NCBI RefSeq assembly: GCF_000020125.1
Contig: NC_010676.1
Location: 1,736,001-1,800,000, forward strand
Source of the DNA: Paraburkholderia phytofirmans PsJN
GTDB lineage: Bacteria > Pseudomonadota > Gammaproteobacteria > Burkholderiales > Burkholderiaceae
DNA: 64,000 bases
Direction of reading: 5' to 3'
Shown here piece by piece: positions 1 to 64,000 of this stretch. Within the stretch, counting starts at the first letter, position 1. Each line of letters starts with the position of its first letter. The notes under the pieces were generated by a model. That model ran no database searches. It saw only the letters and a list, made by a program, of their open reading frames with translations, and was not told where the DNA came from. The translations under genes were made by a program, and so were the position numbers.

Positions 1-541
1 CGCCGACTTCCGTCGTGCCGCCGCCGATATCGACCACCATCGAACCGGTCGCCTCCGACACCGGCAAACCGGCGCCGACCGCCGACGCCAGCGATTCGCC
101 GATCAGGCTCACCTTCCACGCGCCGGCCGCCACGGCCGCTTCCTTGATCGCGCGGCGCTCGACCTGGGTCGCGCCGGCCGGCACGCACAAGGTGAACGCG
201 GCGCGGCGGCTGAACAGCGGCCGCGGGCGCGCCATCTCGACGAATTGCTTGATCATGTGTTCGGCGGCGGAGAAGTCGGCGATCACGCCGTAGCGCATCG
301 GCCGCACCGCTTCGAGGTTGGTCGGCGCGCGGCCCAGCATCTGGCGCGCCTGGGTGCCGACCGCGGCGACGCGCTTTGGCCGGTCAGCCGTGTCTTTCTG
401 GAAGCACACGACGGACGGCTGATTCAGCACGATGCCGCCGTCGTCGGTATAGATCAGGGTGTTGGCCGTGCCGAGGTCCACCGTCACGGATTGACGGAAC
501 AAGCGATCGAAAAGCGGGTAATGCGGCGTCGGTCTGGCCAT
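1..541 (-). CDS. mreB: MreB-like actin homologue, N-terminal part (runs off the window)
   Basis: The protein begins MARPTPHYPLFDRLF and shows the MreB phosphate-1 motif VDLGTANTLIY near residue 20. The block MRYGVIADFSAAEHMIKQF, the CVPAGATQVERRAIKEAA segment and the phosphate-2 motif MVVDIGGGTTEVG follow at the window edge. MreB forms membrane-bound filaments that guide peptidoglycan synthesis in rods. About 180 codons are visible of the usual ~345. The sequence differs from the standard betaproteobacterial MreB (for example VPAG where VPCG is usual, and an odd N-terminus), so it looks like a second, divergent paralogue. Whether mreC and mreD follow cannot be seen. ATG chosen at 541. Confidence 0.85.
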   Translation of the reverse strand, partial: MARPTPHYPLFDRLFRQSVTVDLGTANTLIYTDDGGIVLNQPSVVCFQKDTADRPKRVAAVGTQARQMLGRAPTNLEAVRPMRYGVIADFSAAEHMIKQFVEMARPRPLFSRRAAFTLCVPAGATQVERRAIKEAAVAAGAWKVSLIGESLASAVGAGLPVSEATGSMVVDIGGGTTEVG

Positions 542-550
542 GGAAAGGCT

Positions 551-572
551 CTGATGTGTCGCTGATGTGTCG
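551..572. repeat. 11-bp direct repeat in the mreB-like leader
   Basis: CTGATGTGTCG occurs twice back to back, immediately upstream of the MreB-like start codon. It may be a replication-slippage duplication; no function is evident. Confidence 0.6.
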
Positions 573-741
573 TATCCGCCCGTACCGGGCAGTCTGGAAA
601 ATGCGCCCCCGGTCACCCGAGCCGCTTGGGCCGCCCTGTCGGGCGTTCCGCGGTCCGCGCGGCGGGGGTGATTTTCATGCTTATGAGCAGTTAACGGCAA
701 GCAGATCAGAATCTTTAGCGCCGCTTTTCGATCTGAGCGTG

Positions 742-1401
742 TCAGCCGCGCGACAAAGCGCCCAGCGCGTGTTCCAGCGCCTCCTGGCCGAGCGCGACGC
801 CGTCGGCGTTGATCGTGTGGCCGATGCCGGGCAGCGCATAGGCGTCGACGGTATAGCCGGCGCTGCTGAAAGCGTCGGCGGCGGATTCGAGTTCCTGCAC
901 CGGGATCACCTCGTCGTCCTCGCCGTGGATCAGCGTGAGCGCGGTGCCGTTTTGCGCGACGATCACCGAGGCGAGCCGCCCCGAATACGCGACCACACCG
1001 GCCGCGCCTTCCGCGCTGGCCGCCACGTGGTGCATCGCCATGATCGAGCCTTGCGAGAATCCGACCAGCGCGAGGCGCCCGAACGACACCTGCCAGTGCG
1101 CGAGTTCGGTTTCGAGCATGCGCCGCATCGCCGGATAGGCCGCGGCGACGCGGGCCTCGCGATTGCCTTCGTTGACGTCACGCAGGCTGAACCACTGGCG
1201 CCCGCCGAAGCCGCCGTCGAAGGCGTCGGTGCCGTCAAGCGAGGTGAAGGCCACGTCGGGCAGGCTCTCGCTCCAGATGTCCGCCAGCGGCATCAGATCG
1301 CGCGCATTGCTGCCGACGCCGTGCATCAGCACCACCAGCCCTTTGGCAGGCGCGCTCACCGGCGCGCGCCGCCAGCCGTGTTCGAATTGCTCCCAGGCCA
1401 T
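742..1401 (-). CDS. alpha/beta-hydrolase, phospholipase/carboxylesterase family
   Basis: A 219-residue cytoplasmic serine hydrolase of the small carboxylesterase family (YpfH/EstB-like). Visible elements are the oxyanion-side motif LMHGVGSN (about residues 25-32), the nucleophile elbow GFSQGS with Ser116, an acidic residue in GEDDEVIP (Asp162/163) and His195 in GIGHTIN. Length is normal for the family and there is no signal peptide. Substrates are typically short acyl esters or lysophospholipids; the actual substrate cannot be read from the sequence. It stands alone, between the MreB-like gene and the divergent drug exporter. Confidence 0.85.
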   Translation of the reverse strand: MAWEQFEHGWRRAPVSAPAKGLVVLMHGVGSNARDLMPLADIWSESLPDVAFTSLDGTDAFDGGFGGRQWFSLRDVNEGNREARVAAAYPAMRRMLETELAHWQVSFGRLALVGFSQGSIMAMHHVAASAEGAAGVVAYSGRLASVIVAQNGTALTLIHGEDDEVIPVQELESAADAFSSAGYTVDAYALPGIGHTINADGVALGQEALEHALGALSRG

Positions 1402-1679
1402 ATTCGTTCCTTTCTCTCTTGATTCGTGGATGGTCGTCCCGCACGCGCGGATGCACGGTGTCGTTATGGATAGCGCCGTGCGCTGCGTGCAGCCTCAGCC
1501 GCGAGCATACGCTGCCGGATTTGTTTTCGCCCCCGCCTTTGCGCGCGCCGATGACGTCCAAACGTGAATGCAGGTATGCTTTTGCGAGCATTCAGCGGAC
1601 CTGCGGCCCGGCGCATCGCACCGGCATGAAATACAACCTCAACGCAGCCAGTCCGCGGCACACCGATCCGGAGAACCGC

Positions 1680-3257
1680 TTGAGCCAGCCCCCTTCAGCG
1701 CCCGCCGCGGCGCCGCCCGCACCACCGCCGCCGCTGAAGGGCGGCCAGCTGGTGCTCGCCACGATTGCCGTCGCGCTCGCCACCTTCATGAATGTGCTGG
1801 ACACGTCGATCGCGAACGTTGCGATTCCAACCATTTCGGGCAACCTCGGCGTCTCGGTGGATGAAGGCACGTGGGTCATCACCGTGTTCGCCGCGGCCAA
1901 CGCCGTGTCGATCCCGCTCACCGGCTGGCTCACGCAACGCATCGGCCAGGTGAAGCTGTTCGTCGGCGCGATCCTGATGTTCGTGCTGGCGTCTTGGTTG
2001 TGCGGCATTGCGCCGACGCTGCCGATCCTGCTGCTCGCACGGGTTTTCCAGGGCGCCGTGGCCGGCCCGCTGATTCCGCTGTCGCAAGCCATTCTGCTCG
2101 GCTCGTATCCGAAGGAGAAATCCTCGACCGCGCTTTCCTTATGGGCGATGACCGCGACCGTCGGCCCGATCGCGGGCCCGGCGCTAGGCGGCTGGATCAC
2201 GGATAGTTACAGCTGGTCATGGATCTTCTACATCAACATTCCGGTCGGCATTTTCGCGGCCGGCGTCACGTGGATGATCTATCGCACCCGCGAGTCGCCG
2301 ACCCGCAAACCGCCCATCGACATGGTCGGACTCGGTCTGCTGATCACGTGGGTCGCCTCGCTGCAGATCATGCTGGACAAGGGCAAGGATCTCGACTGGT
2401 TTTCGTCGCCGGTGATCGTGATTCTCGGCATCACCGCGCTCATCAGCTTCGCGTTCTTCCTCGTGTGGGAATTGACCGAGGACAATCCGATCGTCGATTT
2501 GCGGCTGTTTCAGCAGCGCAATTTTCTCGGCGGCACGATTGCGATTTCGGTCGCGTATGGCGTGTTCTTCGGCAATCTCGTGCTGCTGCCGCAATGGATG
2601 CAGGAGTATCTGAATTACCGTTCCGTCGACGCCGGTCTCGTCACCGCCCCGCTCGGCATATTCGCGGTGATCCTCGCGCCGGTAATGGGCCGCGTGCTGC
2701 CGCGCTCGGACGCGCGCGTGATCGCCACGATGGCGTTTATCGGCTTCGCGATCGTGTTTTACATGCGCTCGAAGTATGTGATCGAGATCGACACGTGGCA
2801 TCTGGTCCTGCCGACGCTGCTGCAAGGCATTCCGATGGCGCTGTTCTTCGTGCCGCTGACCGCGATCATCCTGTCCGGCCAGCCGCCAGGCAAGATTCCC
2901 GCGGCGGCGGGTCTGTCCAATTTCGCCCGCGTATTTTGCGGCGCGGTGGGCACCTCGGTCGCCGGCAACGAATGGAACAACCGCACCGTGCTGCATCACG
3001 CGCGGCTCACCGAGCAGGCCTCCATCAATAACCCGACGTTCAATCAGCAGATCGATTCGACCCAGTCGCTGCTGCATATGAATCCGCAATCGGCCCATGC
3101 GTTGTTCGATTTCACCGTCAACACGCAGGCGGCCATGATGGGCCTGAACGATATCTTCTTCATCTCGGCGGTCATCTTCATTCTGATCATTCCGCTGATC
3201 TGGATCACGCGGCCGGCCAAGGGCGGCGGCGGCCCGGACGCGGCCGGCGCGCACTGA
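1680..3257 (+). CDS. DHA2-family multidrug MFS exporter (EmrB type)
   Basis: A polytopic inner-membrane drug:proton antiporter. The hydrophobic body starts LVLATIAVALATFMNVLDTSIANVAIPTI, the motif D1 typical of 14-TM DHA2 transporters. Later come GWLTQRIGQVKLF (motif A position), the motif C region MTATVGPIAGPALGGWITD, and WSWIFYINIPVG. Length is about 525 residues, standard for EmrB. The N-terminal proline-rich stretch is cytoplasmic. TTG at 1680 was preferred because GGAG precedes it by 6-7 bases; an in-frame ATG at 1626 lacks a Shine-Dalgarno sequence but would add 18 residues. No EmrA-type adaptor or outer-membrane partner is adjacent; the AraC gene converges from the other side. Confidence 0.88.
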   Translation: MSQPPSAPAAAPPAPPPPLKGGQLVLATIAVALATFMNVLDTSIANVAIPTISGNLGVSVDEGTWVITVFAAANAVSIPLTGWLTQRIGQVKLFVGAILMFVLASWLCGIAPTLPILLLARVFQGAVAGPLIPLSQAILLGSYPKEKSSTALSLWAMTATVGPIAGPALGGWITDSYSWSWIFYINIPVGIFAAGVTWMIYRTRESPTRKPPIDMVGLGLLITWVASLQIMLDKGKDLDWFSSPVIVILGITALISFAFFLVWELTEDNPIVDLRLFQQRNFLGGTIAISVAYGVFFGNLVLLPQWMQEYLNYRSVDAGLVTAPLGIFAVILAPVMGRVLPRSDARVIATMAFIGFAIVFYMRSKYVIEIDTWHLVLPTLLQGIPMALFFVPLTAIILSGQPPGKIPAAAGLSNFARVFCGAVGTSVAGNEWNNRTVLHHARLTEQASINNPTFNQQIDSTQSLLHMNPQSAHALFDFTVNTQAAMMGLNDIFFISAVIFILIIPLIWITRPAKGGGGPDAAGAH

Positions 3258-3266
3258 GCGCGGCGG

Positions 3267-3289
3267 TGTCCTCGAGGCGGCCTCGGACA
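3267..3289. terminator. stem-loop between convergent genes
   Basis: TGTCCTCGAGG and CCTCGGACA form a near-perfect hairpin around a CGG loop, lying between the convergent exporter and AraC genes. There is no strong T tract, so it is a probable bidirectional terminator rather than a certain one. Confidence 0.5.
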
Positions 3290-3321
3290 GTCTGCTACCG
3301 CGGGCGGGCGACGGTGATGCG

Positions 3322-4071
3322 TTAGCGGAAATAACGCGCGGGCGTGTCGCCGAACGCATCCCGGAACACCGCAATGAACGACGACACGTCGCTGTAGCCC
3401 ACTTCGAGCGCCACCTGCGTGACGCTCGCACCGCCGCCGAGGTGTTCCAATGCGACCAGCAGGCGAAGTTGCTGGCGCCACTGCCCGAAGGTTTGCCCCG
3501 TTTCCTTGACGAACAGCCGCGCCGCCGTTCGGGCCGTCACGCCGGCCGCCGCGGCCAGCTCTTCGAGTACCGCAGCGTCGGCCGGATTGGCGCTCAGCGC
3601 GTCGGCGATCCGCTGGGCGCGTGGATCGCGCGGCCAGTTCAACCCTAGCGGCACGGTGCGCAGACCCGGCAGCCGGTCCAGCAACACTTGCACGAGACGC
3701 GCGGCCGGTTCGTCGAACGGTTGGTCGTGCGGCAGATCGGCCGCGGCGATCAGCAACGCCCCCACCAGCGGGTCGGGCACGACGGCGCCGCTGTGCGGCG
3801 CAAGCGGCGCGGCGTCAGGCGCGACATGGAGCGAATGAAATTCGACGGGACTGGCGGCGGACAAACGGTGCAGCAGACCCGCGGGCATCCAGACCGCGTG
3901 ACCCGGCGGCACCACCCAGCGCTCGGTTTCGGTGCGCACGATCAGCACCCCGGCGCTCACGTGGATCAGCCGCGCGCGACGATAGGCGCCCAACGGTTCG
4001 TCCAGCGTCTCGTGGTGCTCGCGGATCACGAAGACCGGTTGCTCGACGCCGTCTGGATCAAAAGTCTCCAT
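3322..4071 (-). CDS. AraC-family transcriptional regulator with N-terminal cupin domain
   Basis: About 249 residues. The first ~130 form an AraC-type cupin: VIREHHETLDEPLGAYRRARLIHVSAGVLIV, then WVVPPGHAVWMPAGLLHRL, the usual effector pocket. The C-terminal ~100 residues carry two helix-turn-helix units (LEELAAAAGVTARTAARLFVKETG and VTQVALEVGYSDVSSFIAVFRDAFGDTPARYFR), the AraC/XylS signature. ATG at 4071 was chosen because the cupin begins there; the reading frame is open further upstream, but that stretch looks non-coding. It is divergent from the glutaminase gene and convergent with the MFS exporter; either could be its target, but the sequence does not say which. Confidence 0.82.
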   Translation of the reverse strand: METFDPDGVEQPVFVIREHHETLDEPLGAYRRARLIHVSAGVLIVRTETERWVVPPGHAVWMPAGLLHRLSAASPVEFHSLHVAPDAAPLAPHSGAVVPDPLVGALLIAAADLPHDQPFDEPAARLVQVLLDRLPGLRTVPLGLNWPRDPRAQRIADALSANPADAAVLEELAAAAGVTARTAARLFVKETGQTFGQWRQQLRLLVALEHLGGGASVTQVALEVGYSDVSSFIAVFRDAFGDTPARYFR

Positions 4072-4241
4072 CGTGGAGTCCGTTTTGCCCGGTTGTTGCC
4101 GGAAAGGCAGCAAGATTAGCATAGCCGGTGGAGGCGCTCGCCGAACGTCGCTTGTGCCGGATTGCGGCGCACGGCGCTGTGCCGCACGAGCAATTCGCTC
4201 CGGCTTGCCAGTAGAATTGCGGCTCCAACGGTCCGAGCCCA

Positions 4242-5156
4242 ATGAACTACGCATCCATCCTCGAACAGATCCGCGGCGATCTGCAGCCTTTTCTGGGCAC
4301 CGGCAAGGTGGCCGATTACATTCCGGAACTCGCCACGGTGCCCGCCGACAGTTTCGGCATGGCGATCGTCACGGCGTCGGGTGAAATTTTCCGCACCGGC
4401 GAGGCCGACACGCGCTTTTCCATTCAGAGCATTTCCAAGCTGTTCGCCTGCACGCTCGCGTTCCAGTTGCTCGGCGACGCACTGTGGGAACGGGTCGGCC
4501 GGGAGCCCTCGGGCACCGCGTTCAATTCGCTCGTCCAGCTCGAAAGCGAGCGCGGCAAGCCGCGCAATCCGTTCATCAACGCCGGCGCGCTGGTCGTGAC
4601 CGATGTGCTGTGCCGCCGCTTCGTGCAGGCCGAGACGGCGCTGGTCGAATTCATGCGACGGCTGACGGGCGAAACGAGCATCGACTACGATTCGCGCATC
4701 GCTCAGTCGGAGCTGCAGCACGCCCACCGCAACCGCGCGATGGCGCACTTCATGGCGAGCTTCGGCAACATGGAGATGCCGCCAGAAGTGGTGGTCGATG
4801 CTTATTGCCGTCAATGCGCGATCTCGATGAGTTGCGTCGAGCTGGCGAAGGCGGCGCTGTTCCTGACCAATCATGGCGTGGCGCCGGTCACCGGCGAACG
4901 GATTCTCGACACGAGTTCGGCCAAGCGCCTTTCCGCGCTGATGCTGACCTGCGGCACTTACGACGCGGCGGGCGATTTCGTCTACCGGGTCGGCTTGCCG
5001 GCGAAAAGCGGCGTGGGCGGCGGGATCGTCGCCGTGCTGCCGGGCGAGATGGCGGCATGCGTGTGGTCGCCGGCGCTGGATAGCAATGGCAACTCGGCGG
5101 CGGGCGTGCTGGCGCTGGAGTGGTTGACAACTTATACGGGGCAGTCGATTTTTTGA
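4242..5156 (+). CDS. glsA: glutaminase (glutamine to glutamate + ammonia)
   Basis: A 304-residue serine-dependent glutaminase of the beta-lactamase-like fold. The catalytic SxxK is Ser63-I-S-Lys66 in FSIQSISKLF. Other family blocks are NPFINAGALVVTD, the YCRQCAISMSCVELAKAALFLTNHG region and the GLPAKSGVGGGIVAVLPG segment near the C-terminus. Length matches GlsA. It hydrolyses glutamine in the cytoplasm and may contribute to acid resistance or nitrogen supply. It is a single gene, followed by a hairpin and a convergent oxidoreductase. Confidence 0.95.
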   Translation: MNYASILEQIRGDLQPFLGTGKVADYIPELATVPADSFGMAIVTASGEIFRTGEADTRFSIQSISKLFACTLAFQLLGDALWERVGREPSGTAFNSLVQLESERGKPRNPFINAGALVVTDVLCRRFVQAETALVEFMRRLTGETSIDYDSRIAQSELQHAHRNRAMAHFMASFGNMEMPPEVVVDAYCRQCAISMSCVELAKAALFLTNHGVAPVTGERILDTSSAKRLSALMLTCGTYDAAGDFVYRVGLPAKSGVGGGIVAVLPGEMAACVWSPALDSNGNSAAGVLALEWLTTYTGQSIF

Positions 5157-5167
5157 GTGTGTTGGCC

Positions 5168-5190
5168 GGGTGAGCGCGCGGCGCTCACCC
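5168..5190. terminator. perfect 10-bp stem hairpin after glsA
   Basis: GGGTGAGCGC and GCGCTCACCC pair perfectly around a 3-base loop, 12 bases past the glsA stop and before the convergent oxidoreductase stop. No U-tract follows; a likely shared terminator or mRNA 3'-end stabiliser. Confidence 0.6.
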
Positions 5191-5242
5191 GCCCTTGCGC
5201 CGCCCCGAGCCGCTTCTTCAGCACAGAAAGAGCCTCAAAGTC

Positions 5243-6253
5243 TCAAAAGCCGGACAGCACGATCTTGCCGCGTGCCTTGCCGCTCTCGAGCAAGGCATGG
5301 GCGCGGCGCAGATTGGCCGCGTTGATGGTGCCGAAATGGTCCGCCAGCGTCGTGCGCAGTACGCCCGCGTCGACCAGCCTGGCGACCCGGACCAGAATAT
5401 GGTGCTGCTCGATCATGTCCGGGGTCTGGTACATCGAGCGGGTGTACATCAATTCCCAGTGCAGCGAGATGCTCTTGGGCTTGAGGATCGGCACGTCGAG
5501 CGACTCGGGGTCGTCGATCAGCCCCAGCCTGCCCTGCGGCGCCAGCATCTCGGCGATTTCAACCAGGTGCTTGTCAGTGTGGGTCAGGCTCGCCACGTAA
5601 CCGACCTCATCAATGCCAAGGCCGCGCAGCTGCGCCGGCATCGGCTTCGTGTGGTCGATCACATGGTGCGCACCAAGCTCGCGCACCCACTCCTGTGTTT
5701 CCGGCCGCGATGCGGTGGCGACCACGGTCAGGCCGGTCAGCTGGCGCGCCAGCTGGATCAGTATCGAGCCGACGCCGCCGGCGCCGCCGATGACCAGCAG
5801 CATTCCGATTGGGTCTTTGCCTTCGCGCACTTGCAAACGGTCGAACAGCAACTCCCACGCCGTGACCGAGGTCAGCGGCAGCGCGGCCGCTTCCTCGAAG
5901 CTGAGGCTCGTCGGCATCGGACCAACGATGCGCTCGTCGACCAGGTGCAGCTCGCTGTTGGTGCCTGCCCGCAACAGCGAACCGGCGTACATGACGCGAT
6001 CGCCGGGTTTGAACAGGGTTACTTTGTCGCCCACGGCGCGCACCACGCCGGACGCATCCCAGCCCAGCACCTTTGGAACCACTGGGGGCGGCAGCACGCC
6101 GCCGCGGATCTTGGTATCGACCGGGTTCACGGAGACCGAATGCACTTCCACCGACAGGTCATACCCGGTTGGCTCAGACTCGGGTAACGTGGTGTCGGTC
6201 AGGGCATCCGGCGAATCGAGCGGAACCGACTCGTTATAGACAACAGCTTTCAT
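5243..6253 (-). CDS. zinc-independent MDR oxidoreductase (quinone oxidoreductase-like)
   Basis: A 336-residue medium-chain dehydrogenase/reductase. It has the N-terminal GroES-like fold (MKAVVYNESVPLDSPDALTDTTLPE, then SVNPVDTKIRGG) and a Rossmann domain with the NADPH glycine motif VIGGAGGVGSILIQLARQ at about residues 150-170. The cysteine and histidine zinc ligands of alcohol dehydrogenases are absent, which fits the NADPH:quinone/zeta-crystallin branch (YogA/Zta1 type). The likely role is reduction of quinones or reactive enones. It is monocistronic, with a palindrome just upstream that may be its operator. Confidence 0.87.
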   Translation of the reverse strand: MKAVVYNESVPLDSPDALTDTTLPESEPTGYDLSVEVHSVSVNPVDTKIRGGVLPPPVVPKVLGWDASGVVRAVGDKVTLFKPGDRVMYAGSLLRAGTNSELHLVDERIVGPMPTSLSFEEAAALPLTSVTAWELLFDRLQVREGKDPIGMLLVIGGAGGVGSILIQLARQLTGLTVVATASRPETQEWVRELGAHHVIDHTKPMPAQLRGLGIDEVGYVASLTHTDKHLVEIAEMLAPQGRLGLIDDPESLDVPILKPKSISLHWELMYTRSMYQTPDMIEQHHILVRVARLVDAGVLRTTLADHFGTINAANLRRAHALLESGKARGKIVLSGF

Positions 6254-6290
6254 AGGTACTCCATAAAAATGACTGTTTCAGTTACAGCGA

Positions 6291-6305
6291 GTGAAGGTTG
6301 TTCAC
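6291..6305. promoter_or_regulatory. GTGAA-N5-TTCAC palindrome, candidate operator
   Basis: A perfect inverted repeat 38-52 bases upstream of the oxidoreductase start on the minus strand, so within its likely promoter. It looks like a site for a redox or quinone-sensing repressor (HxlR/MarR type), but the regulator is not in this window. Confidence 0.45.
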
Positions 6306-6604
6306 CTCACTAATACAGTCAGAACACATAGGGTAATGACGTGCCTGTTCGTGGCGCCTCGCGCCATGAATGAACTGAATGCTGTGCACTGACGCTCAGT
6401 AGTAGTGGCGCAGATCGATCATCGTATAGGCAAGTGTATCGAATGCGTAGTGGACCGGCACAGGCGCTGCACAGGCTATGTTTCTGGTTAAACGCAGGTA
6501 TTGCGATGAGATCGTGTGCTCGCATTCAGCGTCGACGGTCCAACAATGCCTGGCGGCGACGCGTTTCCTGAGTATGGCGCGCAAACCGGGGAGATCTGCG
6601 ATGA

Positions 6605-7279
6605 GAACCGACGCCGACATCAAGCGACCCGCGCCATATGCCACCGAACTTCTATTACGACCAGGAGGATTTCCTTCGGGAAAGTTCAGTCGGCAAGTCA
6701 TGGTCCTGGACTGCACTTCGTCCCGAGGGTGTTGCAGGGGTTGCCGTAGGCAATCCCATGAATCTGCTGATGGTGATTGCTGTCTATGGAACGATAGCGA
6801 AGGCCCTAGGCGTTCCCATGTCTTTTCCCGGCCCGCGCGCCGCTTACGACGCGCTCTACCAGATCACCGATACCCGAATTCTCGCGAGCGCCGTCGATTG
6901 GGCAGGCGAGACCGCCGCATGCCGAGGCGAGATCTACAACATTACGAATGGCGATTACTTCAGATGGTCCCGCGTCTGGCCGCGTCTGGCGGAGTTTTTC
7001 GATGTGCCGGTCGGCGAACCGTTCCCCATGTTGTTACAGAAGATGATGGCCGACAAGGCTGAATGGTGGAACAGGCTGGTCGAGAAGCACAACCTTCGAG
7101 ACTACCCGTACGAGCAAATCGTGTCGTGGAAGTTTGGCGACATGATTTTCAAAACGACCTTCGACAACATCACCAGCACGATAAAGGCGCGCAAACATGG
7201 CTTCCATGATTGCATCGACTCAGAGGAAATGTATATCGAAATGCTGACCGAACTCAGGGAGCAACGTTACATTCCCTGA
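6605..7279 (+). pseudogene. 5'-truncated PRISE/SDR-type reductase remnant
   Basis: The open frame from ATG 6638 encodes 213 residues matching only the C-terminal ~60% of PRISE-family (progesterone 5-beta-reductase/iridoid-synthase-like) short-chain reductases. The family hallmark NFYYDQEDFL is followed by WSWTALRPEGVAGVA and ITNGDYFRWSRVWPRLAEFF. Homology can be followed upstream of the ATG to a stop at 6602-6604 (residues PTSSDPRHMPPNFYYDQ), but the NAD(P)-binding Rossmann half with its GxxGxxG is missing. The gene has therefore lost its 5' half and should be inactive as a reductase. Confidence 0.7.
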
Positions 7280-7572
7280 AGGGTTTTGTCGCGCGAAGGC
7301 CGTCATATAAAAATTCAGCAACCGAAATTTACATGACCGCGATGCCCATAACGGGCAAGACGCCGCGCAAGACATTATCGCCGGGGAGCAAGCGAATTGT
7401 CCTGCGCGTAACATCAGACGATTTGCACACACCTCCCTACACTGCAAATAAACAACACTCCGTCACTGGTATCTTTGCCTCCACGAAATGACGGGCTACG
7501 CTCCCCTTCACGGTTCCGTTTTCGAGCGTCGAGAAATCCTCCCAGCCACTCACCAATTACTGGGGATTACTA

Positions 7573-8748
7573 ATGAACAAAATACTTATTTTCACCGCCG
7601 CCGGCGCGCTTTTCGCTGCCGCGGCGTCCTCGGCATTCGCCCAAAGCTCGGTCACGCTGTACGGCATCGTCGATGAAGCCATCCGCTATCAGACGAATGC
7701 CGGCCCCGGTGGCAAAGACCAGGTCGCCATGACGTCCGGCCCCGAAACCCACAGCCGCTGGGGCTTGAGGGGCAGCGAGGATCTGGGGGATGGCTGGTCC
7801 GCAATCTTCCGCCTTGAAAACGGCTTCGAAGCCTTTAATGGGCAACTACATGTCCCTGGCACACTGTTCAGCCGGCAAGCTTTCGTGGGCCTGTCGAACA
7901 AAACGTGGGGCTCGCTGACCTTTGGCAGGCAATATGCGCCGGCCTACGACACCTTGGGCGATATCTTCGACCCGCTGACCGTTGGCAACTACTGGCAAAA
8001 CAGCTGGATGTATAACGGCATCGGCCCTTACCTGGAAATCAACAACTCGGTCAAGTACAAGGGCAGCTTCTATGGCCTCGATGTCGATGCCCTTTACGGC
8101 TTTGGCAACCAGGCGGGCGCGGTCGGCCTCGGCGCCACCTATGCCGTGGAACTGACGTACACATACGGCCCTGCCATGCTCAACGCCGGCTTCCAGCAGG
8201 TTTCCGTTCCGACATCCGCAACGGGCTCTTCGGTTGGCACCAGTGTCGGCAGCCCAATCAACGGCGCCAAGACCAACTTCCTGCACATCAGCGGCGCGTT
8301 TCAGGTCACCCACGACATCCGCCTCCTGGCCGGCTGGCTGCGGGGGCAGGACCGTACTGGTTTGACCGACAGCTACATGCAGCAATCTGGCGCGCCGACA
8401 CTAAAAGGCGGCAGCCCCAACCGAATCGACGACACCTATTACGTCGGTGCGAACTGGCACGCCATGTCTGCACTGCTCTTTACGTTCGCCTACTACTACG
8501 GGCAGACCCGCAATGCTGAACTGCTCGACGGCACGCTCGGCAGAGGGGTGAACCAGTCGGCCACCGTTCTCGCCGAATACTCGTTCACGAAACGCACCGA
8601 AGTCTACGGGATCACAGACTTCGCGCGCGGCACAGGCGCCTTCTCCGCCGACTACCCCGGCGGGGTCAACGGCCAGGGCGTTCCGACCAACACCATTGGC
8701 CGGACCAATCAGGTAGGCGTGGCAATCGGACTTCGCACGATCTTCTAA
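7573..8748 (+). CDS. outer-membrane general porin (Burkholderia OmpC family)
   Basis: A 391-residue trimeric beta-barrel porin for small hydrophilic solutes. A typical signal peptide MNKILIFTAAGALFAAAASSAFA is followed by QSSVTLYGIVDEAIRY, the standard first strand. The barrel shows HSRWGLRGSEDLGDGWSAIFRLENGF and FSRQAFVGL, the L3-region block WGSLTFGRQYAPAYD, and the C-terminal strand VGVAIGLRTIF ending in phenylalanine, needed for BAM recognition. Length is usual. Burkholderial genomes carry many such paralogues. It stands alone between two degraded regions. Confidence 0.95.
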   Translation: MNKILIFTAAGALFAAAASSAFAQSSVTLYGIVDEAIRYQTNAGPGGKDQVAMTSGPETHSRWGLRGSEDLGDGWSAIFRLENGFEAFNGQLHVPGTLFSRQAFVGLSNKTWGSLTFGRQYAPAYDTLGDIFDPLTVGNYWQNSWMYNGIGPYLEINNSVKYKGSFYGLDVDALYGFGNQAGAVGLGATYAVELTYTYGPAMLNAGFQQVSVPTSATGSSVGTSVGSPINGAKTNFLHISGAFQVTHDIRLLAGWLRGQDRTGLTDSYMQQSGAPTLKGGSPNRIDDTYYVGANWHAMSALLFTFAYYYGQTRNAELLDGTLGRGVNQSATVLAEYSFTKRTEVYGITDFARGTGAFSADYPGGVNGQGVPTNTIGRTNQVGVAIGLRTIF

Positions 8749-8764
8749 ACATGGGTTCGTATCC

Positions 8765-9153
8765 TCCGACGAGGACCCGCGTCGAGTGCACGGGCCGGCG
8801 CAATAGCGTCAGCTTGTGCGCCCTTTCCTGATGAGGCGAGTTTCCCACTCGATGCTTTCAGCGGTATCTCCTGCAACTTCGCTACCCCACGATGCCACTG
8901 GCGTGACAGCCGGTACACCAAAGGTTCGACCACTTCGTTTGTCTTGTACCAGGCGTGTGGCGCTCCGACGGTCCGCTGACGAGTGCGTAGCTGACGTTCA
9001 ACCATCCGTGCGCAAGCCATGATGTGCGGCTCAGATGCGCCGACCTCTGCCCGACGTGGTCGGCTCTGATCGCCCTCTTCGGTCATACGAGATTCTGCCG
9101 GGCAGTAGGCTGCTTCCCGCGGAACAAATAGTCACCCATAGAACGCTCGCCGA
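8765..9153 (-). pseudogene. degenerate 23S rRNA fragment (3' domain VI and part of V)
   Basis: Read on the minus strand, 8933 down to 8827 closely matches my recollection of the 3' part of betaproteobacterial 23S rRNA. The run includes GGTGTACCGGCTGTCACGCC, AGTGGCATC, GGGTAGC, ACCGCTGAAAGCATC and GGGAAACTCGCCT. Weaker but ordered similarity continues to about 9150 through a region like the GGGAUAACAGGCUGAU peptidyl-transferase segment. The sarcin-ricin loop equivalent is altered (GGTACAAGACAAACG instead of AGTACGAGAGGACC), so it is not a working ribosomal RNA. The helix CCGCT/AGTGG is preserved with a G-U pair. Decay or a repurposed structured RNA are both possible. Confidence 0.7.
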
Positions 9154-9534
9154 TCAGGAGGCGTTGCCAGGCGCCGCACCCGGAAACAGCGACAGCCGGA
9201 GTCCAATGAGTGCATGCAGCGCACCTTTGCGCAGCTTGTAGCCGGGTACATCCGGATCGGCCGCGAAGTTGGCCATGATCCGCGCGATGGCGGCATCAAC
9301 GTCGATTGCAAGTGCCAGCGGTACGCTTTGACGGTGACCCGATTCGACACACCGTTCATAGTGCGACCGAATGTCGTCGAGCACCCGGTTTAAGACGACT
9401 GGCAACTCGCCGGGAAACTTGCCCGAGAGTCTGCGCAGGTCGAGTGTATCGAGCGCGATGCGCATGTCGCGCAGGCTTTCGATCGACGGATCGGTGTCGT
9501 CCTCACATGACCAGCACCGGAAAGTCTTGCCCAC
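9154..9534 (-). pseudogene. C-terminal remnant of a FUSC-type (aromatic acid/fusaric acid) exporter
   Basis: The 126 residues contain LRDMRIALDTLDLRRLSGKFPGELPVVLNRVLDDIRSHYE and end HALIGLRLSLFPGAAP. This resembles the cytoplasmic C-terminus of FUSC/AaeB-like membrane proteins, which are normally ~650-720 residues. None of the membrane segments or the rest of the protein is present upstream, so only the tail survives. It abuts the 23S-derived fragment, which suggests a rearrangement breakpoint. Recognition is by motif memory and is moderately sure. Confidence 0.5.
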
Positions 9535-10025
9535 TCGGTAAAACGACGAACAGATAGAACGCTGAAATGATAACGCTCGTCGTCGCTGTATTAGCCTGGA
9601 CTGCGCCTGACAGGCAGTCGGGGAAGCTAAGGGAGAAACCGATTCAGTGAGGGATCAGTTTCTCCCCGGCCTGGAATCGCACTACCGATTGGCTTGCTCG
9701 ACCACCCGGCCACACATACGCAGCGCACGTCCACTGCTCAGCCGCTCTGAAACCGGATATTCCATAGCCTGCCTTGATCCAAGTCAACACTCACAAGCGC
9801 ACGTCGCATCATTCTCAGATCGTCAGGGAAGCGCTTTGTATTCCTGCTCGTCGCCCATCGCGTTATATGAGGTTTGCCATGTTCAGCGCAATTCGGAGCG
9901 CAAATGAATTGCGCCTTTCCCCGCAAGATTCGGATGAGCCTGTAGCGAGACGGATTTGCAGTCGCCCCCCTGTCATAAGCCTTCGTTGAACGGCACACTA
10001 GCCCGCCAAGCCAAACGGTAACGAC
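9535..10025. other. gene-poor stretch with one FNR-type box
   Basis: I see no convincing gene here. A 36-codon ORF (9879-9989, plus strand, MFSAIRSANELRL) follows a GAGG motif and lies ~57 bases downstream of the start site predicted from the FNR-type box at 9774; it could be a small protein, but nothing else supports it. Confidence 0.4.
9774..9787. promoter_or_regulatory. FNR/ANR-type box TTGATCCAAGTCAA
   Basis: Exact TTGAY-N4-RTCAA match and the leftmost site of the island. On the plus strand it would drive transcription from about 9822 toward the small ORF at 9879 and the membrane protein at 10026. Confidence 0.6.
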
Positions 10026-10736
10026 ATGCAATCGGCTTTGGTCACCACGAGAGTCGGCACGCAACGGTTCTACGCCGCAGCGAAGTCATCGGCGCAACGC
10101 GTAATCGCCGTCCGCTCGACGAGCGTGAATGTGGGAGCGCGGCGCGCCTGCTCTTGCCGGGACGTTGTCGACTCGATACCAAGGCGCACATGGCCGCAGA
10201 CACCTGGAGAAGTACTGCGTGAGTGCAACGTCGTTCCGTTGCTCGCGGCAAGCATCTATAGTCTGGTCGGCGACATTTTGGAAGCGCTGACTGTGCTCGC
10301 ATGTGTCGTGGCCATTGTTCTGATCAGCGTTTTTCAGAGCCGGCGCACGGCGCGGGCCCTCGACTCTCTGCGGGAGCTTTGGGCCCCGCGCGCGCAGGGG
10401 CTTCGCGATGGGCAAATATGCGTGCTGTTTGCTTGCCTAAAACCCCAGCCGGTCGATCATGCAAAGCAAAAAATCGACATAGGAACGTCGAGCATCGTCT
10501 ATCGCGTAGTTTCTGCAGGTGTCCAGAAGGAGAACCGGCGCGCTTACGTTGGCTACGTGGAAGTTGTCACAGTTGCTTCCGACCGTGCCGTGCGCGCCGA
10601 CGTCCTGCGCTGCGAGCAGGTTAGACCGACCGCTACACTCGCCTATGCGGACGCAATCGGCTTGAAAAAGCGGCTCGAATTAAGCGAAATCGGCGACGCG
10701 AATGCGTTCGGCCAAAGCGCGGACGGTCCGCCGTGA
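10026..10736 (+). CDS. hypothetical protein with one central membrane segment
   Basis: A 236-residue open frame of no recognised family. Residues ~70-103 (LLAASIYSLVGDILEALTVLACVVAIVLISVFQSRR) form a membrane helix. The C-terminal half (GLRDGQICVLFACLKPQ... SIVYRVVSAGVQKENRRAYVGYVEVVTVASDRAVRADVLR) looks like a soluble beta-rich domain. The first ~65 residues are arginine- and serine-rich with poor codon character, so the true start may lie later. It is convergent with the XRE-CRP regulator gene, whose stop lies only a few bases away. Confidence 0.4.
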   Translation: MQSALVTTRVGTQRFYAAAKSSAQRVIAVRSTSVNVGARRACSCRDVVDSIPRRTWPQTPGEVLRECNVVPLLAASIYSLVGDILEALTVLACVVAIVLISVFQSRRTARALDSLRELWAPRAQGLRDGQICVLFACLKPQPVDHAKQKIDIGTSSIVYRVVSAGVQKENRRAYVGYVEVVTVASDRAVRADVLRCEQVRPTATLAYADAIGLKKRLELSEIGDANAFGQSADGPP

Positions 10737-10743
10737 GTGCTCG

Positions 10744-11760
10744 TCAGAATCGGAACAGATGTTCGGACTCGTTCCGGATCACGGCGTAACACCCGCAGAC
10801 CTCGCGCTCCAGCGCGGCGCGGTCGACTACCTGAATTCGCCCTTTACCGTAACGGATCGCGCCCGTACTTTCGACCTGCCTCGCAACCTCCGCGAGCTTC
10901 GCGGTGCGCACGCCAATCATCCGCGCGATCAACGCCTGCGTGACCTCGAATTCGCTCATATCAACACGGTCGAGGGTCATGAGCAACCAGCGGCAAAAAC
11001 GCTGGCTAACCGAATGATGCCGGTTGCACAAGGCTGTCTGCGCCATTTGCGCGATCATCACCTGCGCATAACGAAAGAAGACGGACCGGATGTAACCGCC
11101 TCGTGCCAGTTCTTCCACCGCAAACTCAGCGCTCATCCGATAGGCCACACCGCCGCTTTGCACCACCGCATGGCATGCCGCGGTATCCGCGCCTACGAGC
11201 ACCGGTACGCCAAGCAAACCCTCCCGGCCGATCATCGCGGTCTCCGCGTGACCGCCGCCGTTGGTTGCACGCGTCGTGCAAATCACCGCTGTAGTGGGGA
11301 GATACAGAAGCGTGAGGGGATCGCCCGGCTCATACAACACCTTTCCCGCCAGCATGGAAACCGGCGTCAGATGCGCCTCGATGCGTGCCCACTCTTCACC
11401 ACTCGCGCCGGTCAGCAACCGGTTCCCTCCCTGCACCGGCCGATTGCTTTCAGCCTCGTTATGGGCGCCAACCCTCGCTCGCATGCCGCGGGACACTCGC
11501 TCAGCCAGACTGATGTGCAGACGTTCGAGTTCCGCTCTGTTCTGTTCGGGCAGCAAACTCAGAATCGCCGGCCGGAGCGAGTCATGCCCCAGAGCGTCCA
11601 GAATCTTCAGTTTGGGCAGCGTTCCCAGATCGCTTTTGCCAGTGCGCCACGCCGATATCTGGGCGCGCGTCAAACCGAGGTACTCGGCCAGTTGGGCATC
11701 GCTCCCGAAGTCGCCGAACCGCTTCACGTCGTCATACAGCGCGTGCCAGTCGAATGTCAT
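10744..11760 (-). CDS. XRE-like HTH fused to a CRP/FNR-family regulator
   Basis: 338 residues with three parts. Residues ~5-65 (VKRFGDFGSDAQLAEYLGLTRAQISAWRTGKSDLGTLPKLKILDALG) form a phage-repressor/XRE-like helix-turn-helix. Residues ~117-225 form a cNMP-binding-like beta roll (LAGKVLYEPGDPLTLLYLPTTAVI, then ETAMIGREGLLGVPVLVG). Residues ~255-335 form a CRP-type winged helix (FEVTQALIARMIGVRTAKLAEVARQVESTGAIRYGKGRIQVVD). Ordinary CRP/FNR proteins are ~230-250 residues and lack the first part. The N-terminal cysteine cluster of oxygen-sensing FNR/ANR is not seen, so it is probably not the oxygen sensor itself. A palindrome 25 bases upstream suggests autoregulation. Confidence 0.8.
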   Translation of the reverse strand: MTFDWHALYDDVKRFGDFGSDAQLAEYLGLTRAQISAWRTGKSDLGTLPKLKILDALGHDSLRPAILSLLPEQNRAELERLHISLAERVSRGMRARVGAHNEAESNRPVQGGNRLLTGASGEEWARIEAHLTPVSMLAGKVLYEPGDPLTLLYLPTTAVICTTRATNGGGHAETAMIGREGLLGVPVLVGADTAACHAVVQSGGVAYRMSAEFAVEELARGGYIRSVFFRYAQVMIAQMAQTALCNRHHSVSQRFCRWLLMTLDRVDMSEFEVTQALIARMIGVRTAKLAEVARQVESTGAIRYGKGRIQVVDRAALEREVCGCYAVIRNESEHLFRF

Positions 11761-11784
11761 TCAAAATTATGCGAAAAGAGATAT

Positions 11785-11800
11785 GTCAAATAGATTTGAC
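11785..11800. promoter_or_regulatory. palindrome GTCAAAT-AG-ATTTGAC, candidate operator
   Basis: Perfect 7-bp arms with a 2-bp centre, 25-40 bases upstream of the XRE-CRP start codon and between it and a divergent small gene. Position and symmetry suit a dimeric regulator; autoregulation is inferred. It differs from the TTGAY-N4-RTCAA boxes. Confidence 0.55.
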
Positions 11801-11927
11801 GACCGTATTGCGGTATGAAATACTGATCTGAAAGCAACACGGGCCCAGGCCGGATGACCTTTATAGCATAGGGCCTCCGGGTGGTTCGCACGCTTTCCAC
11901 TATTGCATTCAAATCATCGGACCTCGC

Positions 11928-12290
11928 TTGAGCGATAACACATCGTACGTGCGGCTGCCCCATACATTGACTGCCGACAGAACGCTGACTGTTGCATCCG
12001 CGCCAATGGACGACGCTCAATTCGAAGCGCACCAGGTCGATTTCATTCGCCATCTATTCGGTTACTGCGCGTACCTGCGAGAGCATGGCCGGGAAACTCC
12101 CGTGTCGGACGCCTTCTTGCCGGTACTGGTCAAACTCCTTGAAGTTCTCGAATTGAACGCGCCTTCCGAGGCGCGCCAATGCGCTGCGCAGCTTACCCGA
12201 ATCATGCAGGTGACGTTTCCCGACCTCGGCGCCCTTTCGCGTACAGTCATTGCATCTGAGATGGTCGAGAGCAAAAGCTCCGACAGCTGA
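11928..12290 (+). CDS. hypothetical small acidic protein
   Basis: 120 residues from a TTG start (or 94 from ATG 12006, MDDAQFEAHQVDF). No family recognised. The middle, DFIRHLFGYCAYLREHGRETPVSDAFLPVLVKLLEVLELNAPSEARQCAAQLTRIMQVTFPDL, reads as an all-helical soluble domain with good codon character. It is divergent from the XRE-CRP gene and shares the palindrome-containing promoter region, so that regulator may control it. Confidence 0.5.
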   Translation: MSDNTSYVRLPHTLTADRTLTVASAPMDDAQFEAHQVDFIRHLFGYCAYLREHGRETPVSDAFLPVLVKLLEVLELNAPSEARQCAAQLTRIMQVTFPDLGALSRTVIASEMVESKSSDS

Positions 12291-12457
12291 CAGATGCTGC
12301 TTCGAGTGATTCGCTCGCGAAGCCGGTTAAGTCAAGGCTCGATTCTTTTCAGTTTCGAAAGCTCGAGTTCCAGATGGTCCACCCCAAAAAGCACTGCGGT
12401 TCTGCCGGCCCGGGGCATCACGATGCGCACCTGCAACCCTATCATCAGCTGAGCCAC

Positions 12458-12565
12458 ATGAAGGAGTCTACGCTTCACAATGCACTCATCTGGATAGGTG
12501 CGGTCATCGGCGTCGCGCTAGTGGCCCTTCTGGCCATTGCCGGCTGCTATCCGGATTCGGCTTGA
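12458..12565 (+). CDS. very small single-pass membrane protein
   Basis: 35 residues, MKESTLHNALIWIGAVIGVALVALLAIAGCYPDSA. A short polar head is followed by a strong ~22-residue hydrophobic helix and a cysteine. Such one-helix proteins are common but unnamed. The frame is open further upstream (from 12374), but that part looks non-coding. Support is limited to the hydrophobic profile. Confidence 0.35.
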   Translation: MKESTLHNALIWIGAVIGVALVALLAIAGCYPDSA

Positions 12566-12585
12566 CAACTGTTCTCATACACAAG

Positions 12586-12849
12586 ATGCCTCAATTGCCG
12601 CTCTCGGACGAAAACTGGGCCAGGATCGAACACCTGTTTGTGTCCGCGAACCGGAAGGGTGCTGGCCGACCACGGCGAGATCCCCGCCTGATTGTCGAAG
12701 CCGTTCTATGGGTGGCGGAAACGGGTGCGAAGTGGCATCACCTTCCGGGCCATTATCCCCCGCCGCAGACGTGCTATATCAAGTGGCGCGAATGGGAAAA
12801 AAAAGGCCTGATGTGCGCGGCCAGAGAGATACTCAATAAAGAGCCTTAG
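12586..12849 (+). CDS. stand-alone DUF4096 (IS5-type transposase N-terminal) protein
   Basis: 87 residues: LPLSDENWARIEHLF... KGAGRPRRDPRLIVEAVLWVAETGAKWHHLPGHYPPPQTCYIKWREWEKKGLM. This is the DNA-binding N-terminal domain of IS5-family transposases, but the frame ends cleanly after REILNKEP and no DDE catalytic domain or terminal inverted repeats follow. It could be an insertion-sequence remnant or a domesticated DNA-binding protein. A TTG at 12562 would add eight residues. Confidence 0.65.
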   Translation: MPQLPLSDENWARIEHLFVSANRKGAGRPRRDPRLIVEAVLWVAETGAKWHHLPGHYPPPQTCYIKWREWEKKGLMCAAREILNKEP

Positions 12850-13123
12850 GCGTGTGCAGCGCTGACCGTTCCGACCGTTTTGAACAATGGCGAGAGCGGC
12901 ATCGGAAAGTCGGAGAGCGGAAAGGTGATCCCATCAGACAGACGGCTGAGGCACCAGACACTCACAGTCGAGCGGCGCGGCGATCCGCACGGGCAGTCTC
13001 GATCTGAACACGACTCGCGCTATCGATTGCTTGTAAAACCGCTGGTGTGACGAGCGCCGCCCCGGCGTCATACAAGTTGTCGCATCCGATCTTTTGGGTC
13101 ATGACACCCATGAATGCCGTGGA

Positions 13124-13137
13124 TTGATCGTGATCAA
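13124..13137. promoter_or_regulatory. FNR/ANR-type box TTGATCGTGATCAA
   Basis: Exact TTGAT-N4-ATCAA, centred ~123 bases upstream of the lemA-like start. A class II start site would fall near 13172. Confidence 0.7.
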
Positions 13138-13253
13138 ACGCTGCCGCGCCGCAACGCCTATCGTGTTTGCAAGCCCTGGCCGCAAAACGAGCGAACAAGT
13201 TCGGCCTGCGCGGTCAAGGCTGCTCCCGATGTCTGGCACTGGAGGGAATCGCG

Positions 13254-13913
13254 ATGATGGCGACGCCGTCCGCAACACCGCACGTAGCAGGCAAACCGTT
13301 CAGAAAGACGTTGTACCTCATCGCCGCTGCTTTCGTGCTATGGGTAATGGGCGGCTGCATAACCTATGTCGCACCGCCCAGCGATGCGAACGTCAGGGCA
13401 TCGCTGACGGTGGTGCTGGATCTTTATTCCCAGCGGCTTGGAATCGTCTCGCAACTGACTGCGATTGCACAGGACAAACTCAAGATCGGCACGCCCGCGC
13501 TAGCCGCGATTGCCAAAGCTCGCGCCCAGGTCATCGCCGTGCCCGCCACGCTCGCTCTCGCAAATGACCCGATTGCATTCGACCGGTTCGACGTCGCGCA
13601 GCGGCAGTTCACCGACGCCATATCCGCGCTTGTGATCGAGGTCGAATCCGAGCGGCGCCTGGCTTCTGATGCAACCGTCCGGACACTTCAGGGAAAGCTC
13701 GCCGTCTGGGCTACTCGTATCAGTTCTGCCCGAAACCGCTACGATGAAGCGGCTCAAATCTACAATGCAGCGCTGCACACGTTTCCGCACAATGTCGCCG
13801 CCCTGTTGTGCGCGGAACAGGAGAAACCTGCTTTCAGTGTACCGGATCGTCCACGATTGCGGACTCTTCCGCACATCGATTTCCAGGCGTTGCGTGGCGG
13901 CTTGCGCGTCTAG
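13254..13913 (+). CDS. LemA-family lipoprotein
   Basis: 219 residues starting MMATPSATPHVAGKPFRKTLYLIAAAFVLWVMGGC. The hydrophobic segment ends in a VMGGC lipobox-like site, so it is probably a lipid-anchored envelope protein. The LemA fold follows: RLGIVSQLTAIAQDKLKIGTPALAAIAKARAQV, then ESERRLASDATVRTLQGKLAVWATRISSARNRYDEAAQIYNAALHTFPHNVAALL, the family's final helices with the (F/Y)YN...FP motif. GGAGGG lies upstream of ATG 13254. LemA function is poorly known. The upstream FNR-type box suggests low-oxygen induction. Confidence 0.8.
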   Translation: MMATPSATPHVAGKPFRKTLYLIAAAFVLWVMGGCITYVAPPSDANVRASLTVVLDLYSQRLGIVSQLTAIAQDKLKIGTPALAAIAKARAQVIAVPATLALANDPIAFDRFDVAQRQFTDAISALVIEVESERRLASDATVRTLQGKLAVWATRISSARNRYDEAAQIYNAALHTFPHNVAALLCAEQEKPAFSVPDRPRLRTLPHIDFQALRGGLRV

Positions 13914-14133
13914 TCGCGTTCAACCGCGCTGCCGTGATTCGGGCTCACCGCGCATGTCTGAGTTTCGTGACGCGGTGTAACGTGGGGCGCGGGCCGGCTC
14001 GATCGGCGTAAAGCAGGCTTAAGCAGGAGACGGCATGTGGTAAGCGTGGCGTGAAACACAGCGCAACCTGATGCGCGTGCTGTGCTCTGCTCTGCTCTTT
14101 TCGAACCACCAAAATCCAAAGCAGGAAACTACC

Positions 14134-14703
14134 ATGCAAAAATCAACCGCGTTCATCGCCGCGTTGGCGATATGGCTGACCGGGTGCGCGCACGATCCTT
14201 CGGTCAGGGTATCCCGCTCGGCATGCGTGGCTGGTCCGCCCATCGACCTCGAACGGTACATGGGAAAGTGGTATGTGATCGCGGAAACACCGTTTCTCAG
14301 CGAGCACGACTACGTCGGCAGTTACGACGAGTGGACGTTGCGTGCCGACGGGAAAATCGACGACAAATACCTTGGCCGGCGCCACAGCTTCGATCAACCC
14401 GCCACAGGAAGTCAATTCGTGGCGAAGGTCATGCCGGGAACAGGCGGCACCACATGGCGGGTAGGATTGATCTGGCCGTTTGAAGTGGTGGTCGTTACTG
14501 CGTATGTAGATGCCGGCTATCGCTACACGATCCGTTGCATGGCCGACGGCAACATGGTCTGGGTGCTCGCACGCAACCCGACGATCGACGAAGCCGCCTA
14601 TTCGGATATGCTCGACCGGCTTGAAGGCATGGGCTTCAACGTCGACCGCGTGCGCCGGGTGCCGCAAAGTGCCGGGCAAATCGGGCTACCCGGTTTTCAG
14701 TGA
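14134..14703 (+). CDS. outer-membrane lipocalin (Blc-like)
   Basis: 189 residues with a lipoprotein signal (MQKSTAFIAALAIWLTGCAHD, Cys17 or so as lipid anchor) and the lipocalin hallmark DLERYMGKWYVIAETPF (GxW motif). The repeated strands YDEWTLRADGKIDDKYLGRR, FVAKVMPGTGGTTWRVGLIWPFEVVVVTAYVDAGYRYTIR and WVLARNPTIDEAAYSDMLDRLEGMGFNVDRVRRVPQ follow. Bacterial lipocalins bind lysophospholipids or fatty acids and serve membrane maintenance under stress. It follows lemA by ~220 bases and may share its transcript; GCAGGAAA serves as the ribosome site. Confidence 0.88.
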   Translation: MQKSTAFIAALAIWLTGCAHDPSVRVSRSACVAGPPIDLERYMGKWYVIAETPFLSEHDYVGSYDEWTLRADGKIDDKYLGRRHSFDQPATGSQFVAKVMPGTGGTTWRVGLIWPFEVVVVTAYVDAGYRYTIRCMADGNMVWVLARNPTIDEAAYSDMLDRLEGMGFNVDRVRRVPQSAGQIGLPGFQ

Positions 14704-14777
14704 CGACACACAGACGATCCGACGCACGGGACATTCAACCCCACGCCAGCCCGCCGCGCAACGAAGTCTGCTCGACA

Positions 14778-15428
14778 TCAACCAACCACGAGGCGGTCTA
14801 CCACCACTTTCACGCCAGGCGTCGAACGCGCGGCCCCCGTCACGATCGAGCGCTCGATGGTCGAACTGAGACGGCCCGACAGAATCACTCGGCCCTCATC
14901 GACTTCTACTCCCACATGCTTCAACTCACGATCGCTATGGCGCTGGATTGCTTTGCGAATGTTGGACTCGATGTCGAGCGGCGAAGCCGAACCGCGGATC
15001 TTGATGCTGTTCGTCACGCCCGTCACGCCACGCATGTGGACGATATTTTTCTCCGCAATGCGGCTGCGATAGCCGTCCCGGACCTCGCCGCTCAGCGTCA
15101 CCCAGCCCTTCTCCACCTTGATCCTGATCGAATCCTCCTCGAGGCCCGCAATCCAGTCGAGAACCGCGCGCACGCTTAGGGCGATATCCTCGTCCGTGCG
15201 TTGCTCCGACTTGCGCAGTTTCACGTCGAGGCCGATCACCACCGCGACGACGCCGCCGATTCGACTCGCGCACTTCTCCGCCGCGACTTTCGTCGCATAG
15301 TCCGGCACGTGGCCGGTAAGGGTGACAATGCCGTCGACAACGGCAACACCTATCCCATTGGCGTCGACGGCCGGACTGCTCATCAGTTCGTCCTCGACTT
15401 CCTGCTTTAACTGGCTATCCGGCTTCAT
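14778..15428 (-). CDS. triple BON-domain protein (OsmY-like)
   Basis: 216 residues with three BON domains at about 1-70, 75-145 and 148-216. Each has the pattern GIGVAVVDGIVTLTGHVPDYATKVAAEKCASRIGGVVAVVIGL, IKVEKGWVTLSGEVRDGYRSRIAEKNIVHMRGVTGVTNSIKI and VGVEVDEGRVILSGRLSSTIERSIV. BON domains bind phospholipids and are linked to osmotic and envelope stress. No signal peptide is present, unlike OsmY. A paralogue of the same length lies at 30577-31227. An FNR-type box lies 147-160 bases upstream. Confidence 0.88.
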   Translation of the reverse strand: MKPDSQLKQEVEDELMSSPAVDANGIGVAVVDGIVTLTGHVPDYATKVAAEKCASRIGGVVAVVIGLDVKLRKSEQRTDEDIALSVRAVLDWIAGLEEDSIRIKVEKGWVTLSGEVRDGYRSRIAEKNIVHMRGVTGVTNSIKIRGSASPLDIESNIRKAIQRHSDRELKHVGVEVDEGRVILSGRLSSTIERSIVTGAARSTPGVKVVVDRLVVG

Positions 15429-15574
15429 GGAAATTGCCCTCCGAAATCAAGATCCGGCGCGATTGGATGTGCTCTTGCCAACTGGTTCAGCGCAGCTGAC
15501 TGTTAGACAAGCTCCGAACTGCCTCCGCTGAAATACGCCGCCCACTCAGCCTAACGCGACCCTTCGCAAGGCGA

Positions 15575-15588
15575 TTGATTGAGGTCAA
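15575..15588. promoter_or_regulatory. FNR/ANR-type box TTGATTGAGGTCAA
   Basis: Exact consensus. Centred ~153 bases upstream of the BON gene start on the minus strand, giving a predicted start site near 15540. Confidence 0.65.
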
Positions 15589-15684
15589 CCGTGGCGCCGA
15601 CGCTGCCACGGCGGTGCTCATACTCGTCAAAATGCTTTAACGCGACCTCTTTAGCGCTCCTTATACGCTCGCAATCGCATGCGC

Positions 15685-15698
15685 CTGACGCAGATCAA
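15685..15698. promoter_or_regulatory. FNR/ANR-type box CTGACGCAGATCAA
   Basis: One mismatch to TTGAY-N4-RTCAA. A class II start would fall near 15733, just ahead of the small gene at 15757. Centre-to-centre it is 110 bp from the divergent box at 15575. Confidence 0.5.
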
Positions 15699-15756
15699 CC
15701 GTCTGTCTGGGCACACCCATATGCTGAAAGAGGCAGAGCAGTGACGCTGTAGCGCC

Positions 15757-16074
15757 ATGCTCGATTTCAAACGACATCCCCAGTTGCCATCAGACCGAAC
15801 CAAAACTATGCAGATTCACTTTCATGAACGTGATCTCGATCATCTCGTTTCCATGATCGGAATGCTCGAGCGGCTACTCGAACGTGAACCCCGTCCCTCG
15901 TCGCAGGTTGTGTTCGAGCCAACGTACTGGCGCATGCGCGTCAAGTCGGTGGCAACCCGTTCTGATATGCCGCGTCCGCTGGCCGCCCGGGCATCAGCGC
16001 TATTGGCTCGGCTCGATGTTCTGGACGGAACAGCCGTGCCGAATGAACGGCACGACGTGCAAAACGACAGATGA
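15757..16074 (+). CDS. hypothetical small protein behind an FNR-type box
   Basis: 105 residues (or 88 from ATG 15808, MQIHFHERDLDHLVSMIGMLERLLEREPRPSSQVVFEPTYWRMRVKSVATRSDMPRPLAARASALLARLDVLDG). No family recognised. The middle reads as a helical pair followed by a basic strand. Its stop codon overlaps the start of a 24-codon ORF. The position just downstream of a box at 15685 supports expression under low oxygen. Confidence 0.5.
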   Translation: MLDFKRHPQLPSDRTKTMQIHFHERDLDHLVSMIGMLERLLEREPRPSSQVVFEPTYWRMRVKSVATRSDMPRPLAARASALLARLDVLDGTAVPNERHDVQNDR

Positions 16075-16145
16075 AGCGGCCGCCGGACATTGAGCAAAAG
16101 ACCCGCTACGGCTATGACGTGATGGGCGGCGGCTTACGGACCTAG
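16071..16145 (+). CDS. 24-residue micro-ORF overlapping the upstream stop
   Basis: ATGA overlap with the preceding gene, encoding MKRPPDIEQKTRYGYDVMGGGLRT. The overlap is typical of translational coupling, but the ORF is very short and without known relatives, so this is a weak call. Confidence 0.25.
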   Translation: MKRPPDIEQKTRYGYDVMGGGLRT

Positions 16146-16195
16146 GAATTTCTCACCGAGGTGCTCCGGCGGCCTGAATGCCGGCCAAAACATCG

Positions 16196-16678
16196 CTACT
16201 CCGTGTGCATCGGCTGGAGCCCCTGCGCACGTGCCCACTCCCTGTCAGGCTCAGCGGCCGCCATTTTCGTCGTCGTGGTGTCGGCCGGCACGTCGGACGG
16301 CACGAGCGACCGGGTGGCGAGGGTGCCGAGCAAATCGTCCGCCGCAGGGCGTTGGCGAGCCGCGCTGGCCGGTTGCGGCGGCACAGAATGTCGCTGGAGA
16401 CCAGACATGATCTCGAAGAACTGCCGGCTGTACGACAGCGCCTGGGCGAATCCCGCTGGTGCGAGCAAGGTCGGCAAGCACAACATTTCGGGGAGATTGT
16501 CCGCGACGCATGTGCGCGCGAGGCCCTCCTGGGTCTTGGCAAGACCAAAGCGGATTGCCTGAAGATTCAACGCAGTCAGCTTCTCAAAAGCGTCGCAGCA
16601 CCGACTTGTGATGTCGAACATCTGGTCGAATCCACTGCGTTCCATGCCGAGCCATTGCTCGGGAATGATCTGAGCCAT
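16196..16678 (-). CDS. phasin-family protein (PHA granule-associated)
   Basis: 160 residues. The phasin core is FDQMFDITSRCCDAFEKLTALNLQAIRFGLAKTQEGLARTCVADNLPEMLCLPTLLAPAGFAQALSYSRQFFEIMSGLQ (the LNLQ...TLAETQE pattern of phasin_2). A low-complexity acidic/Ala-Pro tail follows. Phasins coat polyhydroxyalkanoate granules and regulate their size. GGAGG in front favours the second of two adjacent ATGs (16678). It groups functionally with phaB, phaC and phaZ elsewhere in the window and lies directly downstream of the CBS-BON gene on the same strand (44-base gap), probably as one operon. Confidence 0.72.
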   Translation of the reverse strand: MAQIIPEQWLGMERSGFDQMFDITSRCCDAFEKLTALNLQAIRFGLAKTQEGLARTCVADNLPEMLCLPTLLAPAGFAQALSYSRQFFEIMSGLQRHSVPPQPASAARQRPAADDLLGTLATRSLVPSDVPADTTTTKMAAAEPDREWARAQGLQPMHTE

Positions 16679-16722
16679 CATGCCTCCAAGGTTTGCGCCG
16701 GCCGGCGCAGGGCGCAACTCTG

Positions 16723-17415
16723 CTAGATGCCCGGCATCACAGGATACGGCTCGGTGTGATCGTCCACGCGCTTGACGCCGGGTATGGTTTGCGCCGCCAC
16801 ACGAACCGCTTCGACTGCTTCCAACGAATGGAACACGCCCCACAGATGCACGACGCCGTCGACGACGACAATATTGCGTCCCGCGAAGCTCCATTTACGA
16901 CCAGCAAGCTCGCCCAGCAACATCGCGCGAATCTCGGCATCCGGAAGCGTCACGTCCGACGTTGGCTGCTCTGGCACGCTGGCGAGGGCCTGCACGAGGT
17001 TGGCACGGCTCACAATGCCCACGAGCCGCCCCGCTTCGGTCACGGGCACGCGTTTGATGCGCCGTGTCTCAAGAATGCTGGCTACTTCGCCGAGCGGCGT
17101 GCCGGGCTGAACGGTCACGACCTCGGTAGACATCACGTCACGCACTTTCGTCGCATGGGTCTTGATGTAATCCCGCGCTTCATGGCTTGCAGACCAGAGA
17201 TGATCGAGCCACGAGGTTCGCGAGCGTTCGTCGGTGCCGATTTCGTTGCGGCGAAGCAGATCGCCCTCGCTGATCATGCCGATCAGATGGCCGTCAGCAT
17301 CGAGCACTGGTGCGCCGCTTATTCCGTTGTCGACAAATATTTTGGCGACCTCTCTTACCGTCGAGTCGGGATGGACTGATATGACTGAGCGGGTCATGAC
17401 ATCGGATGCGCGCAT
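16723..17415 (-). CDS. CBS-CBS-BON stress protein
   Basis: 230 residues: two CBS motifs (MRASDVMTRSVISVHPDSTVREVAKIFVDNGISGAPVLDADGHLIGMISEGDLL at 1-55 and VRDVMSTEVVTVQPGTPLGEVASILETRRIKRVPVTEAGRLVGIVSRANLV at ~90-145), then a C-terminal BON domain (ILLGELAG... GRNIVVVDGVVHLWGVFHSLEAVEAVRVAAQTIPGVKRVDDH). CBS pairs usually bind adenine nucleotides; BON binds membranes or other proteins. Comparable hypoxia-induced CBS proteins are known in mycobacteria (Rv2626c). The FNR-type box at 17612 lies ~200 bases upstream. Confidence 0.9.
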   Translation of the reverse strand: MRASDVMTRSVISVHPDSTVREVAKIFVDNGISGAPVLDADGHLIGMISEGDLLRRNEIGTDERSRTSWLDHLWSASHEARDYIKTHATKVRDVMSTEVVTVQPGTPLGEVASILETRRIKRVPVTEAGRLVGIVSRANLVQALASVPEQPTSDVTLPDAEIRAMLLGELAGRKWSFAGRNIVVVDGVVHLWGVFHSLEAVEAVRVAAQTIPGVKRVDDHTEPYPVMPGI

Positions 17416-17611
17416 GGTAAGCCTCGGCTAAGGTTTAGGTTCCTCATTCGTGGGACCGCATTCGTATTCACCGTCAACGCCCGGCGAATCGGTTATCCCT
17501 CGCGTGTGGTTCGAGATTAGGACGGCGCCGCATCCTCTCATTTGACATGGATCATCTGGAGCGGCGTTGCATGCACATGCGGGCGCGTCTGCTGTGACCC
17601 CAGCTTGCCGA

Positions 17612-17625
17612 TTGACGCAAATCAA
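17612..17625. promoter_or_regulatory. FNR/ANR-type box TTGACGCAAATCAA
   Basis: Exact consensus between divergent genes. On the plus strand a class II start falls near 17660, 20 bases before the ACP start; on the minus strand it could serve the CBS-BON gene at a longer distance. Confidence 0.7.
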
Positions 17626-17679
17626 TCCGGCAGCCGCCGTCTAATGTCGAATAGTCGGCATACCGTCTGGGCCCAGATC

Positions 17680-19157
17680 ATGATGGAAACCAATGAAGCA
17701 TTCGCCGATGCATCGTTTGCCGCGAAGGTTCTCGGGGTTGTTGCCGTGGTATACGCCGAAACCCACAGGGACGCGACCGACCCAAACGCCGTGAAATTCG
17801 ACTCGCAATTCGAGCGGGATCTGGGTTTCGACAGCCTCGCGCGGGCGGACCTGTTCGGCCGGATCGAACAGGCTTTGCATGTGCGCGTGCCGCTCGAAGA
17901 CTTTGCAACGGTTCTCACGCCCGCCGATCTCGTGCATGCCATTGAACGCGAGATAATATCGGCGGCCAGCGGCGCGACCGCGCCTGAAACACAGCCTGTC
18001 TGCGGGCCTGCCTCGCTCAGCAGCGACACACCGACCGATGCGACGACATTGATTGAGGTATTGCTGTGGCACGTGGACCGGCATCCGCAGCGCACCCACA
18101 TCGTCTTTGTCGAAGATGGCGTGACGCCCGCCGAGTTGTCATATGGCGATCTCCATCGCCGCGCCGCTGCGGCCGCTTCGGATCTGCGCAACCGCGGCAT
18201 TGGCCCCGGCTCGTCGCGACCGGCAGCATTCTCAAAACACCCAGCGGCAAGCTTCGGCATGCCGCCTCGCTCGCGCAGTTCGAAGGCGGCGCCATACCTT
18301 CACAAGCTCGGCCCGCGTGGTGGCAACTCACTCGCGTCGTGGCCAGCGCTATCGTGCCGTTCTCGCGACGGATTGCACGCCGGATCTCGCACACGATGTA
18401 TGGCCTCTATTGCTGGGCGATTCTGGGCATGCTGGCGCCGCTCGCATGCGCCGCGATCTTCTCGGGGAATACGTCGCGCAACTGGCACGGCACCGCAAAG
18501 CTCGCCCGCGTGTTCCTGAAACTCGCGCGGCTGCATGCCGATGTGGAAATCGATCCCCGCGCAATGACAATGCGTAACGTTGTCATGGTGGCCAACCATA
18601 GCAGTTACCTGGACGGCCTGATCCTGCTTGCGGTATTGCCGCAGCCCGTCCGTTTCGTCGCCAAACGTGGCCTCGACCGACACTGGATATCCGGCCGTCT
18701 TCTACGCGCGATCGGCACCTGTTTCGTCGAGCGGCGCGAATACCGCGGCAGTATCGAGGACGAGCAGCGGCTCATAGGGCAGGCGGATGGAGACACTCCC
18801 ATGCTGTTCTTTCCAGAAGGCACTTTCGGGCGAGGTGCGGGTCTGCTGCCGTTCCGCCTCGGCGCGTTCCGGGTGGCTTGCAGCAGCGGACGAGCCGTCG
18901 TACCGGTGGCGCTCGCCGGCATGCGCGCGGTGTTGCCCGATGGCAGTTGGATCCCCCGCCGGGGACCCATCTCGGTCGCCATGTTGTCGCCCATCGCACC
19001 TGACGGGCTAGACCTCGGCGCAATGGCGAGGCTTCGCGACGCCGCCCGAAGCGCGATTCTTACCCGTTGCGGTGAGCCCTCGCTCGTTGCGCGTACTGCT
19101 CAGAGTGGGAAATCTGAACCCGATCAAAAGCAACATCTCGCGGAGACTTCTTCATGA
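17680..19157 (+). pseudogene. ACP / acyl-ligase / PlsC acyltransferase fusion with an internal deletion
   Basis: The first frame (17680-18210) encodes an acyl carrier protein with the phosphopantetheine site DLGFDSLARADLF, then the start of an AMP-binding ligase (LLWHVDRHPQRTHIVFVEDG... LSYGDLHRRAAAAASDLRNRGIGPG). At ~18210 the sequence jumps, in a different frame, to the ligase's C-terminal A10 motif GSILKTPSGKLRHA. A PlsC acyltransferase follows with NHSSYLDG (HX4D) and FPEGTFGRG. About 400-450 ligase residues are gone and the frames do not match. The acyltransferase could still be translated from an internal ATG (18396), and its stop overlaps the rhomboid start. Confidence 0.75.
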
Positions 19158-19750
19158 TCGCTATGCTGGTGGTTCTGAACACTGCGGCGTTTCTGATCGA
19201 GCAGCTCGATCCTGACCGGCTGATCGGATTATTTGCGCTCTGGCCGGCAACCAGCAGCAGCGGCGTCCCAGCCTTTCACATATGGCAACTATTGACGTAT
19301 AGCTTTCTACACGCAAATTTCATGCATCTGGCCGTTAACATGTTCGGCTTGTATATGTTCGGACGCGACGTGGAAAGCACGATCGGCCGTGCGCATCTTG
19401 TTTTGCTGTACTTCACAAGCGTGCTCAGCGGCGCTCTGCTGCAGTTGGCGGTCGGATTGGCCGATGTGACGGTGCGTGCGCCGGCCATTGGAGCTTCGGC
19501 AGGCGTATTCGGCCTGCTGGTCGGTTACGCGCTGCTATTCCCGCGCCGCCGCGTAATCCTTCTCTTCCCGCCAGTGCCGATGCCCGCGTGGCTCTTCGCC
19601 ACGTGCTATGGCGTCCTGGAACTCGTACTCGGCGTTGCAGGCGCGCAAAGCGGTATCGCCCATTTCGCGCATGTGGGCGGAATGCTTGGCGCCGCAGTCC
19701 TGCTCCTGCACTGGATGCGTGCGCCGTCGCGCGAGCGGCGGCTTGAGTGA
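19154..19750 (+). CDS. rhomboid-family intramembrane serine protease
   Basis: 198 residues, about six membrane helices. The catalytic serine is Ser115 in GASAGVFG and its histidine partner His173 in HFAHVGG. HANFMHLAVNMFGLYMFGRDVE supplies the conserved HxxxN oxyanion region. Rhomboids cleave single-pass membrane proteins. The start overlaps the acyltransferase stop by 4 bases (ATGA), so the two are translationally coupled, suggesting a membrane-lipid or envelope role under the same low-oxygen promoter at 17612. Confidence 0.9.
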   Translation: MIAMLVVLNTAAFLIEQLDPDRLIGLFALWPATSSSGVPAFHIWQLLTYSFLHANFMHLAVNMFGLYMFGRDVESTIGRAHLVLLYFTSVLSGALLQLAVGLADVTVRAPAIGASAGVFGLLVGYALLFPRRRVILLFPPVPMPAWLFATCYGVLELVLGVAGAQSGIAHFAHVGGMLGAAVLLLHWMRAPSRERRLE

Positions 19751-20015
19751 GGCCGTCACAGTAGAGCATCGCCAGAACGCCTTCCCTGCGCCGAACAATG
19801 CCCCCATACCGCACGGCCGAGTGCTCGGCCAGGTCATAAGACACACTTCGAGATCTGCCGGGCGCGGCACCGGGACCCACTCTCTCGTGAAGACATGGAG
19901 CGGACTGTGACCTTCGATACAGAAGTGCCGATCGAGAGTTTTTCCCGTCGCGATTATTGGCTAAAGCTGCCAGGACGACTCTGCGAATCACACGCAACCC
20001 AACGCGGAAAAGGAC

Positions 20016-21128
20016 TCACGGCTGGCTTTCCACCAGAACGCGCGCCAACGGCACCCGTGCCGTAATGGTGACGCCGCGGCCAGGAATACTGTCGACAGAA
20101 AGAACACCGCCCAGCTGACTGATCCGCTCGCGCATGCCGAGCAGACCGAAGCAATCGGCTCGTGGCGCAGGGGCTTTTGGCAGCCCCACACCGTCGTCGT
20201 GAATCTGCAGGTGATAGTGCCGGTCATCGGCTGACAACGTAACGAATACCTCGTTCGCCCGAGCGTGGCGCGCGACATTCGTCAGCGCCTCCTGAATCAC
20301 GCGATACAGCGAAATGGCGGCCAAATCGTTCAGGCATAGCACGTCGGGGCTAATCTCGCATCGAACGGGCACGCCGTAACGCTGCTCAAAGCCTTCGGTC
20401 ATCCATTCGAGCGCAGCTTCAAGTCCCAGGTCGTCAAGCATGGGAGGGCGAAGATCAGCTGCAATGCGCCGCATTGATGTGGCCATCGCGTCAAGTTGGT
20501 CGGCCATCTCGCGGACTGAACCCAGTCGCGCGCGACCCGCTTCAGAAAAATGCCGCGCCAGTTCCGTTTCGTGAAGCGCTAGTGTCATCTTGAGCGCAGT
20601 GATCTGCTGCCCCAGGTCGTCATGCAATTCGCGCGCGATGCGCCTCTGCTCGTTCTCACGTGCCTGCTGCACGAGTGCCGACGCGGCACTTGCGTGCTCG
20701 AGGTCCTCCAGCCGGCGCCGCTCTGTCATATCGCGGGTGATCTTCGCGAATCCCAGCAAGTCGCCCTGTTCATCATGAACCGCCGTAATCACCACGTTCG
20801 CCCATAGCCGGCTTTCGTCCTTGCGCACGCGCCAGCCTTCGTCTTCGACGCGCCCCTGCCATGCGGCTGTGGCGAGCAATTGCGCTGGCTTGCCAGCCGC
20901 GATGTCCTCGTCGGTATAGAACCGGGAAAAATGGCGACCGACAATTTCGTCTGGAGAATAACCTTTGATTCGCTGCGCCCCGAGATTCCAGCTCGCGACA
21001 TTGCCTGCTGCGTCGAGCATGAAGATCGCGTAATCCTGCACCGCCTCAATAAGCAGCCGGTAACGATGCTCGATATCGATATCGCTCAGGTTCCGCGAGG
21101 TGCTCCAGTCGGGGCTGTCCTGCTGCAT
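20016..21128 (-). CDS. PAS-domain sensor histidine kinase (NarX/DegS class)
   Basis: 370 residues, soluble. Residues ~20-140 form a PAS domain with a C-terminal PAC (YAIFMLDAAGNVASWNLGAQRIKGYSPDEIVGRHFSRFY... GFAKITRDMTERRRLEDLEHAS). Next comes a HisKA_3 domain with phosphoacceptor His169 in ENEQRRIARELHDDLGQQITALK. The ATPase domain has an N-box (LYRVIQEALTNVARHA), a G-box (DDGVGLP) and FGLLGMRERISQLGG. Such kinases phosphorylate NarL/FixJ-type regulators. None is adjacent, but an orphan NarL-type regulator with a destroyed kinase lies at 48097, a plausible partner in trans (inference). The PAS could bind haem or flavin; the cofactor cannot be read. Confidence 0.9.
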   Translation of the reverse strand: MQQDSPDWSTSRNLSDIDIEHRYRLLIEAVQDYAIFMLDAAGNVASWNLGAQRIKGYSPDEIVGRHFSRFYTDEDIAAGKPAQLLATAAWQGRVEDEGWRVRKDESRLWANVVITAVHDEQGDLLGFAKITRDMTERRRLEDLEHASAASALVQQARENEQRRIARELHDDLGQQITALKMTLALHETELARHFSEAGRARLGSVREMADQLDAMATSMRRIAADLRPPMLDDLGLEAALEWMTEGFEQRYGVPVRCEISPDVLCLNDLAAISLYRVIQEALTNVARHARANEVFVTLSADDRHYHLQIHDDGVGLPKAPAPRADCFGLLGMRERISQLGGVLSVDSIPGRGVTITARVPLARVLVESQP

Positions 21129-21424
21129 GGTGGTCTTTTCGGATTTAGGCTGGCCCTGTGCCGACGATCGGATGGCAGGACGAGTGGCCGACTCAGACCT
21201 GGGACCAGGTAAGCGGTGATCTAATAAAAATGCTAGGTCAATGGCGATGTTCTCGCAAGGCTCTGCGCAACGCCTTGCCGATGCCCGCGCGGCATCGAGA
21301 AGCGGCTATCCGGACAAACGGCCTGCGGCTATGAGGGTTCTTCTTTTCAGCAACCGTCGCGTGAGCAAGCCTCAAGCGGCACGGCACGCGTCAAGCAGAA
21401 GCGTTCTGTCATGACAAACGGGTT

Positions 21425-21904
21425 TCAGTTAAGAGGAAGGGGCGACACAAAATGCGATTGACTGCTCAAAGCGCAGGCGACGAGCGTGACGATCACAACC
21501 ATCCCGTGCGCCGGGTTACGGATGCATGCCTGTACCTGCTCGCTTCTCCCCCGGCCGAACAGACACCACACACAGAAATGCTCGCAGTTATTGGTAAGAA
21601 GCCGGTAGTTGTGTTCGCCAAGGCGTGATGCTGCACGGTGCACGACTTCCGCGCCCCTGAATTTCGCAAAGGGATGAAATATAACCTCGAAACCGAAGCC
21701 CGCCACAAACTCATCGATCGAGACAATTTCAACTGGGCCGCGGCTGAAGCGACGTGAAAAGCCGGCGTAATGAATGACCTTTCCGTCTCCGATATAGATG
21801 CCGTGATGCACGTAGCCCTGGCGCCGCGTGGCGAGGTGCGCTCCGCATGACAGGTCAGGTTCGGACGCGGCGGTTGCATCTTGCACATGATCGGGTTGGC
21901 TCAT
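21425..21904 (-). CDS. LRAT-domain (NlpC/P60-superfamily) acyltransferase or hydrolase
   Basis: 159 residues. The circularly permuted NlpC/P60 catalytic set typical of LRAT proteins is visible: His33/34 in VHHGIYIGDGKVIHYAG, His45 in the same block, and Cys107 in NNCEHFCVWC. A C-terminal hydrophobic stretch (GMVVIVTLVACALSS) may anchor it in the membrane. LRAT-like enzymes move or remove acyl chains on lipids through a thioester on the cysteine. AGGAG six bases before ATG 21904 fixes the start. It is preceded by a gene-poor stretch, and no FNR-type box is seen close by. Confidence 0.8.
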   Translation of the reverse strand: MSQPDHVQDATAASEPDLSCGAHLATRRQGYVHHGIYIGDGKVIHYAGFSRRFSRGPVEIVSIDEFVAGFGFEVIFHPFAKFRGAEVVHRAASRLGEHNYRLLTNNCEHFCVWCLFGRGRSEQVQACIRNPAHGMVVIVTLVACALSSQSHFVSPLPLN

Positions 21905-22542
21905 GGCTCGCTCCTGCAAACAGGGATGTGTTTACCGATGTCCAGCCCGCCTAAATGGGCAGATCATCGCGAGACCGAACGCTTCGTTCGTTGACATGCT
22001 TCTAGTATTGTTACCGGTGCGAGTCGCAACAATCAGCCTCGGCTGGACTTGCCGTCCGATGTTCGGCAACGATGTCGGATTTAGCTGACATGGCGAGTCG
22101 TTTTGGCTGCGATAAACCAAACGCTTCGTCGGCAGATTCGTGATGTCCGGACCTGCAGACTCACTCGCTTCCGTCTGGTTTAGCAGGGAATGATTTCTGC
22201 AAAGTGCAAACAGCCCGCCACACCTTGTTTTCGGCCGGTAAGTGATTGATGTCGGTATTAAACCGAGAATGCCGATAGGCAGCCGCGATGGAACTGACAA
22301 CAGATGAGATAGCTGTCCCGAAGCTTTCCGCTATGTAGTCCGCTCAATGGCGACGTCGCGCTCTGAATTGAGCTCGAGCACAAGATTCGCGATCTGCATT
22401 TTTTTCAACCTGCTTTCGCGCGTGCGCTGCGGCGAGCCCGCGGCAGACTTCGTCATCAACCAGCTTCGCCGTGCTTTCGCCCCGTGGTACGCAATCGGAA
22501 AAGAGCGTTGTTGGCAATCGGCGGTCGCAAGTGATGCGCCCC
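21905..22542. other. gene-poor stretch
   Basis: No convincing coding region on either strand. Short open frames here have poor codon character and no recognisable motifs, and I see no box matching the island's regulatory pattern. It separates the LRAT gene from the 3' end of the stress-protein gene. Confidence 0.4.
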
Positions 22543-23040
22543 TTATCCGGGCGTGCTCGATACAGACGCAGAAGCGCTCCGGTCACCAAGGTTCGCGCTG
22601 CTTCGAACCAGCAACACGGGGCACCTAGACATCCGCAGAAACTGCTCGGCGACGCTGCCGAGCACGGCTCTGGCCACACCGTGCCTGCCGTGCGTACCCA
22701 TCACGACAAGCGCAGCTTCGTGGAGCTGGGCGCAGCGTTGCAGACAGCTCGCGATATCGTCCGAGGCACTCTGCGTCTCGACGATTTCCGTCGTACCCCT
22801 CACACCACGTCTGGCCATCGCCGTGCGGGCAGCTTCCAATGCGACCTTGGCATCTTCGCGGAGTACCTTGCAGAGGTCCCCCGGATCATAGTAGCCGGCG
22901 TACTCCGACACACGCCAGGGATGAACGATATAGACAGCGTGCAGGCGCGCGTGCGCGAGTGTTGCAATGTCGAGAGCGTGGTCCAGCGCCCGAAGCGAGG
23001 CTTCGCTTCCGTCTATGGCCAACAGGATCGTGTGATACAT
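22543..23040 (-). CDS. universal stress protein (UspA family), single domain
   Basis: 165 residues: MYHTILLAIDGSEASLRALDHALDIATLAHARLHAVYIV at the N-terminus. The ATP-binding signature is [35 protein letters not shown] (G-2x-G-9x-G(S/T)). USPs of this class bind ATP and support survival in growth arrest. A ~25-residue serine-rich tail is extra. It lies downstream of atpG on the same strand, but has its own FNR-type box ~125 bases upstream. One of six USPs in the window. Confidence 0.92.
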   Translation of the reverse strand: MYHTILLAIDGSEASLRALDHALDIATLAHARLHAVYIVHPWRVSEYAGYYDPGDLCKVLREDAKVALEAARTAMARRGVRGTTEIVETQSASDDIASCLQRCAQLHEAALVVMGTHGRHGVARAVLGSVAEQFLRMSRCPVLLVRSSANLGDRSASASVSSTPG

Positions 23041-23158
23041 GATTCCGCACCTGGCGCAATGCGCCTCGTCTGTTGAAATGACTGCTCTCTCGAGCAAGCG
23101 TGGTAGCCGGATCGGTCGAGGCAGTGGTTCGATGATCGGCGTGACCCACGTGAGGTCG

Positions 23159-23172
23159 TTGACTTGCATCAA
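23159..23172. promoter_or_regulatory. FNR/ANR-type box TTGACTTGCATCAA
   Basis: Exact consensus between atpG and the USP gene. On the minus strand the expected start site is near 23124, serving the USP. Confidence 0.7.
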
Positions 23173-23232
23173 AACAACAGGGCGGCTTACGAGCCGCAGA
23201 GAGTTTTCAGCGCCGGCGGCAACCGCCGCGCC

Positions 23233-24081
23233 TCACGTCGACCGTTGCACCACGCCCGCCGCCAGTTCGACGATATCGGCCGTGATTTCATCCTGACGGA
23301 CCCGGCGGTAACGTTGCGTCAGTTCTTCAAGCGTCTCCTTCACATGGCCGCGTGCGGCCAGCATAGCTCGCACACGCGCTTCGTTTTCCGCAGCGAACGA
23401 GAGCATCAACGCCTCGCACAATTCCACATACACATACGCTTCGATTAGCCCCGAAAGCAGGCGCCCGACGGGCAGCGTCAGTAGAGGCGGCTGATTGCGC
23501 CGCACGACCTGGAAACGCGAAAAATCGAACGGAATAAGACGGTGTTCGACGACTTCGTTATGTGACGCGATCCCGGGCACGGCATGAATGACGCAAACGC
23601 CGGTGATGGGCCGCTGGTCGAGGCGCTGGTAAAGCGCGTCGGTGAGGCGGCTGGCGAGTGTGGGCACATCGTCGGCATGGGAAGCCGCCGGCGAACTCCA
23701 CACGAGCGCAACGCGACGGTCGTGCGCCGCGATCTCACCACGTGTTCCCACCACCAGGAACTCGCAATCCGCCGACGCGTGACGGACTAGCGCGTGGTCG
23801 AGAATCTGCTCGTTGAACGCGCCCACGAATCCTTGCTCCGCGCACAACGCGATAACGATCTGGGTGCCGCGCTCGGGCGTATCCGCCGATGTCCCGGCGC
23901 CATGGGCAAGCACGCCACCGATCGCGGCGCCGACGGTCGACGCCGAGGAGCGAATGCCAGGCAGTCGCCCCTGAGCCTCGCGTGAGCGGGCGGCCGCGAT
24001 GCCGCGCATGGCACCGATGACAGCGTCGAGTTGCTGCGCCGTGGTGCTGCGCGACTCGATTTCCGCAAGTTTGCCGCTCAT
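23233..24081 (-). CDS. atpG: N-type F-ATPase gamma subunit
   Basis: 282 residues. The N-terminal helix ([37 protein letters not shown]) and the C-terminal helix ([56 protein letters not shown]) form the coiled-coil shaft that turns inside the alpha3beta3 head. It is the last gene of the nine-gene operon, overlapping the atpA stop by 4 bases. It is divergent from the housekeeping gamma, as is typical for N-ATPases. Confidence 0.9.
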
Positions 24082-25655
24082 CGCGCGAGATCCAGATCGG
24101 ACGCAACGTTAGCGGCGCGAAGTGTCAATTGCTGAACGAGTTCGCGGACCGTGGCGATCAACTCGGCCGGAGTGTCCGTGTCAGACGACTTGGCCGATAT
24201 TCGCGCGCATGCTTGCGGAAGCTCGGATCGCACGTGCTGACCCTGCGCTCGCGCAACCAGTTCCGTGCGCACCTGTGCGGCGATCCCGGCTGGCACCGCA
24301 TCGAAAACGGCCGCCGCCAGCGCGGCAAGCAAAGCAATTTCGTCGACGGTGCGTAATGCGCTAAAGCGCGGTTGTGCGATCAGCGCCCTGATGCGTTGAC
24401 CACGGGCGATTTTCCCGGCAACGTGCGCGTCCGTCAGACCGCCGAAGCGGCTGAACATTTCCAGTTCGAGGAACTGTGCGTAATCGAGGCGCAGGCGGCC
24501 CGATACCTCCCGCAAAGCCGGATGTTGCGCCTTGCCGCCAACCCGGCTCACGCTCAAACCAATATCGACGGCCGGCCGCTGATTCGCGGCAAACAGCGCG
24601 GCGTCCATCACAATCTGGCCGTCCGTAATCGAAATCAGGTTGGTTGGGATGTAGGCGGACAGGTTACCCGCGTCGGTTTCCGCAATCGGCAGCGCGGTGA
24701 GCGAGCCGCCTCCCAGTTTCGTCGAGAGCCTGGCCGCGCGTTCGAGCAGGCGCGCATGAACATAAAAGATATCGCCGGGATACGCCTCGCGCCCCGGCGG
24801 TTCGCGCGTGAGCAGCGCCAGTTCGCGATGAGTCGCGGCATGTTTGGTGAGGTCGTCGATGACGACTAGAGCATGCTGTCCGCGATCACGAAAATACTCG
24901 GCAACCGTGATGCCCGCAAACGGAGCAATCCACTGCAACCCCGGCGCCGACGCGGCGGTAGCCACCACAAAAATGCAGCGCTCCGGCGCACCGTACTGAC
25001 GGACGGCTTCGATCACCCGTTGCACGGCAGTCGTGCGCTGGCCGATCGCCACATAGACGCAAATCATGTCCGACTGCTTCTGGTTGACAATCGCGTCGAT
25101 CGCCAGGGAGGTCTTGCCGGTGGCGCGATCGCCGATAATCAACTCGCGCTGGCCGCGGCCAATGGCGAACAGCGCGTCGACGAGCAGCACGCCGGTTTCG
25201 ACCGGTTCGCTGACCAGATCGCGCTCGACAATCGACGGCGCAGGCCGTTCGGCGGGCATGCGCATCGCCGCCACGATCGGCTCGTCACGGTCGAGTGGCC
25301 GCCCGAGCGGGTCGATCACGCGGCCCAGCAAGCCTTCGCCGACTGGCACTTCAAGCACGGTGCCGGTACGCGTCACGCGCGCGCCCGCTTCAATCGCGCC
25401 GTCGTTGTCGAGCAGGACGACACTGACCTCATCGGCGTCCAGCGTATGGGCAAAGCCTGTCGCTCCGCTTTCGAAGCGCAGCAGTTCATTGAGCGCTGCG
25501 TCCGGCAGTCCCGAGACGAACGCGATGCCGTCACCGACACGTTCGACGCGCCCGAGCGTTTCGGCCTGCGCAGTAATCGAAGTGCGCGCCAGCGTGAGAC
25601 GCTGCTGCGCGAGCCATGGATCGTCGGCCGTCTCAGGCGGGAACATGGTCGCCAT
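24078..25655 (-). CDS. atpA: N-type F-ATPase alpha subunit
   Basis: About 525 residues. The non-catalytic nucleotide-binding head subunit shows Walker [14 protein letters not shown], the block [55 protein letters not shown], and the alpha signature [38 protein letters not shown]. Start taken at ATG 25655 ([20 protein letters not shown]), overlapping the end of atpF. Part of the second ATP synthase operon, which in this family lacks a separate delta gene. Confidence 0.93.
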
Positions 25656-26391
25656 CCAGCAGCACTGCCGTAATCCGCGCAAGATCGCCGCCAAAGCTGT
25701 TACGCACGACGGCGTGGGGCGCCCGCAATTCGAGTCCGGCAATCACTTGAGGATCGACCTCGAACTGAAGCGGCACAACCCGCTGCAAACAGTTCGTGAC
25801 CACTTCCTGGCAGCGAGCCTGTTCCTCCGGGCGCAGCAGGCGCGGCGCGGCGAGCACGAGGGTCGCGCAGTTCGCGCCGAGTTGCATGCGAACAGCTTCA
25901 GGCAGTTGCGCAATGCCGGCGGCGAGACCATCGATAAAGCCTGTTACGGACAGGCTCTCGGGCAGCCTGGCAAGTAACTTTGCTGCGATATCGACAGCAA
26001 GCCGGGTCGCCCGGCGCGCCGCGAGCTTGTCCTGTTCGACACGTTCGGCTTCGGCTTCGGCGCCCGCGGCGGCGCGCAACCTCGCGGCTTCCGCCTGCGC
26101 CGCGGCGAGCAGCGCGGACTTCTCCTGAGCCGCTTCCGCCGCGATCTTTTTCATGGTGTCGTCACGCGCGGCGATGATCTGCAGCGTTTCGCGAGCCGCT
26201 GTGTCGCGTTCGAGAAGCGCCGCCTGCTTCGCCGCATCAGCTTCGCCGATGAGTGCCTGCGCCGCCTTCTGCCGCTCGGCAATGATTTGCGAGACCGGCC
26301 GGAACAGGAAACGCGCCAGCAGCCAGATCAGGACCAGTGCATTGATTGTCTGCAAGGCGAGCGTCGACCAGTCGATTCGCATGAGCGCCAC
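25633..26391 (-). CDS. atpF: N-type F-ATPase b subunit with delta-like C-terminal extension
   Basis: 252 residues, much longer than the usual ~156. An N-terminal membrane helix ([20 protein letters not shown]) and a long charged coiled coil ([23 protein letters not shown]... [24 protein letters not shown]) form the peripheral stalk. The last ~100 residues ([22 protein letters not shown]..., ending [27 protein letters not shown]) resemble the C-terminal part of OSCP/delta. The operon has no atpH, so this extension probably replaces it. Confidence 0.88.
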
Positions 26392-26640
26392 CTATTTGAC
26401 GAACGGGTTGGCAAAGAGCAGCAACAAGGCAATCACAAGACAATAGATCGCCATCGTCTCGATCATGGCCAAGCCCACGAACAGGGTACGCGATACGGTG
26501 CCCGCCGAATCGGGCTGCCGCGCGATCGCGTCCATCGCGGCGGCGACCGCGCGGCCTTCCGCCAACGCCGGGCCGATCGCGCCGAACGAAACGGCAAGCG
26601 CCGCGGCTGCAATGCTCACGATTTCGATGAGGTTATTCAT
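26392..26640 (-). CDS. atpE: N-type F-ATPase c subunit (rotor ring)
   Basis: 82 residues forming a two-helix hairpin. The ion-site carboxylate is Glu61 in MIETMAIYCLV. A second carboxylate, Glu28 (GPALAEG), sits where Na+-binding c subunits have glutamine; Thr62 and Tyr66 are also retained. The polar loop is ARQPDSAG. Two carboxylates per subunit are known for the N-ATPase c ring of Burkholderia pseudomallei, reported as a proton-binding 17-mer. Proton use here is inferred from that similarity. Confidence 0.93.
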   Translation of the reverse strand: MNNLIEIVSIAAAALAVSFGAIGPALAEGRAVAAAMDAIARQPDSAGTVSRTLFVGLAMIETMAIYCLVIALLLLFANPFVK

Positions 26641-27335
26641 AAGGCTTCGCCTTTTTTTACGCTAGCGTGGTGAGGGGTATCGTTGATTGCCGCGCCTATG
26701 AAAACCATCGCCAGCACGGCAAAAATGTAGGCTTGCACGGCGCCCGTCAGCAGGTCCAAAGCCATTAGCGGAATGGGAACGAGCAGCCCGGCTAGTGACA
26801 GGATGATGCCGACCACGAACACGCCGCTCATCACGTTGCCAAACAGCCGCACCACGAGAGAGAACGTCCGCGTGATCTGCTCGACGAGGTTCAGGGGAAT
26901 CATCACCCAGCTCGGCTCGGCGAAGGCCGCGAAATAACCCGCCATGCCGCGCGTACGAATACCGTGGAACACCGTGGCGCCTAGCACGATCAGCGCGAGT
27001 GCGGCATCCGTTTCGAGGTGCGCGGTGGGTGGCGTCACGCCCGGCAGCAGCGCGCACCAGTTGGCAATCAGCACGAAGAGGAATAGCGTGCCGATCAATG
27101 CGCGATACGTGGTCGGAGCGGTTTGCATGGTGTCGCGGATTTGCTGATCGATCGTCTCGACCAGCAGTTCGAGCGCGGTCTGCACCTTGCCGGCCGTCAG
27201 CGACAGATTGCGGCAGAGAAAGGCCGACACCGCCGTGACAACGGCCATGATGGCCCAGGTTGCCAGCACGGGCTCGGTGATCGCAAGTGGGCCGAGGTGC
27301 AGAAGCGGCGCGGTAGCTAGCGGTGAAGCGGTCAC
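26637..27335 (-). CDS. atpB: N-type F-ATPase a subunit
   Basis: 232 residues, a multi-spanning membrane stator half-channel. The essential arginine lies in VVRLFGNVMSGVFVVGIILSLAGL, and the C-terminal helix is QAYIFAVLAMVFIGAAIND. Start is GTG at 27335, overlapping the atpR stop by 4 bases; the stop overlaps atpE in the same way. The order atpR-atpB-atpE is diagnostic for N-ATPase operons. Confidence 0.93.
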   Translation of the reverse strand: MTASPLATAPLLHLGPLAITEPVLATWAIMAVVTAVSAFLCRNLSLTAGKVQTALELLVETIDQQIRDTMQTAPTTYRALIGTLFLFVLIANWCALLPGVTPPTAHLETDAALALIVLGATVFHGIRTRGMAGYFAAFAEPSWVMIPLNLVEQITRTFSLVVRLFGNVMSGVFVVGIILSLAGLLVPIPLMALDLLTGAVQAYIFAVLAMVFIGAAINDTPHHASVKKGEAL

Positions 27336-27613
27336 GGTCTGCCTCGCTGGCAGCGAATCGCGATCGTTCGCATGAGCAGGATGCCGGCCATGCCGGCCAG
27401 CAGGGCAAGCGCGCCGGCGTGTGCGAGCATCAGAAGAAGCGCACCAGTCAGGGCGAAGCGGGCAAGCTGGAGCACGAGCGCCGCTGCCGCCCTGCCCTGT
27501 GCAAAAAGCGGCCAGTTCCAGCGCAGCGAGAGGAACTGCCAGGCGCCGGCCAGCATGCCGACGCTGAGTCCCATGGCAAACTGCGCCGCGAATGACGGCG
27601 ATGGACTAATCAT
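27332..27613 (-). CDS. atpR: N-ATPase accessory membrane subunit AtpR
   Basis: 93 residues and about three membrane helices (FAAQFAMGLSVGMLAGAWQFLSLRWN; AAAALVLQLARFALTGALLLMLAHAGALALLAGMAGILLMRTIAI). AtpR occurs only in N-ATPase operons, between atpQ and atpB, and is thought to interact with the c subunit during assembly. It has conserved arginines within hydrophobic segments, as here. Confidence 0.85.
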   Translation of the reverse strand: MISPSPSFAAQFAMGLSVGMLAGAWQFLSLRWNWPLFAQGRAAAALVLQLARFALTGALLLMLAHAGALALLAGMAGILLMRTIAIRCQRGRP

Positions 27614-27919
27614 GGTGCCCTCGTTGTTGACGATGCATCCACTTCCACGCCGACCAGAAGCCGACTGCGGCGCCGATCATCAGGAGCGGCGCCGAGAAGA
27701 ACACGCGCGTGCCAAAAGCGCGATCCAGCCAATGGCCGATCGCGAGTCCCAGCAACGTCGGCAGAACGATTGCCCAGCCGAGGATGCCGATCTGGCCAAG
27801 CCGGCTGCCCAGAGACGGCTCGGGATCAGCGCGCCCATGCGCGTCACGCGCGGCGGCGTGGCGGGCTGCACCGGCCATGCGGTCGTCGCCCGATTTGCGC
27901 CTGTCGGGAAGCTGCGAGT

Positions 27920-27923
<4 letters not shown>
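27606..27923 (-). CDS. atpQ: N-ATPase accessory subunit AtpQ (AtpI-like)
   Basis: 105 residues: a charged N-terminal tail, then two membrane helices (IGILGWAIVLPTLLGLAIGHWLDRAF and FFSAPLLMIGAAVGFWSAWKWMH) with the glycine-rich AtpI/AtpQ pattern. These small proteins help ring assembly or Mg2+ supply for F-ATPases. The start ATG (27923) overlaps the atpC stop. The reading frame is open further upstream inside atpC, but the arginine-rich reading there is spurious. Confidence 0.85.
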
Positions 27924-29958
<2,035 letters not shown>

Positions 29959-30024
29959 CTAATCAACTTGGTCGGTAACCGACCGGCGACCGGCAGCGCC
30001 TGACTCGGCGACACTCAGTCCCAG

Positions 30025-30038
30025 TTGATCCGCGTCAA
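30025..30038. promoter_or_regulatory. FNR/ANR-type box TTGATCCGCGTCAA
   Basis: Exact consensus 111 bp from the box at 29914 and also upstream of atpD. No plus-strand gene follows it, so it may be a second site for the atp operon. Confidence 0.6.
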
Positions 30039-30225
30039 ATGCCACGGCGGACACACCGCTAAGCTTGCTCGAACGTGCTTCCGGTCCAAACGTGTGCCTT
30101 CAAAGGGTATTACACGCTTTGCCTCCATCTCGCCGTCCGCCATGCCGATAAACGACGGCGCTTCGGTGCAGTGCGCGAAGACAGACTCACTGCAGGTCTG
30201 ACGCACGCATGCACGCATGCCAAGA

Positions 30226-30504
30226 CTACTGATCCTTCTGAACATCACATTGAGCGTGGCTCGCCGCCTCAAATGACAGCGTGTTCGACATCTTGAGTTG
30301 CACCCACACCATCCCCTCGCGCAGACCGGCGAGTACGGCCTCACGCTCGTTAGGAAAAACACGGCTGTGCCTGAACTCATGAGTGAAGACGCCTTCAGGT
30401 GTGCTATGACTAAGCTGGATAGAGCAGTCGAAACCGCCCGCTGTCTGATGCGTCACGGCCGATACCGACCAATTGCCGTCGCAAATATTTCCGGAAAGCG
30501 CCAT
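30226..30504 (-). CDS. hypothetical small protein
   Basis: 92 residues: MALSGNICDGNWSVSAVTHQTAGGFDCSIQLSHSTPEGVFTHEFRHSRVFPNEREAVLAGLREGMVWVQLKMSNTLSF. The layout (beta strands followed by the helix EREAVLAGLREGMVWV) resembles small burkholderial proteins with a double-stranded-RNA-binding-like beta-alpha fold. No named family was recognised. GAGGGG seven bases ahead supports ATG 30504. Downstream of the BON gene on the same strand, probably in the same transcript. Confidence 0.6.
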   Translation of the reverse strand: MALSGNICDGNWSVSAVTHQTAGGFDCSIQLSHSTPEGVFTHEFRHSRVFPNEREAVLAGLREGMVWVQLKMSNTLSFEAASHAQCDVQKDQ

Positions 30505-30576
30505 GAGCCGCCCCTCGTCTTCCATCAGCTAAAGGTGACAAGTAGGGCGCGCGCCTGCGCCCTACGCTTTGGCGCG

Positions 30577-31227
30577 TCAGCCCACCGTCAGATTGTCGAT
30601 TACGGCATGCACGCCCGGCGCTGCCCACGCGGCCCCGCGCGCAGCCGAACGCTCGGCGGCCGAATCAACCTTGCCCGTCAACGTTACCGTGCCTTGATCC
30701 ACCTTGATCGCTATATGTTTCGCCTCACGGTCCGCGTGACGCTGAAGCGCCTGGCTGATCTGCTCGCCAATGTCCTGTGCGGCCACGCTTCCACTGATGC
30801 GGATCGTGTTCGATACGCCCGTCACGCCGCGCATTTGCGAAACAGTGCGGGCGGCGACATGACTCTGATAGGCATTGTCGACTTCGCCGCTTAATGTGAC
30901 CCAGCCTTTTTCAACCTGCACCTTGACGGACTCTTCGCTTAAGCCGACGGTCCAATGGAGAACGGAACGAACCGCGTTGGCGATGTCTTCGTCGCTGCGA
31001 ACATCCGCATGCCCGAGGCGCACCTTCAGTTCCACAACGACGGCCTTCACGCCCGCGACACGTTGCGCCGCTTTCTCCGCCGCGATTTTTTCCGCATAGC
31101 TGGCCGGATGACCGGACAGCGTGACGATACGGTCATGAACCTCCACGCCGATGTCTGTGACGCTCACTGCCGGGTCCCAGGCCAGTTCCTCCTCGACCTC
31201 GTGTTTCAATTCCATGTCTGACTTCAT
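30577..31227 (-). CDS. triple BON-domain protein (OsmY-like), second copy
   Basis: 216 residues with three BON repeats, like the protein at 14778-15428: VSVTDIGVEVHDRIVTLSGHPASYAEKIAAEKAAQRVAGVKAVVVELKV, VKVQVEKGWVTLSGEVDNAYQSHVAARTVSQMRGVTGVSNTIRISG and IAIKVDQGTVTLTGKVDSAAERSAARGAAWAAPGVHAVIDNLTV. Equal length and collinear motifs show the two are paralogues. AAGGAG precedes ATG 31227. It lies behind the Hsp20 locus and probably shares the alcohol dehydrogenase transcript driven by the box at 32941. Confidence 0.9.
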   Translation of the reverse strand: MKSDMELKHEVEEELAWDPAVSVTDIGVEVHDRIVTLSGHPASYAEKIAAEKAAQRVAGVKAVVVELKVRLGHADVRSDEDIANAVRSVLHWTVGLSEESVKVQVEKGWVTLSGEVDNAYQSHVAARTVSQMRGVTGVSNTIRISGSVAAQDIGEQISQALQRHADREAKHIAIKVDQGTVTLTGKVDSAAERSAARGAAWAAPGVHAVIDNLTVG

Positions 31228-31306
31228 TGCTTGCTCCTTGAAAGCACGTACGGATCGCAACCGCTCCGGGACGTGCAGCCGCGCGCCCCGCGCCGCCCCG
31301 CGCCAA

Positions 31307-31740
31307 TCAGTTGATCGGCAGGCGTTTGCGTTCGGAGGCCGCCTTCTTGGGAAGCGTCAACGAGAGCACGCCGTCCTTGTACTGCGCTGCCGCGGCGGCT
31401 TCGTCGATTTCGCTCTCAAGTGTGAACGAACGGCTGACCGCGCCCGAATAGCGCTCGCGGCGAATGACGCGCTCGCCCTCTTTCAGCTCATGTTTGCGCT
31501 CGACCTTGGCGCTGATCGATACGAGATTGCCGTCCATTTTTTCATGTCGATGTCGTCTTTCTCGACGCCGGGCAGTTCGGCCTTCACGGTATATTGGGTA
31601 TCGCCCTCCGTGACATCGACCTTGATGTCGGCAAGCTGCATCTCGCCGCCCGCGCCGCCGCGCAACGGGCGGAATAGACCGTGAAAGAGGTCCGACATGG
31701 GGTCGGCTGCAAACGGATCAAAACGGGTAATGTTGCTCAT
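31307..31740 (-). pseudogene. Hsp20/alpha-crystallin small heat-shock protein, frameshifted
   Basis: Start MSNITRFDPFAADPMSDLFHGLFRPL, then the alpha-crystallin beginning ADIKVDVTEGDTQYTVKAELPGVEKDDID. In the next frame the rest continues as DGNLVSISAKVERKHELKEGERVIRRERYSGAVSRSFTLESEID... YKDGVLSLTLPKKA, ending KRLPIN. The break falls at a run of six A (T6 at 31539-31544 on the plus strand); four A would restore the exact family spacing. Either a real inactivating indel, a slippage-prone switch, or a sequencing error. Strong Shine-Dalgarno AAGGAG at the start. Confidence 0.85.
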
Positions 31741-31831
31741 CGTGCCACTCCTTGAAGCATCCATCGAAATGATGGATAGGGAACCAGGTTGAATGGAACA
31801 GCGCTGGCGCCTGCATCGCGCACTGCGCCGG

Positions 31832-32872
31832 CTAGGACATCTCAATGATCACTTTCAGTGCGTGGGTGTCCGCGGCACGGCTGAAGGTGTCGTATGCGCC
31901 GATCACGTCCTCGAACTGGAACCGATGCGTAATGAGCCGCGCAGGATCGATACGGCCCGCGCGCACAGTCTTCAGAAGCATCGGCGTGCTGACCGTGTCG
32001 ACCAGACGCGTCGTAATCGCGATGTTGCGATCCCACAGCTGCTCGAGGTGAAGATCGGCTTTGACGCCATGTACGCCGACATTCGCGATCACGCCGCCTG
32101 GCGCGACAAGCGCTTCACACAGTTCGAATGTGGCGGGCACGCCGACCGCCTCGATCGCGCAATCTACGCCCGTCTGGCCAGTCAGTTCCATCACGGCCGC
32201 GAGCGGCTCGGCGTGACCGCTGTCGATGCACGCCGTGGCGCCGAAGCGGCTCGCGACTTCCAGACGGTTCGGATCGAGATCGATCATGATGATCTGCGCC
32301 GGCGAATAGAACTGCGCGGTCAGCAGCGCGGCCAGACCGATCGGCCCGGCACCGACGATCGCCACCGTGCTGCCCGGTTGCACTTTGCCGTTCAGCACGC
32401 CGCACTCGAAGCCGGTCGGCAGGATATCGGAGAGCATCACGAGCGCTTCCTCGTCGACGCCGGCGGGTATCGGGTACAGGCTCGTCTCGGCGTGCGGAAT
32501 GCGCACGTATTCGGCCTGGGTGCCATCGATCTTGTTGCCGAGAATCCAGCCGCCGGTGCTGCAATGCGAATACATGCCGCGCCGGCAGTAGTCGCACTTG
32601 CCGCACGAGGAAATGCATGAAATCAGCACCCTGTCTCCGGGCTTGAACGACGACACCGCTGCGCCGACTTGCTGTACGACCCCGACGCCTTCGTGGCCGA
32701 GAATACGTCCCGGCTCGCAGGTCGGCACGTCGCCTTTGAGAATGTGCAGATCGGTGCCGCAAATCGTCGTGCGCGTCATTTTGACGATTGCATCGGTCGG
32801 CGCGGTGAGTTTGGGAATAGGCCTTTCATCAAGCGATTTCTTTCCGGGACCGTGGTACACGAGCGCTTTCAT
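31832..32872 (-). CDS. zinc-dependent alcohol dehydrogenase (MDR)
   Basis: 346 residues. Catalytic-zinc residues are seen in TTICGTDLHILKG and GHEGVGVV. The four structural-zinc cysteines lie in CGKCDYCRRGMYSHC, and the cofactor motif is VGAGPIGLAALLTAQ with an acidic end (IMIDLD) favouring NAD(H). The protein resembles bacterial secondary or ethanol-type dehydrogenases. During oxygen limitation it could reoxidise NADH by reducing aldehydes or ketones. GGAGG lies 7 bases before ATG 32872. An FNR-type box is at 32941. It is followed on the same strand by Hsp20, BON and the small hypothetical gene. Confidence 0.9.
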   Translation of the reverse strand: MKALVYHGPGKKSLDERPIPKLTAPTDAIVKMTRTTICGTDLHILKGDVPTCEPGRILGHEGVGVVQQVGAAVSSFKPGDRVLISCISSCGKCDYCRRGMYSHCSTGGWILGNKIDGTQAEYVRIPHAETSLYPIPAGVDEEALVMLSDILPTGFECGVLNGKVQPGSTVAIVGAGPIGLAALLTAQFYSPAQIIMIDLDPNRLEVASRFGATACIDSGHAEPLAAVMELTGQTGVDCAIEAVGVPATFELCEALVAPGGVIANVGVHGVKADLHLEQLWDRNIAITTRLVDTVSTPMLLKTVRAGRIDPARLITHRFQFEDVIGAYDTFSRAADTHALKVIIEMS

Positions 32873-32940
32873 ATGCTGCCTCCGTTGATCGAAACAAGCC
32901 TGCTGTACGAGCAACTTTAGGCCGCCTCCCTTCGCAACGA

Positions 32941-32954
32941 TTGACATGTGTCAA
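32941..32954. promoter_or_regulatory. FNR/ANR-type box TTGACATGTGTCAA
   Basis: Exact consensus. A class II start near 32906 suits the alcohol dehydrogenase gene 34 bases further on. The identical 14-mer recurs at 34455. Confidence 0.75.
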
Positions 32955-33303
32955 GTGAGATTCATTGGCCGTCGCGCGCTCGAATAGATGACCTCCGTCA
33001 ACGGCCGTGCATCCGGCGAGGCCTATGCTGCCGCAGGCACTGCGTCATTGGTGCGATAAAACCGGCGAGCGGTCTGGAGATCATTACGAAGCGCGCCGCG
33101 CGCGCGGTTTCGTGCGGGAATGCCGTGGCGATCTGCATCTTGCCAACGTGCCGTGGCGTGGGAAGCGCGTGGGCAGCGCCGTGCGGAGCGACGGCGAGCG
33201 ATGCCGACGTCACTCACGTCCGCATTGTTTATGTGGGCCGCGTTGGTGTTCCTCGTACGGGCCCGCGCCCTGCAACTGAAGCCAAAACGTCTCTTTTTCA
33301 GCT
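32955..33303. other. gene-poor stretch between adh promoter and phaB
   Basis: No gene recognised. A 71-codon minus-strand frame (32998-33213, MTSASLAVAPHGAAHALPTPRHVGKMQIATAFPHE) has no family signature or clear ribosome site and may be a relic. Confidence 0.35.
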
Positions 33304-34050
33304 TCAGCCCATATGCATGCCGCCGTTGATGGCGAAGTTCGCGCCGGTGACGAAAGCCGCGTCGTCCGAACAGAGAAACGCCACCAGCGCGGCAACTTCG
33401 TCGGGTTGCCCAAGGCGACCTACTGGAATCTGCGGCAGGATCTTCGTCTCCATCACCTCTTTCGGCACGGCCGCGGTCATCGCGGTCGCGAGATAACCGG
33501 GCGAGACGGTGTTCACCGTAACGCCATGTTTCGCAACTTCCAGTGCGAGCGACATCGTGAAGCCATGAATCCCCGCTTTCGCCGCCGCATAATTGGTCTG
33601 CCCGAAGGCGCCGCGCGCACCGTTCACCGAGGCGATATTGACGATACGTCCGAAGCGTTGGGCAACCATGCTGCCCAGCAACGGCTTGGTCATGTTGAAC
33701 ATCGAGTCGAGATCGGTGCGCAGAACCGCATCCCAGTCGTCCTTGCTCATTTTGGCAAAGGTCGAATCGCGTGCGATGCCGGCATTGTTGACAAGTACGT
33801 CGACCGAGCCGAATTCGTCGAGCACACGTGCCGCGCAATGTGCGCACGAATCGAAACTGGTCACGTCGGCTTCGTATGCATGAAAGCGCCGGCCGGCGTC
33901 GCGTTCATGCATGAGCCATGTGGCGACGTGATCGTTACGCTCCGAATGCGACATGGCGACTACCATGCCGGCGTCGTGAAGACGCCGGCTGACGGCAGCC
34001 CCCAGTCCGCCCATGCCACCGGTGATAAAGGCAACGCGCTTAGCCGACAT
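33304..34050 (-). CDS. phaB: acetoacetyl-CoA reductase (short-chain dehydrogenase)
   Basis: 248 residues. TGGMGGLGAAVSRRL is the TGxxxGxG cofactor motif, NNAG is at about residue 90, and the catalytic Ser/Tyr/Lys lie in NIASVNGARGAFGQTNYAAAKAG. The loop VNTVSPGYLATAMTAAVPKEV and the end FVTGANFAINGGMHMG are characteristic of PhaB. It makes (R)-3-hydroxybutyryl-CoA with NADPH for PHA synthesis, which also disposes of reducing power. GGAGG precedes the ATG. The synthase PhaC and depolymerase PhaZ are encoded at the right end of the window. Confidence 0.9.
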   Translation of the reverse strand: MSAKRVAFITGGMGGLGAAVSRRLHDAGMVVAMSHSERNDHVATWLMHERDAGRRFHAYEADVTSFDSCAHCAARVLDEFGSVDVLVNNAGIARDSTFAKMSKDDWDAVLRTDLDSMFNMTKPLLGSMVAQRFGRIVNIASVNGARGAFGQTNYAAAKAGIHGFTMSLALEVAKHGVTVNTVSPGYLATAMTAAVPKEVMETKILPQIPVGRLGQPDEVAALVAFLCSDDAAFVTGANFAINGGMHMG

Positions 34051-34227
34051 ACTGTCCTCCCTGTTGCGCGCGGCGATACGCCGTCGCGATTGGCATTGCT
34101 GAATTCGTGCTCTGACCGAACGCCGTGCGTCCGTCCAGCTCACCGCTGATCACCCTGCTTACAGCGCACCATGCCTGCACCCGTGGCTCGCGTGTAACGG
34201 TCGGTACGGCAGGATCGCAGTTGACGC

Positions 34228-34273
34228 GCTGCATCTCGAACTCGCAGGCTCGCCGACGAGTTCGAGATGCAGC
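34228..34273. repeat. perfect 17-bp inverted repeat (stem-loop)
   Basis: GCTGCATCTCGAACTCG and its exact complement are separated by 12 bases, making a very stable hairpin in RNA. No T tract lies on either side. It sits between an FNR-type box (34455) and phaB, so it would be within any leader or small RNA started from that box. Confidence 0.8.
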
Positions 34274-34454
34274 CCCGCATTCGGAGTGCGAGTCGAAGGT
34301 TCGTTCGATTCACATCGAGTGAAGCGTTAGATTCCGTTGCCATGAAGGACCTCAATCGTTGAGGTGGATCTGCGCGCTGACGGCTCCGAAGTTTTTCCGC
34401 TCGCGACACGAGTCGACGTTTTTTTTCAATGTAAGCGCGCGCGTAGAAGTACGG

Positions 34455-34468
34455 TTGACATGTGTCAA
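34455..34468. promoter_or_regulatory. FNR/ANR-type box TTGACATGTGTCAA
   Basis: Exact consensus, identical to the site at 32941. On the minus strand it would start transcription near 34420, about 370 bases before phaB and through the inverted repeat at 34228. Confidence 0.65.
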
Positions 34469-34517
34469 GCATCCGCCAGTGTGCCGATGTCCCGAACTCG
34501 CGCTACCTCGATGATGC

Positions 34518-34976
34518 TCAGGCGTTGGCCACGCTTTCCCGTACCAGCAGCACGGGGCAAGGAGAAAGCCGCACGAAACGCTCGGCGACGCTGCCGAGCA
34601 CCATGCGGCGCACGCCGCGCCGGCCATGCGTGCCCATCACGACCAGATCCACGCCGCGGCGCTCGACGCAACGCGCGATGCAATTCGCGATGTCTTCGGC
34701 TATGCCTTGGGTTTCGATGATTTCGGAATCTCCGGGCACGTCGAGCGCTTTCATTTGCGCAACCGCGTCGTCCAGCAGGCTGCGTCCGACCTGGCGCGCC
34801 GCATCGGTGAGCAGATGGGGATCGCAGGCGCCTGCATAGGTAAAGGCCGCCGACTGGTCGATCGCATACACCGCGGTCAGCTTCGCACGCGCCAGTTTGG
34901 CCATCCGAATCGCCTCACTGAGCGCACGTTTCGATACTTCGCTGCCATCCACGGCAACCAGAACGTTTTCGTACAT
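34518..34976 (-). CDS. universal stress protein, single domain
   Basis: 152 residues, MYENVLVAVDGSEVSKRALSEAIRMAKLARAKLTAVYAID, with ATP-binding [35 protein letters not shown]. Strong AAGGAG at 34984-34989 supports ATG 34976. It follows the HPF-like gene on the same strand with a ~60-base gap and is probably co-transcribed from the FNR-type box at 35515. Confidence 0.93.
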   Translation of the reverse strand: MYENVLVAVDGSEVSKRALSEAIRMAKLARAKLTAVYAIDQSAAFTYAGACDPHLLTDAARQVGRSLLDDAVAQMKALDVPGDSEIIETQGIAEDIANCIARCVERRGVDLVVMGTHGRRGVRRMVLGSVAERFVRLSPCPVLLVRESVANA

Positions 34977-35034
34977 GACTATCTCCTTGCAGGACATTAA
35001 AGATGCGATGACGTCGCAGGGTTCGCTGCCGCGA

Positions 35035-35382
35035 TCAGGACGCCGTGCGCGTTGAGTCGCGCAACAGCTGCGCCTCGGCGGAATCGAACGCTGCGTGGAT
35101 CGCAAGTTCCGCATTGGCGTCGAGGCAATGTCTGATCGGAATGAACTCGCCGCTGTGAAGAACCAGATCGAGCCGGGCGTCGAACATCGGACCGCGCGGT
35201 TCGTCTGGATAACGGTGGAGGCCACGATCATCCGGCGCGCTACGGATGGATTCGATCGCCAGATGACAGCTTGCGATGGACTTGCTGAAACGCTCGAGGC
35301 GCACCAGTTGCGAAGCTGCTTCGGCCTCGATTTGCGACGTCCCGGCAAAGCCGAGGTAGACGATTTGCATGCCGACTCCCAT
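35035..35382 (-). CDS. HPF/RaiA-family ribosome-associated protein
   Basis: 115 residues (or 111 from the inner ATG at 35370, which has GGGAG in front). MQIVYLGFAGTSQIEAEAASQLVRLERFSKSIASCHLAIESIRSAPDD and GPMFDARLDLVLHSGEFIPIRHCLDANAELAIHAAFDSAEAQLLRD give the beta-alpha-beta-beta-beta-alpha plan of hibernation-promoting factor. These proteins bind the 30S decoding region and silence ribosomes. It is divergent from the classic HPF sequence, so the call rests on pattern. An FNR-type box lies upstream, linking ribosome silencing to oxygen loss. Confidence 0.7.
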   Translation of the reverse strand: MGVGMQIVYLGFAGTSQIEAEAASQLVRLERFSKSIASCHLAIESIRSAPDDRGLHRYPDEPRGPMFDARLDLVLHSGEFIPIRHCLDANAELAIHAAFDSAEAQLLRDSTRTAS

Positions 35383-35818
35383 GTGCCTTCTCCCAGGTGT
35401 CCAGCGTTTTCGTGCCGACTCCGAAGCGAAGTCGCCCGCCGCGATCACGTGGCTGAGCTAACAGAACATGACCGGCGAGTTAACAGGATCATCGGCCGGC
35501 ACGGTCGGCGCCGCTTGACTTGCGTCAAGACATCGAGCAGGTCCCGACTTTTATCGACGGACCATGTCTCGTCGTGGCGTGCCCGGCGCGACCCGCAGTG
35601 GCTATCCGGCGGGAGTCGACGGCGCGCTGATCGCGACCGCCGCAATCTCTTTGCCGTTGTTTCTCCGGTCTGGACGAGCGCCGCGCAAAGCGGCGCGAAT
35701 TTCGTACTCTTGATGTTGACCTTGCTGCTTCCCGGATCATGGCGTGCGCCGTCGTGGGTGGTCGTGCCGGCCACGGTTGCGCTGGCCGCAGGGGTTATCC
35801 GACTGGCCGCCATCTGCT
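35383..35818. other. intergenic region with FNR-type box
   Basis: No convincing gene. A 50-codon plus-strand ORF starts at 35563 (MSRRGVPGATRSGYPAGVDGALIATAAISLPLFLRSG) with a short hydrophobic stretch but no other support; overlapping frames hold another hydrophobic segment at 35700-35825, perhaps a relic of a membrane protein. Confidence 0.35.
35515..35528. promoter_or_regulatory. FNR/ANR-type box TTGACTTGCGTCAA
   Basis: Exact consensus. On the minus strand the predicted start is near 35480, about 98 bases before the HPF-like start. Confidence 0.7.
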
Positions 35819-36652
35819 TCATTCGTGCTCACCCGGTGGGCGATGACGGCCGACGGCGCTATCATCGGTATGCGCGGCGCTGCCCATGCGGCGCACTTCT
35901 GTGCGCAGCGCGGCAATTTCGGCCTGCAATGTTTTGATATCGCGATGCATTTCTCTACGCAGCACACGCTCTTCCTGCTCGACGAAAATCGCGGCGATGC
36001 TCGCGAATAACAGCGACAGCAGGCCATAACCGAGCAACACCACGAACGCGGCGAAGACACGCGAAGCCGGCGTGGTAGGCGCCATGTCGCCGTATCCCAC
36101 CGTCGCGCTGCTTTCAAAGGCCAGCCAGACACCCTCGCCATAGGTGTGCACGCCCGGCTCCAGCCAGTAAAAGCCGGCACCCGCCGATGCGAGCAGAACG
36201 GCAGCGGTCGCAAGCAGCAACAGCAGCCGGTTGGGCGAAAAAAATCCCCGCAGCGACACGACGATGCGTGCCGCCACGAGTCCGACGAATATCATGCGCA
36301 TCGCCCATTCGAGCGGCGACCAGGCCGATAGACCCGACATGACGCTCACCGCGGCGCCGACTGCAACCAGCACGTCGTAGCGATTGCGCATCAGAAACCG
36401 TCTGGGCTCATGGCACAGGCGCGCGATCCACGCCAGCGAAACCGCGAAGCCGGCCGCCATGCCTGCGTAGAGCGCTCGCCCGATCTGGTGCAATGCAGTC
36501 GAATGGGCGGCCAGTTCGAAGTAGAACGCGGGAATCGCCAACAAGCTGAATCCCAGTAGCACCCATTGCAGCCAGCGCCATGCGCGCACCGCGCGCGCGC
36601 CGTCATGGAGGACGACACCGCCCAAACCTGCCACGCGAAAACCGTCGCTCAT
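35819..36652 (-). CDS. potassium channel-like protein (two-pore-helix Ion_trans_2 type)
   Basis: 277 residues. About six hydrophobic segments are followed by a pore loop with selectivity filter Thr184-V-G-Y-G-Asp189 (ESSATVGYGDMAP), then an inner helix (VFAAFVVLLGYGLLSLLFASIAAIFVEQEE). A C-terminal coiled coil (VLRREMHRDIKTLQAEIAALRTEVRRM) may tetramerise the channel. The filter is a canonical K+ filter. Six-segment K+ channels of this size are seen in many proteobacteria. It is upstream of, and same strand as, the HPF gene, but that gene has its own box. Confidence 0.88.
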   Translation of the reverse strand: MSDGFRVAGLGGVVLHDGARAVRAWRWLQWVLLGFSLLAIPAFYFELAAHSTALHQIGRALYAGMAAGFAVSLAWIARLCHEPRRFLMRNRYDVLVAVGAAVSVMSGLSAWSPLEWAMRMIFVGLVAARIVVSLRGFFSPNRLLLLLATAAVLLASAGAGFYWLEPGVHTYGEGVWLAFESSATVGYGDMAPTTPASRVFAAFVVLLGYGLLSLLFASIAAIFVEQEERVLRREMHRDIKTLQAEIAALRTEVRRMGSAAHTDDSAVGRHRPPGEHE

Positions 36653-36762
36653 TTCGCCACCGTATCCGAGGTTGGATGCCGGGCGGCCTAGTCGAAGCCT
36701 TCCGGCGCGTGCGTTGACTGCGCGGCCACTTCAAGGACGAGCAGCAGCGCAAAGCATTGGAA

Positions 36763-37203
36763 TTACGACGCAGCGCCGACGTATGCGCGAAAATCTGCTT
36801 CGACCGCACGAATCTGCTGGGCGCAGTTCATGTACAGCCAACCGGGATTACCGTCGGCGCGATACATGCCGCGGCACATGCCTTTAAGTCTGATGGTGGA
36901 GGTGCCGGTGCTGTCGGTGGTCCTGGTTGCCCAAATGTAGACCGCACCGAACACATGCGGCTCGGCGGTTTCGATTGCCGCGTCATCGGCGCGTCGAATC
37001 GGCGTCACGGAGCGTTGTGAGACATATTGCTTCGTCAGGCTCCACAGGCGGTCGCAGTCGGCGCGAGCAGAACAGTTCACTGAAGCCTCCGCACGCGCCT
37101 CCTCTAGCTGGATCTCAGTATCCCGGAGCGTGGCAATGCGCGACGCGGTACTGCACGCGCCGAGCCCCGCGACGGCAATTGCCAGCAGAAGCTTTCTGTT
37201 CAT
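36763..37203 (-). CDS. hypothetical lipoprotein
   Basis: 146 residues with signal MNRKLLLAIAVAGLGAC (lipid Cys17). A mature domain follows with four further cysteines (VNCSARADC, GMCRGMY, YMNC) likely forming disulphides: DRLWSLTKQYVSQRSVTPIRRADDAAIETAEPHVFGAVYIWATRTTDSTGTSTIRLKGMCRGMYRADGNPGWLYMNCAQQIRAVEADF. No family name recognised. Downstream of the flavodoxin gene, 23 bases apart, so probably in the same operon. Confidence 0.7.
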   Translation of the reverse strand: MNRKLLLAIAVAGLGACSTASRIATLRDTEIQLEEARAEASVNCSARADCDRLWSLTKQYVSQRSVTPIRRADDAAIETAEPHVFGAVYIWATRTTDSTGTSTIRLKGMCRGMYRADGNPGWLYMNCAQQIRAVEADFRAYVGAAS

Positions 37204-37225
37204 GTCGGCGCACTCGCTTGATGGA

Positions 37226-37738
37226 TCAGCACATCCATTCGAGGTCCCTGGACCTGGCAAGGTGCCGCTTGATGCCATCCACGAACGCAGCAAGCGCGGC
37301 ATGCGCGCCGTGACGCGCTTCGACAGCCGTGACTTTGCATTCAGCAACGGCAGGCTTGCCGACGAGTTCGCACATCTCGTGGAGTGCCTTGTCCGCCCCG
37401 CGTCCGCCGAAGCTGCAGAAGAACGCGATCTGGGAAAACTTCGCGCGGTTCTCGATCAGATATGAACGCACCGGTGCCGATACCGAGCCGGCCCACACGG
37501 GTGAACCGACCACGACGAGGTCATACGCCGAGACGTCCAGGCCGGCCGGAACGATCTCCACCTGACGTTTGCGGATCGCATCGAGCAGTGAGCGCAGGTA
37601 GCCGCCGGGCCCTTCGCGATTGCTGCAGTCGCAGATCTCCTCGATATCGGCGCCCAGCATCGTGGCGATCGCCGATGCAAGCAGGCGCGTGGTCCCGGTG
37701 CGCGAGAAATAGACGACGAGAACTTTTGCTTCCGACAT
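37226..37738 (-). CDS. flavodoxin-like protein
   Basis: 170 residues. The FMN phosphate loop is VVYFSRTGTTRLLA at residues ~8-20; VVVGSPVWAGSVSAPVRSYL and FFCSFGGRGADKALHEMCELVG are the isoalloxazine-binding loops of flavodoxin_4-type proteins. It probably carries electrons or acts as an FMN quinone reductase in the cytoplasm. GGAGG precedes ATG 37738. A near-consensus FNR-type box lies ~95 bases upstream, fitting a low-potential electron carrier used when oxygen is scarce. Confidence 0.85.
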   Translation of the reverse strand: MSEAKVLVVYFSRTGTTRLLASAIATMLGADIEEICDCSNREGPGGYLRSLLDAIRKRQVEIVPAGLDVSAYDLVVVGSPVWAGSVSAPVRSYLIENRAKFSQIAFFCSFGGRGADKALHEMCELVGKPAVAECKVTAVEARHGAHAALAAFVDGIKRHLARSRDLEWMC

Positions 37739-37826
37739 TTCAGCCTCCCTACCGCACGCCGCCGTGCAATCACATGCGGAATTCGCAGTGCATGCCACGA
37801 GCATAGGTGCGGATGAGCAAGTTCTT

Positions 37827-37840
37827 ATGATCCATATCAA
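37827..37840. promoter_or_regulatory. FNR/ANR-type box ATGATCCATATCAA
   Basis: One mismatch to TTGAT-N4-ATCAA. Predicted minus-strand start near 37792, 54 bases before the flavodoxin ATG. The same 14-mer appears at 63832. Confidence 0.55.
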
Positions 37841-38043
37841 GCTGCGAACCCGGCCATCGTCACGGTTTAGCGTCGTGTAGGCCAATTCTGACAAAGACAC
37901 CGGACGTCCTACTCCAAGCTCAGCGACACCTGATTTGTATCGACCGGCCAGCGACCAATACTGAATTTCAGGACAGGAGGCACCAGTCGACCTCGCAGTG
38001 CGCCAGATGCGTATGCCGAAGCTGCCCGATCAGGAGACCAGCC

Positions 38044-38280
38044 ATGTCGAACCCAATCTTTTCCCACCGTGCCACGGCGGCCCAGCAACCGCGCAACAAA
38101 GGCAACTCCGTCTGTGAATTCGATGCCATCCTCGCGCTTGCGCGCGAGTCCGGGTTACTGATTACCCTCGATGGACAAATTGGGCGCGAGAAATACCAAA
38201 GCGTCGCAGGCTCGCTCCATGCATTCCAACGCTTCGCCGAAGCACTGTGCGAAGCCATCGACCAGATTGCACCCGCGTGA
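38044..38280 (+). CDS. hypothetical small protein
   Basis: 78 residues: MSNPIFSHRATAAQQPRNKGNSVCEFDAILALARESGLLITLDGQIGREKYQSVAGSLHAFQRFAEALCEAIDQIAPA. AGGAG seven bases ahead of the ATG and good codon character support it. The helical C-terminal half is amphipathic; no family recognised. It sits just upstream of the arginine deiminase cluster and might be part of its regulation, but it has its own gap to arcD. Confidence 0.55.
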   Translation: MSNPIFSHRATAAQQPRNKGNSVCEFDAILALARESGLLITLDGQIGREKYQSVAGSLHAFQRFAEALCEAIDQIAPA

Positions 38281-38320
38281 AACGACTCAAGCGACTCAAG
38301 GCGACGTCGCCTTGAAACGG

Positions 38321-38334
38321 ATGATCCAGATCAA
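38321..38334. promoter_or_regulatory. FNR/ANR-type box ATGATCCAGATCAA
   Basis: One mismatch to consensus. A -10-like GCTAAT at 38357-38362 lies at the right distance, with a predicted start near 38369, 26 bases before arcD. Confidence 0.6.
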
Positions 38335-38394
38335 TCCGCCACCCCCTCCAAAGTGAGCTAATCAACGTATCTTGAAATTCACCGAGGTCGGATC

Positions 38395-39876
38395 ATGAAA
38401 AATCTGGCAGATTCATTGACGGGAGCGTCGGTTCCGAGACCGGCCGCTCAAACCGCGGCGCAGACGGCGAAACCTTTGCGGCTCGGCCTGCTGACGGCGC
38501 TGGTGATCGGGTCGATGATCGGCAGCGGCGTGTTTTCCTTGCCGCAGAACATGGCGTCGGGCGCGGGCGCGGCCGCCGTGCTGATCGGCTGGCTGATCAC
38601 CGGCGTGGGCATGCTCACGCTGGCCTTCGTCTATCAGACCTTATCGACGCGAAAACCGGAGCTCGATAATGGCATCTACGCATATGCGCGCGCCAGCGCC
38701 GGCGATTTCGTCGGTTTCAATTCAGCCTGGGGCTACTGGGTCAGCGCATGGATTGGCAACGTCGGCTATCTGGTCATCGTGTTCGGCACGCTCGGCTATT
38801 TCTTTCCTGTATTCGGAGACGGCAACACGCGCGCTGCGGTGCTGGGCGCATCGATTGTGCTTTGGATCATGCATGCGGTCATCCTGCGCGGTGTGCGTAG
38901 CGCGGCGGTTCTGAACGCGATCACCACCGTCGCCAAGGTGATTCCTCTGCTGGTGTTCATCCTGTTAGCGCTCGCAGCGTTCAGAAGCCATGTTTTTGCC
39001 CAGGACTTCTGGGGCAGCTCAAAACTCGGCAACGTATTCACGCAGGTCAAAAGCACGATGTTGATCACGGTCTGGGTGTTCATCGGCATCGAGGGCGCCA
39101 ACGTGTTTTCGGCACGGGCGCAACGCCGTCAGGATATCGGGCGCGCAACGCTGCTCGGGTTTACCGTCGTCTTGCTGCTGCTGATGGCGGTTTCTTTGCT
39201 GTCGCTCGGCATCGTCCCGCAAAGCGAACTGGCCGCGATGAAGAATCCGTCGATGGCCGGCGTGCTCGACAAAGCCGTCGGCACGTGGGGCGCCGTATTG
39301 ATCAGCATCGGCTTGCTGGTGTCGGTGGGTGGCGCGTTGCTGGCCTGGACGCTGCTGGCGGCGGAAACGCTTTTCACGCCGGCGAGCGGCGGTGTGATGC
39401 CAACGTTTCTCGCCCGGCAAAACAGCCACGGCGTGCCGGCCAACGCGCTCTGGCTGACCAATGGCCTCGTCCAGCTCTTCCTGATCATCACACTGGTGTC
39501 CAACGCGACCTATCAGGCGCTGATCTCGCTCGCGACTTCGATGATCCTGATCCCCTATCTGTTCTCCGCAGTGTACGCAACCCGGATCGCGATGCGCGGC
39601 GACGGCTACACGATAACGGACACAACACGCAGCCGCGACACGCTGATCGGCGCAATGGCGACCGTCTATTGCTGTTGGCTGCTCTATGCAGCCGGCCCGA
39701 AGTATCTGTTGCTTTCGGCCCTGCTCTACGCGCCGGGCGTGCTTCTGTTCGGCTGGGCGAAACGCGAGCGCGGCGCCAGTCTTTTCAAGCCCTTTGAAGT
39801 CGCCATCCTGGCCGCCCTGATCGCTCTTGCGGCGCTTGCGGCGTGGCTGCTGTCGAGCGGCGCGCTGGGCCTGTAA
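38395..39876 (+). CDS. arcD: arginine/ornithine antiporter
   Basis: 493 residues, an APC-superfamily transporter with about 12-13 membrane helices. The first helix, [36 protein letters not shown], carries the substrate-carboxylate-binding GSGVF motif. [36 protein letters not shown] and [25 protein letters not shown] are typical ArcD blocks. It exchanges external arginine for internal ornithine without energy cost. First gene of the arcDABC cluster, behind an FNR-type box. Confidence 0.93.
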
Positions 39877-39901
39877 GCCAGCGATCATTTGGAGAAACTC
39901 T

Positions 39902-41119
39902 ATGGCATTCGGCGTCTACTCTGAGATCGGCACGCTGCGCACGGTGATGGTCTGCAGGCCTGGCCTGGCTCAGGCGCGCCTCACGCCGGCCAATTGCCGC
40001 GAACTGCTATTCGATGACGTATTGTGGGTCTCGCAAGCGAAGAACGACCACTACGCCTTCGTCAGCGCGATGCAGGAGCGCGGTATCGAGGTGCTGGAAA
40101 TGCACGACCTGCTCGCCGATATCCTGCGAGGACGGGAAGCGCGCGACTGGGTGCTTGCACACAAGCTGTCCGCCGGCGCGGTCGACCTTGAACTCTCGGC
40201 GCAACTTTTGCCCTGGCTGCGTGAAATGAACGCCGGCGAACTCGCCACCCGGTTGCTCGGCGGAATCGTGCGCGCGGAACTTCCTTTCGAGCCTGCCGGC
40301 CTGGTCGCACAATGTACGGAACCCTCTGGATTTCTGCTGCGGCCGCTGCCCAATACGCTGTTCACCCGTGATAACAGTTGCTGGATCAACGACGGCGTTG
40401 CGCTCGGCTCGATGTACTGGCCCGCCCGCCGCGAGGAAACCTTGCTTAGCGCGGCTATCTATCGCTTCCATCCGCGCTTTACCGGTGGAGCGCGCATCTG
40501 GTGGGGCGATCCGGAGAGCGAACACGGCGGCGCCACGCTCGAAGGCGGGGACGTGATGCCCTTGTCGCGCGACGTTGTGCTGGTCGGCATGGGTGAGCGC
40601 ACCTCGCCGCAAGGCGTCGCACAGCTTGCACGCACCCTCTTCGCGCATGAATCGGTCAAGCAGGTGATCGCTGCACAGTTGCCGCGATCGCGCGGCGCGA
40701 TGCATCTCGACACGGTGCTCACATTCTGCGACCGCGATCTGGTCACGATCTTTCCCGAGGTGGTCGACGGCATCCGCTGCACCTCCCTGCGCCCGTCACA
40801 GACGCCGGGCAAGCTGGACGTCCGGCCGGAAAGCGCGCCGTTTCTCGAAGTCGTCGCACGGGCACTCGGCGTGAAACAGCTGCGCACGGTCGCCACCGGC
40901 GGCGATACCTGGGAAGCGGAGCGCGAACAGTGGGACGACGGCAACAACGTGGTGGCGCTCGCGCCGGGCGTCGTCGTTGCGTACAACCGCAACGTCTATA
41001 CAAACACCTTGTTGCGCAAAGCCGGCGTGGAAGTCATCACGATTCCGAGCGGCGAACTGGGCCGCGGACGCGGCGGCGGACATTGCATGACCTGCCCGAT
41101 CGAACGCGATCCCGTCTGA
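39902..41119 (+). CDS. arcA: arginine deiminase
   Basis: 405 residues. Converts arginine to citrulline and ammonia. The catalytic cysteine lies in [14 protein letters not shown] near the C-terminus; [11 protein letters not shown] and LEGGDVM contribute substrate-binding Asp, Glu and His residues, and [11 protein letters not shown] is another conserved block. Length is normal. GGAG lies seven bases before the ATG; 25 bases separate it from arcD. Ammonia release may also protect against acid. Confidence 0.96.
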
Positions 41120-41156
41120 CGTCGTTCTCCCGCCAACACGATCAAGGAACCGCTTC

Positions 41157-42155
41157 ATGGCATTCAATCTGCACAACCGTAGCCTTTTGAACATGCAGGA
41201 TTTCAGCCCTCGCGACATCGGCTTTCTTCTCGACCTCGCCGCCGAACTGAAGCGCGCGAAGTATGCCGGCAACGAGGTCCCGCGACTCAATGGCAAGAAC
41301 GTCGCGCTCATCTTCGAAAAGACCTCGACACGCACGCGTTGCGCGTTCGAGGTGGCCGTGCACGACCAGGGCGGCCACGTCACCTACATCGACTCCGCGA
41401 GTTCGCAACTCGGCCGCAAGGAGTCGCTCAAGGATACGGCGCGCGTGCTCGGCCGGCTTTATGACGGTATTGAGTATCGCGGCTTTCACCAGAGTGTCGT
41501 GGAAGACCTCGCCGCTTATTCGCACGTGCCGGTATGGAACGGATTGACCGATGAGTTCCATCCGACTCAGGTGCTCGCCGACCTGCTGACGATGCGGGAG
41601 TTCGGCGAGAAGCCGCTGCACGAGCTGTCGTTCTGCTACCTTGGCGACGCACGCTTCAATATGGGCAATTCCCTGCTGATCGGCGGCGTGCAGATGGGCA
41701 TGGACGTGCGAATCGCGGCGCCGCGCGAGTTGTGGCCGCACGATGAACTCGTGCAGCAGATGCGGCACCTCGCGGAACGCACCGGCGCCAGCGTGACGAT
41801 CGTCGAGGATCCGGTTGCGGGCGTGGGCGGCGCCGACTTTGTCTATACCGACGTCTGGGTGTCGATGGGCGAGCCGATGGAGGCGTGGGGGCCTCGCATC
41901 GATCTTTTGCTACCGTATCAGGTCAATGCGGCGCTAATGAAGGCAACCGGCAAGTCACGCACCCGCTTCATGCATTGCCTGCCCGCCTATCACAACCTGG
42001 AAACGGACATCGGGCGGCAACTACACGAGCGTTTCGGTTTGTCCGAACTGGAAGTCAGCGACGAGGTCTTCGAATCGAATGCGTCGATCGTGTTCTCACA
42101 GGCGGAAAATCGCATGCATACGATCAAGGCGGTACTCGTGGCGACGCTCGCATAA
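41157..42155 (+). CDS. arcB: ornithine carbamoyltransferase, catabolic
   Basis: 332 residues. Phosphorolyses citrulline to carbamoyl phosphate and ornithine. The carbamoyl-phosphate motif is [14 protein letters not shown]; the ornithine loop is [23 protein letters not shown] and DARFNMGNS are conserved. The length and the [18 protein letters not shown] start match the catabolic branch (ArcB) rather than ArgF. Third gene of the cluster. Confidence 0.94.
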
Positions 42156-42164
42156 GGGGCGGCC

Positions 42165-43073
42165 ATGCGCATTCTGATCGCGCTGGGTGGCAATGCACTG
42201 TTGCGGCGCGGCGAGCCGATGACGATGGCCAACCAGATCGCCAATATTCGCCGCGCGGCGTCGCAGATCGGCCAGCTGGCCGACGGTAACCAGTTGGTTG
42301 TCGCGCATGGCAATGGACCTCAGGTTGGGTTGCTGGCATTGCAGGCGGCCGCTTCGGGGCCGGCTGGTGCCGCGTCGCCGCTCGACGTGCTCGACGCGGA
42401 ATCGGAAGGCATGATCGGATATCTGCTCGAACAGGAATTGGCCAACGTTTTGCCCGTGCAGCGGCAAGTGGCAACGCTCCTCACGCGCGTCGAGGTTGAC
42501 GCCGACGATCCGGCTTTCGAGCATCCCACCAAGCCAATCGGTCCGGTTTACACCAAAGCGCAGGCCCAGGACCTCGCGAGGCGAAACGGCTGGACCATTG
42601 CCGAGGACGGAGCCGGCTTCCGGCGCGTTGTCGCATCGCCACGGCCAAGGCGCATCGTAGCGTTGCGGCCCATTGAGTGGCTACTCGATCACGACGTGGT
42701 CGTGGTCGCGGCCGGCGGCGGAGGAATTCCAGTCAAGGTCGCGCCCGATGGACAAACCCGCGTTGGGGTGGAAGCCGTGATCGATAAAGATCGATGCAGC
42801 GCGCTGCTTGCCGCCGAACTCGCCGCCGATCTGCTGCTGATCGCCACGGATGTCGATGCGGTTTATGCCGACTGGCGCACGCCGCGCGAACGCGTGCTGC
42901 ACGATGTGCCGGTCGCCGAGCTGCGGTCCATGTCGTTCGCGGCCGGTTCGATGGCGCCGAAGGTCGAGGCCGCCTGCGATTTCGTTGCACACACCGGAAA
43001 ACCGGCGGTCATCGGCTCGCTCGAACACATCGCGGCAATGGCGAACGGCACCGCGGGCACTCGCATCATCTGA
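42165..43073 (+). CDS. arcC: carbamate kinase
   Basis: 302 residues. Transfers phosphate from carbamoyl phosphate to ADP, giving one ATP per arginine. [13 protein letters not shown] is the glycine-rich start; [51 protein letters not shown] and [17 protein letters not shown] are signatures of the amino-acid-kinase fold. Nine bases after arcB. Completes fermentation of arginine. Confidence 0.95.
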
Positions 43074-43154
43074 CGAAATACCATCCGGGTTTCGAACAAA
43101 AGAAGTCCTTGTGGACACCATCGGCGCATACCTTTCCAGGTTCAAGGGGCCACC

Positions 43155-44558
43155 GTGAACGACAACCTTTTGCGCAACCGGACTTTCAACGAAATCGGAA
43201 TCGGCGAGTCGGCGTCGCTCGCACGCGTGGTCGTGCAAAACGATATCGACCTGTTCGCGGCCGTAGCAGGCGATATCGATCCCGCCCATGAAGATTCCGT
43301 GACTACGAACGGCGGACCGTCCGGCCATCGGGTCGTGCACGGCATGTGGACGGCCGCCCTGATTTCCGCGCTGCTCGGCAAGCGGCTGCCTGGCCCCGGC
43401 ACGATCTACCTTGGTCAGACCTGGCAGTTTCGTCATTCCGTGATGCCGGGCGACATCATCACCGCGACGGTCACGGTCACGGAAAAGCGCACTGACGGTC
43501 GCGTCGTTGTGCTCGACGCGTGCTGCACGAATCAGGCGGGCGACACGGTGTTGCTCGGCACGGCCACCGTCGTCGCACCATCGACGACGGTGGTGTGGCC
43601 GTGCGCCCCAAGCACCGAAGTCACCCTGCGGCGGCACGACCGTTACGAGGCCTTCATACGGCAGGCACGCACGCGCCCCGCATTGCGTACGGCGATCGTC
43701 CACCCCTGCTCGGCGGAAGCTATCGTGGCCGCGATCGAGGCGCGCGACGAAGGCTTGCTCGAGCCGGTCCTGATCGGCCCCGATGCCAGAATCCGCGCTG
43801 CGGCCGAGGCGGCCAACGTGGATCTCGCGGGTGTGCCAATCGAAGCGGTCGAGCACAGTCATGCGGCGGCCGCGCGCGCCGTGGAAATGGGCGCGGCCGG
43901 CCAGGTTGCCGCGTTGATGAAAGGCAGTCTGCACACGGACGAGCTGCTCGGCGCCGTCGTCGCGCGGAATTCCGGTTTGCGCACAGCGCGGCGCATCAGC
44001 CATGTCTACGCCATGGACGTGCCGGCCTATTCCAAGCCGCTGGTGGTCACCGACGCCGTCGTCAACATTGCGCCATCGCTCGACCATAAGCGCGACATCT
44101 GCCAGAACGCGATCGACCTGTTGCATGTGCTAGGCGCCGAACTGGCGCGGGTCGCGGCGCTCGGCGCAATCGAAACGGTCAACTCGCGCATGCCGGCTAC
44201 GCTCGACGCCGCCGCGTTGACGGTCATGGCTGCGCGCGGCCAGATCACCGGCGCGCTCGTGGACGGCCCGCTCGCATTCGACAATGCGATCAGCCTCGCC
44301 GCGGCGAAAACCAAGCAGATCGATTCGCCCGTCGCCGGTCAGGCCGACATCCTGCTGGTGCCCGATCTGGAAGCCGGCAACATACTCGCCAAACAGCTCA
44401 TGTACTTCGCCGGCGCCGATGCGGCCGGCCTGGTACTTGGCGCGCGCGTGCCCATCATTCTGACGAGCCGCGCCGACAGCGTGCGCGTCCGCCTCGCATC
44501 CGCGGCACTCGCCAAACTGGTCGCAGAACGAACGTTGGCGGGCTCGGGACGCCCGTAA
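43155..44558 (+). CDS. MaoC-like hydratase fused to phosphate acetyl/butyryltransferase
   Basis: 467 residues. Residues ~10-150 form a MaoC/R-specific enoyl-CoA hydratase-like hot-dog domain (DPAHEDSV... HRVVHGMWTAALISALLG with the catalytic Asp/His pattern). Residues ~165-465 form a phosphotransacetylase domain (HPCSAEAIVAAIEARDEGLLEPVLIGPDARI, LMKGSLHTDELLGAVV, ADILLVPDLEAGNILAKQLMYFAGADAAGLVLGARVPIILTSRADS). It would interconvert acyl-CoA and acyl phosphate. No acetate kinase is present in the window. GTG start with AAGGGG upstream. It follows arcC and may share its transcript. Confidence 0.88.
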   Translation: MNDNLLRNRTFNEIGIGESASLARVVVQNDIDLFAAVAGDIDPAHEDSVTTNGGPSGHRVVHGMWTAALISALLGKRLPGPGTIYLGQTWQFRHSVMPGDIITATVTVTEKRTDGRVVVLDACCTNQAGDTVLLGTATVVAPSTTVVWPCAPSTEVTLRRHDRYEAFIRQARTRPALRTAIVHPCSAEAIVAAIEARDEGLLEPVLIGPDARIRAAAEAANVDLAGVPIEAVEHSHAAAARAVEMGAAGQVAALMKGSLHTDELLGAVVARNSGLRTARRISHVYAMDVPAYSKPLVVTDAVVNIAPSLDHKRDICQNAIDLLHVLGAELARVAALGAIETVNSRMPATLDAAALTVMAARGQITGALVDGPLAFDNAISLAAAKTKQIDSPVAGQADILLVPDLEAGNILAKQLMYFAGADAAGLVLGARVPIILTSRADSVRVRLASAALAKLVAERTLAGSGRP

Positions 44559-44630
44559 GCGTCGCATCTGGCGAGCACGCACCCACGCGTGCTTTCAGTT
44601 TCCAACGGCGCCTCGCCCGTCGTCGCACTG

Positions 44631-44644
44631 TTGATCTGAATCAA
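44631..44644. promoter_or_regulatory. FNR/ANR-type box TTGATCTGAATCAA
   Basis: Exact, nearly symmetrical consensus. A -10-like TAAACT lies at 44666-44671, the correct class II distance; the predicted start is near 44679, 39 bases before the USP gene. Confidence 0.8.
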
Positions 44645-44717
44645 CAGCGCAGAGCCACCGGCTCATAAACTCTGATCACACCGTCGTACCCCACTCTTCG
44701 CCTTCGGGAGCTATGCA

Positions 44718-45554
44718 ATGAGCTACAAGACCATCGTCGTTCATCTGGATACGAGTCGGCTCGCTCATCGGCGGCTCGAAATCGCGCTGACCCTCGCGAG
44801 ACACTTCGGCGCCCATCTCAGGGGTGTATACGCTACCTTCAGTCCCGATCCGCGTTCGCTCTATGTGATGGCAGGAACCGCCAGCTATTACGCAACGCAT
44901 GAACAGTTGCGCGCCGAACGGCGCAGTGCAATCGAGCGTCTTTTTCATGCGGAATTGAGCCGTGCAGCGGTAACGGGCGACTGGCTTGCGGTCGACCAGC
45001 CAGCCAATCTCGCGGTGGCGCAGCAAGGACGCTGCGCGGACCTGATCATCGCCAGTCAGGACGACCCAGACGATCCGGAGTCGTACGTCGGCTACCGTTT
45101 CCCCGAAAACCTCATCATGTCGGCTGGCCGCCCAGTGTTGCTGGTGCCGAATGCCACCAGTGTCACTTCACCCGGTACTCACGTGGTGGTCTGCTGGGAC
45201 GGCAGCCGCGAAGCCACCCGCGCCGTGCACGATGCGCTGCCGTTCATGCGCACCGCCCGGCTCACGACGGTCCTGACGGTGAACGGCGTTCGCGGCGAAG
45301 CCGGTCCGCGTATTCCTGGCGCCGACATCGCGACCGTGATCGCGCGGCACGGCGTCCGTGTCGAAGTCAAAGACGTCGAAGCCGGTCCGGCCGCGTCGGT
45401 CGGCGACGCGCTCTTGTCGGAAGCGGCGGAACTCGGTGCGGACCTGCTCGCGATGGGCGCCTACGGCCATGCTCGTTGGCAGGAGCTGGTCATGGGCGGT
45501 GCAACCCGCACTGTGCTCCAGTCCATGACCGTGCCGGTGCTGATGTCGCATTGA
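44718..45554 (+). CDS. tandem-domain universal stress protein
   Basis: 278 residues. The first USP half, MSYKTIVVHLDTSRLAHRRLEIALTLARHFGAHLRGVYATFSPDPRSLYVM, has a degenerate ATP loop. The second half, VVVCWDGSREATRAVHDALPFMRTARLTTVLTV, ends LLAMGAYGHARWQELVMGGATRTVLQSMTVPVLMSH, where the GAYGHAR...GGATRT loop is the variant seen in UspE/two-domain USPs. First of three consecutive USP genes driven by the box at 44631. Confidence 0.92.
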   Translation: MSYKTIVVHLDTSRLAHRRLEIALTLARHFGAHLRGVYATFSPDPRSLYVMAGTASYYATHEQLRAERRSAIERLFHAELSRAAVTGDWLAVDQPANLAVAQQGRCADLIIASQDDPDDPESYVGYRFPENLIMSAGRPVLLVPNATSVTSPGTHVVVCWDGSREATRAVHDALPFMRTARLTTVLTVNGVRGEAGPRIPGADIATVIARHGVRVEVKDVEAGPAASVGDALLSEAAELGADLLAMGAYGHARWQELVMGGATRTVLQSMTVPVLMSH

Positions 45555-45609
45555 CGACGCCATGCGCCTCGTAGCGCTGCCGTCGCCGCCCCTTTTCAGG
45601 AGAGTCGTT

Positions 45610-46116
45610 ATGTACCAACAGATACTGGTCGCAGTCGACGGCAGTGAAACCTCACAGCGCGCCCTCGACACAGCCTTGCAACTCGCGCGCGAAGCCGGCG
45701 CGTACGTGCAGCCGCTGTTTGTCGTGGACGTCCCGATCATGGCGTATGACGTGCCCTCCTACGACCCGTCGTATGTGCGCGACGCGCTTCTCGAGGAAGG
45801 CAAGCACGTGACCGAAGACGCCGCCGCGTGCATGCGGCGCGCCGGCGTCGCGGGCGCGCCGCGCATTCTCGAGGCCGATCCGGTCGCCGACGACGTCGCG
45901 CATTGCATCCAGCGCGCCGCCGCCGACCTCAAGGCCGACGTGGTGGTGATGGGCACGCACGGGCGGCGAGGCTTCCGGCGAATGGTGCTCGGCAGCGTCG
46001 CTGAAAGTTTTCTGCGCATCGCACAGTGTCCCGTGCTGATGATCTCCGCACACTGCGCCCAGCCCGCGGCAAGCGGCATCCCATCGGCGTCCGAAGCCAC
46101 CAAGGAACCGTCATGA
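45610..46116 (+). CDS. universal stress protein, single domain
   Basis: 168 residues, MYQQILVAVDGSETSQRALDTALQLAREAGAYVQPLFVVD... [35 protein letters not shown] with the full ATP-binding motif. A 25-residue Ala/Ser tail follows. The stop overlaps the next USP start by 4 bases, so the two are translationally coupled. Confidence 0.93.
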   Translation: MYQQILVAVDGSETSQRALDTALQLAREAGAYVQPLFVVDVPIMAYDVPSYDPSYVRDALLEEGKHVTEDAAACMRRAGVAGAPRILEADPVADDVAHCIQRAAADLKADVVVMGTHGRRGFRRMVLGSVAESFLRIAQCPVLMISAHCAQPAASGIPSASEATKEPS

Positions 46117-46943
46117 CCTGCAAAACCCTGCTGGTGCATCTGGACGACAGCACCCATAGCGCTGCCCGCACCCAATTCGCGCTCGACTTGGCCCGGCGCC
46201 ATGAAGCGCATTTAATCGGCTTGTACGTGGTGTGCCGGGAACTCACTCAGCCGCTCTTCCTACACGGCGAGAGCGGCTGGGCCGAAGCACGGGAGGCGCA
46301 GCTCAGCTCAAACCTGAACGACGCGCGAGCGCGCTTTCTCGCAGCCGGCGAACTTGCCGGCGCCAGCGTCGAGTGGCGCGCGCCGGCCGGTGCCACCGTC
46401 GATACAACAGTCTTGCATGCTCGCCACGCCGATCTTCTGATTCTCGGCCAGTACGATCCGCACGACCCTTCGTCGTATATCGCCCGCCACTTCGTGGAGG
46501 ACGTGGTCATGAGTTCGGGCCGCCCGGCGATCGTGTTGCCCTACGCGGGGGAAGTCCGCTCGTTTGCGGAAAGCGTGCTGATCGCATGGGACGGCAGCCG
46601 CGAGAGCGCGCGATCCATGGCCGATGCGCTGCCCGTGATCAAACGCGCGAAATTCGTCACGGTGATGACCGTCCGGCGGCATCCATCAAGCGGCGGCGAG
46701 CCGGCCGGCATCAGTGTCGCCGCGTGGCTCGCGCGGCACGGCATTCAGGCGGGATTTGCCGATTCCGCCACGACGGACGGGGTCTCGACAGGCGCGCTCC
46801 TGCTGAACATGCTCACCGACCTTCATGTCGACCTGCTGGTGATGGGCGCGTATGGCCATGCGCGCGTTCAGGAAAGGTTGCTGGGCGGCGTCACGCGGAC
46901 CGTGCTGGAGTCGATGACCGTGCCGGTGCTGATCTCGCATTAG
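46113..46943 (+). CDS. tandem-domain universal stress protein
   Basis: 276 residues. It is similar in plan to the protein at 44718: MTCKTLLVHLDDSTHSAARTQFALDLARRHEAHLIGLYVV, then VLIAWDGSRESARSMADALPVIKRAKFVTVMTV and LVMGAYGHARVQERLLGGVTRTVLESMTVPVLISH. AAGGAA precedes the ATG inside the previous gene. The flanking two-domain USPs are paralogues that probably arose by local duplication. Confidence 0.92.
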   Translation: MTCKTLLVHLDDSTHSAARTQFALDLARRHEAHLIGLYVVCRELTQPLFLHGESGWAEAREAQLSSNLNDARARFLAAGELAGASVEWRAPAGATVDTTVLHARHADLLILGQYDPHDPSSYIARHFVEDVVMSSGRPAIVLPYAGEVRSFAESVLIAWDGSRESARSMADALPVIKRAKFVTVMTVRRHPSSGGEPAGISVAAWLARHGIQAGFADSATTDGVSTGALLLNMLTDLHVDLLVMGAYGHARVQERLLGGVTRTVLESMTVPVLISH

Positions 46944-47011
46944 GTGGAGACGGGTTTGACCGGATTAGCGATGTGACAGTTTTGAGGCGTTGCGCGGCAA
47001 TGGCTCCTCGC

Positions 47012-47035
47012 GTAACTTCGTAACTTCGTAACTTC
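47012..47035. repeat. three tandem copies of GTAACTTC
   Basis: An exact 8-bp unit repeated three times, 69 bases after the USP stop codon and just before the terminator hairpin. Could be slippage-variable; no coding effect. Confidence 0.8.
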
Positions 47036-47037
47036 AA

Positions 47038-47065
47038 AGGCGCCCCGTATTCTGGGCGCTTCTTT
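47038..47065. terminator. rho-independent terminator between convergent USP genes
   Basis: GCGCCC and GGGCGC pair around an eight-base loop, followed by TTCTTTT. It lies ~95 bases after the plus-strand USP operon and faces the convergent USP gene at 47117. Confidence 0.75.
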
Positions 47066-47116
47066 TCGTGTCCGCGGTCCGCACGCTGACCTTTCCCGTC
47101 AGAGCAGTTAGAGCCG

Positions 47117-47593
47117 TCAAAGGTCCGACGGAATTTCATCCAGATCCCGTTCGCGACGAACCAGCAGGACAGGCACCTCGGTGCGCCGCAACACGGCTTC
47201 CGCCACACTGCCCAGCAGCAGCCGTCCGATCCCCCGCCGTCCGTGGGTGCCCATCACGACAAGATCGGCTTCGCATTCGCCGGCGATGCGGCCAAGCACA
47301 CCCGCTATGTCCTCGCCGTACGAATCGACAATGCGCGTCACGCCACGCACTCCGCGTTGTTCGAACAATGCGCGAGCATCCTCCAGCGTGGCCATGGCGG
47401 CTCCGGTCGAACCCATAGGAAAAACCTCCTCGTCGATCAGCCCGGTGCCGACGTCGACCATGGATGCGGCATGTTCCGCGACGAACACCGCAATGACCGT
47501 CGAATGCGCGGCTCGTGCGATTTTAAGCGCCTCCTCAAGCGCACGTTGCGCCGCCTGACTAGCGTCGATTGCTACAAGAATCCGCTCGTACAT
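47117..47593 (-). CDS. universal stress protein, single domain
   Basis: 158 residues, [59 protein letters not shown]... [47 protein letters not shown]. The D-A-S in place of D-G-S in the first loop is a small variation; the ATP loop is complete. It has its own FNR-type box upstream at 47693. Confidence 0.93.
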
Positions 47594-47692
47594 GACATTC
47601 TCCTGGGAACTTCACCCGAAGCGCTTGAGTTTGGGCGAGAGGCACATGGAAGTTCAGTTTGCGGTTCAAAGCCGAAATACGCTTGATGCGGA

Positions 47693-47706
47693 TCAAGCGA
47701 CGGGCG
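47693..47706. promoter_or_regulatory. FNR/ANR-type box TTGATGCGGATCAA
   Basis: Exact consensus. Minus-strand start predicted near 47658, 65 bases before the USP ATG. Confidence 0.75.
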
Positions 47707-47831
47707 CGTGGCTTCAGCCTCGTTCGTCCAGCACCGCGCTCCTCGCCGTCGGCCATTGTCGCTGGCATGATTCTTACGAAACGCGGAGAATAAACAACAC
47801 CGCAAGTTACGTTGCCGGTCGCCAGGGCTGA

Positions 47832-48100
47832 ATGCAATTACCTGAACAACACCTTGGCGCTCGCATCCAGTGGGACGTGAAGCGCGACATCGAATTGGGC
47901 GACACGCATTTTTCGCCGGCTCGAGCAATCACTCTGTTTCGTATCTTGCAGAAGGCGTTGACCGACGTCACCCGCCATGCGGAGGCCGCCGTCACCTGCT
48001 GGGCGGCGACGTGGAGATTCATACTTCAAATAACAATGGCTTTGAGCTGACCGTGACCTTGCCGGACACGGCCGTTCAGGAAGAGGAGACGCAAGAATGA
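47832..48100 (+). pseudogene. remnant of a NarX-type histidine kinase
   Basis: The first frame gives YLN-like leader, DIELGDTHFSPARAITLFRILQKALTDVTRHAEA, which is the N-box of a HATPase_c domain. The frame is then lost. From ~48002 another frame gives LLGGDVEIHTSNNNGFELTVTLPD, the kinase's last beta strands, ending in a TGA that overlaps the response-regulator ATG. The G-boxes, H-box and sensor domain are gone. The kinase once coupled to the regulator gene is therefore dead. Confidence 0.75.
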
Positions 48101-48744
48101 CCCGAGTGCTGATAGCCGACGACCACGCGTTGGTGCGCGACGGCCTGCGCCATATCCTGCAAAGCACGAGCGGCTTCGAAGTGGCCGGCGAAGCCAGCGA
48201 CGGCTCCAGCACGATCGCGCTGGTCCGCTCCAGGCCGGCCGAAGTGCTCGTGCTGGATCTGTCCATGCCAGGGCGCAACGGCGTTGAACTGATCAGGCAG
48301 ATCAAAGACGAAATGCCAGCGCTGCGCATTCTCGTGCTCACCATGCACGCGGAGCAGCAGTACGCGGTGCGTGCGTTCAAGGCAGGCGCCTCAGGGTACC
48401 TCACCAAGGAAAGCGCCAGCGCGGAACTTGTGTCGGCAGTCTCCAAGGTCGCTTCCGGAGGCGTCTACGTGAGCCTCGCCATGGCCGAGCGTTTCGCGCA
48501 GAGCCTGAACGAGCCCGGCGACGCGCTGCCCCATCAGCGCCTCTCAGACCGTGAATTCGACGTGTTTCGCCGCATCGTCGCAGGCCAGACCCTCACGGAA
48601 ATCGCCACCGAGTTGTGTGTCAGCAGCAAAACGGTCAGCACTTACAAGACACGCATCCTCGAAAAAATGCAGATGCCGCATGAGGCCGCGCTGGTGCGTT
48701 ACGCGCTGCGCCACAAGCTGCTCGGCGAAGACGACGAAATCTGA
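48097..48744 (+). CDS. NarL/FixJ-type response regulator
   Basis: 215 residues. Receiver domain with acidic pocket IADDHALVRDGL, phosphoacceptor Asp54 in VLVLDLSMPGRNG, and lysine in YLTKESAS. The C-terminal LuxR helix-turn-helix (LSDREFDVFRRIVAGQTLTEIATELCVSSKTVSTYKTRILEKM) binds DNA. The resemblance of its scheme to hypoxia regulators such as DosR is only at family level. Its adjacent kinase is destroyed; the PAS kinase at 20016 is the only other histidine kinase seen in the window. Confidence 0.93.
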   Translation: MTRVLIADDHALVRDGLRHILQSTSGFEVAGEASDGSSTIALVRSRPAEVLVLDLSMPGRNGVELIRQIKDEMPALRILVLTMHAEQQYAVRAFKAGASGYLTKESASAELVSAVSKVASGGVYVSLAMAERFAQSLNEPGDALPHQRLSDREFDVFRRIVAGQTLTEIATELCVSSKTVSTYKTRILEKMQMPHEAALVRYALRHKLLGEDDEI

Positions 48745-48832
48745 CGGCGCCGCGCGCGCTGCCGTTTCCGGGTTGCTCGCCTCCGTTCCTCCGCTGTCTA
48801 GCTGAGGAACACCATCTCGCGAATACCGCCAA

Positions 48833-48846
48833 TTGATCTGAGTCAA
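48833..48846. promoter_or_regulatory. FNR/ANR-type box TTGATCTGAGTCAA
   Basis: Exact consensus. A -10-like CAGGAT at 48868-48873 and a predicted start near 48881 fit the Acg-like gene at 48916. Confidence 0.78.
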
Positions 48847-48915
48847 GCCCTTCACGGCGCGGTCTGACAGGATGGTCTGACGCGACATAACTGACACCGC
48901 GCCAGGAGACACCGA

Positions 48916-49947
48916 ATGGCCACTCTTTCCCAACCGACCGCCTGGTCCGTCGACGAACGGCAACTCGACCCGACAGCCGGCATCAACGAAAAACTGCGCT
49001 TTGCGCTGCGTTATGCGGTGTTGGCCCCGTCGAACCACAACACACAGCCGTGGCATTTCATCGTCGACGGCGATAGCGTGACGCTTTGCGCCGACCGCAC
49101 ACGGGCGCTGCCGGTGGTCGATCCCTTCGACCGCGAGCTGCTCATCAGTTGCGGCGCGGCGCTCTTCAATCTGCGCGTGGCGCTGAGCCGCTTTGGGCTT
49201 GCCTATGCCATCACGCTGCTGCCGTCGACCGTCGACGTCGACGTGCTCGCACATCTGCGCGTCATACGCGACGGCCGCTGCGATACCGAGCTCGCCTCGC
49301 TGTTCGAGGCGATTCCCCTGCGCGTGACGACACGCGAGACTTTCGCCGACGAGCCCTCCCCGCCCGGCTTCCGGCAGCGGCTTGAGGAAGCCGGCGCGAT
49401 CGAGGGCTGCGACACGGTTTGCGTTGAGAACATCGCGGGCCGGGAACAGCTCGCCGATCTGATCGGCGAAGCCGACCAGGCGCAGTTCAAAGATGCGCGC
49501 TTTCGTCGGGAACTCGCAAGCTGGATTCATCCGCGGCGTCATCAGGACGGCATGCCCGCGTTGTCGCCAGGGGTGCGCGCGCTGCTCGACTTCGCCGCGC
49601 CGCTGGTCAGTTCGGTAGTTCGCACGTTCGATCAGGGCGGCGGCCTGGCCGCAACGCATCATACGCTCGCCATAGGCTCGCCCCTGCTGATGTGCATCGC
49701 GACCGGCACCGATGACGCGTCCGCGTGGCTCTCAGCAGGCCAGGCGCTCGAACGCGTGCTGCTGACCGCGGCCGCCGAAGGCATGACTGCGTCGTACCTG
49801 AATCAACCAATCGAAATCGCTTCGCTGCGCGAGCGCCTGTGTGCCGCGCTGAAACTGGACGCCGTGCCGCAGTTGCTGATCCGCATCGGCCGTGGCGCCC
49901 AGGTGCCGCATTCGCCGCGGCGGCCGCTTGAAGAGGTAGTGTCGTAG
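48916..49947 (+). CDS. Acg-family nitroreductase-like FMN protein
   Basis: 343 residues. RFALRYAVLAPSNHNTQPWHFIVDGDSVTLCADRTRALPVVDPFDRELLISCGAALFNLRVALSRFG is the Acg signature (NTQPW; DRELLISCGAA). SAGQALERVLLTAAAEGMTASYLNQPIE is the second half of a duplicated nitroreductase fold. Acg proteins (mycobacterial Rv2032, DosR-controlled) have lost the lid and may store FMN rather than reduce nitro compounds. It has a clear class II FNR-type promoter. Confidence 0.88.
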   Translation: MATLSQPTAWSVDERQLDPTAGINEKLRFALRYAVLAPSNHNTQPWHFIVDGDSVTLCADRTRALPVVDPFDRELLISCGAALFNLRVALSRFGLAYAITLLPSTVDVDVLAHLRVIRDGRCDTELASLFEAIPLRVTTRETFADEPSPPGFRQRLEEAGAIEGCDTVCVENIAGREQLADLIGEADQAQFKDARFRRELASWIHPRRHQDGMPALSPGVRALLDFAAPLVSSVVRTFDQGGGLAATHHTLAIGSPLLMCIATGTDDASAWLSAGQALERVLLTAAAEGMTASYLNQPIEIASLRERLCAALKLDAVPQLLIRIGRGAQVPHSPRRPLEEVVS

Positions 49948-49984
49948 CGTGCCGGCCCTCAGGAGCGGCGCGGTCTGCGCCGCT

Positions 49985-50260
49985 TCACTCGCAGAAACGG
50001 AAGTAGCCGCTGTGCATCATGAGCGGCTTCGGCCCCACTTCGTTCAGCAGATTTCGCGCGGCTTGCTGGATTGGATGGCGGTGTGCATCGAATGCCGTGA
50101 CCAGATCGTCTTCGCGCCACGACCGTGCGCCGAAGTGATCTTCCAGCGCCTCCGCGGTAATGGCGCACTGTATGCGCGTGCCATCTACTTCTGCCGGAAA
50201 GATGAGGACGAGATCGCGCGCGCGGTATGCCGGGCGTTCATGCGGGAAATGGATTTTCAT
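49985..50260 (-). CDS. DUF1488-family small protein
   Basis: 91 residues: MKIHFPHERPAYRARDLVLIFPAEVDGTRIQCAITAEALEDHFGARSWREDDLVTAFDAHRHPIQQAARNLLNEVGPKPLMMHSGYFRFCE. The pattern of an N-terminal strand pair, the ITAEALEDHFGA helix and the C-terminal HSGYF matches DUF1488, of unknown function. The frame upstream of this ATG is open but not coding-like. An FNR-type box lies ~155 bases upstream. Confidence 0.78.
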   Translation of the reverse strand: MKIHFPHERPAYRARDLVLIFPAEVDGTRIQCAITAEALEDHFGARSWREDDLVTAFDAHRHPIQQAARNLLNEVGPKPLMMHSGYFRFCE

Positions 50261-50407
50261 GACCAGTGCCTGTAGAGACGAAAACGTGGCTCGAATAACC
50301 CTTTCGAGCGAGCGAAGCAAATGGGAAAGTGCACCCACGCATGGCACGCCGACACCATCAGGATAGGCGCGCTCGCCCTTTCGCCGACTTTGCGGCGGCA
50401 ATCCTGC

Positions 50408-50421
50408 TTGATGCAGATCAA
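50408..50421. promoter_or_regulatory. FNR/ANR-type box TTGATGCAGATCAA
   Basis: Exact consensus. On the minus strand it would serve the DUF1488 gene, with a start near 50373. It is 66 bp from the divergent box at 50474. Confidence 0.7.
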
Positions 50422-50473
50422 TCGGGTGATGGGGCTGGACAGCGTTCCCCACGCGACCTCCCTCCCGAAGACC

Positions 50474-50487
50474 GGTTGATTTGAGTC
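50474..50487. promoter_or_regulatory. FNR/ANR-type box TTGATTTGAGTCAA
   Basis: Exact consensus. Predicted plus-strand start near 50522, 36 bases before the nitroreductase ATG. Confidence 0.75.
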
Positions 50488-50557
50488 AAGCGCCGAGCGC
50501 CGCAACGGTGCACGATGATTACATGTGGTCTGCCGTTCCCGCTTGTGTGAGGCACTC

Positions 50558-51229
50558 ATGAAACATCTATTCAGACTCGGCACTGCATTGCGCGATCAGG
50601 CGTGCGCGCGTCCGGTCACAGGCGTAGCGTCGGCACGCATCGAACTACCTGCTCCCGATCGGACCGGCGGTATGCCGATCATGGAGGCATTCGCAAAACG
50701 CCGCACCACACGCCGCTTCGCAGCCCGATTGCTGGACGACAAGCTCCTTAGCAACGTGCTATGGGCTGCCAACGGCATCAATCGTGACCCGGACGGCGGG
50801 CGAACCGCGCCGTCGGTACTGGCCCTGCATGAAATCGACGTCTACGCGATGCTCGCGCGCGGCGTTTATCGCTACGATCCACGCCGCCATTGCCTGGAGT
50901 TGGCCATCGCGAGCGATCTGCGCGGGCTAACGGGCTATCAGGACTTTGTGGGTGATGCGCCGCTCGATCTGGTATATGTCGCCGATCTTTCGCGCATGCA
51001 CGACGTCGCGCCCTCGCAGCGCGAACCTTTTGCATCTGCGAGTGCCGGCGCCATCGTCCAGAACGTCTATCTCTTCTGTGCGGCCGCCGGACTTGCGGTC
51101 GCGGCACGCGGCTGGCTCAACCGCAGCGCACTCGGCGGCGAGATGCACCTGCCACGCGATAGCGTTCCGGTGCTCGCACAAACCGTGGGCCATTTCGACT
51201 TGTCGGGCGACGCCGACGACAATGGCTGA
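50558..51229 (+). CDS. SagB/ThcOx-type nitroreductase-family protein
   Basis: 223 residues. MEAFAKRRTTRRFAARLLDDKLLSNVLWAANGINRDPDGGRTAPSVLALHEIDVYAM has the FMN-phosphate arginines and the catalytic-loop serine. LTGYQDFVGDAPLDLVYVADLSRM and SAGAIVQNVYLFCAAAGLAVAARGWLNR complete the fold. A close relative is encoded at 61713. It probably reduces quinones, nitro groups or other acceptors with NAD(P)H, offering an electron outlet. GAGG precedes ATG 50558. Confidence 0.85.
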   Translation: MKHLFRLGTALRDQACARPVTGVASARIELPAPDRTGGMPIMEAFAKRRTTRRFAARLLDDKLLSNVLWAANGINRDPDGGRTAPSVLALHEIDVYAMLARGVYRYDPRRHCLELAIASDLRGLTGYQDFVGDAPLDLVYVADLSRMHDVAPSQREPFASASAGAIVQNVYLFCAAAGLAVAARGWLNRSALGGEMHLPRDSVPVLAQTVGHFDLSGDADDNG

Positions 51230-51642
51230 TGCACCCTGCAAGCACCCAAGTCGCACCGAAGAACACCGGTCGGACCTGAGTCAATGACAACGGCTTCCTT
51301 GATCGTGAGCTGCCTTTGAACCGCTTGTGAAGTGTGCGCCGTGAATGCCATGTCCCACGATATCTCGCAGCGAATCTGCTTGCACTCCTCCTGATCCCCA
51401 CATACTGATCCAATGGGTCCTGAGTCAGTGATGCGGCCCGCACGATTTGACGCGCTGCTGCGCGCTGGAAAGGCTCGATTTCAACACGACAGGCGGTCCG
51501 TTCGAAGGCGAGACCGGGCGAGCACAATGGCCTGCGAATGAAGGCGAACTGCGGGCGACCAGCCAGTGGCAGATCGACGCTAATTTCCGCCGCGTTCTCT
51601 CCTGGCTTGACTCGCTTGACGAGCGCGACGAACCGCGGGATC
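51230..51642. other. gene-poor stretch
   Basis: No gene I can support. A plus-strand frame running from 51447 into the antisense of the efflux gene reads LERLDFNTTGGPFEGETGRAQWPANEGELRATSQWQIDANFRRVLSWLDSLDE, which has fair codon use but no family match and no clear ribosome site. Confidence 0.35.
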
Positions 51643-53139
51643 TCATTGGTTGCTTTCCCATCCCCCGCCCAACGCCGCATACAGCGCCACGGTATCCTGC
51701 AACCGTTGCGCCACCCCCTGCAGCCATGCGATGCGCGCCTGATGAAACAGTCCGTCCGCAATCAATGTCTGCACATAGCCGACCGTACCGGCCGCATAGT
51801 CCGCCTCGACGAGCCGGAGTGCTTCGGCGGCAGCGTCCCGTGCGCGCGTTTGCGCGTCGAGCGCCTGGGCATCGTTTTCGAGCGCCCGCAGCGTGTCCGC
51901 CACCTGTGCAAAAGCACTGAGCACCACTTGCCGGTATGAGGCGCGCGTCTGTGCGTAGGCATTGAGCGCCGCACGGCGCTGAAACCAGAGTGTGCCGCCA
52001 TGGAAGACGGGCGCGCTCACGTCGGCCGCGATCGTCCATATCTGACCGGAGCGGTGAAGCAAAGCGCTCATCGACGTGTTGTCGTAACCGCCCGAAGCGG
52101 AAAGCGTCACACCGGGCAGCAAATTGGCGGTGGCGACGCCGATATTGGCGCTCGCGACATGGAGTGCCGCCTCCGCCTGCAGGATGTCGGGACGTCGCCG
52201 CACGAGAGAAGCCGGCACGGTCTCGGGCAAGGTATGCGGCAACGTAATATCCTCCAACGACAGATCCGGCGCGTGCCACTCGACCGGCAGCATGCCCGAG
52301 AGCGACGCGAGCAGGTCTTCCGCTTGCGCGCGCTTCTGTTCGAGCGCGGGCAGCGACGCTTCGAGCGTGGCCAGTTCGTTTTCCAGCGTCAGCACAGCGG
52401 CATACGCGCTTGCACCCGCCTCGACCTGCGCTTGCGTAATGCGGATCTGTTCATGCACCAGAGCGGTCATCTCACGGGTCGCTGCAATTTCATCGCGATA
52501 GGCCGCGCGCGCGATCATCGCATTGACCACGTTGACGGTCAGCGTGAGATAGGTGGCCAGCACCGTGTAACGCTGAGCATCGACACGCGCCTGCAACGCT
52601 TCAACCATGCGGCGCTGGCCGCCCCATATATCGAGCGCATAGCTCACGCTCGCCGACAGCGTAAAGAGGTTGAAAAGGGTCGACGGCTCGTTAGCGCCGA
52701 TCCGCGAGGGCGAATATTTCTGCCGCGACCCAGCAAAGCCCGCATCGACCTGCGGGTAGAACACGCCGGCGCCGGCGCGCATCTCATCCTCACTCTGGCG
52801 TAGCGCGGCCTGCGCGCCTTCGATTGTCGCGTTGCCGGTTAGGGCTTCATCCACCGCGCTGTCGATCGCCAACGAGCCAAAACGCGTCCACCAGTCGGAC
52901 GGCACGTTCGTTTGCGCGGAAAAAGTTTGCACGCTGCCTGCTGCCTGCAGCGGTGTGCGAAGCGCGTCACCTTGCACGAACCGATCGACTCCCGGCGACG
53001 GCGGCCGGGAGAAATCCGGGCCCACGCTGCAGGCGTTGAGCAGTAGCGCCAGCAACAGAGCCCAGGCGCGAGCGACGCGACGGCGCACGGTGTCGGCCCT
53101 GCGCGCGCGGGGTGCGCTATCCGGCGGCAATGTAGACAT
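51643..53139 (-). CDS. outer-membrane efflux channel (NodT/OprM-type lipoprotein)
   Basis: 498 residues. Lipoprotein signal ending LLALLLNAC (Cys37), then CSVGPDFSRPPSP, standard for NodT factors. Two TolC repeats follow: WWTRFGSLAIDSAVDEALTGNATIEGAQAALRQSEDEMRAGAGVFYPQVDAGF, and PASLVRRRPDILQAEAALHVASANIGVATANLLPGVTLSASGGYD. Trimeric channel for the ABC exporter encoded upstream (HlyD adaptor, ATPase, permease), forming an envelope-spanning efflux system. Confidence 0.92.
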   Translation of the reverse strand: MSTLPPDSAPRARRADTVRRRVARAWALLLALLLNACSVGPDFSRPPSPGVDRFVQGDALRTPLQAAGSVQTFSAQTNVPSDWWTRFGSLAIDSAVDEALTGNATIEGAQAALRQSEDEMRAGAGVFYPQVDAGFAGSRQKYSPSRIGANEPSTLFNLFTLSASVSYALDIWGGQRRMVEALQARVDAQRYTVLATYLTLTVNVVNAMIARAAYRDEIAATREMTALVHEQIRITQAQVEAGASAYAAVLTLENELATLEASLPALEQKRAQAEDLLASLSGMLPVEWHAPDLSLEDITLPHTLPETVPASLVRRRPDILQAEAALHVASANIGVATANLLPGVTLSASGGYDNTSMSALLHRSGQIWTIAADVSAPVFHGGTLWFQRRAALNAYAQTRASYRQVVLSAFAQVADTLRALENDAQALDAQTRARDAAAEALRLVEADYAAGTVGYVQTLIADGLFHQARIAWLQGVAQRLQDTVALYAALGGGWESNQ

Positions 53140-54202
53140 CGACTAATTGTCCTGGGTAAAGGTGCGCGCCTTTGGGCAGCGCGACACGAAAAATGACCGG
53201 CAGCACGCGCACGTCGACACGCTCCGCTCGCTGATCGGACAGTTCGACTTTCGGACTCACGTAAGGCTGAATCCGGACAAACTCCAGCGGCGCTTCGATC
53301 CGGGTGCCGCGCACGGACATGCGCGCTTTCAACGCATGCGGGTCCGGCAGACGGTCGATCAGGATCTCGTCGACGTAGCAGCGCACGGCCAGTTGACCGT
53401 TTGGCGCGCCGATCACGAGCACGGGCGCTTGCCCCTGCGTGTAGGGCTGATAGACGCCTTGCGGAGACACATACGATCCAGCAGCCGCATTGACCGACAG
53501 CACCACACCGTCGCTGGGGGCGCGAAGCGTGTACTGGGCGACCAGCGCGTCGGCGGAAGCGGCCGCCTTGCGCAGCGCGTCGACCTGCTTCTGCTGGCTG
53601 CGAATGTCGTAAATCCATGCGCCTGCCTGAGTGAGCCGGTACTGTCGCGTCACCACGTCGAGATTGGCTCGCGCCATTTTCAGCGCGTTCGCCGCGTTGT
53701 CCAGCGTGTCCTTGCTGACCGCCTTCGGGTCGATGGCGAAGGCGCGCTGCTGTTTGTCGAACTGGTCCTGCGCCATCCTGAGACCGGCCGCCGCCGCACC
53801 CACCTGGGCACTCGCCACATCGAGCGTCTCCTTGCGCGGCTGCGATTCGAGCTCGTCGAGCATCGCCGCAGCGGCTTCCGCCTGGGCGGCAAGCTGTGCC
53901 GCGGTAGCGCGTTGCACCGAATCGTCGATGGTAAGCAGCACCTCGCCGGCCTTCACCGCTTGTCCCTCGCGGGCGGCGATGCCCGTCACGGCGCCGGTCA
54001 CGTTCGGATAAATGTTGATGTTGACGCCCGCAGGCTGATCGCTTTCGACAATGCCCTCGGCGTACAGCCCGTGTGCATAGGGGTTGGACGCGGGTGTGAA
54101 CACAGGCGGCTGCGGAGCTTGCTGCACACCGTACACGTAGGCGGCTACCAGACCTGCCACGAAGCCCAGGAACGCAAGAACAAAGATCAGCTTGCGCTTC
54201 AT
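53117..54202 (-). CDS. HlyD/MacA-type membrane fusion protein
   Basis: 361 residues. One N-terminal membrane helix (LIFVLAFLGFVAGLVAAYVYGV). Lipoyl halves at GIVESDQPAGVNINIYPNVTGAVTGIAAREGQAVKAGEVLLTIDD and YTLRAPSDGVVLSVNAAAGSYV, separated by a long coiled-coil hairpin (AAQLAAQAEAAAAMLDELESQPRKE...). It links the ABC permease to the outer-membrane channel. Overlaps the ATPase gene by 4 bases upstream and the channel gene downstream. Confidence 0.92.
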   Translation of the reverse strand: MKRKLIFVLAFLGFVAGLVAAYVYGVQQAPQPPVFTPASNPYAHGLYAEGIVESDQPAGVNINIYPNVTGAVTGIAAREGQAVKAGEVLLTIDDSVQRATAAQLAAQAEAAAAMLDELESQPRKETLDVASAQVGAAAAGLRMAQDQFDKQQRAFAIDPKAVSKDTLDNAANALKMARANLDVVTRQYRLTQAGAWIYDIRSQQKQVDALRKAAASADALVAQYTLRAPSDGVVLSVNAAAGSYVSPQGVYQPYTQGQAPVLVIGAPNGQLAVRCYVDEILIDRLPDPHALKARMSVRGTRIEAPLEFVRIQPYVSPKVELSDQRAERVDVRVLPVIFRVALPKGAHLYPGQLVDVYIAAG

Positions 54203-54897
54203 TTGGCGCCTCCCGGGTCGATCCCTTTGAGTTGGCCGTCTTCCATGCGCAGAATGCGGTCGGCGTAATCGAAAATACGGCTGTCGTGCGTGACGATCAG
54301 GATGCAGCGATTGTCATTGAGCACCTGATGCTTGACGAACTCGATGATGCTGCGGCCCGTATCGCCGTCGAGCGAGGCCGTGGGTTCATCGAAGATCAGG
54401 ATGTCGGGCTGGCTGACGATTGCCCGGGCGATCGCCACGCGCTGCTGCTCGCCGCCGGACAGTTTCACCGGCGGCAATTGAGCGCGGCTTTCGAGGCCGA
54501 CTATCTTCAGGTACTTGAGCGCCTCGTCAATGGCGGCATTCCACGGCTGCCGTTTGAGGATCAGCGGTATCGCAACATTTTCGGCGGTCGTCAAGCGCGC
54601 GAACAGGTGGTAGTCCTGAAACACGAAGCCAATGCGGTTGAGCCGGAATTCCGCGATCGCGTCGTTCGGCTGTTTCCACAGATCGACTCCATCGACCACG
54701 ACATCGCCGCTGTCCGGTCTCAGGATGCCCGAAATGACACTCAGCAAGGTCGTCTTGCCACTGCCCGATGGACCGACGATCAGCAGCATCTCGCCGAACC
54801 TGGCCTGCACCGAGACCTCGCGCAAAGCACAGGTTCGTGCTTCGCCCTCGCCGAACCATTTCGTCACCGCACGCGCGTCGATGGCAAATTTCGGCAT
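54199..54897 (-). CDS. ABC transporter ATP-binding protein (DevA/MacB type)
   Basis: 232 residues. Walker A is GPSGSGKTTLLSVIS, Q-loop FVFQDYHLFARLT, signature KLSGGEQQRVAIARA, Walker B ILIFDEPTASLD, H-loop VTHD. Powers the exporter with the FtsX-like permease encoded just upstream. The gene set permease-ATPase-HlyD-NodT resembles DevBCA-type exporters of glycolipids or other envelope molecules. Confidence 0.94.
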   Translation of the reverse strand: MPKFAIDARAVTKWFGEGEARTCALREVSVQARFGEMLLIVGPSGSGKTTLLSVISGILRPDSGDVVVDGVDLWKQPNDAIAEFRLNRIGFVFQDYHLFARLTTAENVAIPLILKRQPWNAAIDEALKYLKIVGLESRAQLPPVKLSGGEQQRVAIARAIVSQPDILIFDEPTASLDGDTGRSIIEFVKHQVLNDNRCILIVTHDSRIFDYADRILRMEDGQLKGIDPGGAK

Positions 54898-54898
54898 G

Positions 54899-56035
54899 TC
54901 AGCCCCGAAAAATATCGAAGGGTTCGATGCTCAATACGCGTCGAATGCCCAGGTAGCTCGACATCGCGGCAATCACCACCACCATGGCGAACGCAAGCGC
55001 CAGATTGCCGAAGGTGATGATTGCCGCGTAATCGGGAATGCGTATCCTGGCGAGACTGATCAGCGCCGCGCACAGGCCGATGCCGAGGCCATAGCCGGTC
55101 AGCGCCGTAAAGGTGGCCTGAAACAGGATCATCGCGATCAGCTCATGGCGTTTCGCGCCAATCGCCTTCAGCGCACCGAACTTTTCGAGGTTTTCGAGGA
55201 TGAACGTATAGAACGTTTGCCCCGAGATGGACAACCCGACAATGAAACTGATGACCGTCATCAGCATGATGTTGGTGCCAAGGCCGGTTTCGTATTTATA
55301 GAAATGCGAAATGCGCGCCATGAATTCCTTTTTCGTGAACGCGACGTAGCCGAGCGATTGCACCACCTGTTTGATGTGCGCGATATCCGCAGCGGATTTT
55401 GGTTCAACCAGGATGTACGAGGTCGTGTAGCGGGTCGTGGGGATATAGGTAACGGCGCGTTTGTAAGTGGTGTAGAGCGTGGGTGTGCCAAAGAGACCGC
55501 TGCTCGCCACCGTCGCGATGCCGACTATCACGCCGCGATGGTCGTTCAGTTCGAAATCGGTGCCGAGTGTCGGGTTCTTCAGCTTGACGAATTCGGCGTC
55601 GTCGATAGCGACAAAGCCATTCTCCGCGTAAATGTCTTCGATCTTGCCCTGCTTCATGACCGGCCAGCCGAACAGGCTGGCGTCGTCGAGTCCGATCACC
55701 GTGACTGCCTGATAGGTGCCGTCGCGCAGTTTGACCAGCGCGGTGCCTGAGTACAGCGGCACCGCGTATTTGACGCCGTCGGTGCTGCGTACCGCATCGA
55801 GTACGTAATCCGGCATGCCGATGCTGCTCGCGATGGTCTGCACTGCCGGGTCCATCACCCACATCTTCGCCCCGACATTGATCACCGTCGACGACGATTT
55901 GTTCAGGATGCCGGCAAACAGCGAAGTCATTTCGACCATCAAAAAAACCGCGAATGTAATGCCGACGAGCAGTGCCGTGAATTTGGCGCTGTCGTTGACG
56001 AGCAGCTTGAATGCGAGTTGGAGGATGCCTTTCAT
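54899..56035 (-). CDS. ABC transporter permease (FtsX/DevC type)
   Basis: 378 residues. N-terminal membrane helix (FTALLVGITFAVFLMVEMTSLFAGIL), large periplasmic domain, then three helices (NIMLMTVISFIVGLSISGQTFYTFILENL; LIAMILFQATFTALTGYGLGIGLCAAL; AIITFGNLALAFAMVVVIAAMSSYLGIRRVLSIEPFDIFRG). The EP-x-D-x-x-x-G end is typical of FtsX-like permeases. Second gene of the operon after a small membrane protein. Confidence 0.92.
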   Translation of the reverse strand: MKGILQLAFKLLVNDSAKFTALLVGITFAVFLMVEMTSLFAGILNKSSSTVINVGAKMWVMDPAVQTIASSIGMPDYVLDAVRSTDGVKYAVPLYSGTALVKLRDGTYQAVTVIGLDDASLFGWPVMKQGKIEDIYAENGFVAIDDAEFVKLKNPTLGTDFELNDHRGVIVGIATVASSGLFGTPTLYTTYKRAVTYIPTTRYTTSYILVEPKSAADIAHIKQVVQSLGYVAFTKKEFMARISHFYKYETGLGTNIMLMTVISFIVGLSISGQTFYTFILENLEKFGALKAIGAKRHELIAMILFQATFTALTGYGLGIGLCAALISLARIRIPDYAAIITFGNLALAFAMVVVIAAMSSYLGIRRVLSIEPFDIFRG

Positions 56036-56099
56036 GGCGCGCCGGATCGAGTTGCTGGGAACGCATAAGCGTGGTGGTCGTGCGCTGCCGCACAGCGCA

Positions 56100-56291
56100 C
56101 TAAGCGTCGTCTCGCGTCGTGATGTTCAGCAATGCGACGAAGCAGCCGACACCTAAAACCAGTGCGGCGGCGCCGTAGCGAACCAGGCCTGGGCTGTCAG
56201 ACAGCAAGCCGCGAATCGATGCGCCCAGGCCGGCCAAAGCCGTGAAAACGGCCACCGCGGCCACGATAATTCTGGGTTCTGCACGGGTCAT
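56100..56291 (-). CDS. small two-helix membrane protein heading the ABC operon
   Basis: 63 residues, MTRAEPRIIVAAVAVFTALAGLGASIRGLLSDSPGLVRYGAAALVLGVGCFVALLNITTRDDA: two hydrophobic helices joined by a polar loop. GGAGG five bases before ATG 56291 is strong. An FNR-type box is placed for a start near 56354. It may be an accessory part of the exporter; no family recognised. Confidence 0.65.
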   Translation of the reverse strand: MTRAEPRIIVAAVAVFTALAGLGASIRGLLSDSPGLVRYGAAALVLGVGCFVALLNITTRDDA

Positions 56292-56388
56292 CTTGCCTCC
56301 GTATGGGGTCCCCACGCGACGCTTGATCGGCGTGCTGTTCGCAAGCCGTCGTGGTGACTTCATCATCGACCGGATGCCGGTATTGCGA

Positions 56389-56402
56389 TTGATTTGCATC
56401 AA
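56389..56402. promoter_or_regulatory. FNR/ANR-type box TTGATTTGCATCAA
   Basis: Exact consensus serving the minus-strand exporter operon. Centre 108 bp from the divergent box at 56497. Confidence 0.78.
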
Positions 56403-56496
56403 TGGCTGCCTGCTTCGCATACCAAATTGTGCTCGACCGCAATTACCTGCCAATGCGTCCGGCAAATGCGGCGGCACACTCGCGCGCATTCAGCGT

Positions 56497-56510
56497 TTGA
56501 TATGCATCAA
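56497..56510. promoter_or_regulatory. FNR/ANR-type box TTGATATGCATCAA
   Basis: Exact consensus. A -10-like CATAGT lies at 56532-56537, start near 56545, giving a ~140-base leader before acs. Confidence 0.78.
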
Positions 56511-56687
56511 CAGCGCGATTAGCAGCGCGATCATAGTGCGGTTATACCCACGCTGTTTCATCGCCCTTCCCGCGCCTCGATCTGCGGCGCGCAGGCGCGC
56601 CACGGCCACCAAGAGCCTTTCCCCGACGATCAGACGCTCACGCATTGGCGTCGGCACGTCCTTGACCTTCATGTGAGGAGACATTGC

Positions 56688-58664
56688 ATGTCTACTATCG
56701 ACTCTGCTTCACTTCAGCCTGCGCCGCGGCAGATCCCGGCTATCGAACACACGGCCATCAGCGGCATGGATGCTTACCGCGCCCTCGTGGCCGAAGCCGA
56801 AACCGATCATCAGGCCTTCTGGGCCCGCCTGGCGAGAGAGCACCTCCAGTGGCGCCGGCCGTTCACCAAAATACTGGACGACAGCAATGCGCCCTTCTAT
56901 AAATGGTTCGAAGACGGCGAACTCAACGCTTCGTACAATTGCCTCGATCGCAACTTGGCGAAAGGACTGGCCGACAAGACAGCGATCGTGTTCGAAGCGG
57001 ATGACGGTACGGTCACGCGCATTACCTACCAGGCGCTCTATCACCGCGTGTGCCGACTGGCCAACGCACTGCGCGCGCGCGGCGTGACCAGAGGCGATCG
57101 CGTCGTGATCTACATGCCGATGTCGATCGAAGGCATTGCCGCCATGCTGGCCTGCGCGCGCATCGGCGCGCCGCATTCGGTGGTGTTCGGCGGGTTTTCC
57201 GCGAAGTCGCTGCATGAGCGGCTCGTCAATGTCGGCGCGGTAGCCGTGATGACGGCCGACGAACAGGTGCGCGGCGGCAAGACGCTGCCGCTGAAGGCCA
57301 TCGTCGACGAAGCGCTTGCGATGGGTGGCACGGTGGCGGTAAAGACTGTCGTGGTCTATCGGCGCACCGGCGGCAGGATTCCATGGATCACGCAGCGCGA
57401 CGCCTGGCTGCACGAACTCGAACACGCCCAGTCCGATACTTGCGAGCCGGAATGGGTCGGTGCGGAACATCCGCTATTCGTGCTGTACACATCGGGTTCG
57501 ACGGGCGCGCCAAAGGGCGTCCAGCACAGCACCGGCGGTTACCTGCTGTGGGCCGCCGTGACAATGAAATGGACCTTCGACATCAAGCCTGACGACGTGT
57601 TCTGGTGCACGGCCGACATCGGCTGGATCACGGGACACACTTACATCTGCTACGGGCCGACGGCAGTGGGCGCAACCCAGGTGATCTTTGAGGGCGTACC
57701 AACGTACCCCGACGCCGGACGCTTCTGGCAGATGATCGAGCGTCACAAGGTCAGCATCTTCTACACCGCGCCGACCGCGATCCGCTCCCTCATCAAGGCC
57801 GCCGACGCGAATGAAGCGGTGCATCCACGCAGCTTCGATCTGAGCAGCCTGCGCATTCTCGGCACTGTGGGCGAGCCGATCAATCCGAGCGCATGGACAT
57901 GGTATGCACAGCACGTGGGCGGTGGACGCTGCCCCGTACTGGATACCTTCTGGCAAACCGAGACCGGCGGCCACATGATCTCGCCGCTACCGGGTGTGAC
58001 GCCGCTGGTGCCAGGATCGTGCACCTTACCGATGCCCGGAATCGACGCGGCGATCGTCGACGAGACGGGCCACGAGGTGCCCAACGGACACGGCGGCGTG
58101 CTCGTGATCCGCAAGCCCTGGCCGTCCATGATCCGGACCATCTGGGGCAATCCCGAGCGGTTCCGCCACGGCTACTACCCCGACGACCTCGGCGGCAAGC
58201 TGTACCTCGCCGGAGACGGCGCGATACGTGATCGCGACACGGGCTACTTCACCATCACCGGGCGGATCGACGACGTGCTCAATGTGTCCGGGCACCGCCT
58301 CGGCACGATGGAAATCGAGTCGGCGCTGTCGGCGCATCCGTCGGTCGCTGAAGCTGCCGTGGTTGGCCGGCCCGACGAAACCTGCGGCGAAGCGATCGTG
58401 GCGTTCGTGGTACTCAAAACGGCGCGGCCGAGCGGCCCGGACGCGAAGCGCGTAGCCGATGAACTGCGCGCGTGGGTCGGCAAGGAAATCGGTCCGATCG
58501 CAAAGCCGAAAGACATCCGCTTCGGCGATGCCATGCCGAAGACGCGTTCCGGCAAGGTCGTGCGCCGTCTGTTGCGTTCGGTGGCGAAAGGTGAAGCGAT
58601 TACGCAGGACACTTCGTCGGTGGAGAATCCGACCGTCATTTCGCAATTCGCTCACGGCCTGTAG
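56688..58664 (+). CDS. acsA: acetyl-CoA synthetase
   Basis: 658 residues. AMP-forming: acetate + ATP + CoA to acetyl-CoA. ATP loop [53 protein letters not shown], the hinge-region [39 protein letters not shown], and the acetylatable lysine in [19 protein letters not shown] places the start at 56688; an in-frame ATG at 56673 lacks one. It is followed by an acetate transporter gene, making an acetate-capture unit under an FNR-type promoter. Propionyl-CoA synthetase activity cannot be excluded. Confidence 0.93.
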
Positions 58665-58766
58665 GCATAGCAGAAACTCAGCACGACACGAATTGTGCGC
58701 GGCGTCGCCATGGGCACGCGCGCGCATTCGATTTCAGATTCTCAGTATTGAATGGAGGATGTCATC

Positions 58767-59372
58767 ATGAACATTAAAGCCCCTAACCCCGCTTCGCTGG
58801 GCCTCGCAGGTTTTGCACTAACGACGTGGTTGCTCAGCATGATCAACGCCGGCTGGTTCAACGGCGAATCGATGGGCATGGTGCTAGCCGTTGCGTTTGC
58901 CTACGGCGGCACCGCGCAGATGATCGCCGGACTGATGGAAATTCCGCGCGGCAACGCGTTTGGCGCGACTGCCTTTCTCAGTTACGGAGCGTTCTGGTGG
59001 TCGCTGGCGTTGTTTGTCCTGTTCCTTCACGGCAATGTGCCTGCAGCGTTCATCGGCTGGTATCTGTTCCTGTGGGGCATGTTCACCCTGTACATGTGGG
59101 TTGCGACATGGCGTGCCGCCCGCGCGCTCCAGCTCGTCTTCCTCTCGCTGTGGCTGACCTTCTTTGTGCTGGCAGCAAGCGAATGGACCGGACTGGCGTG
59201 GCTGCATCATGCCGGCGGCTATCTGGGCCTCGTTACCGCACTGCTGGCGTTCTATCTTTCCGCGGCGGAGATCATCAACGAGACGCATGGACGCGTCGTG
59301 CTGCCGGTCGGCGCTGCGAGCCCGCGGATCGAGGTGGCATTGACCGTCGATGAAGAACTACGCCGCGCATGA
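58767..59372 (+). CDS. acetate uptake transporter (GPR1/FUN34/SatP family)
   Basis: 201 residues. The family signature NPASLGLAGFALTTWLLSMINAGW at the N-terminus. Six membrane helices include AFAYGGTAQMIAGLMEIPRGNAFGATAFLSYGAFWWSLALFVLF, with the FGxTAF-SYG motif. It takes up acetate/succinate with protons. GGAGG precedes ATG 58767. Adjacent to acsA and presumably co-transcribed. Confidence 0.93.
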   Translation: MNIKAPNPASLGLAGFALTTWLLSMINAGWFNGESMGMVLAVAFAYGGTAQMIAGLMEIPRGNAFGATAFLSYGAFWWSLALFVLFLHGNVPAAFIGWYLFLWGMFTLYMWVATWRAARALQLVFLSLWLTFFVLAASEWTGLAWLHHAGGYLGLVTALLAFYLSAAEIINETHGRVVLPVGAASPRIEVALTVDEELRRA

Positions 59373-59457
59373 ACGGAGTAAAGACTCGCAGCGTAGTTCT
59401 CACGCCGCAGTGCACGCACTGCGGCGACCCAGCCTGCCTTATTCATAAGTAGCCCGG

Positions 59458-61317
59458 CTATTTTTCGAAGACGTAAATCCCGGGCGCATCGCAAAGGCCG
59501 TCGTCGATCGCGCGGGGGGCCACGTCCCCGCTCGATCGTTCGCGCAACCACCGGTTCCAGCATAACCACCACGACCCGTCGACCGGTGTTGTCTGCGCAA
59601 GAAAGTCGTCCCTGCTACGGTACGGCGCCCCGCCCGGACGCGTTGCGCAACGGTAGTAGCGGCCCCCATGGCCGGGCTCGGACACGATGCCCGCGTTATG
59701 CCCACCCGCCGTCAACAGGAAAGTCAGCGGGTTGTGCGTCAGCAGATGCAGTTCGTAGACCGAGCGCCAGGGCGAAACGTGGTCCCGCTCCGTTCCGACG
59801 ACAAACATCGGCGCTTCAATGTCGGACAATGCGACAGGCCGGCCATCAACGCAGTAACGCCCCTCGGCCAGATCGTTGTTGAGGAACAGACTGGTCAGAT
59901 ACTCGCTGTGCATGCGATAAGGCAGGCGCGTGGTGTCGGCGTTCCACGCCATCAGGTCGTTGGGTTTCGAGCGCCGTCCAAGCAGATATTCGCTCATCAT
60001 CCTCGACCAGATCAAATCGCGCGCATTCAGCAGCTGGAAAGCGGAGGACATCTGTCTGCCATCCAGATAACCTTGGCGCCACATCAGGGCGTCGAGCTCG
60101 GCGAGCTCGCTCGCGTCGATAAACAGGCCCAATTCGCCCGGTTCGGTGAAGTCCGTTTGCGCCGCAAGGAGCGTCACCGTTTTCAGCTCATTCCCCCTTT
60201 CGTCGCGAAACAGGGCCGCGGCGGCCATCGCGAGAAGCGTGCCGCCAAGGCAATAGCCGACCGCGTGTACCGGCTGTGCGTGCCGTAGACGGACCTGAGC
60301 AAGCGCGGCAAACAGACCGTCTTGCAGATAGTCGCCCAGTCCGACGTCACGGAACGCTTCAGGTGGATTTCGCCAGGAGATCGCGTACACCGTGTAGCCT
60401 GCGTCCACGAGATAGCGGATCAGGGAATTGTGCGGTTGGAGATCGAGAATGTAGTACTTCATGATCCACGACGGCACGATCAACAGCGGTTCGCGGGCCA
60501 CCGTGGTCGTTGCGGGGGCGTACTGAATCAACTCGCACAAAGCGTTGCGCCACACCACCTTGCCGGCGGTGATGGCCACCTCTCGTCCAGGCAGCCACGC
60601 GTGTGAACGGGACGCGCGGTCGTCTTCCGGCACGCCGGCGAACTCGCGCAGGTCCTCGAGCCAATGCTGCATGCCCACTGCGAAGTTCAGTCCACCGCTT
60701 CGCGACGCCGCCGTCTGCACCGCCGGGTTGGTTGCGATGCAGTTACTGGGCGAGCAGGCATCCAGCCACTGACGCGCAAAGAAGCGCACCAGTTCCTCAT
60801 GATGCCGCTCGACGCCCGGTATCGCCGTAGTCGCCGCTTCCCACCATTGCTGTGCCTGCAGGAAGCCATCACGGTATAGCCAGTACGGCCAGCGCTTCCA
60901 TGAAGCGTCGGAGAACCGGGGATCCTGTTGCGCCCGGTCGGCACGCGAATCAACGCTGCCCGCCAGTTGCATGCCTTTCGCCCACTCACAACACGCCGAT
61001 GCATACTGTCTCGCGAGGTCGAACCCCTTACCCGCCGAGACCGCAATGTGCAGAGCCCAGTCGAGGCCCGCAAGCATCGTGGAAGCCGGCGACAAACCGC
61101 CGGTTAGCGCCGCGACCGCCGCGTGCGCGGCCAGGTCCAGTTCGTTGCGCCAAAGCGTGGGCACAGCAGCATTCCTGCCGGCCCGCGCCACGGATTGGTG
61201 ATCGCCGCCGGACAGGACGGCCGTGGGACGCCTGTGCCGCTTAGAAGCATGCAGCGCGTTGGGCAAATCGGCCGAGTGGTCTTCGCTCACGTTATGGTTC
61301 GCCCTTGTCGAGATCAT
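59458..61317 (-). CDS. phaC: class I polyhydroxyalkanoate synthase
   Basis: About 619 residues. Lipase-like box GYCLGGTLLAMAAAALF with the nucleophile cysteine; catalytic Asp in VGTERDHVSPWRSVYEL and His in TAGGHNAGIVSEPGH. Upstream blocks WPYWLYRDGFLQAQQWWEAAT and YYILDLQPHNSLIRYLVDAGYTVYAISWRNP are PhaC hallmarks. Polymerises hydroxyacyl-CoAs to PHA. The start is uncertain: ATG 61317 is used, ATG 61398 is possible, and neither has a strong ribosome site. The FNR-type box at 61542 lies upstream. Divergent from a nitroreductase gene. Confidence 0.9.
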   Translation of the reverse strand: MISTRANHNVSEDHSADLPNALHASKRHRRPTAVLSGGDHQSVARAGRNAAVPTLWRNELDLAAHAAVAALTGGLSPASTMLAGLDWALHIAVSAGKGFDLARQYASACCEWAKGMQLAGSVDSRADRAQQDPRFSDASWKRWPYWLYRDGFLQAQQWWEAATTAIPGVERHHEELVRFFARQWLDACSPSNCIATNPAVQTAASRSGGLNFAVGMQHWLEDLREFAGVPEDDRASRSHAWLPGREVAITAGKVVWRNALCELIQYAPATTTVAREPLLIVPSWIMKYYILDLQPHNSLIRYLVDAGYTVYAISWRNPPEAFRDVGLGDYLQDGLFAALAQVRLRHAQPVHAVGYCLGGTLLAMAAAALFRDERGNELKTVTLLAAQTDFTEPGELGLFIDASELAELDALMWRQGYLDGRQMSSAFQLLNARDLIWSRMMSEYLLGRRSKPNDLMAWNADTTRLPYRMHSEYLTSLFLNNDLAEGRYCVDGRPVALSDIEAPMFVVGTERDHVSPWRSVYELHLLTHNPLTFLLTAGGHNAGIVSEPGHGGRYYRCATRPGGAPYRSRDDFLAQTTPVDGSWWLCWNRWLRERSSGDVAPRAIDDGLCDAPGIYVFEK

Positions 61318-61541
61318 CGTGTGGATGGTGTCTGTAACGGCAGCAGCCGCGCGCTCGACAGACCGGTTGCAACGCCAAACCGGGGCGCGCGCGGACACGT
61401 GGTCGCGCAGTCGAGGCGCCGTCGCGTCAACCGGTCGATTCCGTCACGTCTGCATGTCAGGCCCTTCGCATGTTCGGCAGGCCAGACGGTCGAACGTCTC
61501 CGATATCCAAAGTGAGGCTACGCATACGACGGCGATTCGAG

Positions 61542-61555
61542 TTGATTTGTATCAA
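61542..61555. promoter_or_regulatory. FNR/ANR-type box TTGATTTGTATCAA
   Basis: Exact consensus. Predicted minus-strand start near 61507, upstream of phaC. Confidence 0.75.
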
Positions 61556-61610
61556 CGAGAGCCCGTCGAGCATACAAGCCGCACGATTCGCAGGTGGCAT
61601 GACCACTCGC

Positions 61611-61624
61611 TTGACGCGCGTCAA
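61611..61624. promoter_or_regulatory. FNR/ANR-type box TTGACGCGCGTCAA
   Basis: Exact and perfectly palindromic. A -10-like TATGGT at 61647-61652 and a start near 61659 suit the nitroreductase gene. 69 bp from the box at 61542. Confidence 0.75.
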
Positions 61625-61712
61625 GCGTTTGCCAGTTCGGCACGGCTATGGTGAAAAGTATGCGTCGATTCATCCGCGCATGCATCGTCGCTGATCCTGA
61701 ATGGAGTCGACC

Positions 61713-62381
61713 ATGACCACTATGCAATTGCTGTCCTATGAACCGGCGCCCGGACGCGCTCCTGCTCACACAAAGGGCGAAACGCCCGCCGTCATCGAGC
61801 TACCCAAGCCTGACATGGCCGCCGGTGTGCCATTAATGAAAGCGCTCGCGCTGCGCGCCAGCACCCGCGAATTTACCGACGCACCTTTGATGCCCGCGAC
61901 ACTCGGCGCGCTGCTGTGGGCCGCCGACGGCGTCAACCGTCCCGCGAAAGGCGGCCGGACGGCCCCATCGGCTCACGCCTTCAATGAGGTCGATATTTAT
62001 GCAGTGCTGCCGAACGGTGTCTATCGGTATGACGTCCCAAACCACCGACTAGTGCTCAAACACGAGAGCGACGCGCGAAATCTGACTGGGTATCAGGACT
62101 TTGTCGGCGCGGCGCCGCTCGATCTTGTCTATGTCGTGAACATGTCGCGCCTGCTGGCGATGCCGCCTCAGCAGCGCGACATATTTTCCGCCGTCGCGGC
62201 GGGCGCGATGGCACAGAACGTGTCGCTGTACTGTGCGTCAGCCGGACTCGGGTGCGTTGTAAGAGGGTGGATCAATCATCGCGCGCTGAGCGACGCACTG
62301 AAACTGAATGAGGACGAACTGCCGATTCTCGCTCAGACCGTGGGCGCGCTGGCAACGACACTGACTTCGCTCGCAGACTGA
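61713..62381 (+). CDS. SagB/ThcOx-type nitroreductase-family protein
   Basis: 222 residues. LMKALALRASTREFTDAPLMPATLGALLWAADGVNRPAKGGRTAPSAHAFNEVDIYAVLPNGVYRYD, then LTGYQDFVGAAPLDLVYVVNMSRL and GAMAQNVSLYCASAGLGCVVRGWINHRAL. Clearly paralogous to the protein at 50558. FMN-binding arginines are at the start of the fold. GGAG six bases before ATG 61713 decides the start over ATG 61701. Likely an NAD(P)H-dependent reductase expressed at low oxygen. Confidence 0.86.
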   Translation: MTTMQLLSYEPAPGRAPAHTKGETPAVIELPKPDMAAGVPLMKALALRASTREFTDAPLMPATLGALLWAADGVNRPAKGGRTAPSAHAFNEVDIYAVLPNGVYRYDVPNHRLVLKHESDARNLTGYQDFVGAAPLDLVYVVNMSRLLAMPPQQRDIFSAVAAGAMAQNVSLYCASAGLGCVVRGWINHRALSDALKLNEDELPILAQTVGALATTLTSLAD

Positions 62382-62568
62382 AGCGACGGGACAGGCAACG
62401 TGACTGTTGTTTGCGCTGTCCCTGCTTGCGAGCCCAGGGAGCCAGAACCGGCAGCGACCGGAAAACGGCGACCCGGCTTTCTGCGCGCCGCTCGCCGCAC
62501 GCGCGGTGTCGATTGCCCGACAACCGGCACTGCATCATCGGCAGCATGCCTGCTCTGAAGAGGCGCCC

Positions 62569-63834
62569 ATGTGGTATGACCTACTCGATATACAGCGTCG
62601 CCTCGCCAAAGCGTTCATCGATGCCGCGCTCACCGTCAGCGGATTGGATGGCGCTCAGTGGGGGACAGCCGGCGCACCCCGTGCCGCGCGCGATTGGCTG
62701 ATCCGGTCCACATGCGCCTTTGAAACCGCTCCGCCGTTCGCGATAAAAGCGGTGCACAGCAACGGCAAATATCTTCCCGTGGAAGAAAGCATTGCCGACG
62801 AAATGCCGGTCGGCACGCTGCGCAAATTCACACGTAGCAGCTGTGTTGCCGACCCGCCCGGGACGCGCCCCATTATTCTCTGCGCTCCGCTCGCGGGCCA
62901 TCACGCAGTGATGCTGCGGGAAACGGTCGAAACATTGCTCGAACGCTGCAACGTCGTCTACATCACCGACTGGGCCGACGCGCACGACGTGCCGCTCGAA
63001 GCCGGCCCGCTTCCATTGACGGACTACGTCCACGCGCTCGAACGCTTCATTTGCACGGTGCGGGCAGGCGGAGCGCCGGCGCATGTCGTCGCCGTCTGCC
63101 AGGCCTGTGTCCCCGCCCTCGCCGCCTGCAGTCTGCTGGCAAGCAACGGGACACCGCCGTTCGCCAGTGTCTCGCTGCTTGGCGGACCGATCGACACCCG
63201 CCTGCATCCGACTTCCGTGGATCGCTTTGCAAGCGCGCAGCCGTTACGCTGGTTTCACGATCGTGTAATCGACGAAGTGCCGCCGCCATACGCCGGGGCG
63301 GGACGCCGTGTCTATCCGGGTTTCATGCAGCAGGTTGCCATCCTGGCTGCGCACCCCGCGCGTCAACTCGATCTGGAGGCGCGCTACTGGACGAATTGGC
63401 TCGGGGGCAATCTGCACGACGCGCAAACGGCGCTTCGTTCGCTGAACGAGTATGCCGCCGTGCTTGACATGGGCGAACGTTACTTTCTGGATATGCTCAG
63501 CGTAGTCTTCCACGAGCACCTGCTTGCGCGAGGAATGTGGGTAATCGATGGGCGGTGCGTGGATCCCCGCGTCCTCGATCAAGTGCCGCTCTGCACGATC
63601 GAGGGCGACCGCGACGACATTACGGGCGCGGGCCAGACGCATTGCGCGCACGCGCTATGTCATGCACCGGGCGCGCCGGGGCATCGGCGCGTGACCATCG
63701 ATCAATGCGACCATTACGACCTGTTCACGGGTCCGCGCTGGCACGACGCGGTTCATCCTGAGTTATGCAGCTTCTGGCGCGCGATCGCATGCGATAGTGA
63801 AGCGAAAGCCGCGCCGGCCGCCAGCATTCGATGA
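62569..63834 (+). CDS. phaZ: intracellular polyhydroxyalkanoate depolymerase
   Basis: 421 residues. MWYDLLDIQRRLAKAFIDAA is the typical PhaZ start. The nucleophile cysteine lies in VCQACVPALAA, Asp in IEGDRDDITGAGQT and His in IDQCDHYDLFTGPRW. Degrades native PHB granules inside the cell. AAGAGG lies seven bases before ATG 62569; the frame is open upstream but not coding-like there. It follows the nitroreductase by ~190 bases and may share its promoter. Together with phaB, phaC and the phasin it completes a PHA storage cycle. Confidence 0.9.
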   Translation: MWYDLLDIQRRLAKAFIDAALTVSGLDGAQWGTAGAPRAARDWLIRSTCAFETAPPFAIKAVHSNGKYLPVEESIADEMPVGTLRKFTRSSCVADPPGTRPIILCAPLAGHHAVMLRETVETLLERCNVVYITDWADAHDVPLEAGPLPLTDYVHALERFICTVRAGGAPAHVVAVCQACVPALAACSLLASNGTPPFASVSLLGGPIDTRLHPTSVDRFASAQPLRWFHDRVIDEVPPPYAGAGRRVYPGFMQQVAILAAHPARQLDLEARYWTNWLGGNLHDAQTALRSLNEYAAVLDMGERYFLDMLSVVFHEHLLARGMWVIDGRCVDPRVLDQVPLCTIEGDRDDITGAGQTHCAHALCHAPGAPGHRRVTIDQCDHYDLFTGPRWHDAVHPELCSFWRAIACDSEAKAAPAASIR

Positions 63835-63845
63835 TCCATATCAAG
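63832..63845. promoter_or_regulatory. FNR/ANR-type box ATGATCCATATCAA
   Basis: One mismatch to consensus, overlapping the phaZ stop codon. Predicted start near 63880, 34 bases before the MBL-fold gene. Identical 14-mer to 37827. Confidence 0.55.
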
Positions 63846-63913
63846 GCTGCGCCGCGCCAATGCAGTGCAATCACATTCATCCCCGCGATAAGCGGATTTC
63901 CTGCGAGGGCGTG

Positions 63914-64000
63914 ATGAAACTGACTTTTCTGGGCGGGGCCGAAACCGTCACCGGCTCGAAGTATCTGGTCGAAGCCAGCGGCATGCGGATTCTGATCGAC
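63914..64000 (+). CDS. MBL-fold metallohydrolase, RNA exonuclease type (runs off the window)
   Basis: Only 29 residues are visible: MKLTFLGGAETVTGSKYLVEASGMRILID. The FLGGAETVTGSKYLVE start is characteristic of the CPSF/Ysh1-like beta-CASP metallo-beta-lactamase family. Such genes accompany low-oxygen loci in burkholderias and pseudomonads. GAGGG precedes the ATG. The rest of the gene, and so its active site, is outside the window. Confidence 0.8.
   Translation, partial: MKLTFLGGAETVTGSKYLVEASGMRILID

Follow-up and report, generated by a model that had tools for sequence, protein, structure and literature searches.

What drives the accessory island in this part of the Paraburkholderia phytofirmans PsJN genome, and what has become of its regulator? 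The window, meaning the whole stretch of 64,000 nucleotides analysed, had been read in a preliminary description as one oxygen-controlled regulon served by FNR/ANR-type boxes. Judged from sequence comparison, the best explanation as a whole, with a probability of roughly 0.86, is that an oxygen-responsive FNR protein encoded elsewhere drives the island through class II boxes, its own regulatory cassette having been reduced. Such low-oxygen islands are already known from Burkholderia; the one in this soil bacterium is without a regulator gene of its own and would link an additional, poorly understood ATPase to low oxygen.

FNR boxes and their promoter geometry

FNR/ANR class II promoters combine a TTGAT-N4-ATCAA palindrome with a -10 element at a fixed distance. 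The 18 exact TTGAYNNNNRTCAA (TTGAY-N4-RTCAA) sites counted previously in the window were reproduced exactly, and 12 one-mismatch boxes were found. Exact boxes averaged 0.22 (largest value 1) in 60 first-order Markov copies of the window, and the 30 boxes of both kinds compare with 4.34 in shuffles (largest 8). Genome-wide, 50 exact boxes occur in 8,214,658 bases (9 for the reversed-pattern control), and degenerate boxes elsewhere in the genome were counted to two mismatches. The window makes up 0.78% of the genome, for which 0.39 exact boxes would be expected (Poisson 5e-24); equal density genome-wide, named beforehand as the outcome that would speak against a regulon, was not what the scan returned.

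In total, 20 of the 50 exact boxes are packed into 71 kb, an island of low-oxygen type of about 70 kb, and three more lie beside an FNR gene. Only 4/18 boxes in the window fall inside called ORFs, versus 18/27 elsewhere in the genome. The first 9.7 kb, described as free of boxes, does lack exact ones but holds a one-mismatch site at 2472; no exact box occurs in the 20 kb to the left of the window. On the right the island extends past the window edge, with exact boxes at C1:1806781 and C1:1817100.

The spacing to the -10 element is strict. Flanks were taken from 37 sources, of which 34 are other Burkholderiaceae loci. Out of 318 flanks, 84 have a TAnnnT hexamer at a distance of exactly 21 nt, compared with about one at most other spacings; the class II reading therefore holds. 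A second, small TAnnnT peak occurs at 68-69 nt (7 and 8 flanks). Perfect box-N21-TAnnnT composites number 11 genome-wide: nine belong to the island (seven in the window, two just right of it), two adjoin the FNR gene 0.8 Mb away and none is found elsewhere. The predicted mechanism of the island promoters is no different from that of FNR/ANR class II promoters in general; what is unusual is that an 8.2 Mb genome confines its perfect sites to a single accessory island and the surroundings of a single FNR gene. Judged against its null, a -10 model built from other genomes, and so out-of-sample for the window, supports 15/18 exact boxes (3% or less, in one direction or both), and finds no convincing -10 for those at 9774, 17612 and 50408. 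The four -10 hexamers named earlier are present, TAAACT, CAGGAT and CATAGT at 21 nt and GCTAAT at 22 nt. The claim that most boxes sit some 70-85 bp before a start codon did not hold: among the 15 exact boxes with an assigned gene, whose start codons were picked by the analyst, this is true of four (median 107.5, range 61.5-411.5).

Could composition alone create this pattern, through the lower GC or long intergenic regions of an acquired island? GC is indeed somewhat lower in the island than in the first 6 kb of the window. However, the same half-sites at spacings N3, N5 and N6, like the reversed pattern, gave no match in the window, and composition can yield neither a 21-nt spacing to the -10 nor conservation before orthologues. 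On these grounds a composition artefact was rejected, its probability being practically nil. FNR/ANR-type class II control of the predicted promoters is strongly supported by the box, the strict spacing, the gene-ward orientation, the promoters kept before orthologous lead genes and the presence of two genomic FNR proteins, each with four cysteines.

Operons of the island and their promoters

The leftmost exact box of the island, TTGATCCAAGTCAA (9774..9787, no strand assigned), is without a convincing -10. Further along, an exact box at 13124..13137 (+; TATCGT at 21 nt) points toward a putative lipoprotein gene (13254-13913), one at 15575..15588 (-; TAGGCT) toward a BON-domain gene (14778-15428), and a one-mismatch box at 15685..15698 (+; TATGCT) toward a small ORF (15757-16074). 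The one-mismatch box at 17542..17555 (-; TAATCT at 22 nt) faces a CBS-BON gene (16723-17415) whose promoter recurs in 13/18 orthologues, while the exact box at 17612..17625 (+; weak -10) lies 61.5 bp before an acyl-carrier/AMP-binding ORF. Another exact box (23159..23172, -; GATCAT) faces the universal stress protein gene USP-a (22543-23040).

The N-type ATPase operon (23233..29853, -) encodes beta, epsilon, two small genes, a, c, b, alpha and gamma, and its predicted promoter is a one-mismatch box at 29914..29927 (-) with TATCGT at 21 nt. For the exact box at 30025..30038 (+; rightward TAAGCT) no convincing downstream gene was found on that strand. Three exact boxes on the minus strand follow: 32941..32954 (TAAAGT) toward a Zn-alcohol dehydrogenase (31832-32872), 34455..34468 (TACATT) toward a gene for a PhbB-like reductase (33304-34050), which has a long leader, and 35515..35528 (GATGAT) toward a hypothetical gene (35035-35382) and a universal stress protein gene (34518-34976). 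A one-mismatch box at 37827..37840 (-; TATGCT) faces a flavodoxin-like gene (37226-37738), and another at 38321..38334 (+; weak GCTAAT at 22 nt) lies 67.5 bp before arcD. The arginine deiminase operon (38395..44558, +) comprises permease, arginine deiminase, ornithine carbamoyltransferase and carbamate kinase, then a MaoC-phosphate acetyltransferase fusion.

The exact box at 44631..44644 (+; TAAACT) precedes three universal stress protein genes (44718-46943), the first being USP-c, and that at 47683..47696 (-; CAAACT) faces a sixth, at 47117-47593, assigned by similarity to the others and not by Pfam, with a promoter in 4/4 orthologues. Two nitroreductase-type genes come next: a family member labelled 'Acg' here (48916-49947; box 48833..48846, +, CAGGAT; promoter in 11/14 orthologues) and nitroreductase-2 (50558-51229; box 50476..50489, +, CACGAT), both boxes being exact. 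In the box and -10 scans the exact box at 50408..50421 (no strand) again had no convincing -10. An outer-membrane efflux protein, HlyD-type protein, ABC ATPase and MacB-like permease occupy 51643..56035 (-). The remaining boxes, all exact, lie at 56389..56402 (-; GATGAT) toward a DUF2964 gene, 56497..56510 (+; CATAGT) toward an acetyl-CoA synthetase (Acs, 56688-58664) and a YaaH-type transporter, 61542..61555 (-; TAGCCT) toward PHB synthase (59458-61317), and 61611..61624 (+; TATGGT at 22 nt) toward nitroreductase-3 (61713-62381) and then a PHB depolymerase.

Before orthologues (with two identical upstream stretches dropped), lead genes keep the promoter: USP-c in 28/29, Zn-alcohol dehydrogenase in 13/15, Acs in 6/6, flavodoxin in 7/7 and nitroreductase-3 in 5/5. 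Genes that look internal to operons are without it (USP-e 0/19, YaaH 0/7, USP-b 0/18), and in some sets it is poorly kept (USP-a 1/5, nitroreductase-2 5/12, BON2 14/36, ArcD 1/3). Most island operons appear to have their own low-oxygen switch. Within the window, no box was found for the sensor kinase at 20016, the potassium channel, the lipocalin and the BON gene at 30577. The island as one oxygen-controlled regulon is a probable reading.

A reduced cassette and two FNR lineages

The preliminary description stated that the regulator is not encoded here. This is correct for the window but incomplete: relatives carry an FNR gene inside the island by the response regulator, and here a remnant (47862-48915) is left. 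A CRP/FNR-family gene beside the response regulator is present in the homologous island on plasmid pOLGA1 and in 19/20 relative loci; in this island the response regulator is left with no more than a kinase remnant. The kinase remnant (47862..48076, +) consists of two C-terminal pieces, the middle being absent, which are 62-64% identical, and 70% against the pOLGA1 kinase. An open, orphan LuxR-type response regulator gene (48097..48744, +) appears to be left over from the cassette. It is followed by a 171-bp gap (48745..48915); between the same two neighbours pOLGA1 has 1,701 bp, a receiver gene plus the FNR gene. The island would formerly have held its own kinase-regulator-receiver-FNR cassette, now a stub: a cassette decayed where relatives carry FNR, a new observation. 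A paralogous FNR sits elsewhere.

The window copy of the response regulator is unresolved in the protein tree (37/29) and resolved in the DNA tree (95/93), in a group of nine. This group includes two loci not labelled island type beforehand. A PAS kinase and a response regulator are both encoded in the window. IS66, IS4 and IS5 transposase genes lie around and in the pOLGA1 island. No empty site was found in a comparison with G020, a relative with no FNR copy reaching the 60% cut, in which of hits >150 bp only about 1 kb, a quinone reductase gene, aligned; five scanned stretches contained no tRNA gene.

Neither of the two FNR genes is in the window; they map to about C1:322,034 (-) and to C1:2,581,378-2,582,163 (+). 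On inspection, both proteins have C-x2-C-x5-C plus a fourth cysteine, the four cluster cysteines of an FNR. In 20 locus pairs, chosen from 58 genomes by identity to one query FNR, boxes surround the island-type FNR gene in 20/20 loci (92 in 394 kb) and the core FNR gene of the same genomes in 5/20 (5 in 382 kb), with five other spacings pooled as a control giving 4 and 4. The island-type FNR occurs in 31/58 genomes at a 60% identity cut; one locus (G048, 59%) is island type in the pairs, yet 'without' under this cut. Labels in the FNR tree were preset by identity to one query, and its clean split is partly built in. Across the genus, composite promoters range from 2 to 84 per genome, one box possibly counting twice where two spacings fit. 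On this comparison, promoter number across the genus is associated with an FNR lineage that is linked to the island and separate from the core FNR, which is also new.

Which protein acts on the island? The likeliest regulator would be the paralogous cassette 0.8 Mb away, whose FNR belongs to another sub-lineage; the core FNR ranks second. The core protein is present with all four cysteines, and both FNRs share an ETVSR stretch within what is presumably the recognition helix; in addition, B. cenocepacia H111 lost anoxic survival when both anr genes were deleted, as far as the available parts of that report describe it (PMC9104464). That the core FNR, not its paralogue, drives this island is nevertheless unlikely, given that the boxes cluster around the island-type gene and not the core gene, and that composite promoter counts track the island-type FNR, with a median of 23 in the 31 genomes with it and 5 in the 27 without (kinship uncorrected).

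Instead of an oxygen-labile FNR, another protein of the family (FixK-, Dnr- or CRP-like) that takes its input from a two-component relay might bind the boxes. The half-sites are common to Crp/Fnr-family members, ten proteins of the genome exceed the HTH_Crp_2 cut-off (two of them resembling GntR and MarR proteins by eye), and the kinase and response regulator of the window could supply a relay. Available passages of PMC6127331 also discuss BCAM0049 as a homologue of a FixK under FixLJ. This alternative is improbable: the two best family matches carry the FNR cysteine pattern, the island-linked FNR matches a solved FNR at 194 bits versus 91 for FixK2 and 45 for CRP, the family member encoded in the window (10744-11760) has a sub-threshold cNMP match without C-x2-C-x5-C, and across genomes box density tracks the FNR lineage.

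Under the preferred reading, an FNR encoded elsewhere, falling oxygen would allow this protein to gain its iron-sulphur cluster and dimerise. The dimer would bind TTGAY-N4-RTCAA, the centre of the box lying some 40.5-41.5 bp upstream of the start site, and bring RNA polymerase to a weak -10 of TAnnnT type. The products would supply ATP (arginine deiminase, phosphotransacetylase) and ion pumping (N-type ATPase); PHB/acetate metabolism, nitroreductases, dehydrogenases, universal stress and BON proteins complete a set that fits survival without oxygen. With most operons sharing the same FNR promoter, the island would bring its own wiring and need only an FNR protein. A wider scheme is offered tentatively, at slightly less than even odds: Paraburkholderia would have two FNR systems. 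In one, the core FNR would have few class II targets that can be detected; in the other, an island-linked FNR lineage would have the accessory island as its regulon, the two travelling together. Here the island would have lost its own FNR and be run in trans by a paralogous satellite cassette, and the N-type ATPase would be a low-oxygen ATPase pumping ions on ATP from arginine and acetyl phosphate. The locus is a natural case of an island minus its regulator with promoters retained.

The N-type ATPase and the lxa locus

In Burkholderia pseudomallei, the N-type ATPase is described as a nine-gene operon in which beta and epsilon have shifted to first place, additional to other ATPase operons, with largely unexplored cellular functions (PMC5376962, from the parts available). 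The window operon likewise has nine genes with beta and epsilon first, is additional to other ATPase operons, and is colinear with pOLGA1. An FNR-type promoter lies before 24/30 genus N-type operons, the best-scoring of 45 genus genomes with a match, in a comparable place and with the same spacing (controls 0/30); before the other six no box was found even with two mismatches. An order-wide beta search with too strict a cut-off had returned only the own genome among 200, and the genus search was used instead. PMC5376962 speculates on proton homeostasis during infection, and its main text contains neither 'anaerobic' nor 'oxygen', whereas the window operon sits in a low-oxygen-type island behind a genus-conserved promoter. 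This suggests a low-oxygen role for N-type ATPases, a new prediction; no report of FNR control was found in the literature searched, which covered few subscription papers.

The earlier interpretation is supported overall, yet it left the known counterpart unnamed: the low-oxygen-activated (lxa) locus of B. cenocepacia J2315, BCAM0275A-BCAM0323, about 50 genes (Sass et al. 2013, via PMC4981469 and PMC6127331). As far as these two sources cover it, lxa contains six universal stress proteins, BON, PhbB, PHA polymerase, phosphotransacetylase, Zn-ADH, metallo-beta-lactamase-fold and nitroreductase-like proteins; it is irregularly present, with predicted CRP/FNR-family regulators, and the response regulator BCAM0288 is next in number to the CRP-family gene BCAM0287. 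For B. contaminans and B. multivorans they also list an OEP/HlyD/ABC set within the lxa region, the same efflux set as in the window. The window gene list matches the published lxa table in the form available, with about six universal stress proteins beside BON, PHB, phosphotransacetylase, Zn-ADH and efflux genes, and a patchy accessory distribution (promoter counts, island-type FNR and the plasmid copy alike). Differences are the N-type ATPase and arginine deiminase operons, neither among the table entries available, the lost FNR gene, the promoter geometry counted here, and the absence of Hsp20 and DUF1488 from the Pfam matches of the 50 window proteins scanned. The literature searched (few subscription papers, with Sass et al. 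2013 outside it) likewise yielded no report of class II spacing for islands of lxa type, and the geometry offers a promoter-level account of how an lxa-type island could act as a unit. In view of what is described for B. contaminans, in the part available, oxygen may not be the sole control.

For comparison, PMC9104464 (in part) places a proposed Anr box, TTGATCTCGATCAA, upstream of cytochrome bd in B. cenocepacia H111, the same box type at a single target. In the present genome a gene resembling cydA/cioA, identified by eye, has an exact box nearby (C1:974019), whereas boxes cluster at the island and at the FNR locus. Strain CAMPA 1040 of B. puraquae reportedly holds lxa, in the source parts available, and the locus from this strain has 8 exact boxes in 20.6 kb.

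FNR-type boxes and composites across the genome

Strong class II sites are nearly confined to two places in this genome, the island and the cluster around a second FNR gene, as judged from the distribution of composites, in which a TTGAY-N4-RTCAA box is followed after 21 nt by a TAnnnT -10 hexamer. Perfect composites number 11 genome-wide, with seven in the window, two to its right and two beside the FNR gene, and the whole-genome scan found none outside the island and FNR cluster. The 24 one-mismatch composites fall in the window (11), on contig C3 (10, some placed only at the middle of their sequence stretch), in the right flank (2) and in the FNR cluster (1); eight of the ten on C3 lie inside called ORFs. 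With two mismatches allowed, the two strands have 135 and 125 matches, versus 48 each for the reversed pattern; these are totals whose individual sites are listed in part. Weaker or differently built targets may exist elsewhere.

The boxes themselves were searched in all 8,214,658 bases of the three contigs, of which the window covers C1:1736001-1800000. Fifty exact boxes were found: the 18 in the window that the preliminary description had reported, two in the right flank within about 17 kb of the window edge, three adjoining the FNR gene at C1:2.57-2.58 Mb, and 27 elsewhere. One-mismatch boxes in the window number 12, where that description had read five. Altered half-site spacings, searched in the window as a control, gave zero matches. 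With the same ORF caller, 18 of the 27 boxes outside the clusters are intragenic, a pattern as for chance sites, versus 4/18 in the window, two of the four being in an ORF (50257-50583) whose status as a gene is doubtful. An exact box outside the island (C1:974019) lies 194 bp upstream of a cydA/cioA-like gene, named by eye, and is a possible target of the core FNR.

To characterise promoter geometry, TAnnnT was scored in 318 distinct box flanks from the window, its right flank, the plasmid pOLGA1 and 34 other Burkholderiaceae loci. The hexamer stands 21 nt from the box in 84 flanks, 22 nt in eight, and at most other distances in about one. A second small peak at 68-69 nt (7 and 8 flanks, 15/318, related loci included) perhaps stems from paired boxes. 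Trained on data that exclude the window, a -10 model calls a promoter in roughly half of the box flanks, as expected if each box acts mainly in one direction. The same out-of-sample model supports 15 of the 18 exact window boxes. We infer the island's oxygen response, FNR binding and physiology from sequence and from general FNR biology.

Promoter conservation before island genes

Across 55 loci, the 250 bp upstream of each orthologue were scanned for a box (no more than one mismatch) together with a -10 facing the gene, identical stretches being counted once. Random stretches of the same loci, promoters themselves included, score 3.9%. Such promoters precede nearly all or most orthologues of USP-c (28/29), Zn-ADH (13/15), flavodoxin (7/7), Acs (6/6), nitroreductase-3 (5/5), USP-f (4/4), Acg (11/14), CBS-BON (13/18) and the potassium channel (8/11). 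Other genes are apparently operon-internal, namely USP-e (0/19), YaaH (0/7), USP-b (0/18), small99 (0/18), the response regulator (0/27) and USP-d (2/14). Results were mixed or poor for BON2 (14/36), PhbB (9/17), hyp115 (8/15), nitroreductase-2 (5/12), USP-a (1/5), ArcD (1/3) and MaoC-Pta (0/4).

Upstream of the N-type ATPase operon (23233-29853), a box with a single mismatch is followed by TATCGT at a spacing of 21 nt, and the operon's first gene starts 60 nt after the box. A close N-type beta subunit is encoded in 45 of 144 genus genomes. Among 30 operon loci, that of PsJN included, 24 carry a box, exact or with one mismatch, and TATC[GTC]T at a spacing of exactly 21 nt, with box-to-start distances of 57-83 nt; control stretches inside the gene show this pattern in 0/30, and the other six loci have no box even with two mismatches allowed. 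The operon promoter is also present in Paraburkholderia xenovorans LB400 (locus L043), a harmless soil strain that, like P. graminis, shares parts of the island. The functions of N-type ATPases are called largely unexplored in the abstract of PMC5376962, and the conserved FNR-type promoter provides a testable statement on this enzyme family.

Boxes with a rightward -10 also occur at 30025-30072 and 32988-33036, with no convincing same-strand gene ahead. Non-coding transcripts from these boxes are possible; neither interval matches an Rfam family at the gathering threshold.

The island as an lxa-type locus

By its gene content, the island is an lxa-type locus. This assignment is based on the close agreement between the window's protein domains and the published lxa table, together with the eight exact boxes at a locus (L061) of B. 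puraquae CAMPA 1040, a strain reported to carry lxa. Shared elements include universal stress proteins (six in the window), BON, PhbB, PHA synthase, phosphotransacetylase, Zn-ADH, the OEP-HlyD-ABC set and, at the right edge of the window, a metallo-beta-lactamase-fold protein named by eye. Beyond the published lxa table, the PsJN island has an arginine deiminase operon and the N-type ATPase. One island gene has its nearest named relatives in Paraburkholderia. The published lxa work (PMC4981469 / PMC6127331) describes lxa presence as irregular and BCAM0049, BCAM0287 and BCAM1483 as its predicted regulators.

Just left of the island, a 134-bp stretch (8832-8965, minus strand) resembles bacterial 23S rRNA (Rfam RF02541, 56.1 bits). 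To the right of the last exact box, an ORF that by eye resembles a transposase fragment (C1:1821576-1821866) may mark the island's right end. Within the window, parts of a carrier domain, a short AMP-binding region and an acyltransferase occupy overlapping reading frames at 17542-19157, as if a longer gene had suffered an internal deletion. A Crp-like protein (10744-11760, minus strand) has an N-terminal extension resembling, by eye, a second helix-turn-helix, and lacks the FNR cysteine pattern.

Regulatory cassette and FNR lineages

In pOLGA1, whose island is colinear with that of the window, kinase, response regulator, receiver and FNR genes lie between USP-f and Acg. The same neighbours in the window enclose an open response regulator gene and a kinase remnant, recognised as two short pieces (47862-48076) by comparison with pOLGA1. 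The gap from response regulator to Acg is 171 bp, versus 1,701 bp holding the receiver and FNR genes in pOLGA1. In a DNA tree, the window response regulator groups with the six island-type and two unlabelled copies (95/93), apart from the copy next to the second FNR of the genome, which belongs to a different group (98/97); the protein tree gives no such resolution. Together, the kinase pieces, the short gap and the DNA-tree grouping indicate that the island probably lost its regulatory cassette and that the FNR at C1:2.58 Mb is a paralogue belonging to a smaller cluster of its own.

Across the genus, the FNR tree separates two lineages at 100/100, with labels preset by identity. The island-type FNR is surrounded by 92 boxes in 394 kb, with at least one at 20/20 loci; in the same genomes, the surroundings of the core FNR hold five boxes in 382 kb, at 5/20 loci. 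The median composite count per genome is 23 with an island-type FNR (n=31) versus 5 without (n=27) (58 genus genomes; Mann-Whitney 4e-8, without correction for kinship). The stretch around the core FNR includes a homologue of universal stress proteins at 20/20 loci, an arrangement also reported for anr2 of H111 (PMC9104464).

The second FNR shares a single, stop-free open frame with a receiver-like domain (C1:2580955-2582163; L113:10956-12164 in the extracted locus), where relatives have a stop between the two or separate matches. By eye, the usual phospho-acceptor aspartate of this domain is apparently replaced. Within the frame, a Shine-Dalgarno-like AGGAG lies ahead of the FNR start, suggesting that FNR may also be produced alone, apart from the receiver fusion.
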